Shown in pieces: positions 1 to 64,000 of a DNA stretch of 64,000 nt (the stretch's first letter is position 1; every line of letters starts with the position of its first letter). The notes beneath the pieces were generated by a model that was given only the letters and a program-made list of their open reading frames with translations, was not told the origin of the DNA and did no database searches. The stretch comes from Nonlabens xylanidelens (GTDB lineage: Bacteria; Bacteroidota; Bacteroidia; Flavobacteriales; Flavobacteriaceae), in NCBI RefSeq assembly GCF_002934445.1, contig NZ_PTJE01000001.1:310001-374000 (forward strand). Reading direction: 5' to 3'. The position numbers were made by a program, and so were the translations under genes.

Positions 1-170
1 CAGTCTATATTACGTACGTCATCACCGAACTGGTACTGTCGCACCTCACTAAAAGTCATTCCACGACCTTTAAAAGCACTATGATACTCGCCACCAAATA
101 CTGCGTCGCTTAAACGACGAGTCTTGATCTCGATTTTACGTACTTTTTTAAGAAGCTCTTGTGTATTCAT
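1..170 (-). CDS. DUF58 domain protein, N-terminal part (cut by window edge)
   Basis: Reading the minus strand from the ATG at 170 gives 56 complete codons beginning MNTQELLKKVRKIEIK and running through FKGRGM and GDDVRNID before the window ends. This is the characteristic start of the Bacteroidota DUF58 proteins that sit next to a MoxR ATPase in the Bat (aerotolerance-like) operons. The gene lies 113 bp downstream of moxR on the same strand, so the two are probably co-transcribed. Family role, from knowledge: a partner of MoxR AAA+ ATPases whose exact function is unsettled. The catalytic or metal-binding part is outside the window. Confidence 0.85.
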   Translation of the reverse strand, partial: MNTQELLKKVRKIEIKTRRLSDAVFGGEYHSAFKGRGMTFSEVRQYQFGDDVRNID

Positions 171-283
171 ACAGCGTGTACTCTATATAAGTTAATTGAA
201 ATTGATTTTTTATCAGCATCAATAGATTATGAACGACTCTATTTTTTCAAGAATCAACACCTATTGATTTTATTTCAATAGAA

Positions 284-1288
284 CTATGGTACCTCTATCG
301 TATTCACGATCTTGTTTACTATATCTTCAGTTGTGTAGTTCTCAGCTTCGGCCTCATAAGTAATACCTATTCTGTGACGCAATACGTCTAGTACTACTGC
401 ACGCACATCTTCTGGCACAACATAACCACGTCGCTTAATAAATGCATAACATTTTGCAGCTTTGGCAAGGTTAATAGATCCACGAGGTGATGCTCCAAAT
501 GAGATCAACGGCTTCAAGTCTGCCAGATTATATTTTTCTGGATAACGAGTCGCAAATATGATATCTAGAATATACTTCTCGATCTTCTCGTCCATATATA
601 CGATTTCTACCGCATCTTGAGCGCGTAAAATTTGCTCTACAGACACTACAGCGTTAGGCTCTGTAAAGTCTTTTTTTAGATTTGCTCGCATGATGTATTG
701 CTCGTCTGCAATAGTTGGGTAATCTATTACCGTTTTTAACATAAAACGGTCCATTTGCGCTTCTGGTAATGGATAAGTACCTTCTTGATCTACTGGGTTT
801 TGAGTTGCCATTACTAAGAACGGTTTCTGTAATTTAAAAGTCTCATCACCTATAGTAACCTGCTTCTCTTGCATGGCTTCTAGTAGAGCACTTTGCACCT
901 TTGCTGGCGCACGGTTTATCTCATCTGCGAGGACAAAGTTTGCAAAAATAGGTCCTTTCTTGATGTTGAATTCACCATCCTTCATGTTATAGATTAATGT
1001 CCCCACAACATCTGCCGGTAATAAATCTGGTGTAAACTGTATTCTTGAAAAAGATCCACTTACCGCCTTAGAAAGAGTCGTAATAGCAAGTGTCTTTGCT
1101 AGTCCAGGTACACCTTCTAATAGAATGTGCCCGCGACCTAAGAGACCTATAAGCAATCGTTCTATCATGTATTGTTGACCTACAATTACCTTGTTCATTT
1201 CATTAACAAGTAATTCTACGAACTGGCTTTCTTGTGCTACCTTTTCATTGATACTCGCAATATCTACCTGCGTGCTTTGTTGATCCAT
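284..1288 (-). CDS. MoxR-family AAA+ ATPase
   Basis: About 334 residues. Walker A GVPGLAKT lies at residues 59-66 and Walker B LADEINRAP around 120-127, followed by a sensor segment (MATQNPVDQEGTYPLPEAQMDRF) typical of MoxR. MoxR ATPases act as chaperone-like partners of VWA and DUF58 proteins; a DUF58 gene follows directly downstream. The frame stays open to an ATG at 1330, but I choose the ATG at 1288 (MDQQSTQVDIA) because the extra 14 residues look like read-through of leader sequence. No zinc site or membrane segment is seen. The family assignment is firm; the specific substrate is unknown. Confidence 0.9.
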   Translation of the reverse strand: MDQQSTQVDIASINEKVAQESQFVELLVNEMNKVIVGQQYMIERLLIGLLGRGHILLEGVPGLAKTLAITTLSKAVSGSFSRIQFTPDLLPADVVGTLIYNMKDGEFNIKKGPIFANFVLADEINRAPAKVQSALLEAMQEKQVTIGDETFKLQKPFLVMATQNPVDQEGTYPLPEAQMDRFMLKTVIDYPTIADEQYIMRANLKKDFTEPNAVVSVEQILRAQDAVEIVYMDEKIEKYILDIIFATRYPEKYNLADLKPLISFGASPRGSINLAKAAKCYAFIKRRGYVVPEDVRAVVLDVLRHRIGITYEAEAENYTTEDIVNKIVNTIEVP

Positions 1289-1387
1289 AATAGTATTTTC
1301 TTTAATCTTATTAATTGCAAAAATGTCCAAACATTAAATTTTGAACTGTTTAAAAGCTGTTAAAATTAGCCCTACCTCTGTGACTAC

Positions 1388-1395
1388 CAAATTTA
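1388..1395 (-). promoter_or_regulatory. possible -7 box for moxR
   Basis: On the minus strand this reads TAAATTTG, matching the Bacteroidota -7 consensus TAnnTTTG. No TTG stands at the expected -33 position, so it is a weak call. It would give a leader of roughly 90 nt before the ATG at 1288. Confidence 0.3.
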
Positions 1396-1458
1396 AAGAA
1401 GGTCTAATTGATAAACTTCACAGAAGTATACTTTTATGTTATCGATTGTTAACGTTAC

Positions 1459-1474
1459 CGCTTTCGCGAAAGCG
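1459..1474. repeat. iterated palindrome, copy 1 (exact, intergenic)
   Basis: Exact CGCTTTCGCGAAAGCG in the divergent moxR/SDR intergenic region. It lies 18 bp upstream of the possible -33 TTG of the SDR promoter. Confidence 0.95.
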
Positions 1475-1491
1475 AGGTTAAAATAAACATC

Positions 1492-1517
1492 TTGCTAACA
1501 CCTTTTCCCTACTTTTG
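1492..1517 (+). promoter_or_regulatory. promoter of the SDR gene
   Basis: TACTTTTG at 1510-1517 matches TAnnTTTG, with a TTG at 1492-1494 (15 nt gap, a little short of the usual 19). Transcription would begin near 1523, just before the ATG at 1533. This placement argues against a TTG start at 1515, which lies inside the -7 box. Confidence 0.5.
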
Positions 1518-1532
1518 TACAAAGAACCTGAT

Positions 1533-2285
1533 ATGAAAACTGCTTTAATTACTGGCGCAACTAGTGGAATAGGACTGGCAACCGCACAAACTCTAGCCGA
1601 TAACAATTATGCCCTTGTACTTTGTGGACGTAACGAAGAAAAGCTGGCCGAATTAAAAGAAGAGCTTTCTGAACTCGTTCCTGTGGAGACTTTATGCTTT
1701 GATGTACGTGATAAAGAAAAAGTAGAAGAACAAATTAACAGTCTTACAGAATTCCCTTTTAATGAGATCAATATCCTAATAAATAATGCAGGTAACGCTC
1801 ATGGACTGGACCCTATAGATAAAGGTAACCTAGAAGATTGGGACGCTATGATGGATATAAATGTAAAAGGATTGCTTTATGTAAGTCATGCGATTATACC
1901 TAAAATGAGAGAACGTAAAAACGGACATATCATCAACATAGGTTCTACCGCTGGTAAAGAAGTGTACCCAAATGGGAACGTGTATTGTGGCTCTAAGCAC
2001 GCTGTAGATGCTATCACTACAGGTATGCGACTGGATTTAAACCCATATAACATAAGAGTAGGTGCTGTAAATCCAGGACTGGTACAGACTAACTTCAGTG
2101 AGGTGCGATTTAAAGGAGATACAGAACGAGCAGACAAAGTGTATCAAGGTTACATGGCTTTACAACCACAAGATGTTGCAGAGGTTATTCTATTTGCCGT
2201 AACGCGACCACCGCATGTTAACATTGCAGACTTAACCGTGATGTGTACCGCACAGGCAAGTAGCGTAGTGTTGAAGAAAGACTAG
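1533..2285 (+). CDS. short-chain dehydrogenase/reductase (YdfG-like)
   Basis: A 250-residue classical SDR. The cofactor-binding TGATSGIG is at residues 8-15, NNAG at 84-87, and the catalytic Ser138, Tyr151 and Lys155 (YCGSK) are all present. R33 after the second strand favours NADP over NAD. The closest family by feel is the YdfG group (3-hydroxy acid / serine dehydrogenases), but the substrate cannot be read from sequence. An in-frame TTG at 1515 would add six residues, but it falls inside the promoter, so the ATG at 1533 is chosen. It stands alone, with a lipoprotein gene 49 bp downstream. Confidence 0.9.
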   Translation: MKTALITGATSGIGLATAQTLADNNYALVLCGRNEEKLAELKEELSELVPVETLCFDVRDKEKVEEQINSLTEFPFNEINILINNAGNAHGLDPIDKGNLEDWDAMMDINVKGLLYVSHAIIPKMRERKNGHIINIGSTAGKEVYPNGNVYCGSKHAVDAITTGMRLDLNPYNIRVGAVNPGLVQTNFSEVRFKGDTERADKVYQGYMALQPQDVAEVILFAVTRPPHVNIADLTVMCTAQASSVVLKKD

Positions 2286-2334
2286 AAACACCTTTCTTAT
2301 CAAAGCTTTTAAAAGAAGATAAAATAAACAAATC

Positions 2335-2721
2335 ATGAAAAAATTAATCCTCTTACTGAGCATTATACTTCTTGCGTCATGCACACAAGAAGTAGAACCT
2401 ACTATCGAAAACATGAATTCTATTTTTGAAAGCAAAGATTTTACTATCGAGTATCATCTGACAGATGCAAGGGTAGAATCCATGAGTTTTATTGAAGACA
2501 TTTTAGTTTACAAAGCAAATGATAGTGTTGTAAGAAAAACGATCTCCTTTGATGATGCATTACTGATCAACCAACTTATCCAAGAAAAATTTAAACAACA
2601 CGACAGTAACAATAAGGAAACCCCTTCTATAATTGTATTAAATACGGCAAAGAAGGTAACTTTGAAAATTCCTAACTATGAGGTGGACTACCTCAATTTA
2701 ATTAACAAATTAGACCTATAA
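2335..2721 (+). CDS. small lipoprotein of unknown function
   Basis: A 128-residue product with a lipoprotein signal peptide: MKK, a hydrophobic run, then the lipobox LASC with Cys16 as the lipidation site. The mature part is polar, with no motif I recognise. The stop codon is two bases before the hemB ATG, so it is co-transcribed with hemB. Nothing in the sequence links it to haem synthesis. It is probably anchored in the periplasmic face of a membrane. The gene call is secure from the signal, frame and spacing; the function is not known. Confidence 0.75.
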   Translation: MKKLILLLSIILLASCTQEVEPTIENMNSIFESKDFTIEYHLTDARVESMSFIEDILVYKANDSVVRKTISFDDALLINQLIQEKFKQHDSNNKETPSIIVLNTAKKVTLKIPNYEVDYLNLINKLDL

Positions 2722-2723
2722 AT

Positions 2724-3698
2724 ATGTTCCCATTAAGAAGAAACAGAAGATTAAGAACTAGCCCAGCAGTAAGATCTTTAGTACAACAAACGTTGATCTC
2801 ACCTAATGATTTTATAGTACCATTATTTGTAGTAGAAGGAAATGGCATCAAGGAAGAAATAGCCTCTATGCCGGACTATTACCGATACAGTCTAGATCTT
2901 TTAAAGAAAGAAGTACAATTATTATGGGACATGGGATTAAAAAGCGTCTTACTCTTTGTTAAAGTACCAGACCATTTAAAAGACAACAAAGGGACCGAGG
3001 CTATTAATAAAGATGGACTGATGCAACGAGCTATTAAAACCGTTAAGGATGTTGCACCAGGAATGTATGTAATGACAGATGTGGCTCTCGATCCTTTTTC
3101 TAGTTTTGGTCATGATGGAATAGTAGAGAATAACAAAATTCTTAATGACGCTACTTGCGAGGTACTTGCACAAATGAGTATTTCTCATGCACAAGCTGGT
3201 GCAGACATGCTCGCACCTAGCGACATGATGGACGGACGTATTCTTTACATAAGAGAAGCACTGGAAGAAGAAGGGTTTACAGATACTGGAATTATGAGTT
3301 ATTCTGCAAAGTATGCTAGTGCTTTTTACGGTCCCTTTAGAGATGCACTGGATAGCGCACCAGGTTTTGGAGATAAAAAAACCTATCAAATGGATCCTGC
3401 AAATCGTAATGAAGCCATAAAAGAAACTTTAATGGATATCGATGAAGGAGCAGATATCGTTATGGTAAAACCTGGACTATGCTACCTAGACATAGTTAGA
3501 GATATTAAAAACGAAGTAGATGTTCCTGTAAGCGTGTATCAAGTAAGTGGAGAATATTCCATGCTTAAAGCTGCTGCAGAAAAAGGATGGTTAAATCATG
3601 ATGCCGTAATGATGGAACAAACTATCGCTATTAAAAGAGCTGGAGCAGATTTAATAGCTAGTTATTTTGCAAAAGATGTAGTGAAGTTGATTTCTTAA
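2724..3698 (+). CDS. hemB: delta-aminolevulinic acid dehydratase (porphobilinogen synthase)
   Basis: A 324-residue, full-length HemB, which condenses two 5-aminolevulinate molecules to porphobilinogen in haem synthesis. The two Schiff-base lysines are Lys196 (SAKYASAFYGPFRDA) and Lys249 (VMVKPGLCYLD). The segment that carries three zinc-binding cysteines in zinc-type enzymes reads DVALDPFSSFGHDG here and has no cysteine. This is therefore a zinc-independent, magnesium-type enzyme, judged by comparison with known families. The ATG is two bases after the preceding lipoprotein stop. hemN, a later step of the pathway, is at 60 kb in this window. Confidence 0.97.
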   Translation: MFPLRRNRRLRTSPAVRSLVQQTLISPNDFIVPLFVVEGNGIKEEIASMPDYYRYSLDLLKKEVQLLWDMGLKSVLLFVKVPDHLKDNKGTEAINKDGLMQRAIKTVKDVAPGMYVMTDVALDPFSSFGHDGIVENNKILNDATCEVLAQMSISHAQAGADMLAPSDMMDGRILYIREALEEEGFTDTGIMSYSAKYASAFYGPFRDALDSAPGFGDKKTYQMDPANRNEAIKETLMDIDEGADIVMVKPGLCYLDIVRDIKNEVDVPVSVYQVSGEYSMLKAAAEKGWLNHDAVMMEQTIAIKRAGADLIASYFAKDVVKLIS

Positions 3699-3714
3699 AT
3701 AAGAACAAATTTTA

Positions 3715-3754
3715 TCCCCTAAAGCTAGAATTAATTCTACCCTTAGGGGATTTT
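3715..3754 (+). terminator. terminator after hemB
   Basis: Inverted repeat TCCCCTAA (3715-3722) / TTAGGGGA (3743-3750) followed by TTTTCTTT. It ends the lipoprotein-hemB unit. Confidence 0.75.
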
Positions 3755-3800
3755 CTTTAAAACCATCAATTATCATTAGTTTTAGAACTTTTAAAAACCA

Positions 3801-4274
3801 ATGCCCAAAGATTCTTACACCGTAGAAGAAGCGACTCGTTCCATAGAGCGATACTGTGCCTATCAAGAGCGCTGTCATAAAGATGTGGAGGATAAATTAA
3901 AAAGCATGGGTGTTATTCAACTAGCAATAGATGAAATCATACCCCACTTGATCCATCACAAATTCTTGAATGAAACACGTTATGCCGAGGCTTTTGCGAG
4001 GGGAAAATTCCGTATTAAAAGTTGGGGAAGAGTACGTATAGTGCGCGAACTTAAAATGAAAGGCCTTAATGAACGTACTATAAAGATAGGACTCAAAGAG
4101 ATATCTGATGTCGATTATGAGATTGCTTTGGATACGCTTTCGCGAAAGCGATTACAACAAATAACTACGGAAAGTGATAAATATAAAAAGCGTAAAAAAC
4201 TTGCCGATTACCTGCTCTATAGAGGCTGGGAAAGCCACCTAGTTTATGCAAAAGCTGTAGAGCTTATTCCTTGA
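3801..4274 (+). CDS. recX: regulatory protein RecX
   Basis: A 157-residue protein with the three-helix repeats of RecX, including the RSYxxRxxxRxxxxKG-like elements KFRIKSWGRVRIVRELKMKGL. RecX binds and restrains RecA filaments. recA is not adjacent. The iterated palindrome (4135-4150) lies inside the gene and encodes TLSRKR near residue 115. The 3' end overlaps the convergent cupin gene by 11 bp and no terminator separates them. Length and helix pattern fit the family. Confidence 0.88.
   Translation: MPKDSYTVEEATRSIERYCAYQERCHKDVEDKLKSMGVIQLAIDEIIPHLIHHKFLNETRYAEAFARGKFRIKSWGRVRIVRELKMKGLNERTIKIGLKEISDVDYEIALDTLSRKRLQQITTESDKYKKRKKLADYLLYRGWESHLVYAKAVELIP
4135..4150. repeat. iterated palindrome, copy 2 (exact, in recX)
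   Basis: Exact 16-mer within recX, read in the frame that gives LSRKR. Confidence 0.95.
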
Positions 4275-5136
4275 TATTTAGATTTTCGTGGGTTCTAATT
4301 ATCGCTTTTTCATTTTTATAATCTATCCACTCCTGTCCTTTACGTTTGCGCATAAAGTTATCATAATGACGCATAAACAGTAAATTATAAAGCGCTTTAC
4401 TTAAATTTTTAATCTTTCTAGGATAAGAACGCAAACTTATAGAAAACCCTGGCGTTAGGTAATGCATGTAATGCCAGTATCCCTCGGGCATGTACAACAT
4501 CTCTCCATGATTAAGCTCACATACAAAACCTTGTGCCTGTTTTAAAGCTGGCCATTTTTCAAAATCTGGATTTGAGAAATCTATATCTTCTCTAGCAATT
4601 AAAGAATGTGGCACTCTATATAAATAAGGCGACTGATCTGGAGGAAAAATCACACATCTCTTTTTACCATGGAAATGGAAGTGAAGGATGTTAGTGAAGT
4701 CTATATCAAAATGCATAAAAACCTTAGAGTCCGTACCACCGAAGAACATCATCGGTAAACCCTTGATCAATCGCATTCCTAATTTAGGGAATTTAAAATC
4801 TGTTTGAAGTACTGGTACCTCACTCATAATATTATAGAGGAAGATTCTGAAATTAGTAGGTTTCTTTTTAAGAAGATCTACATATTCAGACATCTTCATC
4901 TCTGCGTGTGCTTGATTAAAACCCTCGTCATGTTTTACAGGACGGTCATCATAAAGAGGCACGGTTTTATCTCCAGCAACTTGCTTTATATATTCTAGAT
5001 TCCATTTTTTATAAGCGGGCCAGTCTTGAGTTAATTTTTCAATAACTACAGGGCGCTGTGGCTTGAGATAATTTTTTATAAAATCATCTTTACTTATCGT
5101 GGAAACACGCGGTATTTGTTTAAGGTTGAGTTGCAT
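4264..5136 (-). CDS. cupin-like (JmjC-type) protein, putative Fe(II)/2-oxoglutarate dioxygenase
   Basis: A 290-residue member of the cupin_8 group, related to factor-inhibiting-HIF-like hydroxylases. A facial iron triad is visible: His142 and Asp144 in MHFDIDF, and His222 in the PEGYWHYMHY strand. Lys158/Lys159 (HGKKR) is a candidate 2-oxoglutarate contact. In the family such proteins hydroxylate protein or small-molecule substrates; the substrate here is unknown. It lies 50 bp downstream of bioB on the same strand. However, a TAnnTTTG box just upstream suggests its own promoter, so a biotin role should not be assumed. Confidence 0.8.
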   Translation of the reverse strand: MQLNLKQIPRVSTISKDDFIKNYLKPQRPVVIEKLTQDWPAYKKWNLEYIKQVAGDKTVPLYDDRPVKHDEGFNQAHAEMKMSEYVDLLKKKPTNFRIFLYNIMSEVPVLQTDFKFPKLGMRLIKGLPMMFFGGTDSKVFMHFDIDFTNILHFHFHGKKRCVIFPPDQSPYLYRVPHSLIAREDIDFSNPDFEKWPALKQAQGFVCELNHGEMLYMPEGYWHYMHYLTPGFSISLRSYPRKIKNLSKALYNLLFMRHYDNFMRKRKGQEWIDYKNEKAIIRTHENLNIKE

Positions 5137-5146
5137 AAATAGCGTA

Positions 5147-5154
5147 CAAACTTA
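5147..5154 (-). promoter_or_regulatory. possible -7 box for the cupin-like gene
   Basis: Minus strand TAAGTTTG, 10 nt upstream of the ATG at 5136. No TTG at the exact -33 position. Confidence 0.4.
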
Positions 5155-5186
5155 AGTAATGAAACAAAGAAAGTCTACGTAGTTAA

Positions 5187-6275
5187 CTATGCTTTAACGG
5201 CTTTACCAGCTTGTTTAGCCTCCTCATTACGCTCGATCTTATGACCTGGACGAGACCATTTAGGCTTTTCACCTTGATCCTTATATTCAGAATATTGAGC
5301 TTCTACCGTTTCTGGTTGTGCCTTTTTTACAAATGGTTTCATAGGCTCTAGTCCTAATAATTCAAACATTTTCATGTCTTCATTCACATCTGGATTAGGT
5401 GTGGTAAGTAATTTATCACCTGCAAATATAGAATTAGCTCCTGCAAAGAAACACATCGCCTGTCCTTCTCTAGACATGTCTGTTCTACCAGCACTTAGTC
5501 TTACCTGTGTTTGTGGCATTACTATACGCGTAGTAGCAACCATACGTATCATTTCCCAAATAGAAACAGGTTGTTGCTCCTCAAGTGGTGTACCTTCTAC
5601 AGCAACAAGTGCGTTGATAGGTGTACTTTCTGGTTGTGGACTTAAACTAGCTAGTGCAACTAACATACCTGCACGATCTTCTATATTTTCTCCCATACCT
5701 ATAATACCACCACTACATACGGTAACGTTAGTTTTACGTACGTTATCTATAGTATCTAATCTATCTTGGTAACCACGAGTAGAAATTACTTCTTTATAAT
5801 ACTCTTCAGAACTGTCTAGGTTGTGATTATAAGCATATAATCCAGCCTCTGCTAGACGGTGTGCCTGATTTTCAGTGATCATACCTAGAGTACAACACAC
5901 TTCCATATCTAATTTATTAATAGTACGTACCATTTCTAACACTTGGTCAAATTCTGGCCCGTCTTTTACATTTCTCCATGCTGCTCCCATACATACACGA
6001 GAACTACCACTAGATTTTGCTCTTAAAGCCTGTGCTTTTACTTGTTGCACAGACATTAAATCATTTCCTTCTACGTCGGTATGATAACGAGCTGCCTGTG
6101 GACAGTACCCACAATCTTCTGGACAACCGCCAGTTTTAATAGAAAGAAGTGTAGAAACTTGTACCTGATTAGGGTTATGAAATTCTCTATGAATAGTCGC
6201 CGCATCATATAACAAATTCATAATCGGTCTGTTATAAACTTCTAATATTTCTTCTTTAGTCCAGTCGTGTCTCAT
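5187..6275 (-). CDS. bioB: biotin synthase
   Basis: A 362-residue radical-SAM enzyme that inserts sulfur into dethiobiotin. The [4Fe-4S]-binding CxxxCxxC is Cys51, Cys55 and Cys58 (GGCPEDCGYCPQAARYHT), and conserved cysteines for the auxiliary cluster follow (RVCMGAAWR, EVCCTLGM, VCSGGIIGMGE). The last 25 or so residues are a lysine/glutamate-rich tail. It is the final gene of the leftward biotin cluster, 116 bp after the ketoacyl synthase. I see no clear promoter box in that gap. Dethiobiotin comes from bioD in the same cluster. Confidence 0.97.
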   Translation of the reverse strand: MRHDWTKEEILEVYNRPIMNLLYDAATIHREFHNPNQVQVSTLLSIKTGGCPEDCGYCPQAARYHTDVEGNDLMSVQQVKAQALRAKSSGSSRVCMGAAWRNVKDGPEFDQVLEMVRTINKLDMEVCCTLGMITENQAHRLAEAGLYAYNHNLDSSEEYYKEVISTRGYQDRLDTIDNVRKTNVTVCSGGIIGMGENIEDRAGMLVALASLSPQPESTPINALVAVEGTPLEEQQPVSIWEMIRMVATTRIVMPQTQVRLSAGRTDMSREGQAMCFFAGANSIFAGDKLLTTPNPDVNEDMKMFELLGLEPMKPFVKKAQPETVEAQYSEYKDQGEKPKWSRPGHKIERNEEAKQAGKAVKA

Positions 6276-6391
6276 AATCGTATTCTACGTTAAAAAGGTA
6301 AAAATAAGGTTTCCTTAAGTAATAGCTACAATGAATTAATGTTAAAGAAAAGCACTTATTATTATCAAATTATTAGTTTTTAATTCTAGTA

Positions 6392-7513
6392 TTATTTTTC
6401 TATCAGTAAACTTACTGCATTACCACCAAAGCCAGTCGCGTTGATTAAAATACGTTTAGGTATTCTAACATCTCCACGCGGATTCACAAATGAATCTTCT
6501 AAAAATGGAACAGTAAACATACTCTGTGATTGCAACATTTCTATTCCCATAGCTAGATTAAGCGCACTACTTGCACCTAGCGCATGACCTAATTGCCATT
6601 TATTATTACATAAACGCGGATATTGATCTCCAAAAATGCTCTTAATCGCAGTAAACTCTGCTCTATCTCCTTTTATTGTTCCAGGTGCATGAGTGATAAT
6701 TGCATCTACATCTTCTAGATTCATATGCTGTGTTGCCTGCCTCATTGATTCTTGAAGACAGTCTCCACTAGCGGTTACAGATGTTGCACTAGCTAGTTTT
6801 TCTATAGCGCTACCATAACCTGTTATTGTTGCAACACTGTTATTATCTTCTTTAGAAAGTAAAAACACAGCAGCAGCTTCTCCTAGAATCATGGAGTTTT
6901 GTGTCTTATCTAGATCCAGTGCTTTACATGGATACTGATCGGTATCTCGTGAATATATGCGTAAAGCCTGCATTTGACTCACTGTAAATGGTGTTAAAGG
7001 CGCTTCACTACCACCAGCTATAAAGCTAGTCGCCATACCACTTTCTAACCATGCAATAGCATTAAGTATCGCATGGGATGCCGTTGCACAGGTAATACTA
7101 TGTGAAAAAGCAGTTCCTTTAAGACCCAGATCTTGTGCTACCCAACTCGATATATTACCTAGTGTAGTTAATGGAGATGTTGCCGTTGGTACGGTTCCGC
7201 TTTCGCGAAAGCGAGAATAAAACTCTTCCCATAAACCAGTTGCACCACGACTAGAACCTATATTAATGCCCGTTTGTGATGGAACATTTTTCAAAGATCT
7301 AGCGGATAATAACGCCAGTTGCACACTACGGTCCAAGGATTTATACGATTCATTTTCTTTTAAAAATGCATTTAACTGAGTTTCTTTTCCGCTAGAAATA
7401 GGACCTACCCAAGCACTGTCTTTTTTATTAAAAAAACTAGTTTCTTGTTGATCTTTAAAAGAGTCTACCGCAGCTACCATGGCTGCATCGTTAATATATA
7501 TAGGGTTTTTCAC
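6392..7513 (-). CDS. beta-ketoacyl-ACP synthase (KAS I/II type) in the biotin cluster
   Basis: A 373-residue thiolase-fold condensing enzyme, about 40 residues shorter than FabF. The catalytic triad is Cys142 (SITCATASHA), His275 (ITHAPGTIKGD, where most relatives have HGTGT) and His310 (QLGHALGASS). It is therefore likely active. It sits between bioA and bioB, and no bioC, bioH, bioW or bioI is in the cluster. A role in building or extending the pimeloyl thioester is an inference from this position. The iterated palindrome at 7198-7213 encodes SRFRESG around residues 100-106. Confidence 0.85.
   Translation of the reverse strand: MKNPIYINDAAMVAAVDSFKDQQETSFFNKKDSAWVGPISSGKETQLNAFLKENESYKSLDRSVQLALLSARSLKNVPSQTGINIGSSRGATGLWEEFYSRFRESGTVPTATSPLTTLGNISSWVAQDLGLKGTAFSHSITCATASHAILNAIAWLESGMATSFIAGGSEAPLTPFTVSQMQALRIYSRDTDQYPCKALDLDKTQNSMILGEAAAVFLLSKEDNNSVATITGYGSAIEKLASATSVTASGDCLQESMRQATQHMNLEDVDAIITHAPGTIKGDRAEFTAIKSIFGDQYPRLCNNKWQLGHALGASSALNLAMGIEMLQSQSMFTVPFLEDSFVNPRGDVRIPKRILINATGFGGNAVSLLIEK
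7198..7213. repeat. iterated palindrome, copy 3 (exact, in ketoacyl synthase)
   Basis: Exact 16-mer preceded by GTTC. On the coding strand it reads RFRES. Confidence 0.95.
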
Positions 7514-7614
7514 AAGCTTATTTACGACTGCAAAAATCGTGAAAAGAACTTAGATTAAAAATCTATTAATAAGTTCTTTTATACCGTTTCAACACAGATT
7601 GTTAGACCCTTAGA

Positions 7615-8892
7615 TTAACTAATCTGATCTAAAAACTCTTCTAATAATTGATAAATAAAGTCCAATTCTGCTGACGTGGTAGTAAATGGTGGCACAATGT
7701 AAACTGTTTTACCTAATGGCCTTAAAAACAAACCACGTTTCCAAAACCACTGAAACATCTCGTTACGTTTATTTCCATAACGTTCCATTTCTATGGCAAG
7801 GTCTATAGCAAGTATTACACCTCTAGTTCTAACTGCGGCAACATTATGGTGTGATTCAATTTTTGTTTTAAACTCTAAGTTAGATGCTTCTATATTTTTT
7901 ACACCTCTTTGAATACCCTCAGAGATTAATAAATCGATAGCAGCTGCAGCAACTGCACAACCTAGTGGATTACCAGAATAGGTATGTCCATGGAATAATC
8001 CTTTGGCAAGATTATCATCATAAAAGGCATCGTACACCTTTTGTGTACAAGAAGTAATTGCCATAGGCATGATACCACCGGTGAGCGCCTTTGATAAACA
8101 AATAACATCTGGTTTTGCCTCTATTTGATCACTAGCAAAATAAGTCCCTGTTTTACCAAAACCTGTCATCACCTCGTCTGCCACGGCGATAACTCCATGT
8201 TGTTGAAATTTTCTAATCACTTGGGACAGCGCAGCAGCATCATTAAGTTGCATGGCTGCAGCTCCTTGAACTAGCGGCTCATAAATAAAACTAGAAATCT
8301 CGTGTTTTTCTAAAAGAGAGTGTACTAATTCTAAAACTTGAGGAAGATTCTCATTTGTTGGAGCAGGAATACGCACCACATCTATAAAAAAGTCTTCAAA
8401 TGGCCCATTATAGACTGATAAACCACTAGCACTCATGGCACCAAAGGTATCTCCATGAAAACCATTTTCTAAGGCAACTACCATATTTCGTTTCTCACCT
8501 TTATTGAAGTGATACTGAAAAGCCATTTTAAGACCTATCTCTACACTAGTAGAACCATTCTCAGAAAAGAACAGTTTTTGCTGGTTATCTGGCAAGATAC
8601 CGATCAGTTTCTCACCCAATGTAGCAACAGGCTCATGAGTCATACCAGCAAAAACCACATGATGCAATTGATCTACTTGTTTCTTAATTGCGCCAGTAAG
8701 AACAGGATTTGTATGCCCATAACTACAGGTGTACCAGCTAGAAATACCGTCAAAGTATTTTTTACCATCAAAATCATACAGATAATTACCCTTTGCATGT
8801 GCAATCGCAAGAGGCTCACTAGCCGTTTTATGTTGCGTTAGTGGATGCCAAATGAAATCGGCATCATTTTTTATGATATCCTTTTTGATCAT
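7615..8892 (-). CDS. bioA: adenosylmethionine--8-amino-7-oxononanoate aminotransferase
   Basis: A 425-residue class III PLP aminotransferase that converts 7-keto-8-aminopelargonate to 7,8-diaminopelargonate using S-adenosylmethionine as amino donor. Lys268 (CLSKALTGG) is the PLP lysine and Asp239 (VADEVMTGFGKTG) the pyridine-nitrogen contact. The N-terminal WHPLTQ and SSWYTCSYGH motifs are BioA signatures that separate it from other class III enzymes. The start overlaps the bioD stop by 4 bp, so translation is coupled. A 101-bp gap separates it from the ketoacyl synthase gene downstream. Confidence 0.97.
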   Translation of the reverse strand: MIKKDIIKNDADFIWHPLTQHKTASEPLAIAHAKGNYLYDFDGKKYFDGISSWYTCSYGHTNPVLTGAIKKQVDQLHHVVFAGMTHEPVATLGEKLIGILPDNQQKLFFSENGSTSVEIGLKMAFQYHFNKGEKRNMVVALENGFHGDTFGAMSASGLSVYNGPFEDFFIDVVRIPAPTNENLPQVLELVHSLLEKHEISSFIYEPLVQGAAAMQLNDAAALSQVIRKFQQHGVIAVADEVMTGFGKTGTYFASDQIEAKPDVICLSKALTGGIMPMAITSCTQKVYDAFYDDNLAKGLFHGHTYSGNPLGCAVAAAAIDLLISEGIQRGVKNIEASNLEFKTKIESHHNVAAVRTRGVILAIDLAIEMERYGNKRNEMFQWFWKRGLFLRPLGKTVYIVPPFTTTSAELDFIYQLLEEFLDQIS

Positions 8893-9506
8893 AATGCTTT
8901 TAAAGCTTTTTGAAATTTTAAAGCGTACTTCTCCACTACAGACGCGTTTATTTCTTCTTCTTTAGATATATGACCTAGAGTATTAAGTCCCGTCATTTTT
9001 TCAATAACCTCAATTGTACCATCAAGATCTACATGATTGTATATAACGCCTACACAATTGAGTCCTTTTGATTTTAAAAGCGCCGCGCTTAACAACGTAT
9101 GATTGATACTACCCAAATATCCAGAACTAACTAAAATGACTTTATCCTCTGGCATTATAAGATCCACAATAGTATCCTTATCATTTAAAGGAACTAATAG
9201 ACCGCCCGCACCTTCTATAACCAGAGTATTTTCAGTATCAGGACGTATTACTTTATCTAGATCGATAGTAACACCATCTATTTGAGCCGCCTTGTGCGGG
9301 CTCATAGGTGTCACTAATCTATAAGCTTCTGGATGTATAGTAGTTATTGTATTTGATAATAAAGTAGAGATAGTCGCTTTATCAGTTTCTTCTAGACCAC
9401 TTTGAATCGGTTTCCAATAATCTGCCTTAAGTGATTCTGTAACTATAGCCGCAACAACTGTTTTTCCAACATCTGTACCTATACCGGTAATAAATATTTT
9501 ACTCAT
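8889..9506 (-). CDS. bioD: dethiobiotin synthetase
   Basis: A 205-residue P-loop enzyme that closes the ureido ring of dethiobiotin using ATP and CO2. The P-loop is GIGTDVGKT at residues 8-16, Lys32 follows in YWKPIQSG, and the VIEGAGGLLVPL motif is present. It overlaps the upstream DUF2007 gene by 8 bp and bioA by 4 bp, which places all three in one transcript with coupled translation. Confidence 0.96.
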   Translation of the reverse strand: MSKIFITGIGTDVGKTVVAAIVTESLKADYWKPIQSGLEETDKATISTLLSNTITTIHPEAYRLVTPMSPHKAAQIDGVTIDLDKVIRPDTENTLVIEGAGGLLVPLNDKDTIVDLIMPEDKVILVSSGYLGSINHTLLSAALLKSKGLNCVGVIYNHVDLDGTIEVIEKMTGLNTLGHISKEEEINASVVEKYALKFQKALKAL

Positions 9507-9912
9507 TCACGTCAAATTTTGTATAACAACTCTTACACTGATAATTGTAAGAATTAGAAAAAGGAAAGATGTTTAAAACAACCGCTTTCATTTTATCTGC
9601 AAAGGTAGGTGCCGTTTCAATATCTCGTATTTCTCTAGCGTCTGTTTTTCCACAATTGGGACATTTTATATATTCTACACGATATTTTAATAAATCAGGA
9701 TTAGATTGTTCTAAAATACCCATCGCTTTTATAAAATCCTCTTTATACACCAGCATTTTAACACCACCTATAGCGTTAGTAGCAAATGGATCTGTTGCAA
9801 CGGTAAACTCATCTTTTAAGAAAACCTCTACCTGCTCACTCTCTAGCTTACCTTTTACTACAACAGCCTCTGCTGGATAAGCAAATACGGCTATGGTTTT
9901 AAATTTACTCAT
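9499..9912 (-). CDS. DUF2007 / zinc-ribbon protein embedded in the biotin operon
   Basis: A 137-residue protein. Residues 1-70 match the DUF2007 fold (FKTIAVFAYPAEAVVVKGKL, then FATNAIGGVKMLV), sometimes named a putative signal-transducing domain. The C-terminal half is a zinc ribbon with CPNC (Cys84, Cys87) and CKSC (Cys126, Cys129). There is no signal peptide; a short hydrophobic stretch (VVLNIFPF) lies between the cysteine pairs. It overlaps bioF by 4 bp and bioD by 8 bp, so it is made together with the biotin enzymes. Its function is unknown; a chaperone or regulatory role is only inference. Confidence 0.8.
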   Translation of the reverse strand: MSKFKTIAVFAYPAEAVVVKGKLESEQVEVFLKDEFTVATDPFATNAIGGVKMLVYKEDFIKAMGILEQSNPDLLKYRVEYIKCPNCGKTDAREIRDIETAPTFADKMKAVVLNIFPFSNSYNYQCKSCYTKFDVNE

Positions 9913-11030
9913 AAGTTTTTCAGAGTTTTGGCAAGTAATTGTAGCATGCCACTCATTTCATTTTCTGTATTAAAATTATGAATACATATACGCAGTCGTT
10001 CTTCACCCTTATTAACCGTAGGTGACAGTATCGCCCTAACATCATATCCATTCTCTTGGAGCGTAAATGCGGCTTTTTTTACCACCTCGTTATTAGGTAT
10101 GATACAAGTTTGAATGGCGGTCTCGCTTTCGCGAAAGCGTAATCTCAATCCAGCTTGCAACACAAGTTTATTAAACAACTCAATGTTACTAGTTAATCGA
10201 GAGATGACATCTTCACTACGACTCAAAGTAAGGTACCCATTTAAAATACACTGCAATGAATGCTCTGGCAATGCTGTGGTATAAATAAAACTGCGAGCAT
10301 AATTAATCAAATACTCTTTAAGGTCTTCACTACCTAAAACAGCTGCCCCATGACATCCCAAACCTTTACCAAAGGTCATAACGCGTGCAAAAACATCATT
10401 CTCTAGATCCAGATGTTGTGCAAGTCCGGCGCCATTTTTTCCTATAACACCTAGTGCGTGCGCCTCGTCTAATATTAAATGTGCGTTGTCAAACCTGCTA
10501 ACTAAATCTATCAATTTCTTAAGATCTGGCATGTCGCCATCCATAGAGAACACAGATTCTGTGATCACATACACCTGTCGACCCTCGGCCTCACTAAATT
10601 TTGATAGCAAAATTTCTAGATGTCTTAAATCATTATGACGGTATTTAAGAGATTTAGCTTGAGACAACTGTATCCCATCCCTTATACTTGCATGAACGAG
10701 TTGATCAAAAAGTATCAAATCTGCTCGATCTGTAAGTGCAGGTATGAGACCTATGTTTGCATCATAACCTGAATTAAATAGCAGAGCAGCTGGTGCATTA
10801 TGAAATTGTGCAATTTGATCTTCTATCTGGTTATGTAAATCGCTATGTCCAGAAATAAGTCTACTGCCAGTAGCGCCATTAGATTGCGCTTTATGTGACA
10901 CATGTATCTTAGAAAAACCTAGATAATCATTTGAAGAGAAATCTATAAGATGATCGTTTACAGTAAGTTTACGCAAACTCCCTGAGAAGTAACGCATACC
11001 TAAAAGAGTCTGTAGTTTTTCTGGAAGCAT
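9909..11030 (-). CDS. bioF: 8-amino-7-oxononanoate synthase
   Basis: A 373-residue alpha-oxoamine synthase joining pimeloyl thioester and alanine, the first committed step of biotin ring synthesis. Lys222 (TFGKGLGCHGAAV) is the PLP lysine. ESVFSMDGDMPDL and LDEAHALGVIGKNGAG are family signatures. It is the first gene of the leftward operon and overlaps the DUF2007 gene by 4 bp. A -7 box ends 4 nt before its ATG, so the transcript may be leaderless. The palindrome at 10124-10139 encodes RFRES near residue 300, inside a C-terminal domain strand. Confidence 0.93.
   Translation of the reverse strand: MLPEKLQTLLGMRYFSGSLRKLTVNDHLIDFSSNDYLGFSKIHVSHKAQSNGATGSRLISGHSDLHNQIEDQIAQFHNAPAALLFNSGYDANIGLIPALTDRADLILFDQLVHASIRDGIQLSQAKSLKYRHNDLRHLEILLSKFSEAEGRQVYVITESVFSMDGDMPDLKKLIDLVSRFDNAHLILDEAHALGVIGKNGAGLAQHLDLENDVFARVMTFGKGLGCHGAAVLGSEDLKEYLINYARSFIYTTALPEHSLQCILNGYLTLSRSEDVISRLTSNIELFNKLVLQAGLRLRFRESETAIQTCIIPNNEVVKKAAFTLQENGYDVRAILSPTVNKGEERLRICIHNFNTENEMSGMLQLLAKTLKNL
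10124..10139. repeat. iterated palindrome, copy 4 (exact, in bioF)
   Basis: Exact 16-mer. Coding frame RFRES on the minus strand. Confidence 0.95.
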
Positions 11031-11034
11031 GATG

Positions 11035-11042
11035 CAAAAATA
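11035..11042 (-). promoter_or_regulatory. -7 box of the biotin operon
   Basis: Minus strand TATTTTTG followed by CATC and the bioF ATG. This matches TAnnTTTG. The start point would fall at or next to the ATG, suggesting a leaderless mRNA. No -33 TTG is visible and no BirA-like dyad is seen. Confidence 0.45.
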
Positions 11043-11272
11043 AGTGTTTTAGTATTCGGTTATTTGTTGTTCTCAAAAAATACAAGTTACCATTACATCA
11101 AAATAAAAACAATTTCTTGTTAAAAAAGCAAAACAGGTAGGTGATGAGCTAGGCACAGCCGATAGACCAAGCAAAAGGGCTTTATGGTTGTGAAAACAAA
11201 TCAAAGATCAAACTTCACCTTAATACATTTCAATAAATTAAACATCACATATTAAGCTATTTAACAAATTTT
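11043..11272. other. intergenic region between bioF and the DUF2975 gene
   Basis: AT-rich sequence with one less AT-rich patch at about 11135-11205 that could fold weakly (ACC-AAGC near 11168 with GCTT-TAT-GGT near 11180). I find no open reading frame, tRNA or recognised riboswitch here. Confidence 0.4.
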
Positions 11273-11291
11273 ATTATCATTTTTCGATAAT
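11273..11291. repeat. inverted repeat ATTATC-N7-GATAAT upstream of the DUF2975 promoter
   Basis: Six-base arms at 11273-11278 and 11286-11291. Related in look, not identical, to the two stronger dyads that follow. Possible accessory operator. Confidence 0.4.
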
Positions 11292-11314
11292 TTATTATTG
11301 TTAATCAATAATAA
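11292..11314. promoter_or_regulatory. operator dyad 1 over the -33 element
   Basis: TTATTATTG (11292-11300), spacer TTAAT, CAATAATAA (11306-11314): perfect 9-bp arms. The -33 TTG of the promoter is the last three bases of the left arm. The core is TTATTG-N5-CAATAA. Confidence 0.7.
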
Positions 11315-11327
11315 TATGATAAGTTTG
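11298..11327 (+). promoter_or_regulatory. promoter of the DUF2975-XRE pair
   Basis: TTG at 11298-11300, 19 nt spacer, TAAGTTTG at 11320-11327: a textbook Bacteroidota promoter. Transcription should start near 11332, within operator dyad 2. Confidence 0.8.
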
Positions 11328-11344
11328 TTATTGAAAAACAATAA
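11328..11344. promoter_or_regulatory. operator dyad 2 over the transcription start
   Basis: TTATTG (11328-11333), spacer AAAAA, CAATAA (11339-11344). Same half-site and spacer length as dyad 1, with centres 33 bp apart, about three helical turns. It begins directly after the -7 box. Confidence 0.7.
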
Positions 11345-11349
11345 TTATT

Positions 11350-11799
11350 ATGAAATTAGCAAAAACTCTCAAAATCGTGTTATACAGCTTAACCGGTTTT
11401 TTCATACTAAGCTTTATTGCAAGCCCCATATCTGCATACATTGCATATGGTGGCATTCAGTCATCTGAATTTAAAACAAGTTTATTATTCACTGTGATAA
11501 ATGGAGTGTCTGGCGTATTAATATGCTATCACGGCGCCACCGTTCTCAAATCATTTGAGTCAATATCTTTTGAAAACATGAGTAATTCTCTCCAACAAAT
11601 AGGCTACACCCTACTATCAGCATGTCTTCTTCACAATATTATAAATTACTTTACGACCCCTGTAAAAGACGCGGCATATTGGATTCCGACTTTAGGAAAC
11701 AGTATCATCATTATGATTCTCGGTTTTTTTCTACTAGCCATTTCTCAAATCATCCAAAAAGCAGAGTATTATAAAACTCAAAACGACCTAACCATATAA
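11350..11799 (+). CDS. DUF2975 family membrane protein
   Basis: 149 residues with four predicted membrane helices (about 10-32, 47-66, 82-103, 115-138), the size and layout of DUF2975. In Firmicutes and Bacteroidota this family is almost always paired with a small YozG-like XRE regulator, and exactly such a gene starts 3 bp after the stop. The membrane function is unknown. The promoter carries two dyads that fit control by the partner regulator. The ATG at 11350 is the only reasonable start, 5 bases after operator dyad 2. Confidence 0.8.
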   Translation: MKLAKTLKIVLYSLTGFFILSFIASPISAYIAYGGIQSSEFKTSLLFTVINGVSGVLICYHGATVLKSFESISFENMSNSLQQIGYTLLSACLLHNIINYFTTPVKDAAYWIPTLGNSIIIMILGFFLLAISQIIQKAEYYKTQNDLTI

Positions 11800-11802
11800 C
11801 TC

Positions 11803-12006
11803 ATGCCTATAACCATCAATCTAGACGTCGTACTGGCACAAAAAGGCATGAAAAGCAATGAACTCGCTGAGAAAGTAGGTATTACTACAGCTAACTTATC
11901 AATACTCAAAACTGGTAAGGCAAAGGCGGTACGTTTTTCTACCCTGGAAGCTATTTGTGAAGCACTAGAATGTCAGCCTGGAGATATACTAGAATACAGA
12001 AAATAA
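11803..12006 (+). CDS. XRE/YozG-type transcriptional regulator
   Basis: A 67-residue Cro/CI-type helix-turn-helix protein that is little more than the DNA-binding domain. The HTH spans roughly residues 16-37 (SNELAEKVGITTANLSILKTGK), followed by FSTLEAICEALECQPGDIL, which is diagnostic for the YozG subgroup. Small regulators of this type usually bind as dimers to short dyads. The TTATTG-N5-CAATAA pair at the promoter of this two-gene unit is the natural target, so autorepression is the likely mode (inference). It is in one transcript with the DUF2975 gene. Confidence 0.88.
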   Translation: MPITINLDVVLAQKGMKSNELAEKVGITTANLSILKTGKAKAVRFSTLEAICEALECQPGDILEYRK

Positions 12007-12142
12007 CTCTAAAAGAACTATTCACCTGGCCAACCAATTGTATTTTCTCTTAAAGCTAAATCTCTACAAATTAAAATCTATTGATAAACAGATAAAAGGT
12101 TTTAAACGATAGTGTTATATTAGCATATCTTAAAACCTAACA

Positions 12143-12571
12143 ATGATGAAAAAAGTTCTTTTTATTCTCGCTCTAATCCTAGCAGGAACAGTAAGCGCTC
12201 AAGATTTAACTAGAGACATGACAATTGCCCTTAAAAACGACAGTCCTACTGACCTTAAAGTTTTTATAACCGACTCTAATAAAGATAATTGTTTCCAAGC
12301 TGGTACTAGACAATCGACTTTACTACAACTAGCCGTACAAATGAATAGCGGTGACGTTATTTCTTATTTATTAGACGATGCTAAAGTAAACGTAAACCAA
12401 ACATGTGGAGACAACACTCCATTAATGTGGGCAGCAAAAATGGGACGCGATAATACTGTATCTCTTCTATTAGAAGCTGGAGCTGATAAATCTGTTAAAG
12501 TAGATGGTAAGTCTGCATTAGATCTTGCAATGGCAAATGGTAATGAAGCTACCATTAAATTATTAAAGTAA
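12143..12571 (+). CDS. secreted ankyrin-repeat protein
   Basis: 142 residues with a signal peptide (MMKKVLFILALILAGTVSAQ, cleavage expected after SAQ) and at least two ankyrin repeats. The clearest is GDNTPLMWAAKMGRDNTVSLLLEAGADKSVK, followed by a degenerate copy ending in IKLLK. An earlier stretch (RQSTLLQLAVQMNSGDVISYLLDD) is a third. Two adjacent ATGs (12143 and 12146) are equally possible. It is likely periplasmic, with a binding role in the family but no known partner. It is a single gene closed by its own terminator. Confidence 0.82.
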   Translation: MMKKVLFILALILAGTVSAQDLTRDMTIALKNDSPTDLKVFITDSNKDNCFQAGTRQSTLLQLAVQMNSGDVISYLLDDAKVNVNQTCGDNTPLMWAAKMGRDNTVSLLLEAGADKSVKVDGKSALDLAMANGNEATIKLLK

Positions 12572-12620
12572 TTTATTATAACAACATACCTCGTTCTTAG
12601 TATCGAGGGAATTTATATAA

Positions 12621-12650
12621 AACCTGCAAAGCCTACTTTGCAGGTTTTTT
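12621..12650 (+). terminator. terminator after the ankyrin gene
   Basis: Stem AACCTGCAAA (12621-12630) / TTTGCAGGTT (12637-12646) followed by a T run. Between here and the next terminator at 12824 I see no gene, only AT-rich sequence. Confidence 0.85.
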
Positions 12651-12823
12651 GTTGCATTAAAATTACCGTCGGTTTCTAAAAACACAATCAGCAACAGTTT
12701 GAAAATTGATAGAAGTAATCTAGAGCCATTAAACTGATTAAACCTAAGAACATTCTAGTAAAACACACAAGAAGCTCCTTAAAGAAGCAATAGAAAGAAT
12801 CTTAAGAAATCAAATGTCCTATA

Positions 12824-12856
12824 TAAAAAAAGCCTCGATCCATAGATCGAGGCTTT
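12824..12856 (-). terminator. terminator after atpC
   Basis: Perfect 12-bp stem AAAGCCTCGATC / GATCGAGGCTTT with a 4-base loop. On the minus strand it is followed by a run of T. Confidence 0.88.
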
Positions 12857-12879
12857 AATATATTATGATAAGAACGTTA

Positions 12880-13155
12880 TTAGTCTGCTAGGACTATCGC
12901 TTTATTATCTTTCATTTCTAGAACCCCACCAGTTATAGCAAAGTTAGTAGTACCATCTTCTTTAGTAAAAAGAGCAGCGTTAGCTTTATCTAACACTACA
13001 TTACCAAATATCTTTACAGCACCTTTAGATAATAACGACACTACTGGCGCGTGATTATCTAACATCTGGAACTGTCCATTTATACCAGGTACAGACACAG
13101 ATTCTACTTCACCTTTAAAAAGTGTTAATTCTGGTGTAACTATTTCTAAAATCAT
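12880..13155 (-). CDS. atpC: ATP synthase epsilon subunit, short form
   Basis: 91 residues covering only the N-terminal beta-sandwich (LEIVTPELTLFKGEVESVSVPGINGQFQMLDNHAPVVSLL). The C-terminal helical hairpin found in E. coli and Bacillus, which inhibits ATP hydrolysis, is absent; this short form is common in Bacteroidota. It is the rotor-side partner of AtpD, whose gene lies 72 bp upstream on the same strand. The other F1Fo genes are not in the window, also usual for the group. A strong terminator follows. Confidence 0.93.
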   Translation of the reverse strand: MILEIVTPELTLFKGEVESVSVPGINGQFQMLDNHAPVVSLLSKGAVKIFGNVVLDKANAALFTKEDGTTNFAITGGVLEMKDNKAIVLAD

Positions 13156-13227
13156 ATTTGTATAATTTTATATCACAGTATCCAGTCGTCTTAATCAGAT
13201 CAAGACGACTGTAACTGTATACTTATA

Positions 13228-14739
<1,512 letters not shown>

Positions 14740-14797
14740 TTATATAATGTTTTAAAACTTAAAAAGATACAACTTTTAACAGCTGTTTTTCGTCGCG

Positions 14798-14805
14798 CAA
14801 AGATA
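14798..14805 (-). promoter_or_regulatory. -7 box for atpD-atpC
   Basis: Minus strand TATCTTTG fits TAnnTTTG. No TTG at -33. The leader would be about 52 nt. Confidence 0.45.
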
Positions 14806-14932
14806 CTGCTTTCATCTCTATAAAAATAAGGTGTTTTTTAATTTTTTTAGGACTCTTTAATATTAACCGTTTAAAGAGGGACTTATCAACCCACATATCT
14901 GTAAATAAGACCAATAGGAATAAGCCGTGTTC

Positions 14933-14948
14933 CGCTTTCGCGAAAGCG
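14933..14948. repeat. iterated palindrome, copy 5 (exact, intergenic)
   Basis: Exact 16-mer between glmS and atpD. It is flanked by GTTC on the left and GGAA on the right, so the dyad extends outward. It lies just downstream of the glmS terminator in the sense of glmS transcription. Confidence 0.95.
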
Positions 14949-14951
14949 GGA

Positions 14952-14985
14952 ATAAAAAAAGCCATTCCTTAAAGAAATGGCTTTT
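14952..14985 (-). terminator. terminator after glmS
   Basis: Stem AAAAGCCATT (14957-14966) / AATGGCTTTT (14976-14985), with a T run on the minus strand. Confidence 0.8.
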
Positions 14986-15007
14986 CAACTTTTTAAATAT
15001 AATCAAC

Positions 15008-16855
15008 TTACTCTACAGTAACACTTTTTGCAAGGTTACGAGGTTGGTCTACGTTTTTATCTAACAAAACAGCTATGTGATAAGAAAGCAATTGTAACGG
15101 AATAGTAGTTAATAAAGGTGTCATAAACTCAATAGTCTCTGGCACTTCTATTACATGGTCAGCAAGATTTTTCACATCTACATCCCCTTTAGTAACAATA
15201 CCTATAATCTTACCGCTACGCGCCTTGATCTCTTGAATATTACTAACTACTTTTTCATAGTGACCTTTTTTAGTCGCAATCACGACAACAGGCATTTGAT
15301 CATCAATAAGAGCGATAGGACCATGTTTCATCTCTGCAGCTGGATAACCTTCTGCATGGATATAACTTATTTCTTTAAGTTTTAAAGCTCCTTCTAGCGC
15401 TACAGGGAAATTAAATCCTCGACCTAAATAAAGACAGTTTTTTGACTCCTTATATATAGCAGCAATTTTTTCTACAAGATCGTTAGTTGTTAACGCCTCA
15501 GCAACTTTCTCAGGAATAGTCTCTAACTCTTTAAGATAGGTATGGAAATCACTAGTAGAAATTTTACCTTTTTTCTTAGCTAATTGAAGCGCTATCAATG
15601 TAAGCACAGTTATTTGCGTAGTAAATGCCTTTGTAGAAGCTACACCTATTTCTGGACCTGCATGAGTATAAGCTCCTGCATGACTCTCGCGAGAAATAGA
15701 ACTACCTACAACGTTACATACACCAAAAACAAACGCTCCACTTTCTTTTGCCAGCTTAATAGCCGCCATAGTATCTGCTGTTTCTCCTGATTGAGATATA
15801 GCAATTAGAACATCGTCTTTATCAATTACTGGATTTCGATATCTAAATTCAGAAGCATACTCTACCTCAACTGGTACTCGAGCTAACTCCTCAAAAACAT
15901 ACTCAGCCACGAGACCTGCATGCCATGAAGTACCACAGGCAACGACTAAGATACGTTTTGCGTTAATAAATTTATCTATATGATCATCTATACCAGCCAT
16001 TTTAATAAGACCCTGATCGGCTAGCATACGACCTCTAAAAGTATCTCGTATTGCATCCGGTTGCTCATAAATCTCCTTAAGCATAAAGTGATCGTAACCA
16101 CCTTTTTCAATTTGCTCAAGATTCATTTGTAACTCTTGTATATAAGGATCTACTAAAGAATCATTTTTGATTTTTCTTATTTTCATGTCCTTGTGCGTGC
16201 GCACAATAGCCATCTCTCCATCTTCTAAGTAAATAGCATTTTTAGTAAATTCTAAAAACGGACTTGCATCACTAGCAATAAAATACTCATTATCACCAAC
16301 ACCTATAGCAAGTGGAGACCCTAAACGGGCTACAACTATCTCATTAGGTTTTTTGCGATCAAAGACTGCAATAGCATAAGCACCAATAGTCTGATTCAGT
16401 GCGATTTGAACAGCTTTCCCTAACTTTACTTTTTCCTTCTTTTGCACATCTTCAATAAGGTTAACTAAAACCTCTGTATCCGTATCTGACTGAAAAGTAT
16501 AACCTCTATTTTTTAACTCTTGTTTTAAAGGCTCATAATTTTCAATAATACCGTTGTGTATGATAACTAAATCACCATTATTAGAAAAATGAGGATGTGA
16601 ATTCACATCGTTAGGCACTCCATGAGTTGCCCATCTCGTATGACCTATAGCGATAGTACCATCAGTAGAAATTTCTGCTTCAAGTTTTTTTTCTAAGTCT
16701 GCTACTTTGCCTTTTGTCTTAGAAAACTTTAATTCTTTACCGTCATAAATAGCAATTCCTGCGCTATCATAACCTCTATACTCAAGTCTTTTTAAACCAT
16801 TTAATACTATAGGGTATGCCTTACGGTGCCCTATGTAACCTACGATTCCACACAT
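15008..16855 (-). CDS. glmS: glutamine--fructose-6-phosphate aminotransferase
   Basis: A 615-residue enzyme making glucosamine-6-phosphate for peptidoglycan and lipopolysaccharide. It has an N-terminal class II glutaminase domain with catalytic Cys2 (MCGIVGYIG) and HTRWATHG, then two SIS sugar-isomerase domains (ACGTSWHAG, ISQSGETADT, EISYIHAEGYPAAEMKHGPIAL). The C-terminus DQPRNLAKSVTVE is the usual ending. It is the last gene of a three-gene leftward unit (glgA-like, DUF4270, glmS) with 11 bp before it. No glmS ribozyme-like leader can fit in that gap. Confidence 0.98.
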   Translation of the reverse strand: MCGIVGYIGHRKAYPIVLNGLKRLEYRGYDSAGIAIYDGKELKFSKTKGKVADLEKKLEAEISTDGTIAIGHTRWATHGVPNDVNSHPHFSNNGDLVIIHNGIIENYEPLKQELKNRGYTFQSDTDTEVLVNLIEDVQKKEKVKLGKAVQIALNQTIGAYAIAVFDRKKPNEIVVARLGSPLAIGVGDNEYFIASDASPFLEFTKNAIYLEDGEMAIVRTHKDMKIRKIKNDSLVDPYIQELQMNLEQIEKGGYDHFMLKEIYEQPDAIRDTFRGRMLADQGLIKMAGIDDHIDKFINAKRILVVACGTSWHAGLVAEYVFEELARVPVEVEYASEFRYRNPVIDKDDVLIAISQSGETADTMAAIKLAKESGAFVFGVCNVVGSSISRESHAGAYTHAGPEIGVASTKAFTTQITVLTLIALQLAKKKGKISTSDFHTYLKELETIPEKVAEALTTNDLVEKIAAIYKESKNCLYLGRGFNFPVALEGALKLKEISYIHAEGYPAAEMKHGPIALIDDQMPVVVIATKKGHYEKVVSNIQEIKARSGKIIGIVTKGDVDVKNLADHVIEVPETIEFMTPLLTTIPLQLLSYHIAVLLDKNVDQPRNLAKSVTVE

Positions 16856-16866
16856 ATTTGTTTTTT

Positions 16867-18498
16867 TTAGTTGGTTGTTTCTGAATAATACACCTTTAAG
16901 ACAGGCCTTTTATCCACCTCAGGGGAAAGGTTTCCATAAATAACTGTTCCTTCATGAGAAATAGCTGCACTAAGAGGGATCGCTTCTAGATCTGGATTAT
17001 TGACAGGAGCATCTGAAACACCTGTATTCCCTAAAAGCGAAACATTTTGACTAGTAACAATAGCCAATCTATTATTCTCAACATTACCTTGAATAATATT
17101 ATTTAAATGCTGAGTAATTCTAAGCTTATAAAACGTCCCGTCGGAATCTAAATCATCTGCAACAACTCTTTCTAATCTACCTAAGTGATTTGTATTAGCA
17201 TCTACACCAGTTAAAGTAGATGTTCCAAAAACAAAATCAGCAAGCACCGTATTATCATCATAATCGTATATTAAAATACGCTCAGGTTCTGATTCTCCAC
17301 CTTCAACAATAGATTGATTTACATAAAACTCAATAGAAGCTTCATTTATAAGCCAATCGTTTGCTATAATACTAGAAAGCGCAGGTGCTTCACCATCTAT
17401 ATCATTAGTAGCCTGACCGAATAATTCTACAACTGCTAAAGAACCAGATCCTCCTTTTAAATATAAATTCTCAGCACCATTAACCGGATCGTTTGAAGCA
17501 GCTATACCTGCATCAATAGCAGATGAGAAATCATGGTTAATCAATACCGCCTTATTACCATTAAAATTAATTATATAATCTGACTCCACTCTTATAAATT
17601 CCGTAACATTTCCATCGCCATCACTATCGTTCTCATCGATAAGACTAGTATCTGACTCTACCACATAAGTAATTGAAGCAGAATTCAGATCTAAATGAAT
17701 CATATTTCCTCCACCATTAGCTCCTTCTACCTTAAAATAAAGGCCTCTAAAATAATTTTGGAAATTACTAGCAGAAGACAATTCTGTCCTGGCATCAATA
17801 ATAGAACCATCCGTATCTAATTGAAACAATAATTCTTTCCATTGATCAATAGTTAAACCTACCCTAAGTCTAGGAGCCAACCGTTCTACAACCTCACTTA
17901 ACCCCTCATCATCAACCTCAGTTACCAGTTCTTCAGCAGAAGAAGGCAGATAAGCCGTATTACTATAAATCAACTCTCCTTTATTCAAGTCAATAGTCTG
18001 CTCTAGGTCTGAATAATAGACAGCCCCTTGAGTAACATCTTCACTATTAAAGCTACTCAAAAAGTACCCATTTCTATAAATCTTTAAATCAACAGCCTGG
18101 TTCCCATAAATAGAATCTAGCTCATAAGTAGTTACCTCATCTTCAATAGATATTGCTGTTGAATAATAAGGAATATCTAAATAAACGTTTTGCAAAACAG
18201 CATTACCACTAAAATCAACATTAGGATTTGATAAATTAACCTGGCTTACTATACCGTAATTAGTAACACCGTAAACCGGATCATTATAAGTACCAAAAGG
18301 AAAAGAAGTGAAATTATTAGTTTGCACAGGATTAACTGGCACACTGTATGTCTTCACATCAAATACAGCCTCTTGAATCACATCAGAGGCATCTTCTCCT
18401 AAAAAGTTTGCTCCCAAAGGAGTTAAATCATTATCACAGGACACCACTCCTAACATAGCCACGACAGCAATCGCAGCACTACATAACATTTTTTTCAT
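16867..18498 (-). CDS. DUF4270 family lipoprotein
   Basis: 543 residues starting with a lipoprotein signal peptide (MKKMLCSAAIAVVAMLGVVSC, Cys21 lipidated) and then DNDLTPLGANFLGED, the typical DUF4270 entry. The family is abundant in Bacteroidota, likely located in the outer membrane or on the surface, with unknown function. A D-rich stretch (ENDSDGDGNVTEF) could bind calcium. It is packed between the glgA-like gene (4 bp gap) and glmS (11 bp gap), an arrangement seen widely in flavobacteria, so a cell-envelope polysaccharide link is plausible but unproven. Confidence 0.87.
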   Translation of the reverse strand: MKKMLCSAAIAVVAMLGVVSCDNDLTPLGANFLGEDASDVIQEAVFDVKTYSVPVNPVQTNNFTSFPFGTYNDPVYGVTNYGIVSQVNLSNPNVDFSGNAVLQNVYLDIPYYSTAISIEDEVTTYELDSIYGNQAVDLKIYRNGYFLSSFNSEDVTQGAVYYSDLEQTIDLNKGELIYSNTAYLPSSAEELVTEVDDEGLSEVVERLAPRLRVGLTIDQWKELLFQLDTDGSIIDARTELSSASNFQNYFRGLYFKVEGANGGGNMIHLDLNSASITYVVESDTSLIDENDSDGDGNVTEFIRVESDYIINFNGNKAVLINHDFSSAIDAGIAASNDPVNGAENLYLKGGSGSLAVVELFGQATNDIDGEAPALSSIIANDWLINEASIEFYVNQSIVEGGESEPERILIYDYDDNTVLADFVFGTSTLTGVDANTNHLGRLERVVADDLDSDGTFYKLRITQHLNNIIQGNVENNRLAIVTSQNVSLLGNTGVSDAPVNNPDLEAIPLSAAISHEGTVIYGNLSPEVDKRPVLKVYYSETTN

Positions 18499-18502
18499 TT
18501 TC

Positions 18503-19333
18503 TTAAGCTTCTTCTTGTTTTTCGTTTAAAACTTGATCAAGATAGAACTCTTCATAAGCATCAGCAAATTCTTCTGGCGAGTAGTACTTTAAAACAGGCT
18601 TATCTTCTTGTCCGTCAATATACTCATCAATTTCAGAATCTAATTCTTCACTTCCTTTAATAATAGCATCACTATACTTAATTGCGCTCTTCATTAAATT
18701 AACATAAGTAGGGTCTTCAAATTCTTCAAGAGCCTCGTCATCTAATGCATCATATTGAAGTTTCTCAATCATCTCATCATCTAACGCACCTTCAAAGGAT
18801 TGATTATATATTGAGGTAACTATTTTACTTTCCTCAAATAATGGATCATTACCATAATAATTTTTCAAATACAACGGAAGCAAACTAGCTAGCCATCCAT
18901 GAACATGAATAATATCTGGTGCCCAATTCAATTTTTTTACCGTTTCAATGACTCCTTTTGCAAAGAAAATCGCACGCTCATCATTATCTGGAAACAACTC
19001 ACCATCTTCATCTGTAAGAGTTGCCTTTCTTTTAAAGTAATCTTCATTATCAATGAAGTAAACCTGCATACGTTCTTTAGGAATAGACGCAACTTTTATA
19101 ATGAGAGGCATATCAAGATCATTGATAATCAAATTCATACCACTAAGGCGAATTACCTCGTGTAACTGATGTCTTCTCTCATTTATATTACCAAATCTTG
19201 GCATAAAAATACGTATTTGACCACCACGATCGTTCACCATTTTAGGGGCAAAATAAGACATAGATGAGGCTTCTGTCTCTGGTAAATATGGTATAACTTC
19301 TGACGATACGTATAGAACTCTTTTTTCCTTCAT
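18503..19333 (-). CDS. glycogen/starch synthase N-terminal domain protein (GT5-like, half length)
   Basis: 276 residues resembling only the N-terminal Rossmann domain of GT5 glycogen synthases (RVLYVSSEVIPYLPETEASSMSYFAPKMVNDRGGQIRIFMPRFGNI, then IIHVHGWLASLLPLYLKNYY). The ADP-glucose-binding C-terminal domain is missing, and the KxGGL motif near the N-terminus is replaced by ETEASS. It is unlikely to be a working glycogen synthase alone. The C-terminus is acidic. The frame is intact and lies in an operon with DUF4270 and glmS, so it looks like a maintained gene and not a fragment. A -7 box lies 36 nt upstream. Confidence 0.82.
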   Translation of the reverse strand: MKEKRVLYVSSEVIPYLPETEASSMSYFAPKMVNDRGGQIRIFMPRFGNINERRHQLHEVIRLSGMNLIINDLDMPLIIKVASIPKERMQVYFIDNEDYFKRKATLTDEDGELFPDNDERAIFFAKGVIETVKKLNWAPDIIHVHGWLASLLPLYLKNYYGNDPLFEESKIVTSIYNQSFEGALDDEMIEKLQYDALDDEALEEFEDPTYVNLMKSAIKYSDAIIKGSEELDSEIDEYIDGQEDKPVLKYYSPEEFADAYEEFYLDQVLNEKQEEA

Positions 19334-19369
19334 AGATCTTTTTATTGTTGCCTAACTTTTAGCAAGTTG

Positions 19370-19377
19370 CAAAAATA
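19370..19377 (-). promoter_or_regulatory. -7 box for the glgA-like/DUF4270/glmS unit
   Basis: Minus strand TATTTTTG. Divergent to the panC promoter, which starts only 10 bp away. No -33 TTG. Confidence 0.5.
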
Positions 19378-19386
19378 AGCAATTTC

Positions 19387-19416
19387 TTGCACTTTGCTTT
19401 GTAAACCTTATGTTTG
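19387..19416 (+). promoter_or_regulatory. promoter of the panC operon
   Basis: TTG at 19387-19389, 19 nt spacer, TATGTTTG at 19409-19416. The predicted start near 19421 excludes the in-frame ATG at 19410 and supports translation from 19428. Confidence 0.78.
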
Positions 19417-19427
19417 TAGGCACTATC

Positions 19428-20300
19428 ATGTTAAAGAATGTTATGATTTTTGATTCACACAAACTACTTACAGAATACCTTAACAATCATATTCACAGTA
19501 AAAAAACTGTAGGATTTGTCCCAACTATGGGCGCTCTTCATGAAGGGCATATATCTTTAATGAAACAAGCTATTTCAGAATGCGATCACCTGGTAGTATC
19601 CATCTTTGTGAATCCCACTCAATTTGATAATAGAAATGATCTGGATAAATATCCGCGTACTGTAGAAAAGGACGTTCTATTTATTAAAGAACATATAGAC
19701 CCTAATAAACTAACTGTTTATGCACCCAGTGTTGAAGATGTTTATGGAAATAATACCGCCGCAAAAAGCTATTCTTACGACGGATTAGAAAATGTGATGG
19801 AAGGTGCAAACCGCCCTGGACATTTTGATGGTGTAGGTACCATTTTAGAATTTCTATTTAAAGCAGTAACGCCAGACAAAGCTTTTTTTGGAGAAAAAGA
19901 TTTCCAACAATTACAAATAGTTAAAAAACTAGTTGAAAAACTAGGTCTAGACTTAAATATTATAGGTTGTCCTATTAAAAGAGAACCTCATGGTCTAGCC
20001 ATGAGCTCCAGAAATGAGCAACTATCTAAAACTGCAAGAGAAAAAGCAGCTTTTATAAATACCACGTTACTTAAAGCTCAAAGTTATTTTAAGAAAAACA
20101 GCATTTTAAAAACCCAACAACTAGTTCACGATCTTTTTAAAAAAGAACCTGACTTTACACTTGAGTATTTCACAATCACTAGTGAAGAGACCCTGCACCC
20201 AGTAACACGCAAATACAAAAAACACCATTATAGAGGTTTTATAGTCGCTCGTATAGAAGGAGTGCGATTAATAGATAACATCTCATTACCCCAAAACTAG
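19428..20300 (+). CDS. panC: pantothenate synthetase
   Basis: A 290-residue enzyme joining pantoate and beta-alanine with ATP. The HIGH-type motif is PTMGALHEGH around residues 33-42, with FVNPTQF and the KMSKS-like AMSSRNEQLS also present. The frame is open from an ATG at 19410, but that codon is inside the -7 box. The ATG at 19428 (MLKNVMIFDSHK) fits both the promoter and the family length. panD, which supplies beta-alanine, follows 62 bp downstream. Confidence 0.96.
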   Translation: MLKNVMIFDSHKLLTEYLNNHIHSKKTVGFVPTMGALHEGHISLMKQAISECDHLVVSIFVNPTQFDNRNDLDKYPRTVEKDVLFIKEHIDPNKLTVYAPSVEDVYGNNTAAKSYSYDGLENVMEGANRPGHFDGVGTILEFLFKAVTPDKAFFGEKDFQQLQIVKKLVEKLGLDLNIIGCPIKREPHGLAMSSRNEQLSKTAREKAAFINTTLLKAQSYFKKNSILKTQQLVHDLFKKEPDFTLEYFTITSEETLHPVTRKYKKHHYRGFIVARIEGVRLIDNISLPQN

Positions 20301-20350
20301 CTCTTAAACAAGAAATTAAAAGCTATGATTAAATAATTTACAGTAAATCG

Positions 20351-20358
20351 TATATTTG
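20351..20358 (+). promoter_or_regulatory. -7 box for panD
   Basis: TATATTTG, then CCAC and the panD ATG. Same spacing as at bioF, so a leaderless start is likely. TTA stands where TTG would be expected at -33. Confidence 0.5.
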
Positions 20359-20362
20359 CCAC

Positions 20363-20713
20363 ATGTTAATTACAGTTGTAAAATCAAAAATTCACCGCGT
20401 TAAGGTAACCGGAGCAGATCTTAACTACATAGGCAGCATCACAATTGATGAAGACCTAATGGATGGTGCAAACATCGTAGAAGGAGAAAAGGTACAAATC
20501 GTTAATAATAATAACGGTAATCGCCTAGAAACCTATGCTATTCCAGGACCTCGTGGTAGTGGAGAAATAACACTTAACGGTGCCGCCGCTAGAAAAGTTT
20601 CTAAAGGAGATGTATTGATCCTCATATGCTATGCGCAAATGAGCATGGAAGAAGCAAAGAAATTTAAACCGACGCTTCTTTTTCCTAATGAAGAAGACAA
20701 CACGCTTTCATAA
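20363..20713 (+). CDS. panD: aspartate 1-decarboxylase
   Basis: A 116-residue pyruvoyl enzyme that makes beta-alanine from aspartate. Gly24-Ser25 (NYIGSITID) is the self-cleavage site that produces the pyruvoyl group. [37 protein letters not shown] covers the rest of the active site. It forms a pantothenate unit with panC and is followed after 3 bp by the flippase-like gene. Confidence 0.97.
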
Positions 20714-20716
20714 GCA

Positions 20717-21700
20717 TTGAAGAGTCTTATTTTTAAAATATTAAAAATCGCCCTACCACTATTATTGGGCTTTTTTCTTATTTACATTTCTTACAACCAG
20801 TTTACTGATGAAGAAAGAGAAAAAGTATACTCTTATCTTCTAGATGCTAACTATGCATGGATAGCACTTGCAGTTACATTTGCCTTTTTAAGTCATTTAT
20901 CAAGAGCATGGCGATGGAATTACATGCTAGAAACTCTCGGCAAAAAACCTAAATTCATCACTAATGTTATGGCTATAGGCGCAGGGTATGCCATGAACCT
21001 TATCATACCTCGCAGTGGCGAGATCTCTAGAGCAGCCATAATCAACCGGTCTGACCACATTCCTATGGACAAAGCGATAGGAACCATTATAGCAGAGCGT
21101 GTTCTAGACCTTATCATTCTTTTAATAATAACCGCTACTGCCATACTTAGTGCGGGCGATGCCATTATTGGTTTCTTTAAAGATCATTTAGAATCCGCTT
21201 TCGCGAAAGCGGACCCAGTAAAAGCAACTCTCTACATTGCTATCTTTTTATTAATTATCATATTGATCATTTTTATCTCTAGAAAACTTCAATTATTCAA
21301 TAAAGTAAAAGGATTTATTCTAGGAATGAAAGAAGGATTTATGACCATATGGACCATGAAAAAAAAGTGGCTCTATTTCTTCCATACTTTATTTATTTGG
21401 AGCATGTACCTAGTCATGTTCTATGTTAGTATTTATGCTATCCCAGGTATTGAAACTATACCCATAAGCGCCATTTTATGCGCCTTTGTAGCTGGTAGTT
21501 TTGCAGTGGCATTCACAAATGGAGGCTTTGGCGCTTACCCATATTTTATCGCACAGGTATTGTTAGTTTTTGGTATTTCAGAAACATTAGGAACATCATT
21601 TGGATGGATATTATGGCTTTCTCAAACTATGTTAGTTCTCGTATATGGTCTAATATCTTTACTATTGTTATCCTTGAGAGGTACCGTTTCAAGTAAATAA
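20717..21700 (+). CDS. lysylphosphatidylglycerol synthase-type flippase-like membrane protein
   Basis: A 327-residue integral membrane protein of the LPG_synthase_TM / YbhN group, with about eight helices and the family motifs SHLSRAWRWNYML and RSGEISRAAI. Function in the family: lipid translocation or synthesis support, not known here. Translation most likely starts at TTG 20717, three bases after the panD stop, because no ATG occurs before the first conserved helix. The palindrome at 21196-21211 encodes ESAFAKAD in a loop between helices. Confidence 0.82.
   Translation: MKSLIFKILKIALPLLLGFFLIYISYNQFTDEEREKVYSYLLDANYAWIALAVTFAFLSHLSRAWRWNYMLETLGKKPKFITNVMAIGAGYAMNLIIPRSGEISRAAIINRSDHIPMDKAIGTIIAERVLDLIILLIITATAILSAGDAIIGFFKDHLESAFAKADPVKATLYIAIFLLIIILIIFISRKLQLFNKVKGFILGMKEGFMTIWTMKKKWLYFFHTLFIWSMYLVMFYVSIYAIPGIETIPISAILCAFVAGSFAVAFTNGGFGAYPYFIAQVLLVFGISETLGTSFGWILWLSQTMLVLVYGLISLLLLSLRGTVSSK
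21196..21211. repeat. iterated palindrome, copy 6 (exact, in flippase-like gene)
   Basis: Exact 16-mer with C and G just outside, giving an 18-bp perfect dyad. Coding frame AFAKA. Confidence 0.95.
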
Positions 21701-21730
21701 TTGTAAATTCCCGATCATAAATTTCTCTTG

Positions 21731-22906
21731 ATGAATAAGTTTACAACCCTCGCAACCCTCCTATTCATAGGACACCTAGCATTCTCTCAAGCATTATATA
21801 GATCTTTTCCAAGTGACGTACTGGGTGAAGACCGTAATGTGAAAATTTTAAAACCACGTAATTATTCTAAAAATCCAGAAAAGACTTATCCTCTTATTAT
21901 AGTATTAGATGGAGATTTTTTATTTGAACCAGTAGCAGGAACTGCAGACTATCTTGCTTATTGGGATCAGATGCCAGAGTCCTTTGTAGTGGGAATAAAT
22001 CAAAGACAAAGCCGTTATGACGACACTGAAATAAATCAGGATTCTGGTTTTCCAGAGCAACAATCTCTTAAATTCATGGATTTTGTTATGGAGATAAAAC
22101 AAACCATGGTAAATGAATATAGAGTTGCACCTTTTACCGTTATAGTTGCCAAAGATATTACAGCAAACCTTGCTAGCTTTTACCTAATGCGTAAAAAAAT
22201 AGCAATAGATGCATTGATACAGATTGACCCAGAGTACTCTCCTATAATTCAACAAAATCTTATTCCCAAAATTAGCCAATTGCAGGAATACAACTATTTC
22301 TATGTAGCTACTCCAGAAAAGGACAACTCCCTAAGTGAGATAATAACTACCGAGACCGATTCACTATTTGCAACTAAGAAAAATCTTAACCTGAAACATG
22401 ATAAGATAGAAGGAACTAATAAATACTCGGTTGCAGCACATGCAATACCTCGTGGTTTAGATTTCATTTTTCAAGAATACCAGCTTATAGACGAAGAGCA
22501 ACTACTAGAACAAGACCTTGCCGAAGAAGCTAAATTTGAAGGAGATGAGAAGAAAAAAGGAATGGTACGCATCATTGATCGCATTCAAGAAAAATATCGA
22601 TTAATAAAAGAGGTTTATGGAGTAGATATGAAACTGCGCCTGGTAGATCTAGTCACCATAGCCGATTATGTTGAATCTAAACAAGACTGGGATCAACTTA
22701 TAGATATAGGTGTGCTAGCAAACGAGGTATATCCTGATATTCTTTATGGCCGTTATATAGAAGGACTAGGATATGAAGGAATAGGCCGACCATCTAGAGC
22801 GATAAAAGCCTTTAATGCTGCCTATGGACTAGAACCTGCAGTAGGTATAAGCAAAGAAGATGTTCTTGACAAAGTAGAATTGCTACAAATAAAAGAAAAA
22901 GAGTAA
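21731..22906 (+). CDS. esterase D-like alpha/beta-hydrolase fold protein lacking the nucleophile, with C-terminal TPR-like part
   Basis: 391 residues with a signal peptide (MNKFTTLATLLFIGHLAFSQ). The first 230 residues follow the esterase D/Fes fold (RNVKILKPRNYSKNPEKTYPLIIVLDGDFLF). Where active members have GHSxGG, this protein reads VAKDITANLASF, so the serine nucleophile is gone. The C-terminal third (ANEVYPDILYGRYIEGLGYEGIGRPSRAIKAFNAAYGLEP) looks like TPR helices. A TTG at 21728 could add one residue. The stop abuts the radA ATG. It is probably a periplasmic non-enzymatic protein. Confidence 0.75.
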   Translation: MNKFTTLATLLFIGHLAFSQALYRSFPSDVLGEDRNVKILKPRNYSKNPEKTYPLIIVLDGDFLFEPVAGTADYLAYWDQMPESFVVGINQRQSRYDDTEINQDSGFPEQQSLKFMDFVMEIKQTMVNEYRVAPFTVIVAKDITANLASFYLMRKKIAIDALIQIDPEYSPIIQQNLIPKISQLQEYNYFYVATPEKDNSLSEIITTETDSLFATKKNLNLKHDKIEGTNKYSVAAHAIPRGLDFIFQEYQLIDEEQLLEQDLAEEAKFEGDEKKKGMVRIIDRIQEKYRLIKEVYGVDMKLRLVDLVTIADYVESKQDWDQLIDIGVLANEVYPDILYGRYIEGLGYEGIGRPSRAIKAFNAAYGLEPAVGISKEDVLDKVELLQIKEKE

Positions 22907-24277
22907 ATGGCTAAAGTAAAGACTACCTGGTTTTGTCAAAGTTGCGGCTCGCAACATTCTAAATGGCAAGGACAGTGTTCCACTTGTAAAGAATGGAATA
23001 CACTAGTTGAAGAGGTCGTTCAAAAGGAACAGAAAAAAACTTGGGAAAGTGCTGTTGGAGAAGTTCCGCTTTCGCGAAAGCGTGCCCCAAAACCACAATT
23101 AATATCTGAAATAAATGCTGCCGAGAGTCCTAGACTGGACACCACAAATGCAGAATTTAATAGAGTTCTAGGAGGCGGACTAGTTCCTGGCTCCATTACT
23201 CTTTTAGGTGGTGAGCCTGGTATAGGTAAATCAACTTTACTACTTCAAGTATGCCTTAATTTACCTTTTAAAACACTTTATGTGTCTGGTGAAGAAAGTG
23301 CTCAACAAATTAAAATGCGAGCAAATCGCATTAAAGAAGAAGCTGTTAATTGCTATATCCTCACAGAGACTAAAACGCAAAACATATTCAGACAAATAAC
23401 TGAAGTAGAGCCAGATGTTTTGATTATAGACTCTATACAAACACTTCAAACAGATCATATAGAGAGCTCTCCTGGTAGTGTTTCTCAAATTAGAGAATGT
23501 ACTAGTGAGCTTATTAAATTTGCCAAAGAAACGAACACTCCTGTGCTCCTTATCGGCCACATTACTAAAGATGGTAATATCGCTGGTCCTAAGATCTTAG
23601 AGCACATGGTAGATACGGTGTTACAATTTGAAGGAGATCGCAATCACACGTACAGAATATTAAGAGCGCTTAAAAACCGTTTCGGTAGTACGCATGAGAT
23701 AGGTATTTATGAAATGCTAGGTCATGGATTAAGAGAAGTGACTAACCCTAGTGAGATTTTAATTTCACAACGTGGTGCGACACTAAGCGGTACTGCGATA
23801 GCTGCCACCATGGAAGGAATGCGACCACTTATGATAGAAGTGCAAGCGCTAGTAAGCACAGCGGTTTATGGAACACCACAACGTAGTGCGACAGGTTACA
23901 ATCTCAAAAGACTTAACATGATTCTAGCCGTTCTTGAAAAAAGGGCTGGTTTTAAACTAGGTCAGAAAGATGTGTTTCTAAATATCACTGGCGGAATCAC
24001 TGTAGATGATCCTGCCATAGACCTTGCTGTTGTAGCTGCTATTTTATCTTCTAACTTTGATCTAGAGTTATCATCACAGCACTGCTTCAGTGCAGAGGTA
24101 GGATTAGGTGGTGAGATACGACCAGTAAGCCGCATGGAGCAACGTGTGAATGAGGTGGCAAAATTAGGTTTTGATAAGGTTTTTATCGCGCCTAGCAAAC
24201 AAGAATTTAAAAACACAGGAACTGAAGTACAAGCCTTTTCAAAAATTGAAGATTTAGTTCGATATTTGTTTAGTTAG
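22907..24277 (+). CDS. radA: DNA repair protein RadA
   Basis: A 456-residue RecA-like helicase that assists branch migration in recombination. The N-terminal zinc finger is Cys10, Cys13, Cys24 and Cys27. The Walker A GGEPGIGKST is at residues 101-110, the RadA-specific KNRFGS motif follows (ALKNRFGSTHEIG), and a Lon-like C-terminal domain closes the protein. Its ATG directly follows the upstream stop. The palindrome at 23067-23082 encodes PLSRKR at residues 54-59, in the linker between zinc finger and ATPase, a tolerant place. Confidence 0.97.
   Translation: MAKVKTTWFCQSCGSQHSKWQGQCSTCKEWNTLVEEVVQKEQKKTWESAVGEVPLSRKRAPKPQLISEINAAESPRLDTTNAEFNRVLGGGLVPGSITLLGGEPGIGKSTLLLQVCLNLPFKTLYVSGEESAQQIKMRANRIKEEAVNCYILTETKTQNIFRQITEVEPDVLIIDSIQTLQTDHIESSPGSVSQIRECTSELIKFAKETNTPVLLIGHITKDGNIAGPKILEHMVDTVLQFEGDRNHTYRILRALKNRFGSTHEIGIYEMLGHGLREVTNPSEILISQRGATLSGTAIAATMEGMRPLMIEVQALVSTAVYGTPQRSATGYNLKRLNMILAVLEKRAGFKLGQKDVFLNITGGITVDDPAIDLAVVAAILSSNFDLELSSQHCFSAEVGLGGEIRPVSRMEQRVNEVAKLGFDKVFIAPSKQEFKNTGTEVQAFSKIEDLVRYLFS
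23067..23082. repeat. iterated palindrome, copy 7 (exact, in radA)
   Basis: Exact 16-mer preceded by GTTC. Coding frame LSRKR. Confidence 0.95.
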
Positions 24278-24318
24278 AAACAACAAGTTTCAAGAACATC
24301 AAAGTCAAAAACAAGAAA

Positions 24319-24858
24319 ATGAAAAATATTTTTATAATTCTAGCAGCAATACTAATCACCAGCTGTGGTGAGCAAGCTGAAAAAACAGAAAAGAAACAAG
24401 CTGTAAAATTTGCAGACGCTGATATATCTAGTAATGACATTGTACATCTTACAGATTTTGATGATAATTACACAAACCTAGATCAAATTTTAGCAGACAA
24501 TAAAGGTAAAGTAGTATATCTAGACATATGGGCCAGCTGGTGTGGTCCTTGTAAAGCGATGATGCCCTATTCTGAAAAACTTCAAGAAAAATATAAAGGT
24601 AAAGACGTGACTTTTATATTTATCTCTACAGACCAAGATCCTGGAAAATGGGAAAGAGCTGCAAAACAATTTAACCTGACCGAAAATAGTTTTCTGGCCC
24701 GCAACTATCCTAAAGCAAAATTATTTCAAGATAACAATGTGAGTTCTATACCTAGATATATGTTGTTTGATAAAAATGGCCGCATGGTAGATGACAATGC
24801 AAGAAGACCAGCAGAAAAAGATCTTGAGACCACTATTGATGGGTTTCTAGCGATATAA
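24319..24858 (+). CDS. TlpA-like thioredoxin-fold lipoprotein
   Basis: A 179-residue lipoprotein (MKNIFIILAAILITSC, Cys16 lipidated) with a TlpA/ResA-type thioredoxin domain. The active-site WCGPC is in YLDIWASWCGPCKAMMPY, and the cis-proline is in SSIPRYMLFD. It is likely a periplasmic disulfide reductase; the partner is unknown. It is 41 bp after radA on the same strand and is closed by a terminator. Confidence 0.88.
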   Translation: MKNIFIILAAILITSCGEQAEKTEKKQAVKFADADISSNDIVHLTDFDDNYTNLDQILADNKGKVVYLDIWASWCGPCKAMMPYSEKLQEKYKGKDVTFIFISTDQDPGKWERAAKQFNLTENSFLARNYPKAKLFQDNNVSSIPRYMLFDKNGRMVDDNARRPAEKDLETTIDGFLAI

Positions 24859-24877
24859 AATGTGTTTTCAGTAATTT

Positions 24878-24912
24878 AAAACCCCTAACAAAATAAATTG
24901 TAAGGGGTTTTT
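24878..24912. terminator. shared terminator between convergent genes
   Basis: Stem AAAACCCCT (24878-24886) / AGGGGTTTT (24903-24911) with A run left and T run right. It serves the TlpA-like gene and the minus-strand gene at 24930. Confidence 0.75.
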
Positions 24913-24929
24913 AAATGATATATTTCCAG

Positions 24930-25706
24930 CTATTTCTTGCTCTTAAAAATCCACCCTTTACGTGGGAAGATGTTTATGGAAAAACTTAAATAATCTCCAG
25001 TCCAATTGTGTTGGGTTACCGTATCTGGAGATACATCAAGATTAGTTGCTAGTACGGCTTGATCTATAATATCTACAAAATGATAGTGATAAGTCATATC
25101 TATTCTCCACATCGTATTTTTAGATTTGAGATAAAAACCTAAACCTATATTAGCTCCACCAGTAATAGGACTGTCTACTTCGCTTTCAAATGATATTCTT
25201 CTAGTAATATTATTAATACCTGTGCTACCTCCTAGATCGTCACCTTCTGTTACGGCATAGTACATGACCTCTAATCCTACATGACCAGAAATAAAAAACC
25301 AGTCATTTACTTCTTTGATATAGGAGAGATCTACAGGTAAATGATAGCTCCAGTGAGGAGATTCTGAGCTCAAAATTGTAAGATCAGTACTAAGTCCTAC
25401 ATCTTCTGCTAAAAATGTTTGCGAATCTTTTCTAACCATATTACGAACAAAAAATCCGACACTCCAATTCCAATTTTTTCGTTGACTAAAATTGTATTCT
25501 AATCCTAAAGCTGGTACCCAAGTATCTTGAGCCTCAAAAAAAACACTAGAATCCCCTTCATTACTCCAATAAAGATTTTGATACTTTATTGAAAAAGAAA
25601 ATTTAGAATTATTTTCAAATAACTTTACTGCGTCATCATCATTTTGTGCAATCGTATAAAAAGGGATCATGCAAAGCATAATCCCTAGAAGCTTTTGTTT
25701 TTTCAC
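24930..25706 (-). CDS. predicted outer-membrane beta-barrel protein, unknown
   Basis: 258 residues. A signal peptide (MKKQKLLGIMLCMIPFYTIAQ) is followed by alternating hydrophobic and aromatic strands (FSFSIKYQNLYW, WNWSVGFFVRNM, WSYHLPVDLSYI, MWRIDMTYHYHF, YLSFSINIF) typical of an 8- to 10-strand outer-membrane barrel. I recognise no family motif. It is transcribed alone. About 220 bp of very AT-rich sequence without a gene separates it from the large protein upstream. The frame and the signal peptide make the gene secure; the role is unknown. Confidence 0.7.
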   Translation of the reverse strand: MKKQKLLGIMLCMIPFYTIAQNDDDAVKLFENNSKFSFSIKYQNLYWSNEGDSSVFFEAQDTWVPALGLEYNFSQRKNWNWSVGFFVRNMVRKDSQTFLAEDVGLSTDLTILSSESPHWSYHLPVDLSYIKEVNDWFFISGHVGLEVMYYAVTEGDDLGGSTGINNITRRISFESEVDSPITGGANIGLGFYLKSKNTMWRIDMTYHYHFVDIIDQAVLATNLDVSPDTVTQHNWTGDYLSFSINIFPRKGWIFKSKK

Positions 25707-25928
25707 CTTTTAAGATTAGTTGATTAATAATTGATGATCGATCACGTTAAAGATAATTTAATTATTCCTATAATATTATATATCAACACCCAGCCTTAAC
25801 AAAACACTATAATTTTAACAGAAAAACACTACATTTAAAACAGTATATAAATTTATAACTTATTATTTATGGATTGATTAAGCATTTCCATTTATTAATT
25901 TAAAAAAAAATGAAAATATTTGATATAT

Positions 25929-28900
25929 TTAAAAAAATGCCTTCAATTGCACACTTCCTGTATGGACAGTTTGTGCAGTTTCACTACTACGCCCATTATA
26001 ACTTAGATTAAGATCTAGAAATTTAGTCAGGTTTTTCTGGAATAAGAAATTCCAAGTAAAGTTAGTTCCTGGTTGTAATCCCTCTAACATCTGGAAGCCT
26101 ACCGGTGAGAATGCCTGACCTTCAAAATCATTTTTTACATATTTGATTTCGCCATTTACAGCATATTTTTGAGCCTTATTAAACGCCCAGCCTAAACCTA
26201 CATTATGCTGGTTTAACACAGCTACATCATTTACCTGATTGTCTTTACTTTGAAATTCATAAAACACTTCTAGACGATTGCTATTATCAAACAAATAAGA
26301 CAGTTGAGGATTTAATAAAACATCGTCGATCTCGTAATTTCTATTAGAAAAGTTCTCACTACTACTAGCGCTCTTCCCTTTTTGAGCATTGAAACTTAAC
26401 AACCACGTATCTTTTAACTTGTGTATAAATCGTAGTTGATGACTCTCTATATCACTGGCGATACTACCTATACTTTGCAGGTTCTCATTTGCCGTGCTTA
26501 AATAGGTATAGTTAGTGGTATAATTTTGCTTACCACGATTAAAAAACAAACTGTTTCTAAAACTTAAATTTAACCCTAACTGATCATCACTTGTACTAAA
26601 CGGATTGAGATCAAAATTCTCACCTTCTCTAGCAACCATACGATCGATTAAATAACTGGTCTGGTTGTAAAATCTAGAAAGAAACTTTTTAAAACCTTTT
26701 TCACTGGTCCACGAGATAGGATTTAAAGTGAGTGTTTGTGAAAATTTATTTTGATGACTAGGTAAGAACACCTGATTAGGCAGCAATATCCTAACAAAAC
26801 TAGCTTGGTCCTGAAATTGCGCTACTTCAAATTCATTGAGATCTTGAATGCCATCGTTATTATAATCTATCCATGTAAAAGTTCCTTGACCAGGATTTAC
26901 TGACACATAAGTAAAATCTTGTCTTGCTATTCTTGCACTGTTCGTCTCATAAGTGGTGTTTAAAAGTATTTTACCTCCATAAATCTTACGCTTGTATTGA
27001 ATTCTAGAATTAAAAGAAACCTCGTCGTCTACGTCTTCTAGCTCGCTTTTCAACTTTCTATAATTTGCATACACTAATAGAGTGCTTACCTTATTTTTTA
27101 TAGGTTGAGATTTTACGTAATAATCGTTAGAAGTATTTACTCTAGACAGATTACCGTCATCACGCAAGCTATCATTGACGCGGTTTCTATATCCTACTTC
27201 CACATAAGTTGTAGTAGTATCTCCGCGGCCAGCATAAAACTCATATCCAGCAAATCTTTGAGATAAACCAGACAACTCGTTAGTCACAGCTAGTCGCTGC
27301 TGGTTATCTTCACTTTCTATTCGAGTACCGGCATAATACTTTTTTATTTTTCTTAGAACATCTACATTGATACGGTTAAACTGAGATTCTTGTTCTATAG
27401 AGTTAGTGTTAAGCACGCTTCCGCGAAAGCGAGCTAACCACAAACTATCTTGATAAGATGCTACTAATTCATGACGATTTCCTTTGTAGAACTTATCAAA
27501 TTCTAAATGTTGATAGGTATATGAGCCAGAAATAGTTGAGTCTCGTGCATAATTAAGACCTAAGGTGGTAAATAACTGACTGCCTTGCACAGTTTCTAAA
27601 TTCCAATCGCGATTAAATTCTATGTTATAAACACGTTCTACATTTCTGAAGTTTTCTTGTATAAAATCTGTATTAAGGTGAACACTTAACGACTGTAAGC
27701 TATCCTTACCTAATAATTGTTGTTGTGCCGCTATTTTTAAGGCAACCCCTTTATTATCACCATCATCAATGGTAGAGAATTTATTTAAATCTTTATTACT
27801 CGCTGCAAATTCTGTAAAAATCTGAGTCCCAGCGGTAGGTTCATAACTTGCTTTAAGACCAGCTATAGTAAGAATCTCTGGAGTAAACAACTGTATCACG
27901 GGCTCATAACTACCTTGCGGCACACCGTTTATAGGAGCGATATATTCATAAATATTTGCAATCGCCTGATCGTTGATAAGACGGTAATTACCTTGATTAA
28001 GTCCTAAAAAACTAAACCTTACATTAAATAAAGCATCATTAGGATCTTGAGAAAATATAAAACGTTCTACTCCATTAATAAATTCCCTACGATAGAGAAT
28101 TTGGTTTTCAGAAAAATCATCAGGAATAGCGCTAGGTGCAATAGCTAGTTCAGGATCATCACCTGCTTGTACTAATATGGCGACTTGCTCATCGCTTAAA
28201 TTTTGTTGTAAAGGCTGATTTTTTGCATCAGTTTCTGTATAAATATAACTGTCTATTTTAAGCTTTTTAGACTCATAACCACCTTTACCATAACCTATGA
28301 ATCTAGTAAAATTACGCTCGCTGTATTGATATTCTATAGAAATACGCATCTCACTAGTGATAGGAAACGTAGGTGTAAATCGCAACTCTCCTGCGTTATA
28401 GTCAATTACATAATCCTTATTCTCACCTCGTGTTAACGGAATTCCATTAACAAAAACACGCTCACTACCAGAAACTACAAGTATGAAAAGTTCACCATTT
28501 TGACCTGTAAGTTTATAGGGTCCCTGATTTCCTTCCTGACCAGTAAACCTGCTTATATTAAATGTTCCTCTAACTAGAGCACCTGCAGCACCTGCATAAC
28601 CTCTAGAATCTTCTCCATTAAATTGTACTTGCCCAGAAATTCCTTGAACACGCTTTGTAAAGTTGTTGAACTGGTAATCTTCTTGAATTAAATCTACATC
28701 TCCAGCTCTTATACTCCAGTCGTCACTATATAATTCAATGAATATTTGATCAAACTCGTCTAGACGCTGCGAATATCCATTTTGAGTTTGCGGTACATTT
28801 GCATCCTGTATGGACGCACGCAAAGAAACTTTATCACTTAATTTCCCTGTAATCCTTAAATCTAATTCTGAGTCTACAACACTATTCTGGTTGTTACCTA

Positions 28901-29339
28901 CTCTCACACCACGTGTAATACTACCAGAAGTTTGAAGACCGTTAAAAGGTACAAATGCGTTAGTAACAGTAGGCTCTTGCAAGGTGATAAGCTGTTCTTG
29001 CTTACTATCGTTATCAAGTATAATCTTAGGATCGTAAATTCTATACGTTCTAGTAAGAAAATCTGGCAATGGATTATAAACTACATCTATAGAATCTGTC
29101 GTTATTTCTAGTTTATTTTTAAATAAAAGTAAAGACCTAGAATAATCGATGGTATATCTAGAACTATCTATAACGATGCCATTTTTATCCATAACTTTAA
29201 AATAAGCTGGACTAATACTTATAGAATCCACAAGAACAGAATCTTTAACCGCAATGCGTTTTTTTATCAAGTCTGCATATTCTTGTGCACCAGCAATACT
29301 GCTGTAAAACAAAAGAATAAGAAAGAACTTGAATTTCAT
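25929..29339 (-). CDS. large outer-membrane beta-barrel protein, unknown
   Basis: 1136 residues with a signal peptide ending at IAGAQ. The N-terminal 130 or so residues form a small beta domain, then GLQTSGSITRGVRVGNNQNSVVDSELDLRITGKLSDKVSLRASIQD opens a long series of amphipathic strands up to the C-terminal Phe (QLKAFF), as in outer-membrane barrels. Such long barrels occur in many flavobacteria without an assigned function. EF-hand-like IDYNNDGIQDLNEFE (about residue 815) may bind calcium. A variant palindrome at 27416-27431 encodes RFRGS. Confidence 0.75.
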   Translation of the reverse strand: MKFKFFLILLFYSSIAGAQEYADLIKKRIAVKDSVLVDSISISPAYFKVMDKNGIVIDSSRYTIDYSRSLLLFKNKLEITTDSIDVVYNPLPDFLTRTYRIYDPKIILDNDSKQEQLITLQEPTVTNAFVPFNGLQTSGSITRGVRVGNNQNSVVDSELDLRITGKLSDKVSLRASIQDANVPQTQNGYSQRLDEFDQIFIELYSDDWSIRAGDVDLIQEDYQFNNFTKRVQGISGQVQFNGEDSRGYAGAAGALVRGTFNISRFTGQEGNQGPYKLTGQNGELFILVVSGSERVFVNGIPLTRGENKDYVIDYNAGELRFTPTFPITSEMRISIEYQYSERNFTRFIGYGKGGYESKKLKIDSYIYTETDAKNQPLQQNLSDEQVAILVQAGDDPELAIAPSAIPDDFSENQILYRREFINGVERFIFSQDPNDALFNVRFSFLGLNQGNYRLINDQAIANIYEYIAPINGVPQGSYEPVIQLFTPEILTIAGLKASYEPTAGTQIFTEFAASNKDLNKFSTIDDGDNKGVALKIAAQQQLLGKDSLQSLSVHLNTDFIQENFRNVERVYNIEFNRDWNLETVQGSQLFTTLGLNYARDSTISGSYTYQHLEFDKFYKGNRHELVASYQDSLWLARFRGSVLNTNSIEQESQFNRINVDVLRKIKKYYAGTRIESEDNQQRLAVTNELSGLSQRFAGYEFYAGRGDTTTTYVEVGYRNRVNDSLRDDGNLSRVNTSNDYYVKSQPIKNKVSTLLVYANYRKLKSELEDVDDEVSFNSRIQYKRKIYGGKILLNTTYETNSARIARQDFTYVSVNPGQGTFTWIDYNNDGIQDLNEFEVAQFQDQASFVRILLPNQVFLPSHQNKFSQTLTLNPISWTSEKGFKKFLSRFYNQTSYLIDRMVAREGENFDLNPFSTSDDQLGLNLSFRNSLFFNRGKQNYTTNYTYLSTANENLQSIGSIASDIESHQLRFIHKLKDTWLLSFNAQKGKSASSSENFSNRNYEIDDVLLNPQLSYLFDNSNRLEVFYEFQSKDNQVNDVAVLNQHNVGLGWAFNKAQKYAVNGEIKYVKNDFEGQAFSPVGFQMLEGLQPGTNFTWNFLFQKNLTKFLDLNLSYNGRSSETAQTVHTGSVQLKAFF
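27416..27431. repeat. iterated palindrome, copy 8 (one mismatch, in barrel gene)
   Basis: CGCTTCCGCGAAAGCG, one base off consensus. On the coding strand it reads RFRGS instead of RFRES; the change gives a glycine. Confidence 0.85.
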
Positions 29340-29362
29340 ATTTACAATAAACAGATCTGGAT

Positions 29363-29370
29363 CAAAAATA
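29363..29370 (-). promoter_or_regulatory. -7 box for the large barrel gene
   Basis: Minus strand TATTTTTG, 24 nt upstream of the ATG at 29339. No -33 TTG. Confidence 0.4.
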
Positions 29371-29416
29371 TTTTAAATAACTAATAATAGAACTGTATAA
29401 GATAGATTAATTCCAT

Positions 29417-29453
29417 AAAAAAATCCCACCTAGTAGCACTAGATAGGATTTTT
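29417..29453 (-). terminator. terminator after accC
   Basis: AAAAATCC (29419-29426) pairs with GGATTTTT (29446-29453), with an inner CTAGT/ACTAG stem. T run on the minus strand. Confidence 0.7.
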
Positions 29454-29474
29454 ATAATATAATTTAAGTCTAAC

Positions 29475-30821
29475 TTAAGCTTTAGGCTTCATTTCAAATG
29501 TATCCATGAAAGCTGTAGTATAATTACCTTCTACATAAGCCGGCTCATCCATAAGCTGTCTATGGAAAGGAATAGTAGTTTTAATTCCTTCTATAACAAA
29601 CTCATCTAGAGCACGCTTCATTTTATCTATTGCTTCCTGACGTGTTCTTGCAGTTGTAATCAACTTTGCAATCATTGAGTCATAATTAGGTGGGATAGAA
29701 TATCCAGCATATACATGCGTGTCTAATCTTACACCATGACCACCAGGCGCATGTAATGTTGTAATTTTTCCTGGAGATGGACGGAAATCGTGATAAGGAT
29801 CTTCTGCATTTATTCTACACTCAATTGAGTGTAACGCAGGCTCATAATTCTTTCCTGAAATCTTAACACCAGCGGCAACAAGAATTTGCTCTCTAATAAG
29901 ATCAAAGTCTATTACTTGTTCTGTAATAGGGTGCTCTACTTGGATACGAGTATTCATCTCCATAAAGTAGAAATTGCGGTGCTTATCAACTAGAAATTCA
30001 ACAGTTCCTGCACCTTCATAAGCGATGTACTCAGCAGCTTTTACAGCCGCTTCACCCATTTCTTTACGTAATTTTTTAGTCATGAACGGAGAAGGTACCT
30101 CTTCAGTTAGTTTCTGGTGACGTCTTTGTACAGAACAATCACGCTCACTTAAGTGACATGCTTTTCCATAACTATCTCCTACGATTTGTATTTCAATATG
30201 GCGCGGCTCTTCAATAAGCTTTTCCATATACATATCATCATTACCAAAGGCAGCCTTAGACTCATAACGAGCACTATCCCATGCGTCTTGAAGATCTTCT
30301 TCTTTCCACACAGCACGCATACCTTTACCACCACCACCGGCAGTAGCTTTAAGCATTACAGGGTAACCAGTTTCCCTAGCTGTTTTTAAACAGTCAGCAA
30401 AATCTACCATGATTCCTTCAGAACCAGGAACACAAGGTACACCTGCAGCTTTCATAGTTTCTTTGGCAGTTGCTTTATCTCCCATTTTAGAGATCATGTC
30501 TGCACTAGCACCTATGAATTTAATTTGATGTTCATCACAAATGCGAGAAAAGTCTGCGTTTTCAGATAAAAATCCATAACCAGGATGGATTGCATCTGCA
30601 TTTGTAATTTCTGCGGCACTTATAATGTTAGACATTTTTAAGTAAGACTCACTACTAGAAGGTGGTCCTATACACACAGCTTCGTCTGCAAATTTCACGT
30701 GAAGACTTTCTGCATCAGCAGTAGAATAAACAGCTACTGTTTTTATTCCCATCTCCTTACAAGTACGTATAACTCTTAGAGCTATTTCACCGCGATTTGC
30801 AATCAATATTTTTTTAAACAT
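29475..30821 (-). CDS. accC: acetyl-CoA carboxylase, biotin carboxylase subunit
   Basis: 448 residues. It carboxylates the biotin on AccB using ATP and bicarbonate, the first half of malonyl-CoA synthesis. ATP-grasp motifs are present: [34 protein letters not shown] and RINAEDP. It lies 93 bp downstream of accB with the iterated palindrome in the gap. The biotin it relies on is attached to AccB Lys128 and made by the bio cluster at 5-11 kb. Confidence 0.97.
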
Positions 30822-30857
30822 GATGTTTCTTTTTAGTTAAGGTATCGGTATATGGTT

Positions 30858-30873
30858 CGCTTTCGCGAAAGCG
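30858..30873. repeat. iterated palindrome, copy 9 (exact, intergenic accB/accC)
   Basis: Exact 16-mer in the 93-bp gap between accB and accC, inside the presumed transcript. In RNA it could form an 8-bp-arm dyad only by cruciform or dimer, because it has no loop. Confidence 0.95.
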
Positions 30874-30914
30874 GAAGCAATACCAACACTAAGACATAAA
30901 AATCCTTCTTTTAC

Positions 30915-31409
30915 TTAAGACGGATCTACTAAAAATAATGGCTGATCGAATTCTACCGGAGAAGAATCGTCGATAAGCACTTTTACAATAGTACCTGAAA
31001 CTTCACTTTCAATCTCGTTGAAAAGTTTCATTGCCTCAATGATACATAATGTATCACCTTCTTTAATACTATCTCCTACCTCAACAAATGCAGGCTTATC
31101 TGGAGATGCTTTTCTATAAAAAGTTCCAATAATAGGAGATTTTACAGTAATATACTTATCATTACTAGCAGCAGGAGCAGCCTCTGGTGCAGGTGCAGCA
31201 GGTGCCGCTGCAGGAGCAGCTTGTTGCATAGGTGCTGCTTGTTGAGCAGGAGCCATTTGCATAGGAGCAGCTTGAGAAACGTAAGTTACATCACCAGTTT
31301 CACTACCAGTTCTAATGGTGATTTTAATATCATCCATTTCTAATTTTACCTCACTTGCTCCAGATTTTGCAACAAATTTGATTAAATTTTGTATTTCTTT
31401 AATGTCCAT
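30915..31409 (-). CDS. accB: biotin carboxyl carrier protein
   Basis: 164 residues. A C-terminal biotinyl domain carries the modified Lys128 in EAMKLFNEIE. The N-terminal helical part (residues 1-40) is followed by a long Ala/Pro/Gln linker (about 45-82) that lets the biotin arm swing between carboxylase and transcarboxylase. The start is 21 bp after fabH. It is co-transcribed with fabH and accC. Confidence 0.97.
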   Translation of the reverse strand: MDIKEIQNLIKFVAKSGASEVKLEMDDIKITIRTGSETGDVTYVSQAAPMQMAPAQQAAPMQQAAPAAAPAAPAPEAAPAASNDKYITVKSPIIGTFYRKASPDKPAFVEVGDSIKEGDTLCIIEAMKLFNEIESEVSGTIVKVLIDDSSPVEFDQPLFLVDPS

Positions 31410-31430
31410 AAATTAGGGTGGTTATTAAGT

Positions 31431-32426
31431 TTAACTATCGTAAGCCCACGTTAAATATACAGAACCCCAAGTAAATCCACCACCAAAGGCAGCAAATACT
31501 AGTCGATCTCCTTTTTTTAACTGAGTTTCATAATCATTTAAGCATAAAGGTAATGTAGCACTGGTGGTATTTCCAAATTTATGAATATTTACCATAACCT
31601 TCTCTTCTGGAAGATCTACCCTTCTTGCTGTTGCATCTATAATGCGTTTATTTGCCTGGTGTGGTACTAACCAGTCTATATCTTCATTAGTTAATTTATT
31701 GCGTTTTACAATTTGTTCAGAAACATCGGCCATATTTGATACCGCGTGTTTAAAAACATTTTTACCATCTTGAAAAACGTAATGTTGTTTATTATCTACA
31801 GATTCATGAGAGGCAGGCATTAATGAACCACCTGCTTCTATCTTTAAAAAATTACGCCCTATACCGTCACTGCGTAGTATTTCATCTTCAAAACCATAAC
31901 CTTCTGTATTAGGCTCAAAGAGAACCGCGCCACCTCCATCACCAAAAATGATACAAGTCGCGCGATCTTCATAATCTATAATAGAGGACATCTTATCTGC
32001 CCCAATAAGTAGAACTTTTTTATACCTACCAGATTCAATATAACTACTAGCAGTACTCATACCATAAAGAAAGCCAGAACAGGCCGCCATTAAATCATAT
32101 GAGAATGCATTTACCGCACCTATTTCTGAAGCAACGTAAGCAGCCGTAGATGCCACTGGCATGTCTGGTGTTACCGTAGCAACGATTACTAAATCTATAG
32201 TAGTAGGATCTAATTTCTTTTTATCAATTAGATTTTTTGCTGCCATTATAGCAAGGTAAGAAGTACCCTTATCTTTATCTTTAAGAATGCGCCTCTCCTT
32301 AATCCCTGTACGAGAAGTGATCCATTCGTCGTTAGTATCGACTATAGTTTCTAAGATGGCGTTAGTAAGCCTATACTCTGGTGCGTAGGCTCCTACTGCT
32401 GTTATCGCCGCTTTGACTTTACTCAT
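31431..32426 (-). CDS. fabH: beta-ketoacyl-ACP synthase III
   Basis: 331 residues. It condenses acetyl-CoA, or branched starters in many Bacteroidota, with malonyl-ACP to begin fatty acid synthesis. The Cys116-His256-Asn286 triad lies in MAACSGFL, VPHQANKRI and KFGNTTSA. It is followed closely by accB. The 150-bp region upstream, after rpmF, holds a terminator and a second stem-loop that ends 13 nt before the ATG, so its expression may be modulated separately from rpmF. Confidence 0.97.
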   Translation of the reverse strand: MSKVKAAITAVGAYAPEYRLTNAILETIVDTNDEWITSRTGIKERRILKDKDKGTSYLAIMAAKNLIDKKKLDPTTIDLVIVATVTPDMPVASTAAYVASEIGAVNAFSYDLMAACSGFLYGMSTASSYIESGRYKKVLLIGADKMSSIIDYEDRATCIIFGDGGGAVLFEPNTEGYGFEDEILRSDGIGRNFLKIEAGGSLMPASHESVDNKQHYVFQDGKNVFKHAVSNMADVSEQIVKRNKLTNEDIDWLVPHQANKRIIDATARRVDLPEEKVMVNIHKFGNTTSATLPLCLNDYETQLKKGDRLVFAAFGGGFTWGSVYLTWAYDS

Positions 32427-32439
32427 ACTGGTGATTCTA

Positions 32440-32488
32440 GTGGTTTAATTAGAGCTGCGAAAGCTACTAAAAAAGCTCTAGAAACCAC
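32440..32488 (-). promoter_or_regulatory. stem-loop in the fabH leader
   Basis: GTGGTTT (32440-32446) pairs with AAACCAC (32482-32488) and inside it TAGAGCT (32450-32456) pairs with AGCTCTA (32474-32480). It lies between the rpmF terminator and the fabH ATG. Possibly a regulatory leader; no known family recognised. Confidence 0.5.
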
Positions 32489-32527
32489 AAAAAATGACAC
32501 ATTTTTAATAAAAACGTGTCATTTTTT
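32489..32527 (-). terminator. terminator or attenuator between rpmF and fabH
   Basis: AAAAAATGACAC (32489-32500) / GTGTCATTTTTT (32516-32527) with an AT-rich loop. U-run on the minus strand. It would end or attenuate DUF177-rpmF transcription before fabH. Confidence 0.75.
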
Positions 32528-32576
32528 ATGATCTCATATTGAAAACCAAGGTTTTCTAAGAAATATATAATTGAGA

Positions 32577-32774
32577 TTAAGCCTCAGCTACCTCAGTCTT
32601 GTCTATAAGTACATTACCGCGGTAATATAATTTACCTTCATGCCAGTGTGCTCTATGGTATAGGTGAGCTTCACCAGTTGTTGAATCTGTTGCAATTTGA
32701 GGAACAGTCGCTTTGTAGTGTGTTCTTCTTTTGTCTCTTCTCGTTTTCGAGATTTTTCTCTTAGGATGCGCCAT
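32577..32774 (-). CDS. rpmF: 50S ribosomal protein L32
   Basis: 65 residues starting [21 protein letters not shown], the standard L32 N-terminus. The cysteine zinc site of some L32 proteins is absent. The start is 2 bp after the DUF177 stop; DUF177-rpmF is a near-universal bacterial pair linked to 23S rRNA or ribosome assembly. The terminator downstream separates it partly from fabH. Confidence 0.97.
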
Positions 32775-32776
32775 GG

Positions 32777-33319
32777 CTATAAGTTATTATCCGTTTTTAA
32801 TTTCTTTAATGCGTCCCATCTGGGATCTGTAATCTTTGTGTTATTCTCTTCTTCAGGATTTGAAACTCTCAATTCATCTAGTTTATCTAATACGTCTGAT
32901 TCTAAAGAACCGTCTTCAACACCTGGATGAACTCTTCTATGCGGTATAGAAAGCACAAGCATTTCATACACATATTGCGCGATATTGAATTCATATTCCC
33001 CATGTGGTAGGATCAATAATTCTTCATTATCATCATTAAAAGCTTCTCCAAATTTGATGACTAGATCCATAGACGTATCTATGTCTAAATCAAAAGGCTC
33101 GTTAGTCACATCACAATTAACATTAACTGATCCAGTAGCTTCCAAAGAAAGTTCCATAATGGTGTTTTTCTTATCTAGCTGTGCATCAACAATAATTGAT
33201 GAACTATTAAACTCTTCAAATCCAAAATTTTCAAAAAACGTATTATCGACCTCGAATTGAAACTGATGTTTCCTTTCTTTTAATCCAGCATAGGATATTA
33301 TAAAAGCTTTGAGTTCCAT
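32777..33319 (-). CDS. DUF177 (YceD) family protein
   Basis: 180 residues, acidic, of the DUF177/YceD family ([29 protein letters not shown], then LDKLDEL and [11 protein letters not shown] at the C-terminus). In other bacteria YceD is tied to 23S rRNA stability. The C-terminal [10 protein letters not shown] signature is conserved in Bacteroidota. It sits immediately before rpmF, with a -7 box 25 nt upstream that should drive both. Confidence 0.92.
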
Positions 33320-33343
33320 AATCTTACTCTTTCAAAGAGCGGG

Positions 33344-33351
33344 CAAAGATA
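33344..33351 (-). promoter_or_regulatory. -7 box for DUF177-rpmF
   Basis: Minus strand TATCTTTG, 24 nt before the ATG at 33319. No TTG at -33. Confidence 0.45.
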
Positions 33352-33381
33352 ATAAAAGTTATTAAAAATCTAGTGTTAATA

Positions 33382-34431
33382 TTATCTTCGTTTGCGAGAA
33401 AGTTTTTTTAATGGATTCTTATTAAGAATATCGTACTCTTTTCTCTTGCGATAAATTTCTATCGCGTAATTAATCGCAGCTATAAACGAATCAGGATTTG
33501 CCTCTCCTTTTCCAGCAATATCAAAGCCTGTCCCATGATCAGGACTTGTTCGTACATGACTGAGTCCAGCAGTAAAATTCACTCCACTACCGAAGGCAAT
33601 AGTTTTAAAAGGAATTAATCCCTGGTCATGATAACTAGCTAAAATAGCGTCAAATTCTTTATATTTTTTATTCCCAAAAAAGGAATCTGCAGCATATGGG
33701 CCGAATATTATGTTCCCATCTTCTCTTAATTGTTCTAAAGCTGGAATTAAAGTATCTTGATCTTCTGTCCCTATAACACCATTATCTCCTACATGCGGAT
33801 TGATACCTAAAACAGCTATTTTAGGTCTACTGATCCCAAAGTCTTTTTTCAAAGATTCTTTTATCGTACCTATTTTAGTTTTAATAACCTTAGCATTAAT
33901 ACTAGCAGGAACGTCTTTTACCGGCACATGATCTGTAAGTAAACCTACACGTAACTCATTTGAGACCATAAACATTAAGCTCTCGCCTTCTAATTCTTGA
34001 TTCAAATAATCTGTATGACCTGGAAACTTAAACTTATCAGAATGTATAGACTCTTTATTTATAGGTGCAGTCACCAACACATCTATATCTTTATTCTTTA
34101 ACGCTGCAGTAGCAGCCTCTAGACTTCTTACAGCAATTTCACCAGCTTCAGGACTTACCTCACCCCAGTTTACTTTAAACGGCTCCTTAATTAACCTAAA
34201 CACATTAAGTTTACCTGGAACCACATCGTTCAAGGAAGTTATTCCATGAATTTTGACTTTAAGGTTAAACGTTTTAACGTAATAGGATAGTAATTTTGTA
34301 CTAGCAAAAACGACTGGCGTAAACATCTCTAGCATTCTAGAATCTTCAAATGCCTTTAAAATAACCTCTCCACCTATTCCGTTAGGATCACCGATAGTGA
34401 TTCCTACTTTGATATTCTCTTCCTTATTCAT
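33382..34431 (-). CDS. pdxA: 4-hydroxythreonine-4-phosphate dehydrogenase
   Basis: 349 residues. It oxidises 4-phosphohydroxy-L-threonine in pyridoxal phosphate synthesis. Metal-binding histidines lie in PGHTDYLN, LTDHVPVKDV and ASYHDQGLIPFK, and the signature GVNFTAGLSHVRTSPDHGTGFDIAGKG is intact. It ends in a basic tail (KNPLKKLSRKRR). It is divergent from ribE with 59 bp between, and is followed after 62 bp by DUF177. PLP is used in this window by BioA and BioF. Confidence 0.96.
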   Translation of the reverse strand: MNKEENIKVGITIGDPNGIGGEVILKAFEDSRMLEMFTPVVFASTKLLSYYVKTFNLKVKIHGITSLNDVVPGKLNVFRLIKEPFKVNWGEVSPEAGEIAVRSLEAATAALKNKDIDVLVTAPINKESIHSDKFKFPGHTDYLNQELEGESLMFMVSNELRVGLLTDHVPVKDVPASINAKVIKTKIGTIKESLKKDFGISRPKIAVLGINPHVGDNGVIGTEDQDTLIPALEQLREDGNIIFGPYAADSFFGNKKYKEFDAILASYHDQGLIPFKTIAFGSGVNFTAGLSHVRTSPDHGTGFDIAGKGEANPDSFIAAINYAIEIYRKRKEYDILNKNPLKKLSRKRR

Positions 34432-34434
34432 GTA

Positions 34435-34459
34435 TTGCGCGCTTTAAGCCTTATTTTTG
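34435..34459 (+). promoter_or_regulatory. promoter of ribE
   Basis: TATTTTTG at 34452-34459 with TTG at 34435-34437 (14 nt gap, short). Leader about 26 nt. Confidence 0.4.
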
Positions 34460-34490
34460 AAAGGATAAAAGTAAAGTTTTTTAATCAGTT

Positions 34491-35075
34491 ATGTTTACAG
34501 GAATTATAGAGAGTGCTGCAAAAGTTATGCAGATAAGAAAAGAAAATACAAATTTACACCTCAGCTTGCGTTGTGAATTAACCACCGAGTTAAAAATAGA
34601 TCAAAGTGTAGCGCATAATGGAGTGTGTCTCACAGTTGTAGCCATAGACGGCGATCAATATACCGTAACCGCTATAGAAGAAACCCTTAACAAGACAAAT
34701 ATAGGAGATCTAAAAGAAGGTGCTATAGTTAATATAGAACGTGCCATGAAGATGAATGCACGACTAGACGGACATATCGTACAAGGTCATGTAGATCAAA
34801 CAGCTATTTGCACGCAAGCAGAAAACAAAGATGGCTCATGGATATTTAGCTTTGAATATGATCAAGAACTAAATAATGTAACTATTAAAAAAGGGAGTAT
34901 TTGTATAAATGGAGTAAGCCTTACTGTCGTAGACTCTAAAACTAACAGCTTCTCTGTAGCTATTATCCCATATACTTATGAGCACACAGGTTTTAAAACC
35001 TTATCTCAAGGCGATAAAGTAAATCTAGAATTTGATGTGATAGGTAAATATGTAAAAAGATTAATGAATCTTTAA
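34491..35075 (+). CDS. ribE: riboflavin synthase, alpha subunit
   Basis: 194 residues in two tandem lumazine-binding barrels, starting MFTGIIE. It dismutates 6,7-dimethyl-8-ribityllumazine to riboflavin. VAHNGVCLTVV in the first repeat and ICINGVSLTVV in the second mark the duplicated core, and the trimerising C-terminal helix (YVKRLMNL) is present. The 3' end overlaps the convergent small protein gene by 4 bp. No other rib gene and no FMN riboswitch is seen. Confidence 0.96.
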   Translation: MFTGIIESAAKVMQIRKENTNLHLSLRCELTTELKIDQSVAHNGVCLTVVAIDGDQYTVTAIEETLNKTNIGDLKEGAIVNIERAMKMNARLDGHIVQGHVDQTAICTQAENKDGSWIFSFEYDQELNNVTIKKGSICINGVSLTVVDSKTNSFSVAIIPYTYEHTGFKTLSQGDKVNLEFDVIGKYVKRLMNL

Positions 35076-35269
35076 GCTACCTTTTTAAATTTAGAAACAG
35101 CTACATATCCAATTAAGGCTACAGCAACCGCAAGCAATATCCACAAATTAGTATCTAAAGGCACGACATCTCCTACAGGGGTAGGAGCCATTTTTGTCTC
35201 AAACTCAGGTGGCGGCGGTGCTTGCTGAACAAGCATCAAAATAAAAATGTGAAACTTAACTAACATCAT
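35072..35269 (-). CDS. small protein with PID-CTERM-like sorting signal
   Basis: 65 residues: a hydrophobic N-terminal signal (LVKFHIFILMLV), a Pro-rich middle (APPPPEFETKMAPTPVGD), then VPLDTNLWILLAVAVALIGYVAVSKFKK. The final part, a P-[IL]-D motif followed by one membrane helix and a basic tail, resembles the PID-CTERM surface-sorting domains of Bacteroidota small proteins. The mature part would be only about 25 residues. It is probably processed and exported. Two adjacent ATGs can serve as start. It is convergent with ribE. Confidence 0.65.
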   Translation of the reverse strand: MMLVKFHIFILMLVQQAPPPPEFETKMAPTPVGDVVPLDTNLWILLAVAVALIGYVAVSKFKKVA

Positions 35270-35534
35270 GTCGATTATTGTAGGGAATGCGAATGTAAAT
35301 ATTAAAATGAATTAGAACAAAAAAGAATCGTTATCTATACATAATCTTTTTATTTTACGCACTTCATCGATTTTTTTATTAATTATACCGTTAAAATAAA
35401 TATAAACTATGCATTTGAACCTAACATATAGCATTTATTAAAAAGTTTTCATGTTAATAACTTATTATATTAACATACTAATTAACGTATATAAAGCAGA
35501 CTTTAGTTTACAGAGATTAAATTAAAATTTCAAT

Positions 35535-35574
35535 AAAAAAGCGGATATTCTTATGCTAAGAATATCCGCTTTTT
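35535..35574 (-). terminator. terminator after the subtilase gene
   Basis: Perfect 13-bp stem GCGGATATTCTTA (35541-35553) / TAAGAATATCCGC (35557-35569) with a three-base loop and T run on the minus strand. The rest of the 35270-35590 gap is AT-rich and holds nothing I can identify. Confidence 0.9.
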
Positions 35575-35590
35575 ATTTTCTTGAATCTAA

Positions 35591-37216
35591 TTAAATCTTA
35601 GAAGCAAGTATAAGTGCATTATAAAGATTTACCATTTTACCAGAAACCGTAGTCTCTGCAAACGGTTTAGTATCTTCTGGATTACCACCTACTATTACTC
35701 TAGCGCTAGTTGTCAAACCACTATCCATAATAACATGCTTTACTTGTGACGCTGTTAATTTAGGATACTGTGATCTTATTACCGCTGCAACACCTGCAGT
35801 TGCTGGAGATGCCATAGAGGTACCACCTGCATTGCGATATTCGTTAAGTGGTGCAGTAGAATATATTGCAACACCTGGAGCAAATACATCTACACTACTT
35901 TTTCCATAGTTAGAGAAACCAGCTAATAAACCAGAACCGTATTCAAAGTTTAAAGCTCCTACCGTTAAGAAATTATCAGATATTTCAGTACCTGCCATAA
36001 CTTGATCCTGAGGATACACCTGAGTAAAATCTGTATCAATACCTTCGTTACCAGCTGCATTTACAAAAAGAACATCTTTAGTCTCTGCATACTTAATAGC
36101 ATCCCAAACCCATTGTGCATTAGGAGAATGATATTTACCAAAACTACCGTTAATTACTTTTGCCCCATTATCTGCAGCATAACGTATTGCTTTTGCTATA
36201 TCCTTGTCATATTCATCTCCAGTACTTACAGCTCTAAGTACCATGATCTCAACATTATTTGCAACACCGTTAACACCTAGACCATTATCACGCTCTGCAG
36301 CGATAATACCTGCGACATGCGTACCGTGAAAAGCATCTGCTTTTTCTGGATCTGGACCAGAGTATTCATTATTACCATAAACTGGTGTATCCCACACGTA
36401 CTGATCATCATTAAGGATGTCTTTACGGTAGTTAGTTTTTAAATTATCTCCGTTTAACAAACCTATTACACCATCTATGAGACCTGTTAAGGTTTCTCTT
36501 CCTTCCTGCGCACTACTCAAGCCTCTAACATAAAAGAAATTTAAAGCTCCTTGTGCATTGATTATAGACTCATCTTCTGTTTTTATACCTAAAACTTCTT
36601 CTTTAGTATAATCAGATTTCCCTAAATGAGCAGTTAAAACTTTATCTGCTTCATTCAGACTTTGTAATAATTCTTCGTAACGGTTCTTTTGCAGTGTAGC
36701 TACATTTACTTTACCATCATATTCTTTCTGTGCTTTTGCAACAACATCTGCAGGAAGCATAGCTTTATCTCTTACTATTCTCTCATATTCTAGATTTTCA
36801 TCAACGATATCTCCTAAGAAATTCCATCCATGAACATCATCTATATAACCGTTGTTATCGTCATCCTTACCATTACCAGCGATCTCGCCTTTATTAGTCC
36901 AAATAACTCCATCTAGGTCTTCATGCTCAACATCTACACCAGAGTCTATAACGGCAACAATTACTGTTTTACCTTTTTCACCCTTTAGTATTTCTGTATA
37001 AGCTTTATTCACACTCATACCTGGAATAGTGTCAGACACAAGATCCATGTCTTTCCAGTTCTTTGCTTGCTCATCTGTTAGAGCTTGTGTTTTTAACGGC
37101 GTACTGTCTATATTACCTATAGCTGGAGATACTATTGCACCACCGCTACCACAACTAGCTAGTAAACCAGCTGCTGCAACAGTTAAAAATGTAGATTTTA
37201 AAATTGAGTATTTCAT
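35591..37216 (-). CDS. S8 family serine peptidase (subtilase), lipoprotein
   Basis: 541 residues with a lipobox (AAAGLLASC, Cys22). Catalytic residues: Asp91 (AVIDSGVD), His297 (FHGTHVAG), Ser467 (GGTSMASP), and Asn390 (AAGNEG) for the oxyanion hole. About 150 extra residues, charged and helical, separate the Asp from the His motif (roughly 140-285), an insertion seen in the Bacteroidota subtilase group. There is no type IX sorting tail. It is likely anchored to the periplasmic face or the surface. It stands alone, ended by a strong terminator. Confidence 0.92.
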   Translation of the reverse strand: MKYSILKSTFLTVAAAGLLASCGSGGAIVSPAIGNIDSTPLKTQALTDEQAKNWKDMDLVSDTIPGMSVNKAYTEILKGEKGKTVIVAVIDSGVDVEHEDLDGVIWTNKGEIAGNGKDDDNNGYIDDVHGWNFLGDIVDENLEYERIVRDKAMLPADVVAKAQKEYDGKVNVATLQKNRYEELLQSLNEADKVLTAHLGKSDYTKEEVLGIKTEDESIINAQGALNFFYVRGLSSAQEGRETLTGLIDGVIGLLNGDNLKTNYRKDILNDDQYVWDTPVYGNNEYSGPDPEKADAFHGTHVAGIIAAERDNGLGVNGVANNVEIMVLRAVSTGDEYDKDIAKAIRYAADNGAKVINGSFGKYHSPNAQWVWDAIKYAETKDVLFVNAAGNEGIDTDFTQVYPQDQVMAGTEISDNFLTVGALNFEYGSGLLAGFSNYGKSSVDVFAPGVAIYSTAPLNEYRNAGGTSMASPATAGVAAVIRSQYPKLTASQVKHVIMDSGLTTSARVIVGGNPEDTKPFAETTVSGKMVNLYNALILASKI

Positions 37217-37242
37217 TTTCTATTAATTATTGTTTGTTAGTT

Positions 37243-38097
37243 TTAAAATAAGTCTTTGAAAGTAAATGTTTGATCTAGTCTCACTCCTTTATCCGTATGT
37301 TTTACGGTAATAATTTCATTAAAAGGATCGTGTTCTAAAATGAGGTAATATCCCTTAGTTGCAGCTTCATTTAGAAATTTTTCTTTTTCACCTAGCGTGA
37401 TTAATGGTCTGGTATCATACCCCATTACATAAGGCAAAGGAATATGTCCCACTGTAGGAAGTAAATCTGCCATGTAAACGAATGTTTTACCATCTAAGTG
37501 TATGTGCGGAATCATCATCTTTTCTGTATGTCCATCTACAAAAAGAATATCAAAATCCATTTCATTTTGTTTCTCATAATTGCTGTTTTGAGAAATAAAA
37601 TTAAGCTGTCCGTTTTCTTCTATGGGTTTGATGTTTTCTGTTAGAAAACTAGCTTTCTCACGATCGTTAGGTTCTATTGCCCAATTCCAGTGACTAGAGT
37701 TAGTGTGACATACCGCCTTCGCGAAAGCGGGCTCAAAAAAATCTCCTTTACTACTCTTCTTAATTACACCACCACAATGGTCAAAGTGCAAGTGCGTCAG
37801 AAAAACGTCTGTAATGTCGTCGCGAGAGAATCCTTTTTCTTTTAGCGAACTATCTAGATCAAATTTATGATCCATATAATAATAGCCAAAAAACTTCTCT
37901 GACTGCTTATTACCCATTCCAGTATCTACCAAAGTAAGTCTATCTCCATTCTCAATAAGCAGGCATCGTGCCGCCATATCAATCATGTTATTAGAGTCTG
38001 CAGGGTTAGTGCGTGTCCATAGACTTTTAGGCACCACACCGAACATAGCACCACCATCTAACTTAAAATTACCAGATTCTATTGAGTGTATTTTCAT
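37243..38097 (-). CDS. MBL-fold metallo-hydrolase
   Basis: 284 residues, metallo-beta-lactamase fold. The metal motif is THLHFDHCGG, with later ligands in FVDGHTEKMM and LEHDPFN. It resembles the lactonase/AhlD-like branch by the start (MKIHSIESGNFKLDGGAMFG), but the substrate is not predictable. The frame opens at 38115, yet the ATG at 38097 matches the family start. The one-mismatch palindrome at 37724-37739 encodes PAFAKAV. It is 45 bp downstream of the SulP gene on the same strand. Confidence 0.87.
   Translation of the reverse strand: MKIHSIESGNFKLDGGAMFGVVPKSLWTRTNPADSNNMIDMAARCLLIENGDRLTLVDTGMGNKQSEKFFGYYYMDHKFDLDSSLKEKGFSRDDITDVFLTHLHFDHCGGVIKKSSKGDFFEPAFAKAVCHTNSSHWNWAIEPNDREKASFLTENIKPIEENGQLNFISQNSNYEKQNEMDFDILFVDGHTEKMMIPHIHLDGKTFVYMADLLPTVGHIPLPYVMGYDTRPLITLGEKEKFLNEAATKGYYLILEHDPFNEIITVKHTDKGVRLDQTFTFKDLF
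37724..37739. repeat. iterated palindrome, copy 10 (one mismatch, in MBL gene)
   Basis: CGCCTTCGCGAAAGCG. The mismatch is synonymous on the coding strand (AAA to AAG in AFAKA). C and G flank it. Confidence 0.88.
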
Positions 38098-38160
38098 AGT
38101 GCATGCAAAATACAAAATGTAGCACCATGCTTACAATGTCTTTAAGAATAAATAAGCATT

Positions 38161-40377
38161 TTAATAAGCGACTAGCGCTTCTTTAACCACGATTTTTCTA
38201 AGTCGGTTCCCAAAGTCGATCAATTTCTTTATTTCTTTAACCCCAGAAGTACGTTGTGTCCTGAAAATTAATAAGGAAACACCGTCAGATTCTACATGAT
38301 AATATGAATTACATTCAAAGAACTTCACTAAATCGTCATTAAAATATTCCTGAACTTGATAAGGATTTTTCCCTATAAGGTAAAAGCGTTTTGTAAAATC
38401 AGAATGGTTATCAATAGGTATATCTTCATATCCTGCAATAGCATATAGACGCTCCATAAAACCTTCTCTATCCAGGGTAAATTCTGGAATAGCATGCTCT
38501 AGTTTAATGTGTAACATCGTAGTACGCACATCTTCTTTGGCTATAAATTCACCTTCAGAAAAATGAATATCAAATAAGGAGAATGAACTGTCTTCATTGA
38601 ACAGTCTATTGTATATTTTTTCAATCTTTTTAGTCTTGAAGTATCTAAAATTATCTAAAACCTCTGTATTTCCCTTTACATCCACCTCATACTCTAATGA
38701 ATAGTCTTGGGCAATTTCTTTTAAAGTAGTCTGTCTTTTAGTAAGGTTACCTGTAATAAAAGGTATACCTGGTATAAGCCTGCGCAATGCAAATGGATGT
38801 TGTGAATCTGTGCCATGTAGATCTAGCCCTATAATTTCTAGATGCCCACCTCGTTTATGAAACACATCTTGATAAGCACTTAGATTTTCCATTACTGTGT
38901 GATCGACAAATTCACATAACGATAAATCTACCACAACGTCTTCTGTCTCTGGAATGGCATTTAATTTTTCTTTAAGTCTGTAAAAGTTTAAAAAAGTACA
39001 GAAATGCTTGACATTAATATAATAATGCTGATCTCCTTTTTTCTCTTTAAACATCAACACATTAGGTTTGCGCCAGTTTTTTATGAAAAGCTCCAGATCC
39101 TTATTTAATATTACATGGATAACAAAGGTCATTAAAACACCTGCCAGAATTCCTGAAATTAACCCAATGAAAAGTGTTACTAATAATGTGGTGAAAAAGA
39201 TTATAAGCTGCTCTTTTCCTATCTTAAAAATCTTTGCTACGTTACTAGGAGACGCCAGTTTATAACCTGTATACACAAGAATGGCCATTAAAGCTGGCAA
39301 CGGTATGCGTGTTAATTGCGTACTGAATAAAAGAATAAAAACAACTAGAAAAGTAGCGTGAGCAAAGTTAGAAGATCGATTGCTACCACCATTATTCACA
39401 TTTACAGAACTTCTTGCTATTACAGTAACGACATTGAGACCTCCTAAAAAACCACTACCTATAGTTGCAAGACCTAGTGCTTTAAGATCTCTATTTACGT
39501 TAGACCTTCTTTTTTCTGGATCTAACTGGTCTACTGCCTTAATACTTAACAAAGACTCAATACTAGCTATTAATGTAATCGCAAGAACACTACCCCAGAA
39601 ACCTATGGAGTTAACAAGATTAAAATTAGGAGTAGGTATGTCAGACACAATCTGGCTGCCTGTAGGAATATTTGAGATCATGTATCTAGGATCTACTGGA
39701 TGCGGCTGTTGTAATACTAATTCATAGAAGTAACTAACTCCTATAGATATCAAAACTATCCACATAGGCGCTGGGACTAAGTGAAAGTATTTATTTCTAA
39801 TTTTAGGATAAAACACCATAATAGCTAGTGCTATAACCCCAGATATCGCGGCATAAGTAAAGCCCGAATGGTTATAAGAAAAGACTCCTATTATAGTAGA
39901 CGGTATAGCAAGTAGGTAATCTATACTACCTGGTAACTTCATCTCATTACCCATCATGATATGAAATTGCTTCCCTAAAATAATAAGGCCTATGGCAGCC
40001 AGCATTCCCTGAATAGCACTAGATGGAAAAAAGTCTGCTAGTTTTCCCATTCTTAAAAAGCCCAGTATGGTTAACAACACGCCAGAACATATAATAGCAG
40101 CATAGGTACCATTTAAACCTAATGTCGCAACCGCGACTAATATGACACCCACTAGCCCATTACCAGGACCAGAGATAGTGACATTACTACCACCTAGAAT
40201 AGAGACTAAAACTCCACCTACCACAGCAGCAATAACACCAGCAATAGGTGGTGCCTCACTAGCCATAGCCAGACCTAGTCCTAATGGTAGCGCGATAAGA
40301 CTAACCACAAAACCACTAAAAATATTTTTGGGTAATGCTTTAAAAAACCCTTTGATGTCTGTTTTCTTCTTCGTCAT
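38161..40377 (-). CDS. SulP family anion transporter with STAS and extra C-terminal domain
   Basis: 738 residues. The SulP transport domain fills about residues 15-430 (SGFVVSLIALPLGLGLAMASEAPP, ISGPGNGLVG), followed by a STAS domain near 455-560 (VDLSLCEFVDHTVMENL). A further 150 residues (about 590-738) with no family I recognise make it longer than most SulP proteins. Family substrates are bicarbonate, sulfate or other anions; which one is not decidable here. Its ATG overlaps the Usp gene stop by 4 bp, so the two are translated together and may be functionally coupled. Confidence 0.88.
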   Translation of the reverse strand: MTKKKTDIKGFFKALPKNIFSGFVVSLIALPLGLGLAMASEAPPIAGVIAAVVGGVLVSILGGSNVTISGPGNGLVGVILVAVATLGLNGTYAAIICSGVLLTILGFLRMGKLADFFPSSAIQGMLAAIGLIILGKQFHIMMGNEMKLPGSIDYLLAIPSTIIGVFSYNHSGFTYAAISGVIALAIMVFYPKIRNKYFHLVPAPMWIVLISIGVSYFYELVLQQPHPVDPRYMISNIPTGSQIVSDIPTPNFNLVNSIGFWGSVLAITLIASIESLLSIKAVDQLDPEKRRSNVNRDLKALGLATIGSGFLGGLNVVTVIARSSVNVNNGGSNRSSNFAHATFLVVFILLFSTQLTRIPLPALMAILVYTGYKLASPSNVAKIFKIGKEQLIIFFTTLLVTLFIGLISGILAGVLMTFVIHVILNKDLELFIKNWRKPNVLMFKEKKGDQHYYINVKHFCTFLNFYRLKEKLNAIPETEDVVVDLSLCEFVDHTVMENLSAYQDVFHKRGGHLEIIGLDLHGTDSQHPFALRRLIPGIPFITGNLTKRQTTLKEIAQDYSLEYEVDVKGNTEVLDNFRYFKTKKIEKIYNRLFNEDSSFSLFDIHFSEGEFIAKEDVRTTMLHIKLEHAIPEFTLDREGFMERLYAIAGYEDIPIDNHSDFTKRFYLIGKNPYQVQEYFNDDLVKFFECNSYYHVESDGVSLLIFRTQRTSGVKEIKKLIDFGNRLRKIVVKEALVAY

Positions 40378-41222
40378 CTTACTATAAGTACATCAGTAGG
40401 CAGTTCATTTAAAATATGCTCTAGATCATGTGGGAAAAACCGATCTAAAAAACTAGACTTTTTAGGCGCGTTCATGACCAGTAAATCTGCTCTTACTATT
40501 TGAGCATAATGACCTATAGAATAACCACGCTGTCCAAAGATAGGTTGCGTACTTACCTGAATATCTTTCTTTTCTTCGCTAGGTATATGGTTCAATATAC
40601 CTTGAACACGTAATTCTTCTTGTCGTTTAAGTTTCTCTTTCAGCAAGTTTGCTTTACGTAAACTTTGATCGTCGTCAATTTTTATAGAAACCTTTTCTTG
40701 TTCTATCTCTTCCACAATGGTCAGTTGATTGCTTCCTAAACTATGTGCAACATAAAAAGCAGTTTCTATGGTATGCTCTGTGTGCGCATCCTTGAGACCA
40801 TTTACCACCATGTGTTTGCATGGTTTTCTTATCACACTAGGATTAGTCATCATTAAAACAGAACATGTCGCTTTTCTAGTAAGTTTACGTGCTATAGAGC
40901 CTAAATAAAACTTGACAAATTTTTCTTGCTTTAATGCTCCCAGAAGTAACAAATCTATTTTATGCTCCTTAACGGTTTCTAAAATAACCTCTACAGGGTC
41001 GCCCTCGTTAAAGATAATTTCATAAGATAATTGTGACTGTCCACAATTACCTATGTATTGATCTATAGTTCTTATTTTTTCATCACTTCTCTGCCCCACA
41101 TGAATTAAAGACAGCTTTGCACCGAACATGCAACTTAATCTTGCAGCCTCGCTTACGTTTGCTTCTAGTGTAGGGGAAAAAGCGATTCCTATCGCTATAT
41201 TTTTAAATGAGGTGTAACTCAA
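40374..41222 (-). CDS. tandem universal stress protein
   Basis: 282 residues made of two UspA-like domains (about 1-140 and 145-282). The G-x2-G-x9-G-(S/T) ATP-binding pattern is only partly visible: LLGALKQEKFVKFYLGSIARKLTRKATCSVLMM in the first, and weaker in the second. Such tandem Usps often sit next to transporters and bind nucleotides. It is followed by SulP with a 4-bp overlap and faces the antiporter gene across a 122-bp region that contains the palindrome. Confidence 0.85.
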   Translation of the reverse strand: MSYTSFKNIAIGIAFSPTLEANVSEAARLSCMFGAKLSLIHVGQRSDEKIRTIDQYIGNCGQSQLSYEIIFNEGDPVEVILETVKEHKIDLLLLGALKQEKFVKFYLGSIARKLTRKATCSVLMMTNPSVIRKPCKHMVVNGLKDAHTEHTIETAFYVAHSLGSNQLTIVEEIEQEKVSIKIDDDQSLRKANLLKEKLKRQEELRVQGILNHIPSEEKKDIQVSTQPIFGQRGYSIGHYAQIVRADLLVMNAPKKSSFLDRFFPHDLEHILNELPTDVLIVR

Positions 41223-41274
41223 TGCCTATTATTTGTTAAAAAAACATAAATATAGGCTTAATTATTACTTATTT

Positions 41275-41290
41275 CGCTTTCGCGAAAGCG
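41275..41290. repeat. iterated palindrome, copy 11 (exact, intergenic)
   Basis: Exact 16-mer between the divergent usp and antiporter genes. Confidence 0.95.
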
Positions 41291-41344
41291 TAACCGCTAT
41301 AAAACTGATAAAAAAGGTTGTAATTTTCCTGAAAATTTAAAAAT

Positions 41345-43201
41345 ATGCTAGAACTAGCAGGAATTATTATACTTGGAATACTTGCACAGTGGATGGCATG
41401 GAGATTAAAAATCCCTGCTATATTACCGTTAATCATCATAGGTCTACTCGTAGGGCCTATAGCGTCGCTTTACACTGCAGACGCTTCAAAAATTATCGAA
41501 CCTATGTGGAATGGGGAAAATGGCCTATTCCCTGGTGACAGTTTATTTTACTTTGTGTCACTGGCTATAAGTATCATTCTTTTTGAGGGCGGATTAACTT
41601 TAAAGAGAGATGAAATTCTTAACACCGGACCAGTTATCGGTAAATTAATATCAGTTGCTGTTATCATCACATTTGTAGGTGGTGGAGTTGCTGCACATTA
41701 TATATTTGGTCTTACATGGAAGATTTCTTTGCTATTCTCTGCATTGATAATCGTTACAGGGCCTACGGTTATCACACCTATATTACGTAACATACCTTTA
41801 AAAAAAGATGTGAGTTCCATCCTTAAATGGGAAGGTATTCTTATTGACCCTATAGGTGCATTATTTGCCGTATTGGTATTTGAATTCATAAGTGCTGGTG
41901 CAGGCGGAGAGTTTACACTAGTGGCTTTAGAAGAATTTGGTAAAATCGTATTGTTCGGTTTTTCTTTTGGTTTTTCTTTTGCCCATGCTCTTGCTTTTTC
42001 TATTAAGAAAAAACTTATACCACATTATTTATTGAATGTTTTTACACTGGCAGCCGTTTTAGGAGTCTTTGTATTGAGCGACAGTTTTGCTCATGAATCT
42101 GGATTATTATCTGTAGTGGTAATGGGAATGGTTTTAGGAAACATCAATTTACCTAACATTAAAGAACTTCTTTATTTTAAAGAGTCTCTAAGTGTTCTTT
42201 TAATCTCTATCCTATTTATATTACTGGCTGCAAACATAAATATGGAAGATCTTTATCTTATCTACAGATGGGAAACTCTCGTATTATTTGCAATCATGGC
42301 ATTTATCATACGACCACTAGGGGTTTTTGCTAGCTCGATAAATAGTGGACTTAAATTAAATGAAAAATTATTCATTTCTTGGGTAGGACCTCGTGGTATC
42401 GTTGCCGCAGGTATCGCATCACTTTTTGGTTCTAAGCTAGTCTCTCAAGGAATACCTGGTGCAGAATACATTACTCCTCTAGTATTCATGATCGTGTTAG
42501 GAACCGTATTACTTAATGCTACTACGGCTAGAATGTTTGCAAAAATAGTAGGCGTTTTCCTTAAACAATCTAATGGTATCATGATAGTAGGTGCCTCTAA
42601 ATTCTCTAGAGTCATTGCAAAATACCTTAAGGAACACGGCCGCAGTGTCGTATTAGTAGACACCAATGCAAACAATATACGCATCGCCAAAGAAAGCGGA
42701 CTGGATGCTGTTACAGCAGACATTTACTCTGATTCCATATCAGACGATATTGAATTTAACAATATAGGCTTTTTACTAGCACTGACTGGCAACTCTCAAA
42801 TTAACGATTATGCTATCGAGCGATTTGAAAAACGTTTTGGAGAAAATGGAGCGTATAGACTGGTACATTCTAACGAGATTAACAATCCTAATAAGAACCC
42901 AGTCACTGGTTTATTTTCTGCTACAGATGACTATGTAAACATGATGGAAGTTACACGTCACCACGGTAAAATTCATGAGATTACAATTAAGTCTCAGGAA
43001 CATTTTGAAGGTCTTATAGAGATTACAAAAACTGACGAAGACATCGTACCTCTATTTATACGTCACGATAACGCCATAGACATCGTACCATCGATGTCAG
43101 GTAAAATGGAAATAGAAGAAGGCAGTATTCTTGCTTATATAGGTAAAGAAATAGTAGAACAAGCCTCTGGAGAAGTAACTATGGAAGAAGAGCAAGATTA
43201 A
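41345..43201 (+). CDS. cation:proton antiporter with TrkA-type regulatory domain
   Basis: 618 residues. About 12 membrane helices in the first 400 residues form a CPA-family Na+ or K+/H+ exchanger (ITGPTVITPILRN, WEGILIDPIGALFAVLV, WVGPRGIVAAGIASL). A cytoplasmic RCK/TrkA-N domain follows at about 410-520 (IMIVGASKFSRVIAKYLKEHGRSVVLVDTN), then a TrkA-C-like part. It exchanges cations for protons under nucleotide control. It is monocistronic and ended by a clear terminator. Confidence 0.92.
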   Translation: MLELAGIIILGILAQWMAWRLKIPAILPLIIIGLLVGPIASLYTADASKIIEPMWNGENGLFPGDSLFYFVSLAISIILFEGGLTLKRDEILNTGPVIGKLISVAVIITFVGGGVAAHYIFGLTWKISLLFSALIIVTGPTVITPILRNIPLKKDVSSILKWEGILIDPIGALFAVLVFEFISAGAGGEFTLVALEEFGKIVLFGFSFGFSFAHALAFSIKKKLIPHYLLNVFTLAAVLGVFVLSDSFAHESGLLSVVVMGMVLGNINLPNIKELLYFKESLSVLLISILFILLAANINMEDLYLIYRWETLVLFAIMAFIIRPLGVFASSINSGLKLNEKLFISWVGPRGIVAAGIASLFGSKLVSQGIPGAEYITPLVFMIVLGTVLLNATTARMFAKIVGVFLKQSNGIMIVGASKFSRVIAKYLKEHGRSVVLVDTNANNIRIAKESGLDAVTADIYSDSISDDIEFNNIGFLLALTGNSQINDYAIERFEKRFGENGAYRLVHSNEINNPNKNPVTGLFSATDDYVNMMEVTRHHGKIHEITIKSQEHFEGLIEITKTDEDIVPLFIRHDNAIDIVPSMSGKMEIEEGSILAYIGKEIVEQASGEVTMEEEQD

Positions 43202-43224
43202 TTTCTCTTCTTCTTACATAAAGC

Positions 43225-43257
43225 AAAAACCCTCATCATAACTGATGAGGGTTTTTT
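43225..43257 (+). terminator. terminator after the antiporter gene
   Basis: Stem AAAAACCCTCATCA / TGATGAGGGTTTTT with a 4-base loop and T run; also suited to the opposite strand. Confidence 0.88.
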
Positions 43258-43299
43258 ATTTGTGCACACTTTTATAAAGCAGGACTAAAATCTTACTAG

Positions 43300-45099
43300 T
43301 TAATCATTTAATTTAAGAACAGCCATAAACGCTTGCTGTGGTATCTCTACATTTCCTACCTGACGCATACGTTTCTTACCTTTCTTTTGCTTTTCAAGAA
43401 GCTTACGTTTACGAGAGATATCACCACCATAACATTTTGCAGTTACATCTTTACGCAATGCTTTAATCGTTTCACGAGCAATGATTTTTGCACCGATAGC
43501 TGCTTGTACAGGAATATCAAATTGTTGACGTGGTATTAACTCACGTAATTTTTCTACCATTTTCTTACCTATGGTATATGCATTATCAAAGTGAATTAAG
43601 GCACTTAAGGCATCTACTGTCTGTGCATTTAATAAAATATCTACACGTACTAATTTAGATTCACGCATTCCTAAAGGAGCATAATCAAATGATGCATAAC
43701 CTTTAGAAACAGTCTTAAGTCTGTCATAGAAATCAAAAACAATCTCTGCTAGTGGCATGTCAAAAGTCATTTCTACACGCTCTGTAGTAAGGTAAGTTTG
43801 ATTAGTTACCACACCACGTTTTTCTATACAAAGTGACATTACATTACCTACAAAATCAGATTTTGTAATAATAGTTGCTTTTATATAAGGCTCTTCTACT
43901 CTATTAAGACTAGAAGGCTCTGGTAAGTCAGAAGGGTTGTTTACAATAAGAATCTCGTCTGGATTCTTATGAGTATATGCGTGGTAAGAAACGTTAGGCA
44001 CTGTAGTAATTACCGTCATGTCGAACTCGCGTTCTAGACGTTCTTGAATAATCTCTAAGTGTAACATTCCTAAGAACCCACAACGGAAACCAAAACCTAA
44101 TGCCGCACTACTCTCTGCCTGAAATACCAATGAAGCATCATTCAGTTGTAGTTTTTCCATACTAGAACGCAAGTCTTCATAATCTTCAGTATCAACAGGG
44201 TAAATACCTGCAAAAACCATAGGTTTCACATCTTCAAAACCGCCTATAGGGTTTGTAGTAGGCTTAGCATGATCTGTGATCGTGTCACCTACTTTTACTT
44301 CTTTGGCTTCTTTAATACCTGTAATTAGATACCCAACATCACCAGCTTTTATTTCTTTTTTAGGAACTTGATTTAGTTTCAAGGTTCCTATTTCATCTGC
44401 ATAATAACTCTCGCCAGTGGCTACAAATTTAATATGCTGCCCTTTTTTAATAGAACCGTTTATAACTCTAAAAATAGTCTCAACTCCACGGAACTGATTG
44501 TACTGTGAGTCAAAAACAAGTGCCTGTAATGGCTCATCAGGATCTCCAACAGGTGCAGGGACTCTTTCTATAATAGCATCTAAAATATCTTGAATACCTA
44601 ATCCTGTTTTTGCACTAGCCGGTATCACCTCACTAGGATCACAACCTAAAAGATCTACGATATCATCTGTAACCTCTTCTGGATTTGCACTAGGAAGATC
44701 TACTTTATTTAAAACAGGTATAATTTCTAAATCATTTTCTAGTGCTAGATAAAGATTAGAAATAGTTTGTGCTTGTATACTTTGTGCTGCATCTACTATT
44801 AACAACGCTCCTTCACAGGCAGCGATAGAACGAGACACTTCATAAGAAAAGTCTACGTGACCAGGCGTGTCTATTAGGTTAAGGATGTACTGCTCACCGT
44901 CTGGCGCCGTATAATCCATTTGTATAGCATGTGATTTAATAGTTATCCCACGCTCACGCTCTAGATCCATATTATCTAACAGTTGCGCCTGAGATTCTCT
45001 CTTAGTAACTGTTTGTGTAGCATCTAAAAGCCTGTCTGCCAGTGTACTTTTACCGTGATCAATATGTGCGATGATACAAAAATTACGTATATTCTTCAT
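43300..45099 (-). CDS. lepA: elongation factor 4 (LepA)
   Basis: A 599-residue translational GTPase. G1 AHIDHGKST is near the N-terminus, then G2/G3 RERGITI and DTPGHVDF and G4 NKVDLP. The LepA-specific C-terminal domain ([33 protein letters not shown]) is complete. It acts on stalled or mistranslocated ribosomes. It is single, with a -7 box 20 nt upstream of the ATG. Confidence 0.98.
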
Positions 45100-45118
45100 A
45101 GTCCTTTACAATAGGGTG

Positions 45119-45126
45119 CAAATATA
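45119..45126 (-). promoter_or_regulatory. -7 box for lepA
   Basis: Minus strand TATATTTG, leader about 13 nt. No -33 TTG. Confidence 0.45.
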
Positions 45127-45190
45127 ATCTAAAAGATGTCCTTAAGTTTTCTTGATCTTTGGTATTTTAGCTAACCATTAACCGCTCAAA

Positions 45191-47602
45191 ATGAAACACC
45201 TACCTTTTCTCACCTTTCTTATAGTATATAGTACGACTGCACAAACTAATCTTACAGGTACTGTAAACAGTAAAAATAAAGTAGGAATACCTTATGCAAC
45301 TGTAGTTACATTTAAAATGCCTGACAGTGTTTTTCATAAAGCCACCTCGGCAAATGAAAAAGGAGTTTTTAAATTTAATAATTTTGAACAAGGCACTTAT
45401 ACATTTCAGTTTTCTTCAGTTGGATATGTACCGCTTTCGCGAAAGCTAAACATAACAACTAATGAATCGTTAGGAGAATTTATCTTAGAAGAAGACACAG
45501 CACAGCTAGACGCAGTAGTATTAACAGCTGCAAAACCTACTATCGATAAAAAAGCAGACCGACTGGTTTTTAATGTTGAGAACACCATTTTAAGCGTTGG
45601 TAATACTCAAAACCTTTTAAAAAAGACACCTGGTATATTTGAGATGGAAGGAACTTACATGGTTCAAAACTCTCCTGCTGTAATTTATATTAACAACAAG
45701 CGTGTGTATTTAACTAATGAAGAGCTAGATGCATTATTACGTGGTTATAGTGCTGATAACATAAAGAGTGTAGAGGTTATCACAAATCCACCTGCTAGTT
45801 ATGATGCAGAAGGTGCTGCCGTCATTAATATCAACACCTCAAAAGGTATCTCTCTAGGCTATAAAGGAAACGTAAGTGGAAAATGGACTCAAGGTACTTT
45901 TACTAAATACCAGATAGGAACCTCTCACTTCTATAAGAATAACTGGTTAAATGTTTATGCTAACTACAACTACAACCCTAGGAAGGATTTTAAATTTGAC
46001 GACTCACAAATAGGTTTCTTTAATCCTGATGGAAGTAGGTCTGAAAGACGTTTTACTGAGTTAGAAAAAATAGAACGCAGTGCCTCTCATAATTTTAATA
46101 CGATCGTAGACATAACAGTAAATGAAAAAAATTCATTGAGCTTTTCTGGTAATTACAGCAGTAATGAAAATAATGATGCCAGTTATCAAAATGAAACTTT
46201 TATCCTACAAGAAGGCGCCACTACTTTTTCTGGCTTTAATACCGATTCTGATTTTGAGAAAAACAGAACTAACGGTTTTGTAAATGCACAATGGCAACAT
46301 GTTCTTAATGATAAAGGTGCAACATTAAACCTAGAAGGTAATTACATCTTTACCGATAGTGATCAGGTACAAAACCTTACTTCGACTTTCTTTGATACTA
46401 GCCAAACTACTACAGGTACTAATAGTTTTTTAACAGATGCTTTTCAAGAAATAGATATCTACACCGCAAAATTAGATTACAACACGAGTATAGGCAACTA
46501 CCAGTTAAGTTCAGGACTTAAATTTTCTAATGTAACATCTACAAGTTCACAGAACTTTTTTGACACTGATAGTGGCAGTACACTTAACCCAGCCTTCTCT
46601 GATTTGTTTTTATATGACGAGAGCATTTATGCTGCATATGCACAAATAGAGCGTAATTGGGAGAAATGGTCTATTGCAGCTGGATTGCGTGCAGAACAGA
46701 CAGACGTAGAAGGCGATTCTCAATCTCTAGGACAGGTTAACACACAGGAATACCTAGAGTTTTTCCCTAATCTAGCTATAACTAATCAGGCAAATGAGAA
46801 TAACTCCTATACCCTAAGTTATAAAAGAACCATAGACAGACCTAGATATGCTGACTTAAATCCTTTTAGCTCTTTTATAAATGACTTTAACTTCAGCACA
46901 GGAAACCCAAATCTACAGCCTGCTTTTAATAATAAATATACTTTAAGCTGGAATCATAAAAACACGTGGTTTGTAGATGCTTATTTTCTATACACAAAAG
47001 ATGTGCTAAGTGAGGTGCCTTTTCAAAATAACAGTAATAACCAGTTAAACTCGCAAAGCATAAATCTAAATTATGAATTGCAGTATAGTATAGATGCAGC
47101 AACCTATAGATACATAAATGACAGCTGGTATACAGGACTAAGCAGTAGCTTGTTCTATATGGAAAATGAAACTAGAGCAGTACAATCTGGTAATGTGGAT
47201 GTGAAAACATCTACCACAGGTTTATATTTAAGTTCTTTTAATAGAATCAATCTAGCAGATAATAGAACTTTATCCATGGACATAGAAGCGTCTTATATCT
47301 CCAGTCTTCTATTCGGTACTTATGAATGGGGTGGCTCATTCCCGACTAGCATCAGTTTTAATAAAAGCTTATGGAATAGAAGAGCGCAATTAACTCTTGC
47401 AGTTAACGACATCTTTAAAACCCAAAATCAAAGACTTACTACACGTTATTTAAACCAAGACAATTATTACCTAGCACTACCAGAAACTAGAACCATAAGC
47501 GTGGGCTTCACTTATAACTTTGGTAACTTTAGACTAGAAAACAATGAAGTAACCACTCCAGAAGAACAGAATCGTACAACTAAAAAAGAAGTAGGTTTAT
47601 AA
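45191..47602 (+). CDS. TonB-dependent receptor-like outer-membrane protein with CarboxypepD_reg-like domain
   Basis: 803 residues. A signal peptide (to about residue 18) is followed by a carboxypeptidase-regulatory-like beta-sandwich (LTGTVNSKNKVGIPYATVVTFK, residues 20-105), a plug-like segment (VEVITNPPASYDAEGAAVININTSKG) and a long barrel of the outer-membrane barrel family 3. The ligand is unknown. The palindrome at 45432-45447 (last base of the core changed) encodes PLSRKL in the N-terminal domain. It is monocistronic with a terminator. Confidence 0.87.
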   Translation: MKHLPFLTFLIVYSTTAQTNLTGTVNSKNKVGIPYATVVTFKMPDSVFHKATSANEKGVFKFNNFEQGTYTFQFSSVGYVPLSRKLNITTNESLGEFILEEDTAQLDAVVLTAAKPTIDKKADRLVFNVENTILSVGNTQNLLKKTPGIFEMEGTYMVQNSPAVIYINNKRVYLTNEELDALLRGYSADNIKSVEVITNPPASYDAEGAAVININTSKGISLGYKGNVSGKWTQGTFTKYQIGTSHFYKNNWLNVYANYNYNPRKDFKFDDSQIGFFNPDGSRSERRFTELEKIERSASHNFNTIVDITVNEKNSLSFSGNYSSNENNDASYQNETFILQEGATTFSGFNTDSDFEKNRTNGFVNAQWQHVLNDKGATLNLEGNYIFTDSDQVQNLTSTFFDTSQTTTGTNSFLTDAFQEIDIYTAKLDYNTSIGNYQLSSGLKFSNVTSTSSQNFFDTDSGSTLNPAFSDLFLYDESIYAAYAQIERNWEKWSIAAGLRAEQTDVEGDSQSLGQVNTQEYLEFFPNLAITNQANENNSYTLSYKRTIDRPRYADLNPFSSFINDFNFSTGNPNLQPAFNNKYTLSWNHKNTWFVDAYFLYTKDVLSEVPFQNNSNNQLNSQSINLNYELQYSIDAATYRYINDSWYTGLSSSLFYMENETRAVQSGNVDVKTSTTGLYLSSFNRINLADNRTLSMDIEASYISSLLFGTYEWGGSFPTSISFNKSLWNRRAQLTLAVNDIFKTQNQRLTTRYLNQDNYYLALPETRTISVGFTYNFGNFRLENNEVTTPEEQNRTTKKEVGL
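45432..45447. repeat. iterated palindrome, copy 12 (one mismatch, in receptor gene)
   Basis: CGCTTTCGCGAAAGCT, last base changed. Coding frame LSRKL. Confidence 0.88.
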
Positions 47603-47627
47603 ATAACTATAAATCTTGTTCAAAATA

Positions 47628-47659
47628 AAAAAGGCTTTCCATTTCTGGAAAGCCTTTTT
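47628..47659. terminator. bidirectional terminator
   Basis: Stem AAAAAGGCTTTCCA (47628-47641) / TGGAAAGCCTTTTT (47646-47659), between the receptor gene and the convergent DUF3078 gene. Confidence 0.9.
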
Positions 47660-47680
47660 AAGTAAAAGAAATATATTGTT

Positions 47681-48613
47681 TTAGAACTTGTAGTTAAGAC
47701 CTACTAAGTAGTAAGACTGTAACTTGTTATCTACTGTATCAAAATCTAATGGAGTAGCACCTACCGCTAGGTTATCGTTAGCAAAGTTTAAAGCTTCTTG
47801 CTTATTACCTCTTAAACCAAATTCAAAACCTACACCTATGTTTTTCCATAATGTGTAACCGAATGAGTTGATCCAAGTATAATTAGAAAGGTCGCTGTCT
47901 TCATAGCTATAGAAAGCAGATAAATTAGATTTAAAACTTACTTTACCAATACTACGAGTATAATCTGCAACTACTTTTGCACCTAGAGAAGATTCAAAAA
48001 CTGCGTCATTCTTAGCAAATACGAAGTTGTAGTTTAATGGGTGCACTACTACTACAAGATTATCTGTAGGAGTCCATGTCGCGCCTACACCTACGTCTAG
48101 GTAACCTGGGTCATTAAAGTTACTTAAGATAGTAGTACGGTATTCAGCTAGTGTTGATACAGCAATTTTCTCAGTTAATTTATAACCATAAAGAGAAGAG
48201 ATATTAAAAACATCTGTTGCCTCTTGGAAACTATCATCATCAGTAGGATCATCTTTATCGTCAAATTTTACCCAACCTAGGTTGATGTTTAATGAATTTC
48301 TCCAGAAGTATTTAGGTTGCTTTAAGTTTGCAAATGCGTTTGCAGTAAGACCTATATTTCCAGCAGATACGTTTGCACTACCTTGAGAGTACCAGTTATC
48401 AAAACTAGATAGGTTAACACCCAAAGTACCAAAAGCACCTTTTTTCCATCCTGGAAGAGCATCTATTTTTCCTTGAATAGCATTTACTCTAGATTGAATT
48501 TGAGCAATTGAATCTTGTTTTACCTTTTTCAATGCCTTTAATTCGGCCTCAGTTTGGGCAATTGCAGTGCTCACTGTAAATAAAAGCACTAGAGATAATA
48601 ATATTTTTTTCAT
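47681..48613 (-). CDS. DUF3078 family outer-membrane protein
   Basis: 310 residues. A signal peptide (MKKILLSLVLLFTVSTAIAQ) is followed by a short coiled helix (residues 21-52) and then WKKGAFGTLGVNLSSFDNWYSQGSANVSAGNIGLTANAFANL, the signature of DUF3078. Regular beta strands and a C-terminal Phe (LVGLNYKF) indicate a barrel. The family is specific to Bacteroidota and has no known function. It is transcribed alone, with a -7 box 24 nt upstream. Confidence 0.9.
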   Translation of the reverse strand: MKKILLSLVLLFTVSTAIAQTEAELKALKKVKQDSIAQIQSRVNAIQGKIDALPGWKKGAFGTLGVNLSSFDNWYSQGSANVSAGNIGLTANAFANLKQPKYFWRNSLNINLGWVKFDDKDDPTDDDSFQEATDVFNISSLYGYKLTEKIAVSTLAEYRTTILSNFNDPGYLDVGVGATWTPTDNLVVVVHPLNYNFVFAKNDAVFESSLGAKVVADYTRSIGKVSFKSNLSAFYSYEDSDLSNYTWINSFGYTLWKNIGVGFEFGLRGNKQEALNFANDNLAVGATPLDFDTVDNKLQSYYLVGLNYKF

Positions 48614-48636
48614 AGTAACTATTGTTATAATTACTG

Positions 48637-48644
48637 CAAAAATA
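48637..48644 (-). promoter_or_regulatory. -7 box for the DUF3078 gene
   Basis: Minus strand TATTTTTG. Leader about 18 nt. No -33 TTG. Confidence 0.45.
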
Positions 48645-48722
48645 GCAATACCCTAACCTAATCACTTAAAACATCTTTGCAGGAAAACTAAAAATACGAT
48701 TAAACGCACTTTTTAAGGATAA

Positions 48723-49406
48723 TTAACGATCTTTAACATACGTACTTTTTAAAATATAGATGTCTTCAATAAGTTTTAATACATCTTCTTCACTCGTACC
48801 GTCATAAGAACGACCTCTTAATCTACCTTCTTTATCTACTAGAAGAAAGTTTTCTGTATGGATAAGCGCATAGTCACCACCGTATTTATTCTCCTTTGCA
48901 GCGAGGTAAGATTTACGAGCTAGATCATAAATTTGCTTGCGATCACCAGTAACGAGATTCCATTTAGAATCCATCACTCCTTTTTTAACAGCATACTTTT
49001 TAAGAACCTCTACACTATCTATTTCTGGAGTTACACTGTGAGAAAGAATCATCACATCAGGATCGTTCTTAAATTCTTCTTGTACTAGCGTCATGTTCTT
49101 AGTCATCACAGGACAAATAGTAGGACAGGTAGTAAAGAAAAAATCTGATACATAAATTTTATTATCATAATCCTTATCTGTAATGGTATCACCATTCTGA
49201 TTCACTAATTGAAAAGGAGCTATCTTGTGATACTTCTTTACAAAAAGCATAGAATCATCTACCAGAGTAGGATCAAATTTATCTGGCTGTAATATAGGTA
49301 AGGTCTTATCTGGTGTTAAGGCGTATTGAAAAGAGGCCATTATTCCACCACATAAAATAGCCATAAATAAGATGCGCCATTTATTTTTACTAAGAAATTG
49401 AAGCAT
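48723..49406 (-). CDS. SCO1/SenC family copper chaperone
   Basis: 227 residues with one N-terminal membrane anchor (about 11-28) and a thioredoxin-like domain. Copper ligands Cys94 and Cys98 (TTCPTICPVM) and His183 (ALIHTENFLLVD) are all present. SCO proteins deliver copper to the CuA site of cytochrome oxidase. A cbb3-oxidase assembly cluster starts 12 kb away, but cbb3 enzymes lack CuA, so a separate aa3-type oxidase is the likelier client. It is divergent from the M1 peptidase gene. Confidence 0.93.
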   Translation of the reverse strand: MLQFLSKNKWRILFMAILCGGIMASFQYALTPDKTLPILQPDKFDPTLVDDSMLFVKKYHKIAPFQLVNQNGDTITDKDYDNKIYVSDFFFTTCPTICPVMTKNMTLVQEEFKNDPDVMILSHSVTPEIDSVEVLKKYAVKKGVMDSKWNLVTGDRKQIYDLARKSYLAAKENKYGGDYALIHTENFLLVDKEGRLRGRSYDGTSEEDVLKLIEDIYILKSTYVKDR

Positions 49407-49422
49407 TTGTGATACTTTTTTA

Positions 49423-49430
49423 CAAAATTA
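49423..49430 (-). promoter_or_regulatory. -7 box for the SCO gene
   Basis: Minus strand TAATTTTG, 16 nt before the ATG. No -33 TTG. Confidence 0.4.
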
Positions 49431-49490
49431 CAACCTAATAATCCTATTGGTGACTGTTTAACAACTTTCCTTACTAGAAATTCCAACTTG

Positions 49491-51437
49491 ATGAAGAATT
49501 TTAAAATAATGTATTTGATAGTTTTAGTTCTCGCTTTCGCGAAAGCGGAACAGTCACAAGCACAAATCACGACATCTCAAGAAGGTGTTGAAGCCTGCCT
49601 CTTAAAATCTACATTATTCAACTCAGGAAATAGGGTAATAAATGGACGAACCTCAAATTACGACCTCAAATATGTACGATTAGAACTAGATGTAGACCCA
49701 GATGTTGCTGTAATTTCTGGTACAGTAACGTCACATTTTACTGCGGTAGGTGATATGGATCAGGTCGTTTTTGATCTAGCGTCTAATATGATTGTAAGTC
49801 ATGTAACTCAACGAGGTACTGCGCTTAATTTTATAAATAATGGCAATGATGAACTAGTAATTGATCTTCCTGCGATTCAAAACAACAGTGTTTTAGATAG
49901 TCTGAGTGTTACTTACAGCGGCAATCCTATAGCAAGCGGTTTCGGTAGTTTTGCACAGACTACGCATAATAACGCCGGTATTATATGGACACTTTCTGAG
50001 CCTTATGGAGCAAAAGCATGGTGGCCATGTAAACAAGATCTTAATGATAAAATAGACCAGACAGATGTAATTTTAAATGTACCGACCGGCAACACTGGTA
50101 TTTCTAATGGTCTAATGACTTCAGAAAGTATAACGCCTACAGGTAAAACTTTTAAATGGCAACACAATCACCCTATACCTGCCTATTTAATAGCTATCGC
50201 AGTAACAAATTATTCTAAATATACCGAGATGGTAGGCAGCGGTGCAACGGCTTTTCCTATAGATAACTATGTGTATCCAGAAAATCTAGTCAGCGCACAA
50301 TCGAGCACCGCAGTGACGGTTCCTATTATGAACTTTTTTGAAAACACCTTTGGCCCTTATCCTTTTAGAGATGAAAAATACGGGCATGCACAATTCGGTT
50401 GGGGTGGTGGTATGGAGCATACGACTATTAGTTTTATGGGTAACTTTAGTCGTGGTTTAATCGCTCACGAACTAGCCCACCAGTGGTTTGGTAATAAAGT
50501 AACCTGTGGCAGCTGGCAAGACATATGGCTCAATGAAAGTTTTGCCACTTACTCTACAGGAATGACAGTAGAGCATCTAGATGGTAACGACGCGTTTAAA
50601 TCATGGCGCGTTAATGCAAACAACAGAGCAACTACAGACTTGGACGGCAGTGTTTATGTGCCAGCGACAGATACCTTAAGTGTAGGCCGTGTTTTTAATG
50701 GTAACTTATCTTATAATAAAGGCGGTATGGTTTTACACATGCTACGCAAAAAATTAGGTGATGCTGATTTTGAACAAACACTCCAAAATTATCTTAACGA
50801 CTCGCAACTCGCTTACAACTATGCCAAAACCCCACAATTTAAATCAATAGCAGAAACAACTAGTGGACAAAATCTAGACGAATTTTTCAACGATTGGATT
50901 TATGGCGAGGGCTACCCACAGCACAACATAAACTGGATAGATATACCGAATGGTATCTCTATAAATTACATTCAAACACCTACTCATCCTTCCGTAAGTC
51001 TATTTGAAATGCAGTTGCCTATTAAAATAATAGGTGCCGCCGGAGAAGTACAATGGGACACCATTCTGGTCAATAGTCTGACTCAAAATAAGAGAATACG
51101 CGTACCATTTGTGGTTAGTTCTATAGAAATAGATCCAGATGTTGATACCATAAGTAAGAACAATACTGCTACACTAGGTTTAGATACCGCTTTCGCGAAA
51201 GCGGAATACCAACTCTACCCCAACCCAACTTCTTCCACCTTTCAAATTATAGGCATTCAAGAAGATTTTACAGCCCTTAAAATCTATGATCTACATGGAA
51301 GAATGATTATCGATTATAAAAAACAGCTGCTTAATAATCCTTCTCTCACTTTTAAAGCGCCACAAAACAGTGGGATATATTTTCTAAATCTAACTACAGA
51401 AAGAGGTACAACCATAGAGAAACTACTTGTACGCTAA
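49491..51437 (+). CDS. M1 family aminopeptidase with type IX secretion sorting tail
   Basis: 648 residues from the ATG at 49491 (a TTG at 49488 is also in frame). Zinc site His326-Glu327-x3-His330 with Glu349 (HELAHQWFGN to WLNESFA), and the exopeptidase-type GGMEH upstream. The C-terminus has a type A sorting domain (YQLYPNPTSSTFQI to GTTIEKLLVR), so it is exported by the type IX system. The iterated palindrome occurs twice: at 49532-49547 inside the signal peptide (LAFAKAE) and at 51188-51203 just before the sorting domain (TAFAKAE). Confidence 0.93.
   Translation: MKNFKIMYLIVLVLAFAKAEQSQAQITTSQEGVEACLLKSTLFNSGNRVINGRTSNYDLKYVRLELDVDPDVAVISGTVTSHFTAVGDMDQVVFDLASNMIVSHVTQRGTALNFINNGNDELVIDLPAIQNNSVLDSLSVTYSGNPIASGFGSFAQTTHNNAGIIWTLSEPYGAKAWWPCKQDLNDKIDQTDVILNVPTGNTGISNGLMTSESITPTGKTFKWQHNHPIPAYLIAIAVTNYSKYTEMVGSGATAFPIDNYVYPENLVSAQSSTAVTVPIMNFFENTFGPYPFRDEKYGHAQFGWGGGMEHTTISFMGNFSRGLIAHELAHQWFGNKVTCGSWQDIWLNESFATYSTGMTVEHLDGNDAFKSWRVNANNRATTDLDGSVYVPATDTLSVGRVFNGNLSYNKGGMVLHMLRKKLGDADFEQTLQNYLNDSQLAYNYAKTPQFKSIAETTSGQNLDEFFNDWIYGEGYPQHNINWIDIPNGISINYIQTPTHPSVSLFEMQLPIKIIGAAGEVQWDTILVNSLTQNKRIRVPFVVSSIEIDPDVDTISKNNTATLGLDTAFAKAEYQLYPNPTSSTFQIIGIQEDFTALKIYDLHGRMIIDYKKQLLNNPSLTFKAPQNSGIYFLNLTTERGTTIEKLLVR
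49532..49547. repeat. iterated palindrome, copy 13 (exact, in M1 signal peptide)
   Basis: Exact 16-mer followed by GAAC. It encodes AFAKA at residues 15-19 of the signal peptide. Confidence 0.95.
51188..51203. repeat. iterated palindrome, copy 14 (exact, before M1 sorting domain)
   Basis: Exact 16-mer flanked by C and G. Again in frame AFAKA, 1656 bp from copy 13, the closest pair in the window. Confidence 0.95.
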
Positions 51438-51474
51438 ATCTATAACTGCATTATGTGGACTGTTATGAATGACC

Positions 51475-51482
51475 TATTTTTG
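51475..51482 (+). promoter_or_regulatory. -7 box for rseP
   Basis: TATTTTTG, 21 nt before the ATG. No -33 TTG. Confidence 0.45.
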
Positions 51483-51503
51483 CTGGTCTAAAATTAAAAT
51501 TAT

Positions 51504-52880
51504 ATGCACCCTACGGTTGTTCTTATTATAAACTTTTTAATGAGTCTTTCCCTTCTCATCGTTTTACACGAGTTGGGACACTTTATACCTGCTAGACTAT
51601 TTAAAACACGAGTAGAAAAATTTTACTTATTCTTTGACATCAAGTACTCACTATTTAAAAAGAAAATAGGAGAAACTGTTTATGGGATAGGCTGGTTACC
51701 TCTAGGTGGTTATGTAAAAATATCAGGAATGATAGATGAGAGCATGGACAAGGAGCAAATGGCTCAGGAGCCTAAAGAGTGGGAATTTAGATCTAAGCCA
51801 GCATGGCAACGATTAATAATCATGTTAGGTGGTGTATTTGTAAATGTGGTGGTAGGTTTTGTGATCTACATCTGTTTAATAGCTTTTAACGGTACAAATG
51901 AAGCACAAGGTGAAGATTATAAATACGGTTTTGGTTTTCCAGAAACACTAGAAGATATAGGTTTTAAACAAGGTGATAAAGTACTTCTTGCAGACAATGA
52001 CACTATAGAATATGCTCCATCATTTAACCATATGCTTATTTTTAGAGACATCTCTACCGTTACTGTAATAAGAGATGGTAAAAAAGTAGATGTTACTATT
52101 CCTGAAGATATAGGTAGCAGGATGTTCCAAGCAGGAGTCCCTAGTTCTCTAGAAGCGAGATACCCATTTAAAGTAGGTGAAGTTGCTGCAGGCACAAAAG
52201 CAGATAGTATAGGTATAAAAACTGGAGCAACTATTAAATCTGTTGCTGGATTCCCTATCAATTATAACACAGATTACACCTATGCAATAAACCACAAAGT
52301 AAAGAATCATGAACCTTTTCATGTAGTATGGGAATATGAAGGTAAAACTTATGACAAAGAAGTAATCTTCACAACTAAAGAAGTTAAGAGCTTTATCTTT
52401 TTTACCAAAACTGTTGAAGAACCTAAAATTCTAGGATTCACTAAACCTTCTACAGACAAGGACTATGCATCTGTAACAAGAAAGAAGTATTCATTCAGTG
52501 AAAGTATTTCTGCTGGTATTTCAAAAGGTTACATGACCATGCACGATTACGTTGTGCAGTTTAAATATGTTTTCACTAAAAAAGGAGCGAGCCAGCTAGG
52601 TGGTTTTGGAACTATTGCAAAATTATATCCGGACACATTTGATTGGTCGGCTTTTTGGGGCACGACAGCGTTTATATCTTTTATTCTCGCTATCATGAAC
52701 ATACTACCTATTCCAGCTTTAGACGGTGGTCACGTGATGTTTTTACTGTATGAAATTATCACTGGACGCAAGCCTGGAGACAAGTTTTTAGAAAAAGCGC
52801 AAATTATAGGTATCGTTATTTTACTTTCTTTAATGCTCTATGCAAATGGAAATGACCTCTTTAAGGCACTGTTTGGATAA
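51504..52880 (+). CDS. rseP: RIP metalloprotease RseP (site-2 protease)
   Basis: A 458-residue intramembrane zinc protease that cuts anti-sigma factors and leftover signal peptides in its family. The zinc motif His22-Glu23-x2-His26 (VLHELGHF) is in the first helix. A PDZ region follows at about 200-280 and the conserved NILPIPALDGGHV loop is near residue 400. It is single, with a -7 box upstream and tRNA-Asn downstream. Confidence 0.95.
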   Translation: MHPTVVLIINFLMSLSLLIVLHELGHFIPARLFKTRVEKFYLFFDIKYSLFKKKIGETVYGIGWLPLGGYVKISGMIDESMDKEQMAQEPKEWEFRSKPAWQRLIIMLGGVFVNVVVGFVIYICLIAFNGTNEAQGEDYKYGFGFPETLEDIGFKQGDKVLLADNDTIEYAPSFNHMLIFRDISTVTVIRDGKKVDVTIPEDIGSRMFQAGVPSSLEARYPFKVGEVAAGTKADSIGIKTGATIKSVAGFPINYNTDYTYAINHKVKNHEPFHVVWEYEGKTYDKEVIFTTKEVKSFIFFTKTVEEPKILGFTKPSTDKDYASVTRKKYSFSESISAGISKGYMTMHDYVVQFKYVFTKKGASQLGGFGTIAKLYPDTFDWSAFWGTTAFISFILAIMNILPIPALDGGHVMFLLYEIITGRKPGDKFLEKAQIIGIVILLSLMLYANGNDLFKALFG

Positions 52881-52917
52881 AAGTTTTAAAAAATATCAAA
52901 TTTTTTAGTTTAAAAGT

Positions 52918-52947
52918 TTGTCAAATATAAAAAACATACTAAATTTG
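52918..52947 (+). promoter_or_regulatory. promoter of tRNA-Asn
   Basis: TTG at 52918-52920, 19 nt spacer, TAAATTTG at 52940-52947. Start expected near 52952, about 37 nt before the mature tRNA. Confidence 0.8.
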
Positions 52948-52988
52948 CCATCGCTTAAGCAAATAGCTTGAGTTTGTGTATATCACAG

Positions 52989-53062
52989 TCCTCCTTAGCT
53001 CAGTTGGTTAGAGCATCTGACTGTTAATCAGAGGGTCCTTGGTTCGAGCCCAAGAGGAGGAG
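52989..53062 (+). tRNA. tRNA-Asn (GTT)
   Basis: 74 nt. Acceptor TCCTCCT (52989-52995) pairs with AGGAGGA (53055-53061), discriminator G at 53062. The D arm GCTC/GAGC, anticodon stem TCTGA/TCAGA around loop CTGTTAA (anticodon GTT at 53023-53025), and T arm CTTGG-TTCGAGC-CCAAG are all complete. CCA is not encoded. Confidence 0.97.
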
Positions 53063-53063
53063 C

Positions 53064-53095
53064 AAAAATCCCAATCAGCAATGGTTGGGATTTTT
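53064..53095 (+). terminator. terminator after tRNA-Asn
   Basis: AAAAATCCCAA (53064-53074) / TTGGGATTTTT (53085-53095), directly after the tRNA. The stretch from here to 53255 holds no gene I can see. Confidence 0.88.
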
Positions 53096-53255
53096 CATTT
53101 TAACACCTGTAGTAATCTTCTCTCCTTCTTCTTCTAGATTTTACGCCCGACTACTAACAATATCCCACACTTTTAATTGTTATATTTACGATTCGAGTAA
53201 AGAAATCAATTGTGCGAGTTAATCGTTTCAATTTCAATATATAGAGAATACAAGA

Positions 53256-54695
53256 ATGAGCTGTAATAGTTGTGGAACTGGTGGTGGTACGCCTGGTGGA
53301 TGTAAAAATCATGGAACCTGTGGTACAAGTGGATGTAATAAATTAACGGTTTTTGACTGGCTAGCAAACATGGAGCTGCCCGATGGTCAAAAAGCTTTCC
53401 CATATGTGGAAGTACGTTTTAAAAATAGCAGAAAAGAATTCTTTCATAATTCAGAAGGTCTTCAGCTTAAAATAGGCGACATAGTTGCTACCGAGACTCA
53501 AAGTGGTCACGATATAGGAATAGTAACCATAACTGGTGAGTTAGTGCGTGTACAAATGAAACGCAAACGCATTAAAATAAATGGAGAAATTCCAAAAGTT
53601 TACCGCATCGCAAATGAAAAAGATGTTGAAAAATGGGTGACTGCTCGCGAGAAAGAAGAACCTATGAAAGTACGCGCTAGACAGATAGCGATACGTCTTC
53701 AACTTAAAATGAAGATCTCTGACATAGAATTTCAAGGTGATGGTTCTAAAGCAACCTTCTACTACACTGCCGATGATCGCGTAGATTTCAGAGAATTAAT
53801 TAGAGAATACGCTTCAGAATTCAAGACTAGAATAGAAATGCGTCAGATAGGGCTGCGTCAGGAAGCTGCTCGTTTAGGCGGTATAGGATCGTGTGGTCGT
53901 GAATTGTGTTGTAGTACATGGTTAACAGATTTTAGATCTGTAACTACAGGTGCTGCTCGTTATCAAAACTTATCATTAAACCCACAGAAACTAGCGGGAC
54001 AGTGTGGAAAATTAAAATGCTGTCTTAATTACGAGCTGGATTCTTACATGGACGCACTAAGTACGTTTCCTAAACAAAATCAAAAACTTTATACCGAAAA
54101 AGGAACCGCCGTATGTCAAAAAGTAGACATATTTAAAGGCCTAATGTGGTATTGTTATGAAGGTGACTGGATGAGCTGGCATACTCTTACTACAGAGCAA
54201 GTTCATGAAATAGTATCAAAAAACAAGGCTAAAGAAACAGTTGCTAGCATTGAAGAATATGCGAGCGAATTAATAGTAGAGGAAGAAGTTAGTTTTGAAA
54301 ACGTAGTAGGTCAGGATAGTTTAACACGTTTTGATCAACCTAAGTCAAAATCAAAATCTCGCAACAAACGCAACAAGAAACGTAGACCTGCAAAACCTCA
54401 AAATAAAACAACAACAGCAACTGCTGCTTCACCTAAAGAAGGACAGCCTGCTCGTAAACCTAGACCTAAACAAAACAACCGAACACCTAAGGCTAAAACT
54501 AACAACAACAACAACAACAACAACAAGCCTAATACTAAAAAACCTGCTAGCGCAAATAGAAACACTAATAAACCAAAACCGGCAAGTGACAATGCCACAG
54601 GTGAAACAAAGCCTAATAAGCCTAGAAATAACCGTAATAAAAGCCGTAATCGTAACAAAAACAACGATAGTAAACCGCCTAAAAAAGAAGATTAG
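53256..54695 (+). CDS. PSP1/RicT-like iron-sulfur-associated regulatory protein with basic tail
   Basis: 479 residues. A Cys/Gly-rich N-terminus (MSCNSCGTGGGTPGGCKNHGT) precedes the PSP1 domain (about 50-300), with GSCGRELCCSTWL and GQCGKLKCCLNYELD supplying conserved cysteines. In Bacillus the RicT relative works in an iron-sulfur complex controlling RNA maturation and development; the role in flavobacteria is not established. The last 120 residues are low complexity, rich in Lys, Asn and Pro, with an Asn run from an AAC repeat. It is followed directly by gldH, whose GTG overlaps the stop by 1 base. Confidence 0.85.
   Translation: MSCNSCGTGGGTPGGCKNHGTCGTSGCNKLTVFDWLANMELPDGQKAFPYVEVRFKNSRKEFFHNSEGLQLKIGDIVATETQSGHDIGIVTITGELVRVQMKRKRIKINGEIPKVYRIANEKDVEKWVTAREKEEPMKVRARQIAIRLQLKMKISDIEFQGDGSKATFYYTADDRVDFRELIREYASEFKTRIEMRQIGLRQEAARLGGIGSCGRELCCSTWLTDFRSVTTGAARYQNLSLNPQKLAGQCGKLKCCLNYELDSYMDALSTFPKQNQKLYTEKGTAVCQKVDIFKGLMWYCYEGDWMSWHTLTTEQVHEIVSKNKAKETVASIEEYASELIVEEEVSFENVVGQDSLTRFDQPKSKSKSRNKRNKKRRPAKPQNKTTTATAASPKEGQPARKPRPKQNNRTPKAKTNNNNNNNNKPNTKKPASANRNTNKPKPASDNATGETKPNKPRNNRNKSRNRNKNNDSKPPKKED
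54501..54524 (+). repeat. (AAC)8 microsatellite
   Basis: Eight AAC triplets encoding eight Asn in the tail of the PSP1 protein. Slippage would change length by whole codons without shifting frame. Confidence 0.9.
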
Positions 54696-55189
54696 TGAGA
54701 GTATTAATATGCCTTTTAATAACATTAACGATAGTCTCTTGTGACGACTTGTTAGTAGATGCAAATTATGAAAGTCTACCACCTTCTGGATGGGACATTA
54801 ATGACACAGCAACTTTTAACATTACACCGCAAGACACAACTACGGTCTATAATCTATATTTGAACCTGCGCAACACGCATGAATATGAGTATAATAACCT
54901 CTGGTTGATCTCACAGATAAAATTTCCTCATGGAAAAATCGTTACAGATACATTACAGTATGAAATGGCGGCACCAGATGGTAGTTTTTTAGGCACAGGA
55001 TCAAATGACATCTATGAAAATAAATTATGGTTACGTGAAGGGGTACGCTTTCGCGAAAGCGGAACATACCAACTAGCACTTAAACACGCAATGAGAAAAA
55101 CAGGAGAAGTAAAAGGAGACACCCAATTAAAAGGGATTCTTGAAGTAGGATATAGTATAGAAAAACAAGTGCAAGATGGCAGCAACTAA
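54695..55189 (+). CDS. gldH: gliding motility lipoprotein GldH
   Basis: 164 residues starting at GTG 54695, which overlaps the preceding stop. Lipobox TIVSC (Cys16). The GldH pattern of a short beta-rich domain is visible (TYNLYLNLRNTHEYEYNNLWLISQIKFPHGK, GTYQLALKHAMR). GldH is needed for flavobacterial gliding, together with the type IX machinery that exports the M1 peptidase above. The palindrome at 55046-55061 encodes VRFRESG. It overlaps PBP1A by 14 bp. Confidence 0.88.
   Translation: MRVLICLLITLTIVSCDDLLVDANYESLPPSGWDINDTATFNITPQDTTTVYNLYLNLRNTHEYEYNNLWLISQIKFPHGKIVTDTLQYEMAAPDGSFLGTGSNDIYENKLWLREGVRFRESGTYQLALKHAMRKTGEVKGDTQLKGILEVGYSIEKQVQDGSN
55046..55061. repeat. iterated palindrome, copy 15 (exact, in gldH)
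   Basis: Exact 16-mer followed by GAAC. Coding frame RFRES. Confidence 0.95.
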
Positions 55190-57521
55190 AGCACAAATAG
55201 CCCAAGAAAAAGCAGACAAGAAAAAGAACATTTCTCTTTTCTGGAAAATTTATGCAGTAGGAATAGGGCTTGTAGTCCTTATGTTCTTACTAGCAGCATG
55301 GGAAGTATTCGGTGATTTACCAGATCACACAGCCCTAGAAAACCCACAAACAGAACTAGCTACCGAGATAGTAACTGTAGATGGTAAAACATTAGGTAGT
55401 TTTTATAACGATAACCGTAAACCTGTAAAATTTGACGATTTACCTCAAAACCTTATAGACGCACTAGTCTCAACAGAAGACGAGCGTTTCTGGGATCACA
55501 GTGGTATAGACGGTTATGGGACTGCTAGAGCCGCGGCCTTTTTAGGGAGTAAAGGTGGTGCAAGTACCATAACACAACAACTGGCAAAACTCTATTTTAC
55601 AGAACAAGCTAGTAGCAACAAGCTAGAACGATTAATCCAAAAATTACGCGAGTGGATAATCACCTCTAGACTTGAGAAACAATATACTAAAGAAGAAATT
55701 ATTACTCAATACCTTAATGAGTTTGATTTCTTAAAGCAAGCTATAGGTATACGTAGTGCGTCTAATATCTACTTTGGTAAGGAACCTGATTCACTTACTG
55801 TTTCAGAAAGTGCGGTTTTAGTAGCTATGCTTAAAAATCCTAGACAGTTTAATCCGCATAGAGAAATCTCAAAAGAAAAATCTTTTAACCGTCGTAATCA
55901 GGTGTTTTTCCAGATGGTACGTAATGGTAAAATGACAGAAGAGGTAAAAGATAGTCTTACAGCCTTACCTATCGTTTTAGACTACAATCCAGAAGGACAT
56001 AATGATGGTATGGGAACTTATTTCCGTGAACATTTACGTGACTGGTTAAAAACCTGGGCAAAGGATAACATTAATCCAGAAACTGACAAACCTTTTAACC
56101 TCTACAACGACGGATTAAAGATTAACGTGACCATAGATCACCGCATGCAAAAAATGGCCGAAGAAGCTGTTTATGCACACATGGAACGTTTACAGACAGA
56201 GTTTGACCATCAACAGACACGTAACAAGACAGCACCTTTTACAGATCTTACAGATAACCAAATAGAAATCAGATTACAGTCTGCTATGAAAAGGTCGGAA
56301 AGATGGAGAGAAATGAAGAAAAAAGGTATTGCCGAAAAAGACATTATCAAAAGCTTCAATGAAAAGACAGACATGACCATCTTTGACTGGAAAGCAAAAG
56401 GCCGCGAGCGTGATACTGTAATGACTCCTATGGATTCCATACGTTACTACAAGAAGTTTTTACATACAGGTCTTATGTCATTAGAACCACAAACAGGTCA
56501 TGTAAAAGCGTGGGTAGGTGGTATTAATCACAAACATTTTAAATATGATAACGTAGAGCAAGGTACACACCAGGCTGGTTCTACTTTTAAACCATTCTTA
56601 TATTCTACGGCAATTGATCTTTTACATTATAGTCCATGTAAAACATTATCTGATGGAGAGTACACCATACCTGCAGGTAAACATGGTAATACAAAAGACT
56701 GGACACCTAAGGATTCTAACGGTGATTATGGTAACATGATGACGTTAAAAGAAGCACTAGCAAAATCAAAGAATACAATCTCTGCTAGACTTATGGATGA
56801 AGTAGGCCCACAGGCTGTACTAGATCGCGCAGCACAACTAGGTATAAATACAGACGGTATGGACGTTGTCCCTTCTCTAGCATTAGGTACTGCAGATGTA
56901 AACCTGTATGAAATGGTAGGTGCTTATGGTGTTTATGCAAATGGTGGAATTTATAATAAACCAGTTCTAGTAACGAGCATAGAAGATAAGAACGGTACAA
57001 TTCTTTATCAATACATGCCAGAGAGTAAAGATGTAATGAATCCGGAGACCGCCTATGTTACGGTAAATCTTATGGAAGGTGTAACTAGAATAGGTAGTGG
57101 AGCTAAATTAAGAGGTAGCTGGGCAACTAAAAACAGTTTCTATAAAGAGGTAATCACAGATTATCCATATGATTTTAAAAACGACATTGCTGGTAAAACA
57201 GGAACGACTCAAAACAATTCTGATGGATGGTTTATGGGAATGGTTCCTAACCTAGTAACTGGTGTTTGGGTAGGTGGAGATGGTAAATCTATTCACTTTA
57301 AATCTACTAAATACGGTCAGGGTGCTACCATGGCATTACCTATATGGGGTAGTTATATGAAACGCCTTTATGCAGACGAGACCATTGATGTTTCAAAAGC
57401 GCCTTTCAAAAAACCAGAAGACCTATCTATTGAGACCGATTGTGATGAGTATGAAAAGACTCAGAACAGCTCTCCTTTAGGTGGTAGTGAAGATGACGAC
57501 TCTAGAGAATTTGACATGTAA
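55176..57521 (+). CDS. penicillin-binding protein 1A (class A PBP)
   Basis: A 781-residue bifunctional cell-wall synthase. One membrane helix is at about 22-42. The glycosyltransferase domain has catalytic Glu101 (TEDERFWDHSG) and QQLAKLYF. The transpeptidase has Ser469-x2-Lys472 (AGSTFKPF), a SKN motif (AKSKNT) and KTGTT near residue 665. The C-terminus is acidic. It overlaps gldH by 14 bp and is followed after 3 bp by the exonuclease, so the four genes ricT-like, gldH, PBP1A and exonuclease are one unit. Confidence 0.95.
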   Translation: MAATKAQIAQEKADKKKNISLFWKIYAVGIGLVVLMFLLAAWEVFGDLPDHTALENPQTELATEIVTVDGKTLGSFYNDNRKPVKFDDLPQNLIDALVSTEDERFWDHSGIDGYGTARAAAFLGSKGGASTITQQLAKLYFTEQASSNKLERLIQKLREWIITSRLEKQYTKEEIITQYLNEFDFLKQAIGIRSASNIYFGKEPDSLTVSESAVLVAMLKNPRQFNPHREISKEKSFNRRNQVFFQMVRNGKMTEEVKDSLTALPIVLDYNPEGHNDGMGTYFREHLRDWLKTWAKDNINPETDKPFNLYNDGLKINVTIDHRMQKMAEEAVYAHMERLQTEFDHQQTRNKTAPFTDLTDNQIEIRLQSAMKRSERWREMKKKGIAEKDIIKSFNEKTDMTIFDWKAKGRERDTVMTPMDSIRYYKKFLHTGLMSLEPQTGHVKAWVGGINHKHFKYDNVEQGTHQAGSTFKPFLYSTAIDLLHYSPCKTLSDGEYTIPAGKHGNTKDWTPKDSNGDYGNMMTLKEALAKSKNTISARLMDEVGPQAVLDRAAQLGINTDGMDVVPSLALGTADVNLYEMVGAYGVYANGGIYNKPVLVTSIEDKNGTILYQYMPESKDVMNPETAYVTVNLMEGVTRIGSGAKLRGSWATKNSFYKEVITDYPYDFKNDIAGKTGTTQNNSDGWFMGMVPNLVTGVWVGGDGKSIHFKSTKYGQGATMALPIWGSYMKRLYADETIDVSKAPFKKPEDLSIETDCDEYEKTQNSSPLGGSEDDDSREFDM

Positions 57522-57524
57522 ATT

Positions 57525-58235
57525 ATGATAGCAAAACTTTCATTAGAAAATATTTTATTTCTAGATATTGAGACCGTACCTCAACAGGAGAGTTTTGATT
57601 TATTAGATCCTATAGACCAACATCTATATGCTGATAAAACTAAATACCAGCGCAAAGAAGAATTCTCTCCGGCAGAGTTTTATGATCGCGCTGGTATTTG
57701 GGCAGAATTTGGTAAAATAGTATGCATATCTGTAGGTTATTTTGTTAACCGAGATAAAAAACAATTTAGGACTCGCAGTTTTGTCGGTGAAGAAAAAGAA
57801 CTGTTAGAAGAATTCTCCAGTCTTTTAAAAGAACATTTTTCTAGTAGAAACAATCTGCTGTGTGCGCACAATGGTAAGGAATTTGATTTCCCTTACATTG
57901 CAAGAAGAATGATTATTACAGGTGTTGAGATTCCAGAAAAGCTGAACCTATTCGGTAAAAAGCCCTGGGAAGTGCCACACATAGACACCATGGAGTTATG
58001 GAAATTTGGCGATTATAAACACTACACTAGTTTAAAATTATTAACGCGTATTCTAGGTATTCCATCGCCTAAGGATGACATAGATGGATCACAAGTACGG
58101 GATGTATTCTATCTAGAAAATGACGTGCAACGCATAGCAAACTATTGTGAGAAGGATGTAGTTGCAGTAGCGCAAATAGTTCTCAAATTGCGTAAAGAAT
58201 CTATACTTACAGATGAGCAAATCATCTCAAAATAA
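57525..58235 (+). CDS. predicted 3'-5' exonuclease (DEDDy, PolB-like)
   Basis: 236 residues. Exo I: Asp14 and Glu16 (LFLDIETVP); Exo II: AHNGKEFDFPYIARRM; Exo III: YCEKDVVAVAQI with a Tyr, giving the DEDDy type of PolB-like exonucleases. No polymerase domain is attached. Substrate unknown. It starts 3 bp after PBP1A and overlaps the ABC gene by 23 bp, a sign of a compact operon. Confidence 0.88.
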   Translation: MIAKLSLENILFLDIETVPQQESFDLLDPIDQHLYADKTKYQRKEEFSPAEFYDRAGIWAEFGKIVCISVGYFVNRDKKQFRTRSFVGEEKELLEEFSSLLKEHFSSRNNLLCAHNGKEFDFPYIARRMIITGVEIPEKLNLFGKKPWEVPHIDTMELWKFGDYKHYTSLKLLTRILGIPSPKDDIDGSQVRDVFYLENDVQRIANYCEKDVVAVAQIVLKLRKESILTDEQIISK

Positions 58236-59910
58236 TACCGTAGCATCCATAAAGGATCTTAACGTTAGCTTTTCAAATGGAAAAGAGAACGTTAAGGTGT
58301 TACATGATATCAATTTTGACATATTTAAAAACGAGATACTTGCCGTAGTTGGAGAATCTGGCAGTGGTAAATCTGTCACTAGCAAGGCGCTTATGGGTTT
58401 ACTACCTAATGCCACAGCACAAATAACTGCTCAAGAACTTTCTTTGTTGGGCAAGGATTTATTACTATTAAATGATGGAGAATGGTCTCGCTTTCGCGGA
58501 AGCGAGATAAGCATGATCTTTCAAGAACCTATGAGTTCTCTTAACCCTACTATAACCTGTGGACAGCAAGTCATAGAGATACTACAACAACATCAAAAAA
58601 TTGATACATCGAGTGCTAGAAAAGAAGTTTTTGAGCTTTTTAAAAAGGTAAAACTACCTACTCCAGAAATAACGTTTTCAAAATACCCACATGAAATAAG
58701 TGGTGGACAGATGCAACGCGTTATGATTGCTATGGCAATTGCGTGCAAGCCTGCATTGTTAATTGCAGACGAGCCTACTACTGCACTAGATGTAACCGTG
58801 CAAAAAGAGATTATTTTATTACTCAAAGAATTGCAACAAGAATACGGGATGAGTATTCTCTTTATATCACACGATCTATCATTAGTACGTGCTATTGCAG
58901 ATAGGATACTGGTTATGTATCAAGGTAAAATAGTAGAGCAAGGAACAAGTAAAACTATTTTTGAAACTCCTAAAGAAACATATACCAAGGCACTTATCGC
59001 ATCCAGACCTAGTACTACAGAGCGTGTTAAAAAACTACCGACCATAAGTGATTTTATGCAACATACGGTAGACGGAGATTTGATCACTCCATCGCAACGA
59101 GCGGCTACACATAAAAATATTTATAACCAAGACCCTTTATTACATCTAGTTGACATAGTAAAAGATTACCCACTCAAGGTAAAGCTTTTTAAAAAGCAAA
59201 CCTATTTTAGAGCAGTAGATGGTGTCAGTCTTAATCTATATCCTGGTGAGAGTCTAGGACTAGTAGGAGAAAGTGGTTGTGGAAAAAGCACTCTAGGCAA
59301 CCTGATTTTACGTTTGAAAGATGTGACCAGCGGTAAAATTATCTATCGCAATAGAGACATTACACATCTTACAGGCAAAGCAATGCGCGAGTTGAGAAAA
59401 GAGATTCAAATAATCTTTCAAGATCCTTTTGCTTCATTAAACCCACGACTTACTGTAGGGCAAGCTATTATTGAGCCTATGAAATGGCATGGTATAGGAG
59501 ATAATCACGCTCATAGAAAAGAAAAGGTACTTGCTTTATTAAAACGAGTAGGATTAACTGAAGAGCATTACAACAGGTATCCACATGAATTTAGTGGTGG
59601 CCAGAGACAGCGCATAGGTATAGCAAGAACAGTAGCCTTAGAACCTAAGTTAATCGTATGTGATGAAAGTGTAAGTGCTCTCGACATTTCTGTACAAGCA
59701 CAGGTTTTAAATCTTTTAAATGAGTTTAAAGCAGATTTTGGATTCTCTTATTTATTCATTTCCCATGACCTTGCGGTAGTTAAATACTTTTGCGATCAGG
59801 TTATTGTAATGAACAAAGGTAAAATAGAAGAAAGAAACGAGGCAGATGCTCTTTATGAAAATCCGCAAAGCGATTATACTAAAAAATTGATTGCGGCAAT
59901 ACCACAATAA
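58213..59910 (+). CDS. ABC transporter, tandem ATP-binding protein (oligopeptide/YejF type)
   Basis: 565 residues holding two complete ATPase domains. Walker A: GESGSGKS (about 47-54) and GESGCGKS (about 353-360). Signatures: SGGQMQR and SGGQRQR. Walker B: LLIADEPT and LIVCDES. Each domain has the C-terminal YTK/YTKKLIAAIP element of the Dpp/Opp group. The permeases are not here, so they are encoded elsewhere. The palindrome variant at 58489-58504 encodes SRFRGSEI at a position where the family conserves RG-x-EI. Confidence 0.92.
   Translation: MSKSSQNNTVASIKDLNVSFSNGKENVKVLHDINFDIFKNEILAVVGESGSGKSVTSKALMGLLPNATAQITAQELSLLGKDLLLLNDGEWSRFRGSEISMIFQEPMSSLNPTITCGQQVIEILQQHQKIDTSSARKEVFELFKKVKLPTPEITFSKYPHEISGGQMQRVMIAMAIACKPALLIADEPTTALDVTVQKEIILLLKELQQEYGMSILFISHDLSLVRAIADRILVMYQGKIVEQGTSKTIFETPKETYTKALIASRPSTTERVKKLPTISDFMQHTVDGDLITPSQRAATHKNIYNQDPLLHLVDIVKDYPLKVKLFKKQTYFRAVDGVSLNLYPGESLGLVGESGCGKSTLGNLILRLKDVTSGKIIYRNRDITHLTGKAMRELRKEIQIIFQDPFASLNPRLTVGQAIIEPMKWHGIGDNHAHRKEKVLALLKRVGLTEEHYNRYPHEFSGGQRQRIGIARTVALEPKLIVCDESVSALDISVQAQVLNLLNEFKADFGFSYLFISHDLAVVKYFCDQVIVMNKGKIEERNEADALYENPQSDYTKKLIAAIPQ
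58489..58504. repeat. iterated palindrome, copy 16 (one mismatch, in ABC gene)
   Basis: CGCTTTCGCGGAAGCG. The changed base makes Gly in RFRGS, matching the conserved Gly of RGxEI; same deviation as copy 8. Confidence 0.88.
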
Positions 59911-59957
59911 ATACCCTTTTTGAGAAATCATGCCTTATAAGCTGACAAAAGTCATCG

Positions 59958-59985
59958 TTGTGCAAGAGGAGTAATTATACTTTTG
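59958..59985 (+). promoter_or_regulatory. promoter of hemN
   Basis: TTG at 59958-59960, 17 nt spacer, TACTTTTG at 59978-59985. Leader about 12 nt. No clear FNR-type dyad. Confidence 0.6.
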
Positions 59986-60001
59986 ACTCAAAATTGAGAT
60001 T

Positions 60002-61363
60002 ATGTGTAGTTTAACTTCAAAATACAATGTTGCAGGACCTAGATATACCAGCTATCCTACAGTTCCATATTGGGATGCTAGCAACTTCTCTACAGATTTA
60101 TGGAAACAAACTCTAGTAAAGAGTTTTAAAGAAAGTAATAGCACAGAAGGTATAAGTCTTTATATTCATTTACCTTTTTGCGAGAACATGTGTACATTTT
60201 GTGGATGCAATAAACGCATTACAAAAAACCATAGCGTTGAGATACCTTATATAAAATCTGTTTTAAAAGAACTTGATCTTTATATAAATCTCTTGGAAGA
60301 ACAACCGGTTATAAAACAAATACATTTAGGTGGTGGTACACCTACATTCTTCTCACCAGAGCATTTAGATCAATTGATAAAAGGAATATTTTCAGTAGCT
60401 GTAAAAGCTCAAGAATGCGAATTCAGTTTTGAAGGACATCCTAACAACACGACTAAGAAACATCTGGAAAAACTAGCTCAAAATGACTTTACCAGGGTTT
60501 GCTACGGCGTGCAAGATTACAACCCTACTGTACAAAAAGCAATTAATCGCATACAGCCTTTTGAAAATGTGGAGAAAGCTACGGTAATGGCTAGAGATGC
60601 AGGTTTTAAATCTGTAGGACAAGATATTATTTATGGTTTACCATTCCAAACTATAGATCATGTTATTCATACCATTAACAAGACTATAGAATTGCGTCCT
60701 GACCGTATTGCTTATTATAGTTATGCACACGTGCCCTGGATAAAAGGAAACGGGCAGAGAGGTTTTAAAGACTCTGACTTGCCTACAGCCGTACAAAAAC
60801 GTAAACAGTACGAGTTAGGTAAAAAAATGCTTACTAGCGCTGGCTATATAGAGATAGGAATGGATCATTTTGCATTACCTACAGATAGCTTATATACTGC
60901 ACAAGAAACTGGCACTATACATAGAAACTTTATGGGATACAGTGATAGTAAAACACAATTAATGATAGGTCTAGGCGTGTCTTCTATTAGTGATAGCTGG
61001 TACAGTTTTGCTCAAAATGTAAAAAACATAGAAGAATACCAGACGCTTGTAGAAGAAGGAATCCTACCTGTCTTTAGAGGTCATATTTTAAATCAAGAAG
61101 ATCTTATCATAAGAAAGCATATTCTTAATCTTATGTGCAAATTTGAGACCTCATGGCAAGATGATACTATGTTCTTTAAAGAACTACCTGACGTACTTGT
61201 AAAACTATTAGAACTAGAGAAAGATGGTCTAGTAATTACTCATGCTCATAAGATTCAAATTACCGAAAAAGGAAGAGCCTATGTGCGTAATGTTTGTCTA
61301 CCCTTTGACATGAGATTGCAACGTAAAAAACCAGATACTCAATTATTTTCTATGACGGTATAG
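60002..61363 (+). CDS. hemN: oxygen-independent coproporphyrinogen III oxidase
   Basis: 453 residues, radical SAM. Cluster cysteines Cys60, Cys64 and Cys67, with Cys69 next (LPFCENMCTFCGCNKRI), the HemN-type CxxxCxxCxC that separates true HemN from HemW. It decarboxylates coproporphyrinogen III without oxygen. The N-terminal YNVAGPRYTSYPT is typical. It sits next to the cbb3 oxidase assembly cluster (convergent), which fits life at low oxygen. Confidence 0.95.
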   Translation: MCSLTSKYNVAGPRYTSYPTVPYWDASNFSTDLWKQTLVKSFKESNSTEGISLYIHLPFCENMCTFCGCNKRITKNHSVEIPYIKSVLKELDLYINLLEEQPVIKQIHLGGGTPTFFSPEHLDQLIKGIFSVAVKAQECEFSFEGHPNNTTKKHLEKLAQNDFTRVCYGVQDYNPTVQKAINRIQPFENVEKATVMARDAGFKSVGQDIIYGLPFQTIDHVIHTINKTIELRPDRIAYYSYAHVPWIKGNGQRGFKDSDLPTAVQKRKQYELGKKMLTSAGYIEIGMDHFALPTDSLYTAQETGTIHRNFMGYSDSKTQLMIGLGVSSISDSWYSFAQNVKNIEEYQTLVEEGILPVFRGHILNQEDLIIRKHILNLMCKFETSWQDDTMFFKELPDVLVKLLELEKDGLVITHAHKIQITEKGRAYVRNVCLPFDMRLQRKKPDTQLFSMTV

Positions 61364-61384
61364 ATTGACATTTAAGTTTTAACT

Positions 61385-61416
61385 AAAAAAAGGAAAGCCT
61401 GCGGCTTTCCTTTTTT
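61385..61416. terminator. bidirectional terminator
   Basis: GGAAAGCC (61392-61399), loop TGC, GGCTTTCC (61403-61410), with A run before and T run after. It separates hemN from the convergent cco genes. Confidence 0.9.
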
Positions 61417-61445
61417 GTTATCTAGAAAGAACAAACATTAGAGGT

Positions 61446-61589
61446 CTACTTCTCTGTATCAGTACTTTTTTTATCACCGTTTGCGAGGCTATAAACTACT
61501 AACACTAGCGCTATACAAACCACGGCAAACACACCTATTATAACAGTACCCATTCCCCAATTTACAAGAGGTAAAAAAATTGTATTCAT
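61446..61589 (-). CDS. 47-residue single-helix membrane microprotein
   Basis: From ATG 61589 to TAG 61446 the product begins MNTIFLPLVNWG, continues with one hydrophobic helix (about 13-34) and ends in a charged tail (NGDKKSTDTEK). It is the last gene of the cbb3 assembly cluster, 17 bp after the TauE-like gene and before the terminator. Its size and topology recall small single-helix subunits of oxidases (CcoQ- or CcoS-like), but I see no family motif, so this is inference. Confidence 0.6.
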   Translation of the reverse strand: MNTIFLPLVNWGMGTVIIGVFAVVCIALVLVVYSLANGDKKSTDTEK

Positions 61590-61606
61590 ATCTTTAATTT
61601 TATTAG

Positions 61607-62314
61607 TTAATGACAACTCTGGTTTGCCGATATCGTTTCCATAGCAACAGATTCTGATGGTGATATGTATTTAATACCTAATCCCAGACCTCTTACTATA
61701 AATAGTAATCCTATTATTATTACAAAAACAGGTATCAGTTTTAATACCTTTTGTTTTGCCTGTCCCTTTAAAAAATTACCTAGGTATATCGCGGTAGTCA
61801 TTAAAGGCACTGTCCCTAGCCCAAAGAGAACCATGTATAAAGCGCCATATCCAGCACTACCAGAAGCTAAAGAACCGAAAACTGCCATATAGACTAAACC
61901 ACAAGGCAATAAACCATTAAGAAAACCCATAGTGAAAAAAGTACCTGGATCTTTCTTTTTAAGTTCTTTTCCCATCGCACTTTTCACCCTTCCTACTAGA
62001 GCATATATAGGTCTAGAAAAGTTGTATTTATTAAATATCTTAGTAGGTATCAAAACCACTATAATCATCGCGACACCTATAATGATAGATAGCTGCTGTT
62101 GTATACCAAAAAGGTGCATGCTTTTACCTAAAAAACCAAATACAAAACCTAAAAAGCCATAGGTAAACAACCTACCTCCATGATAACCCAATAACTGGAA
62201 AAAGCGTTTACTCTTACTCTTGCGATCTAATGGCAATAAAAATGCAATAGGACCGCACATTCCCACACAGTGAAAACTACCCAGTAAACCAAATATGAGT
62301 GCAGACCACAACAT
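61607..62314 (-). CDS. sulfite exporter TauE/SafE family (CcoS-adjacent metal transport-like) membrane protein
   Basis: 235 residues with about six membrane helices. The N-terminal GSFHCVGMCGPIAFLLPL and central NGLLPCGLVYMAVFGSLASGS motifs mark the DsbD/TauE-like group that accompanies cbb3 oxidase assembly genes, where copper or thiol transport is suspected. It starts 2 bp after fixH. The likely job is help in cbb3 maturation, from position only. Confidence 0.88.
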   Translation of the reverse strand: MLWSALIFGLLGSFHCVGMCGPIAFLLPLDRKSKSKRFFQLLGYHGGRLFTYGFLGFVFGFLGKSMHLFGIQQQLSIIIGVAMIIVVLIPTKIFNKYNFSRPIYALVGRVKSAMGKELKKKDPGTFFTMGFLNGLLPCGLVYMAVFGSLASGSAGYGALYMVLFGLGTVPLMTTAIYLGNFLKGQAKQKVLKLIPVFVIIIGLLFIVRGLGLGIKYISPSESVAMETISANQSCH

Positions 62315-62316
62315 TC

Positions 62317-62763
62317 TTAATAAAGTATTTCTTCTTTATACATGTAAGACTGCCCATCATACGTCCAGTCTATAGTAATATTCCAGCGACCGCCTATCAT
62401 TTTATTGTCAGGTATGAGCAAATTATGATCAGATAGTGAAAGTTCAGTCTCAAAATCCAATACTTGATTAGACGGTCTATAAAGGAACATTTTACCTTTA
62501 ATTCTCTCTACGTTTAACTGCGATGGAAAAGTAATCATCCATCCGTTTTCAGTTCTTTTACTTACTATTTTCTCAGAGAGGTTATTTGCATTTGTCTCTG
62601 CATCTATCTCATTTTGATAGTACATTTCTTTCTCATAGTATTCTTCTGTTACTAGGTCATGACTATATCGCTGGTCTGTAATCATGGTGATTACAAAGTA
62701 TAGTATAAAGCCTATAAAGCAAGACATACCTACTACTATTCCTGTTCCCCAATTCCATTTCAT
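62317..62763 (-). CDS. FixH family protein
   Basis: 148 residues. One N-terminal membrane helix (about 8-27) is followed by a periplasmic domain with the FixH arrangement (YSHDLVTEEYYEKEMYYQNEIDAETNA, then GKMFLYRPSNQVLDFE, GRWNITIDW). FixH/CcoH is a cbb3 oxidase assembly factor. It lies between the Cys-rich microprotein gene (32 bp gap) and the TauE-like gene (2 bp gap), in the order usual for Bacteroidota cco clusters. Confidence 0.9.
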   Translation of the reverse strand: MKWNWGTGIVVGMSCFIGFILYFVITMITDQRYSHDLVTEEYYEKEMYYQNEIDAETNANNLSEKIVSKRTENGWMITFPSQLNVERIKGKMFLYRPSNQVLDFETELSLSDHNLLIPDNKMIGGRWNITIDWTYDGQSYMYKEEILY

Positions 62764-62795
62764 CTCCTTAATCCGATTTAGTCGGCGGCTATTAA

Positions 62796-62936
62796 TTATT
62801 TAACTACTGCTTTCTTTTCTGTAGCAATAGATTTATTGGCCAGTTTTTCCATCATTAATTTTGCCTGGCAACTTTGATTTAAACCTGGTTGCCCTTTTTT
62901 ACAACCCTGACAGCAATTCTTTTTTTCTGCACTCAT
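62796..62936 (-). CDS. 46-residue cysteine-rich microprotein in the cbb3 cluster
   Basis: ATG 62936 to TAA 62796. The product starts MSAEKKNCCQGCKKGQPGLN, with Cys8, Cys9 and Cys12 and a fourth Cys23 in NQSCQAKLMME; the rest is a lysine-rich helix (to KKAVVK). It has no signal peptide or membrane helix. It lies between ccoG and fixH on the same strand, so it is co-expressed with them. Four cysteines in so short a protein suggest metal binding, possibly copper or iron handling for the oxidase (inference). I do not recognise a family. Confidence 0.65.
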   Translation of the reverse strand: MSAEKKNCCQGCKKGQPGLNQSCQAKLMMEKLANKSIATEKKAVVK

Positions 62937-62952
62937 AGTTAGATGTTTGTTA

Positions 62953-62968
62953 CGCTTTCGCGAAAGCG
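62953..62968. repeat. iterated palindrome, copy 17 (exact, between ccoG and microprotein)
   Basis: Exact 16-mer ending 3 bp before the ccoG stop codon on the minus strand. Confidence 0.95.
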
Positions 62969-62971
62969 GTA

Positions 62972-64000
62972 TTAATTATAACTACGTGGTCCTAAAAAGG
63001 CTGTAGTAGTAGTTTCTATTACTTGATCACCACTCATAATTTCTATTTCTAGTCGCTCCTTATCAGTCTTTATAGCACTAGCATTAATTTCTATAAAAAG
63101 AGTTCCTTGCGTTAGTCCTGCCTCTGGCACAGTTACACTCGTGTTAGAAACCAGCTTAATTGTTCCTTTATGAGATTTTAAACGGAAGGTGATACTATCA
63201 ATAGGTTCTACCGTTTTATTTACCAGTTTATAGGTGTAGACATTACTAATAATATTATCTGCCTTATGTTCATATAACTGACCTGGTAATCTTAAAATAC
63301 TTGCCTCTACATCATTGCGCAGAAATAGCATTCCTATTAAAACGGCAGTAAGAATTCCTAAAACAACTATATACCCTTTAAGCCTAGGAGTCAGTTTAAA
63401 TTTCTCACCCTTTTCAATGTTGTCTTCACTAGTGTAACGTATAAGACCCTTAGGTAGATCTACAGCTTCCATCATGTGGTCACACGCATCTATACAGGCT
63501 GTACAATTTACACATTCTAGTTGTGTACCATTACGTATATCTATTCCTGTAGGACAGACATGTACACATGCAGAACAGTCTATACAGTCACCTTTTCCTG
63601 ATGCCGGACGATCTTCTTTCTTTTTAAACTTTGCTCTACCTTCTTCTTTCTCACCACGTTTATGATCATAGGCAACTATTATAGATTTATTATCAAGAAG
63701 AGCACCCTGTAAACGTCCATAAGGACATACTATAATACATACTTGCTCTCTAAACCAGGCAAAAATGAAGTAGAATACTCCTGTAAAAATCATTAAAGAA
63801 ATGAGCGTACTTCCATGTTGCGACGGCCCGTCTGTAATGTATCTTATCAACTCATCACTACCGATTAAGTAAGCTAAGAATATGTTTGCAATTAAGAACG
63901 AGATAATAAAAAAGATGCTCCATTTGAGAACTCTTTTTCTGATTTTTTCAGCATTCCATGGCATTTTTGCAAGACGTATTTGCTTACCTCTATCTCCATC
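62972..64000 (-). CDS. ccoG: cytochrome c oxidase accessory protein CcoG (C-terminal part, cut by window edge)
   Basis: 342 codons are in the window; the frame runs on past 64000 (DGDRGKQIRLAK precedes an internal Met at 63964). Helices in the membrane part include residues near 15-35 of the visible segment. Two 4Fe-4S ferredoxin-type sites (CIDCSACVHVCP, CVNCTACIDACDH) and REQVCIIVCPYGRLQ are intact. A C-terminal Ig-like domain (IG FixG C-terminal) ends the protein. CcoG acts in copper reduction for cbb3 oxidase assembly. The first gene(s) of the cluster lie outside. Confidence 0.94.
   Translation of the reverse strand, partial: DGDRGKQIRLAKMPWNAEKIRKRVLKWSIFFIISFLIANIFLAYLIGSDELIRYITDGPSQHGSTLISLMIFTGVFYFIFAWFREQVCIIVCPYGRLQGALLDNKSIIVAYDHKRGEKEEGRAKFKKKEDRPASGKGDCIDCSACVHVCPTGIDIRNGTQLECVNCTACIDACDHMMEAVDLPKGLIRYTSEDNIEKGEKFKLTPRLKGYIVVLGILTAVLIGMLFLRNDVEASILRLPGQLYEHKADNIISNVYTYKLVNKTVEPIDSITFRLKSHKGTIKLVSNTSVTVPEAGLTQGTLFIEINASAIKTDKERLEIEIMSGDQVIETTTTAFLGPRSYN

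Follow-up and report, generated by a model that had tools for sequence, protein, structure and literature searches.

A perfect palindrome of 16 bp recurs 17 times in the window, the stretch of 64,000 nucleotides of Nonlabens xylanidelens DNA analysed here, and the question raised is what such a motif is for and what, if anything, reads it. The explanation that we favour, tentatively and with several others in contention, is that the copies are chromosome-wide landing sites of a symmetric DNA-binding protein, the most likely job of which would be chromosome maintenance.

Copies in the window and in whole genomes

The 13 exact and four one-mismatch copies reported in the earlier note were recovered by a scan of the window allowing up to three mismatches, which found none with two or three; 100 dinucleotide shuffles of the window gave a mean of 0.06 matches. 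Sixteen of the 17 positions given before were right, and the copy placed at 37724 in fact starts at 37714. According to the ORF list, five copies are intergenic (1459..1474, 14933..14948, 30858..30873, 41275..41290 and 62953..62968, all exact) and 12 lie in ORFs. The exact genic copies are found at 4135..4150 (ORF 3801-4274), 7198..7213 (ORF 6392-7513), 10124..10139 (ORF 9909-11030), 21196..21211 (ORF 20717-21700), 23067..23082 (ORF 22907-24277), 49532..49547 and 51188..51203 (both in ORF 49488-51437, the former by its start) and 55046..55061 (ORF 54695-55189). The one-mismatch copies are at 27416..27431 (ORF 25929-29339), 37714..37729 (ORF 37243-38115), 45432..45447, where an outer base deviates, and 58489..58504.

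The source genome (3.28 Mb) contains 579 exact and 708 near-exact copies (at most one mismatch), and none of the reversed 16-mer used as a control. Chance origin is ruled out by the shuffles, the reversed control and the control palindromes described below, and restriction to this segment by the whole-genome count; neither of the two outcomes that the earlier note had named as fatal, a count near expectation or copies confined to the segment, was found. In Nonlabens and Dokdonia the density is about one copy per four to five thousand letters: the palindrome is dense in 22 of 22 other Nonlabens genomes searched, in one Dokdonia and in one further related genome, and the remaining sampled genomes of the family hold 0-13 copies each. 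When 60 kb from each of six genomes of other genera and 40 kb from a seventh were scanned for equivalents, no 12-base palindrome reached three copies and none of 10 bases exceeded four.

Spacing of the sites

The sites are spaced more evenly than uniform placement would give. In the source-genome sample the coefficient of variation (CV) of the spacings was 0.41 against 0.89 under uniform placement, with 2 of 90 spacings below 1.5 kb where 29.9 were expected; the corresponding values were 0.50 against 0.90 (9/88, 32.5 expected) for a second Nonlabens genome, G019, and 0.59 against 0.91 (10/83, 29.7 expected) for the Dokdonia genome G230. A CV as low as the observed one occurred in 0 of 2000 simulations for each of the three. 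Spacings of 2-7 kb made up 154 of the 178 in the source and G019 samples, a count to which gaps exceeding a stretch are invisible. All 61 of the 20-kb stretches sampled across these genomes have sites, with 2-7 per stretch in the source genome (20 stretches), 2-10 in G019 (20) and 2-9 in G230 (21).

The evenness is weaker in the Dokdonia than in the Nonlabens samples, in G216 it is not significant at one mismatch allowed and appears only at two, and some very short spacings exist, e.g. 270 bp in G019. The sole candidate for a site-free island, a 31-kb stretch of G016 without exact sites, holds two one-mismatch and two two-mismatch copies in the 20 kb of it that were read, apparently among core genes, and site-free islands were therefore rejected; because of these degenerate copies, exact matches are not indispensable.

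Conservation between genomes

Nonlabens orthologues preserve the sites at the DNA level. Where the encoded residue is the same, the codon is identical in 148 of 157 cases (94%) within the site. The figure falls to 188 of 324 over the ten flanking codons to each side, and to 5056 of 10009 (51%) over the remainder of the gene. Among the window copies, that at 37714 is retained in the one orthologue examined and that at 41275 is present in the one relative with an alignment there; the copy at 45432 is retained with one or two mismatches in 6/6 orthologues, and those at 49532 and 51188 each have at most two mismatches in 6/8. The copy at 55046, which stands outside the protein-based orthologue count, shows at most one mismatch in 11/11 relatives with a DNA alignment there. 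The variant at 58489 is identical in nine of ten relatives with an alignment, the tenth having a second change symmetric to the first; by the protein-based count it has one mismatch in 9/10 orthologues and a gap in 1/10. Between Nonlabens and Dokdonia the position of a site was common in 1 of 12 orthologue comparisons (0 of 8 in an earlier, cruder test) at similar density, and therefore coverage, rather than particular loci, seems to be conserved across genera.

Strong conservation and even spacing both argue against a mobile palindrome of the REP/RAYT type or another mini-insertion, an origin that was already unlikely. Of the motif's own features only the high copy number and the palindromic form suggest it, and Y1 transposase matches are found in 11 of 15 motif-dense genomes; the other four (G004, G007, G019 and G216) have no Y1 transposase (RAYT), yet contain 676, 680, 653 and 153 exact sites. 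The site-free orthologue rows shown, from which rows with unaligned end codons were excluded, are all gap-free at the position of the site, one gapped case in the DNA alignments being L145 at 49532, and no more extended sequence is common to the flanks. Transposition is thus disfavoured, to the point that we consider it extremely improbable, and the earlier comparison of the motif with highly iterated palindromes rather than transposed repeats holds.

Architecture of the site

Copies with 0, 1, 2 and 3 mismatches numbered 87, 24, 5 and 3 in the source-genome sample, and 46 control palindromes averaged 0.07 copies with two mismatches and 0.59 with three. Sixty-seven of the 111 full or near-full sites are genic. 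Outside full sites, the half site CGCGAAAGCG gave one match, as against these 111.

The flanks of the window copies bear out the earlier count, by which 16 of the 34 neighbouring letters prolong the dyad, but the full site of up to 24 bp deduced from that count is too short, because the flank signature continues to about +18 to +24. Over 220 half-flanks of the source-genome sample, G is found at +1 in 42%, A at +2 in 64% and at +3 in 74%, and C or T at +4 in 38% and 37%. On the outward strand G falls to 2-10% at +3 to +18 (15% at +13) against a background of 18%; this depletion is symmetric on both sides and similar around genic and intergenic sites. The inward strand is T- and G-rich, and the flank letters are genus-specific. 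A period of 18 bp was also suspected in the A/T skew of the flanks, which was viewed in coarse bins.

Some simpler roles were discarded. A run of TTTT within 12 nt outward occurs beside only 10 of 222 site sides, which rules out an intrinsic terminator, and over three genomes the sites showed no consistent leaning towards convergent, divergent or tandem gaps. A hairpin formed as single-stranded DNA was rejected as well, folding being unexceptional for three of the four window sites tested (z -1.05, -1.02, -1.40 and -2.42).

As a perfect palindrome vastly over-represented across its genome, the motif qualifies as a highly iterated palindrome, and like HIP1 and the alternate HIPs of cyanobacteria (GCGATCGC) it is short, genic and lineage-specific. 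In half of the one-mismatch copies (12/24) it is a terminal base, first or last, that differs, and PMC4390886 describes the same bias to the outer bases for HIP1. The palindrome might accordingly be a by-product, created and maintained by methylation and biased mismatch repair with no function for a reader. HIP1 differs in being 8 bp instead of 16, and the long asymmetric flanks and the even spacing are features of the present motif; these last two are left unexplained by a repair bias. Moreover, no C5 methylase is common to the motif-dense genomes, 5 of 10 of them, including that of the window, having none, so that the methylase once proposed as a reader is not supported as regards the C5 type. 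We regard such a by-product as very unlikely.

The putative reader

The earlier note had recognized the iteration; the even spacing, the site-by-site conservation, the restriction to a clade, the long strand-asymmetric flanks, symmetric about the core, the near absence of half sites, and the presence of sites on some phage contigs, with none on two isolated phages, are new. A sequence-specific reader, suggested before, is judged likely. We infer that a protein, probably a homodimer, reads the palindrome; the full site would be about 50 bp long and two-fold symmetric, with the palindrome as its core. In the Nonlabens-Dokdonia clade the putative reader would bind double-stranded DNA, in an architectural (nucleoid or loop-organising) or a segregation role using evenly spread anchor points; selection would keep sites some 2-7 kb apart along chromosomal DNA, and sites would settle wherever genes or gaps accommodate one. 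Several observations count against this explanation: the strand-specific depletion of outward G is not obviously accounted for by a plain helix-turn-helix dimer, and the weaker evenness in Dokdonia and G216, the few very short spacings and the gap in exact sites of G016 also tell against it.

The earlier suggestion of a ParB/Noc-like reader did not fare well. Sites of parS and Noc have a TTTC...GAAA dyad, as the palindrome does, but in place of TTTC-N4-GAAA the core here has a spacer of 2 bases, two fewer, and there are hundreds of sites per genome. A single HTH_ParB match was found in 6 of 7 motif-dense genomes; the seventh, G019, has a second, weak match in a frame of 616 aa, of a type also present in motif-poor genomes. 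With one strong ParB per genome and no additional copy tracking the palindrome in the seven, an extra ParB was rejected as the reader.

If the favoured explanation is true, selected and evenly spaced anchors along the chromosome make questions of nucleoid organisation directly testable, and likewise the recognition of own versus foreign DNA. The site being known letter by letter, its protein could therefore be fished out with one bait. Neither the 16-mer nor its 12-base core occurs in the open-access literature searched; judged by title and the opening of the abstract, none of the papers examined on these genera or on palindromic sequences describes such a motif, and PMC5217627, on spaced motifs, contains none of six flavobacterial or spacing terms.

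Uptake, recombination and phages

The sites could instead tag self DNA for uptake or recombination within the clade, as the USS of Pasteurellaceae and the DUS of Neisseriaceae do; this is unlikely. The likeness consists of a clade-specific iterated motif with a core and weaker flanks, mostly genic location, even spacing, and letters varying by genus. The present site is palindromic, whereas to our knowledge the known uptake sequences are not. It is also found, several times and with a similar flank trend, on some phage contigs. In a search of one family, just one of the 7 motif-dense genomes had a T2SSE ATPase (type IV pilus/type II secretion) above the cut-off, by which an uptake system, among the readers proposed earlier, is made less likely. 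As cited in PMC1939737, Karlin called uptake sequences evenly spaced; that paper itself describes them as less even than compaction sites ought to be. PMC7965970 reports natural competence, with own DNA preferred, for Riemerella columbina, which it places in the Flavobacteriaceae; Flavobacterium johnsoniae was not competent by the same test.

It is tempting to speculate further that the sites form a clade-wide coverage code. DNA free of sites for more than several kilobases would then be treated as not belonging, and would be organised, segregated or protected poorly; spaced copies would have evolved independently in the chromosome and in some resident phages, and the reader would belong to a new class of bacterial DNA-binding proteins that cover about 50 bp. 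We hold this to be an unlikely possibility.

A quite unlikely alternative, somewhere between these and the repair by-product, is a Chi-like signal at which an AddAB-type helicase-nuclease would stop degrading and start loading RecA, so that even coverage would protect the DNA and phages may exploit the sites. RecBCD itself was discarded, RecC being found in 0 of 34 genomes. Chi resembles the palindrome in covering the genome densely, in its possible exploitation by phages and in its strand-asymmetric surroundings; it is recognized on a single strand and its sequence is no palindrome, whereas the present site has 16 bp, is evenly spaced and almost lacks lone half sites, although these would suffice for a single-strand reader. 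A short single-strand motif with one active orientation was thus not what was found. On the other hand, RecA prefers T/G-rich strands, as the inward strand is, and ERF and YqaJ recombination genes are annotated in the two isolated Nonlabens phages without sites. All 26 of 26 genomes have PDDEXK_1 nuclease matches, 22 of them with two each and the source genome with one only; the frames have about 900 and 1050 aa, lengths which may point to AddB and AddA. Some other genera carry a different iterated 8-mer, which would also be consistent with a signal of the Chi kind.

Copy number and distribution

The palindrome was found in the window in 17 copies, 13 exact and four with one mismatch, as the earlier note had claimed, compared with a mean of 0.06 in 100 shuffles of the window; no copies with two or three mismatches occurred, and the coordinate 37724 had to be corrected by ten, to 37714. 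The whole-genome count which the same note had proposed gave 708 copies with one mismatch or less, 579 of them exact, in the 3.28 Mb (21 contigs) of N. xylanidelens, against zero for the reversed motif.

In a comparison of 79 genomes, all 23 Nonlabens genomes, including that of N. xylanidelens, contained 180-737 exact copies, and 54 of the 56 others contained none, the exceptions being G033 with four and G042 with two. The count among related Flavobacteriaceae, also proposed earlier, was made on 395 family genomes drawn evenly; only six proved motif-dense, namely four Nonlabens, the Dokdonia genome G230 (630 copies) and the related genome G216 (153 copies), the remainder having 1-13 copies (48 genomes) or none (341). 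A scan of named genomes returned at least 109 stretches with the palindrome; among the 109 matches listed, 44 were from Nonlabens (five of them Flavobacteria bacterium BBFL7), 50 from Dokdonia and 15 from other organisms. The tree of a single protein, GlmS (29 rows), grouped Nonlabens, Dokdonia and G216 with support 93/89 and left the motif-poor genomes outside.

Among the places listed, stray clustered copies in other genera recurred at common spacings of 698, 933, 2446-2481 and 3460 bases. Two flavobacterial stretches serve as examples, L046 (positions 3229 and 3927) and L057 (156 and 1089), where the genes holding the copies are, we assume, efflux-like. The common spacings and this location suggest that the stray copies were moved by horizontal transfer.

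Anatomy of the site

The window and 20 further stretches of the same genome (464 kb, hereafter the sample) contained 87 exact, 24 one-mismatch, five two-mismatch and three three-mismatch copies, and for 46 composition-matched control palindromes the averages were 0.07 at two mismatches and 0.59 at three. The half site CGCGAAAGCG occurred only once outside full or near-full sites. In the outward flanks G was favoured at +1 (42%) and depleted from +3 to +18 (2-10%, 15% at +13, versus a background of 18%), more weakly on to about +24, and A was favoured at +2, +3, +6, +9 and +11 to +13. The letters adjacent to the core differ by genus, (G/A)AA in Nonlabens and TA(A/C) in Dokdonia. The flank pattern was as clear at intergenic sites as elsewhere, so codons are not its source. 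Of 111 sites, 67 lay inside and 44 between ORFs; since ORFs of 80 aa or more cover 89% of the sample, sites are over-represented in the gaps even though the majority lie in genes.

The scarcity of lone half sites, the symmetric flanks and the gene-independent placement together indicate that the site is bound by a putative symmetric protein recognizing double-stranded DNA. Read inward, the flanks are rich in T/G, which would fit a Chi-like site, an explanation we consider quite unlikely. The deviations at the outer bases recall HIP1 (PMC4390886) and would suit a HIP-like by-product, which seems improbable.

Spacing and conservation

The sites are evenly spaced: the coefficient of variation was 0.41 in the sample (0.89 for uniform placement), 0.50 in the Nonlabens genome G019 (0.90) and 0.59 in Dokdonia (0.91), values as low being reached in 0 of 2000 simulations each. 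In G216 evenness lacked significance when one mismatch was allowed (0.69 vs 0.80, a value as low arising in 428 of 2000 simulations) and appeared with two (0.50 vs 0.81; 3 of 2000). Among the spacings in the sample and G019, where gaps exceeding a stretch are invisible, 154 of 178 measured 2-7 kb. A 20-kb stretch held 2-7 sites in N. xylanidelens (n=20), 2-10 in G019 (n=20), 2-9 in Dokdonia (n=21) and 1-5 in G216 (n=10). In G019, a single contig, the index of dispersion was 0.55 and density had no obvious trend along the chromosome. The densest of its 20 sampled stretches, L325 (G019:C1:290001-310000), has 10 sites in 20 kb and, judging from protein starts, presumably carries trp and his biosynthesis operons.

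Five window sites had orthologues in the blocks, at most 20 kb long, that were taken from 20 further Nonlabens genomes. Of 33 rows, 28 kept the site within two mismatches, four lacked it and one had a gap there; codons for the same residue were identical in 148/157 cases at the site, 188/324 in the flanking ten codons to either side and 5056/10009 in the rest of the gene. The DNA alignments have to run across the site and are therefore biased to conserved places; in them the site at 55046 was within one mismatch in 11/11, and the variant at 58489 was unchanged in 9/10, while the remaining relative carried an additional, symmetric change. Nonlabens and Dokdonia had a site position in common in 1/12 comparisons and in 0/8 of a cruder test including likely paralogues; with G216 positions were shared in 1/3, 1/2, 2/4 and 1/3 (partly reciprocal). 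Rows without the site align gap-free at its place (rows with unaligned end codons excluded), which favours substitution rather than insertion.

That two genera reach like density and evenness with differing positions points to selection for coverage. Our first choice, held tentatively, is that the site would serve chromosome architecture through the putative symmetric DNA-binding protein. An uptake tag appears unlikely. Evenness has been noted for uptake sequences also, although PMC1939737 regards them as falling short of the regularity expected of compaction sites.

Phages and candidate readers

In a viral collection, 41 stretches contained the 16-mer. Several of them come from high-GC contigs, in which an isolated match may be due to chance; viral density is biased upward because contigs were picked for carrying a site. 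One phage contig of 37.4 kb had seven sites (six exact) in the 27.9 kb that its non-overlapping stretches cover; the ORFs that contain two of these sites match portal and large terminase families, and the same phage was found in a second contig (100% identity over 13.6 kb). A different site-bearing contig encodes an integrase. The 37 distinct viral sites from stretches of ≤50% GC showed a similar, weaker flank pattern. Phage carriage, too, would fit a Chi-like site. No site within three mismatches occurred in the combined 71 kb of P12024S and P12024L, two isolated Nonlabens phages, for which the density of N. xylanidelens would predict about 17.

As reader, neither an additional ParB nor a C5 methylase, following the earlier remarks on a likeness to ParB/Noc sites and on a methylase, is supported by its distribution, nor are RecC (0/34 genomes) and Y1 transposase. 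AddAB-like nucleases matched in 26/26 genomes and thus do not track the motif. Pilus-type ATPase exceeded the cut-off in 2/26 genomes, N. xylanidelens among them; there G000:C8:126205-127296 gave a strong T2SSE-type match, and the four other Nonlabens tested had none.

Other motifs

The 16-mer and its 12-base core were not found in the open-access library searched, a scope that leaves subscription journals and preprints outside, and genus or family names with motif words gave no relevant work there by title or abstract start. A non-palindromic 8-mer, TTCCGAAG, is iterated in the whole genomes G029, G033, G122, G299, G412, G124 and G141, where the two strands together carry 499 to 2187 copies and the reversed controls give 95 to 322. 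It is rare in the Nonlabens searched, five genomes (five copies in N. xylanidelens, control 60), and is possibly another lineage-specific motif. The short stretch at 52993-53095 of the window, with many partial matches across Nonlabens genomes, probably represents tRNA genes.
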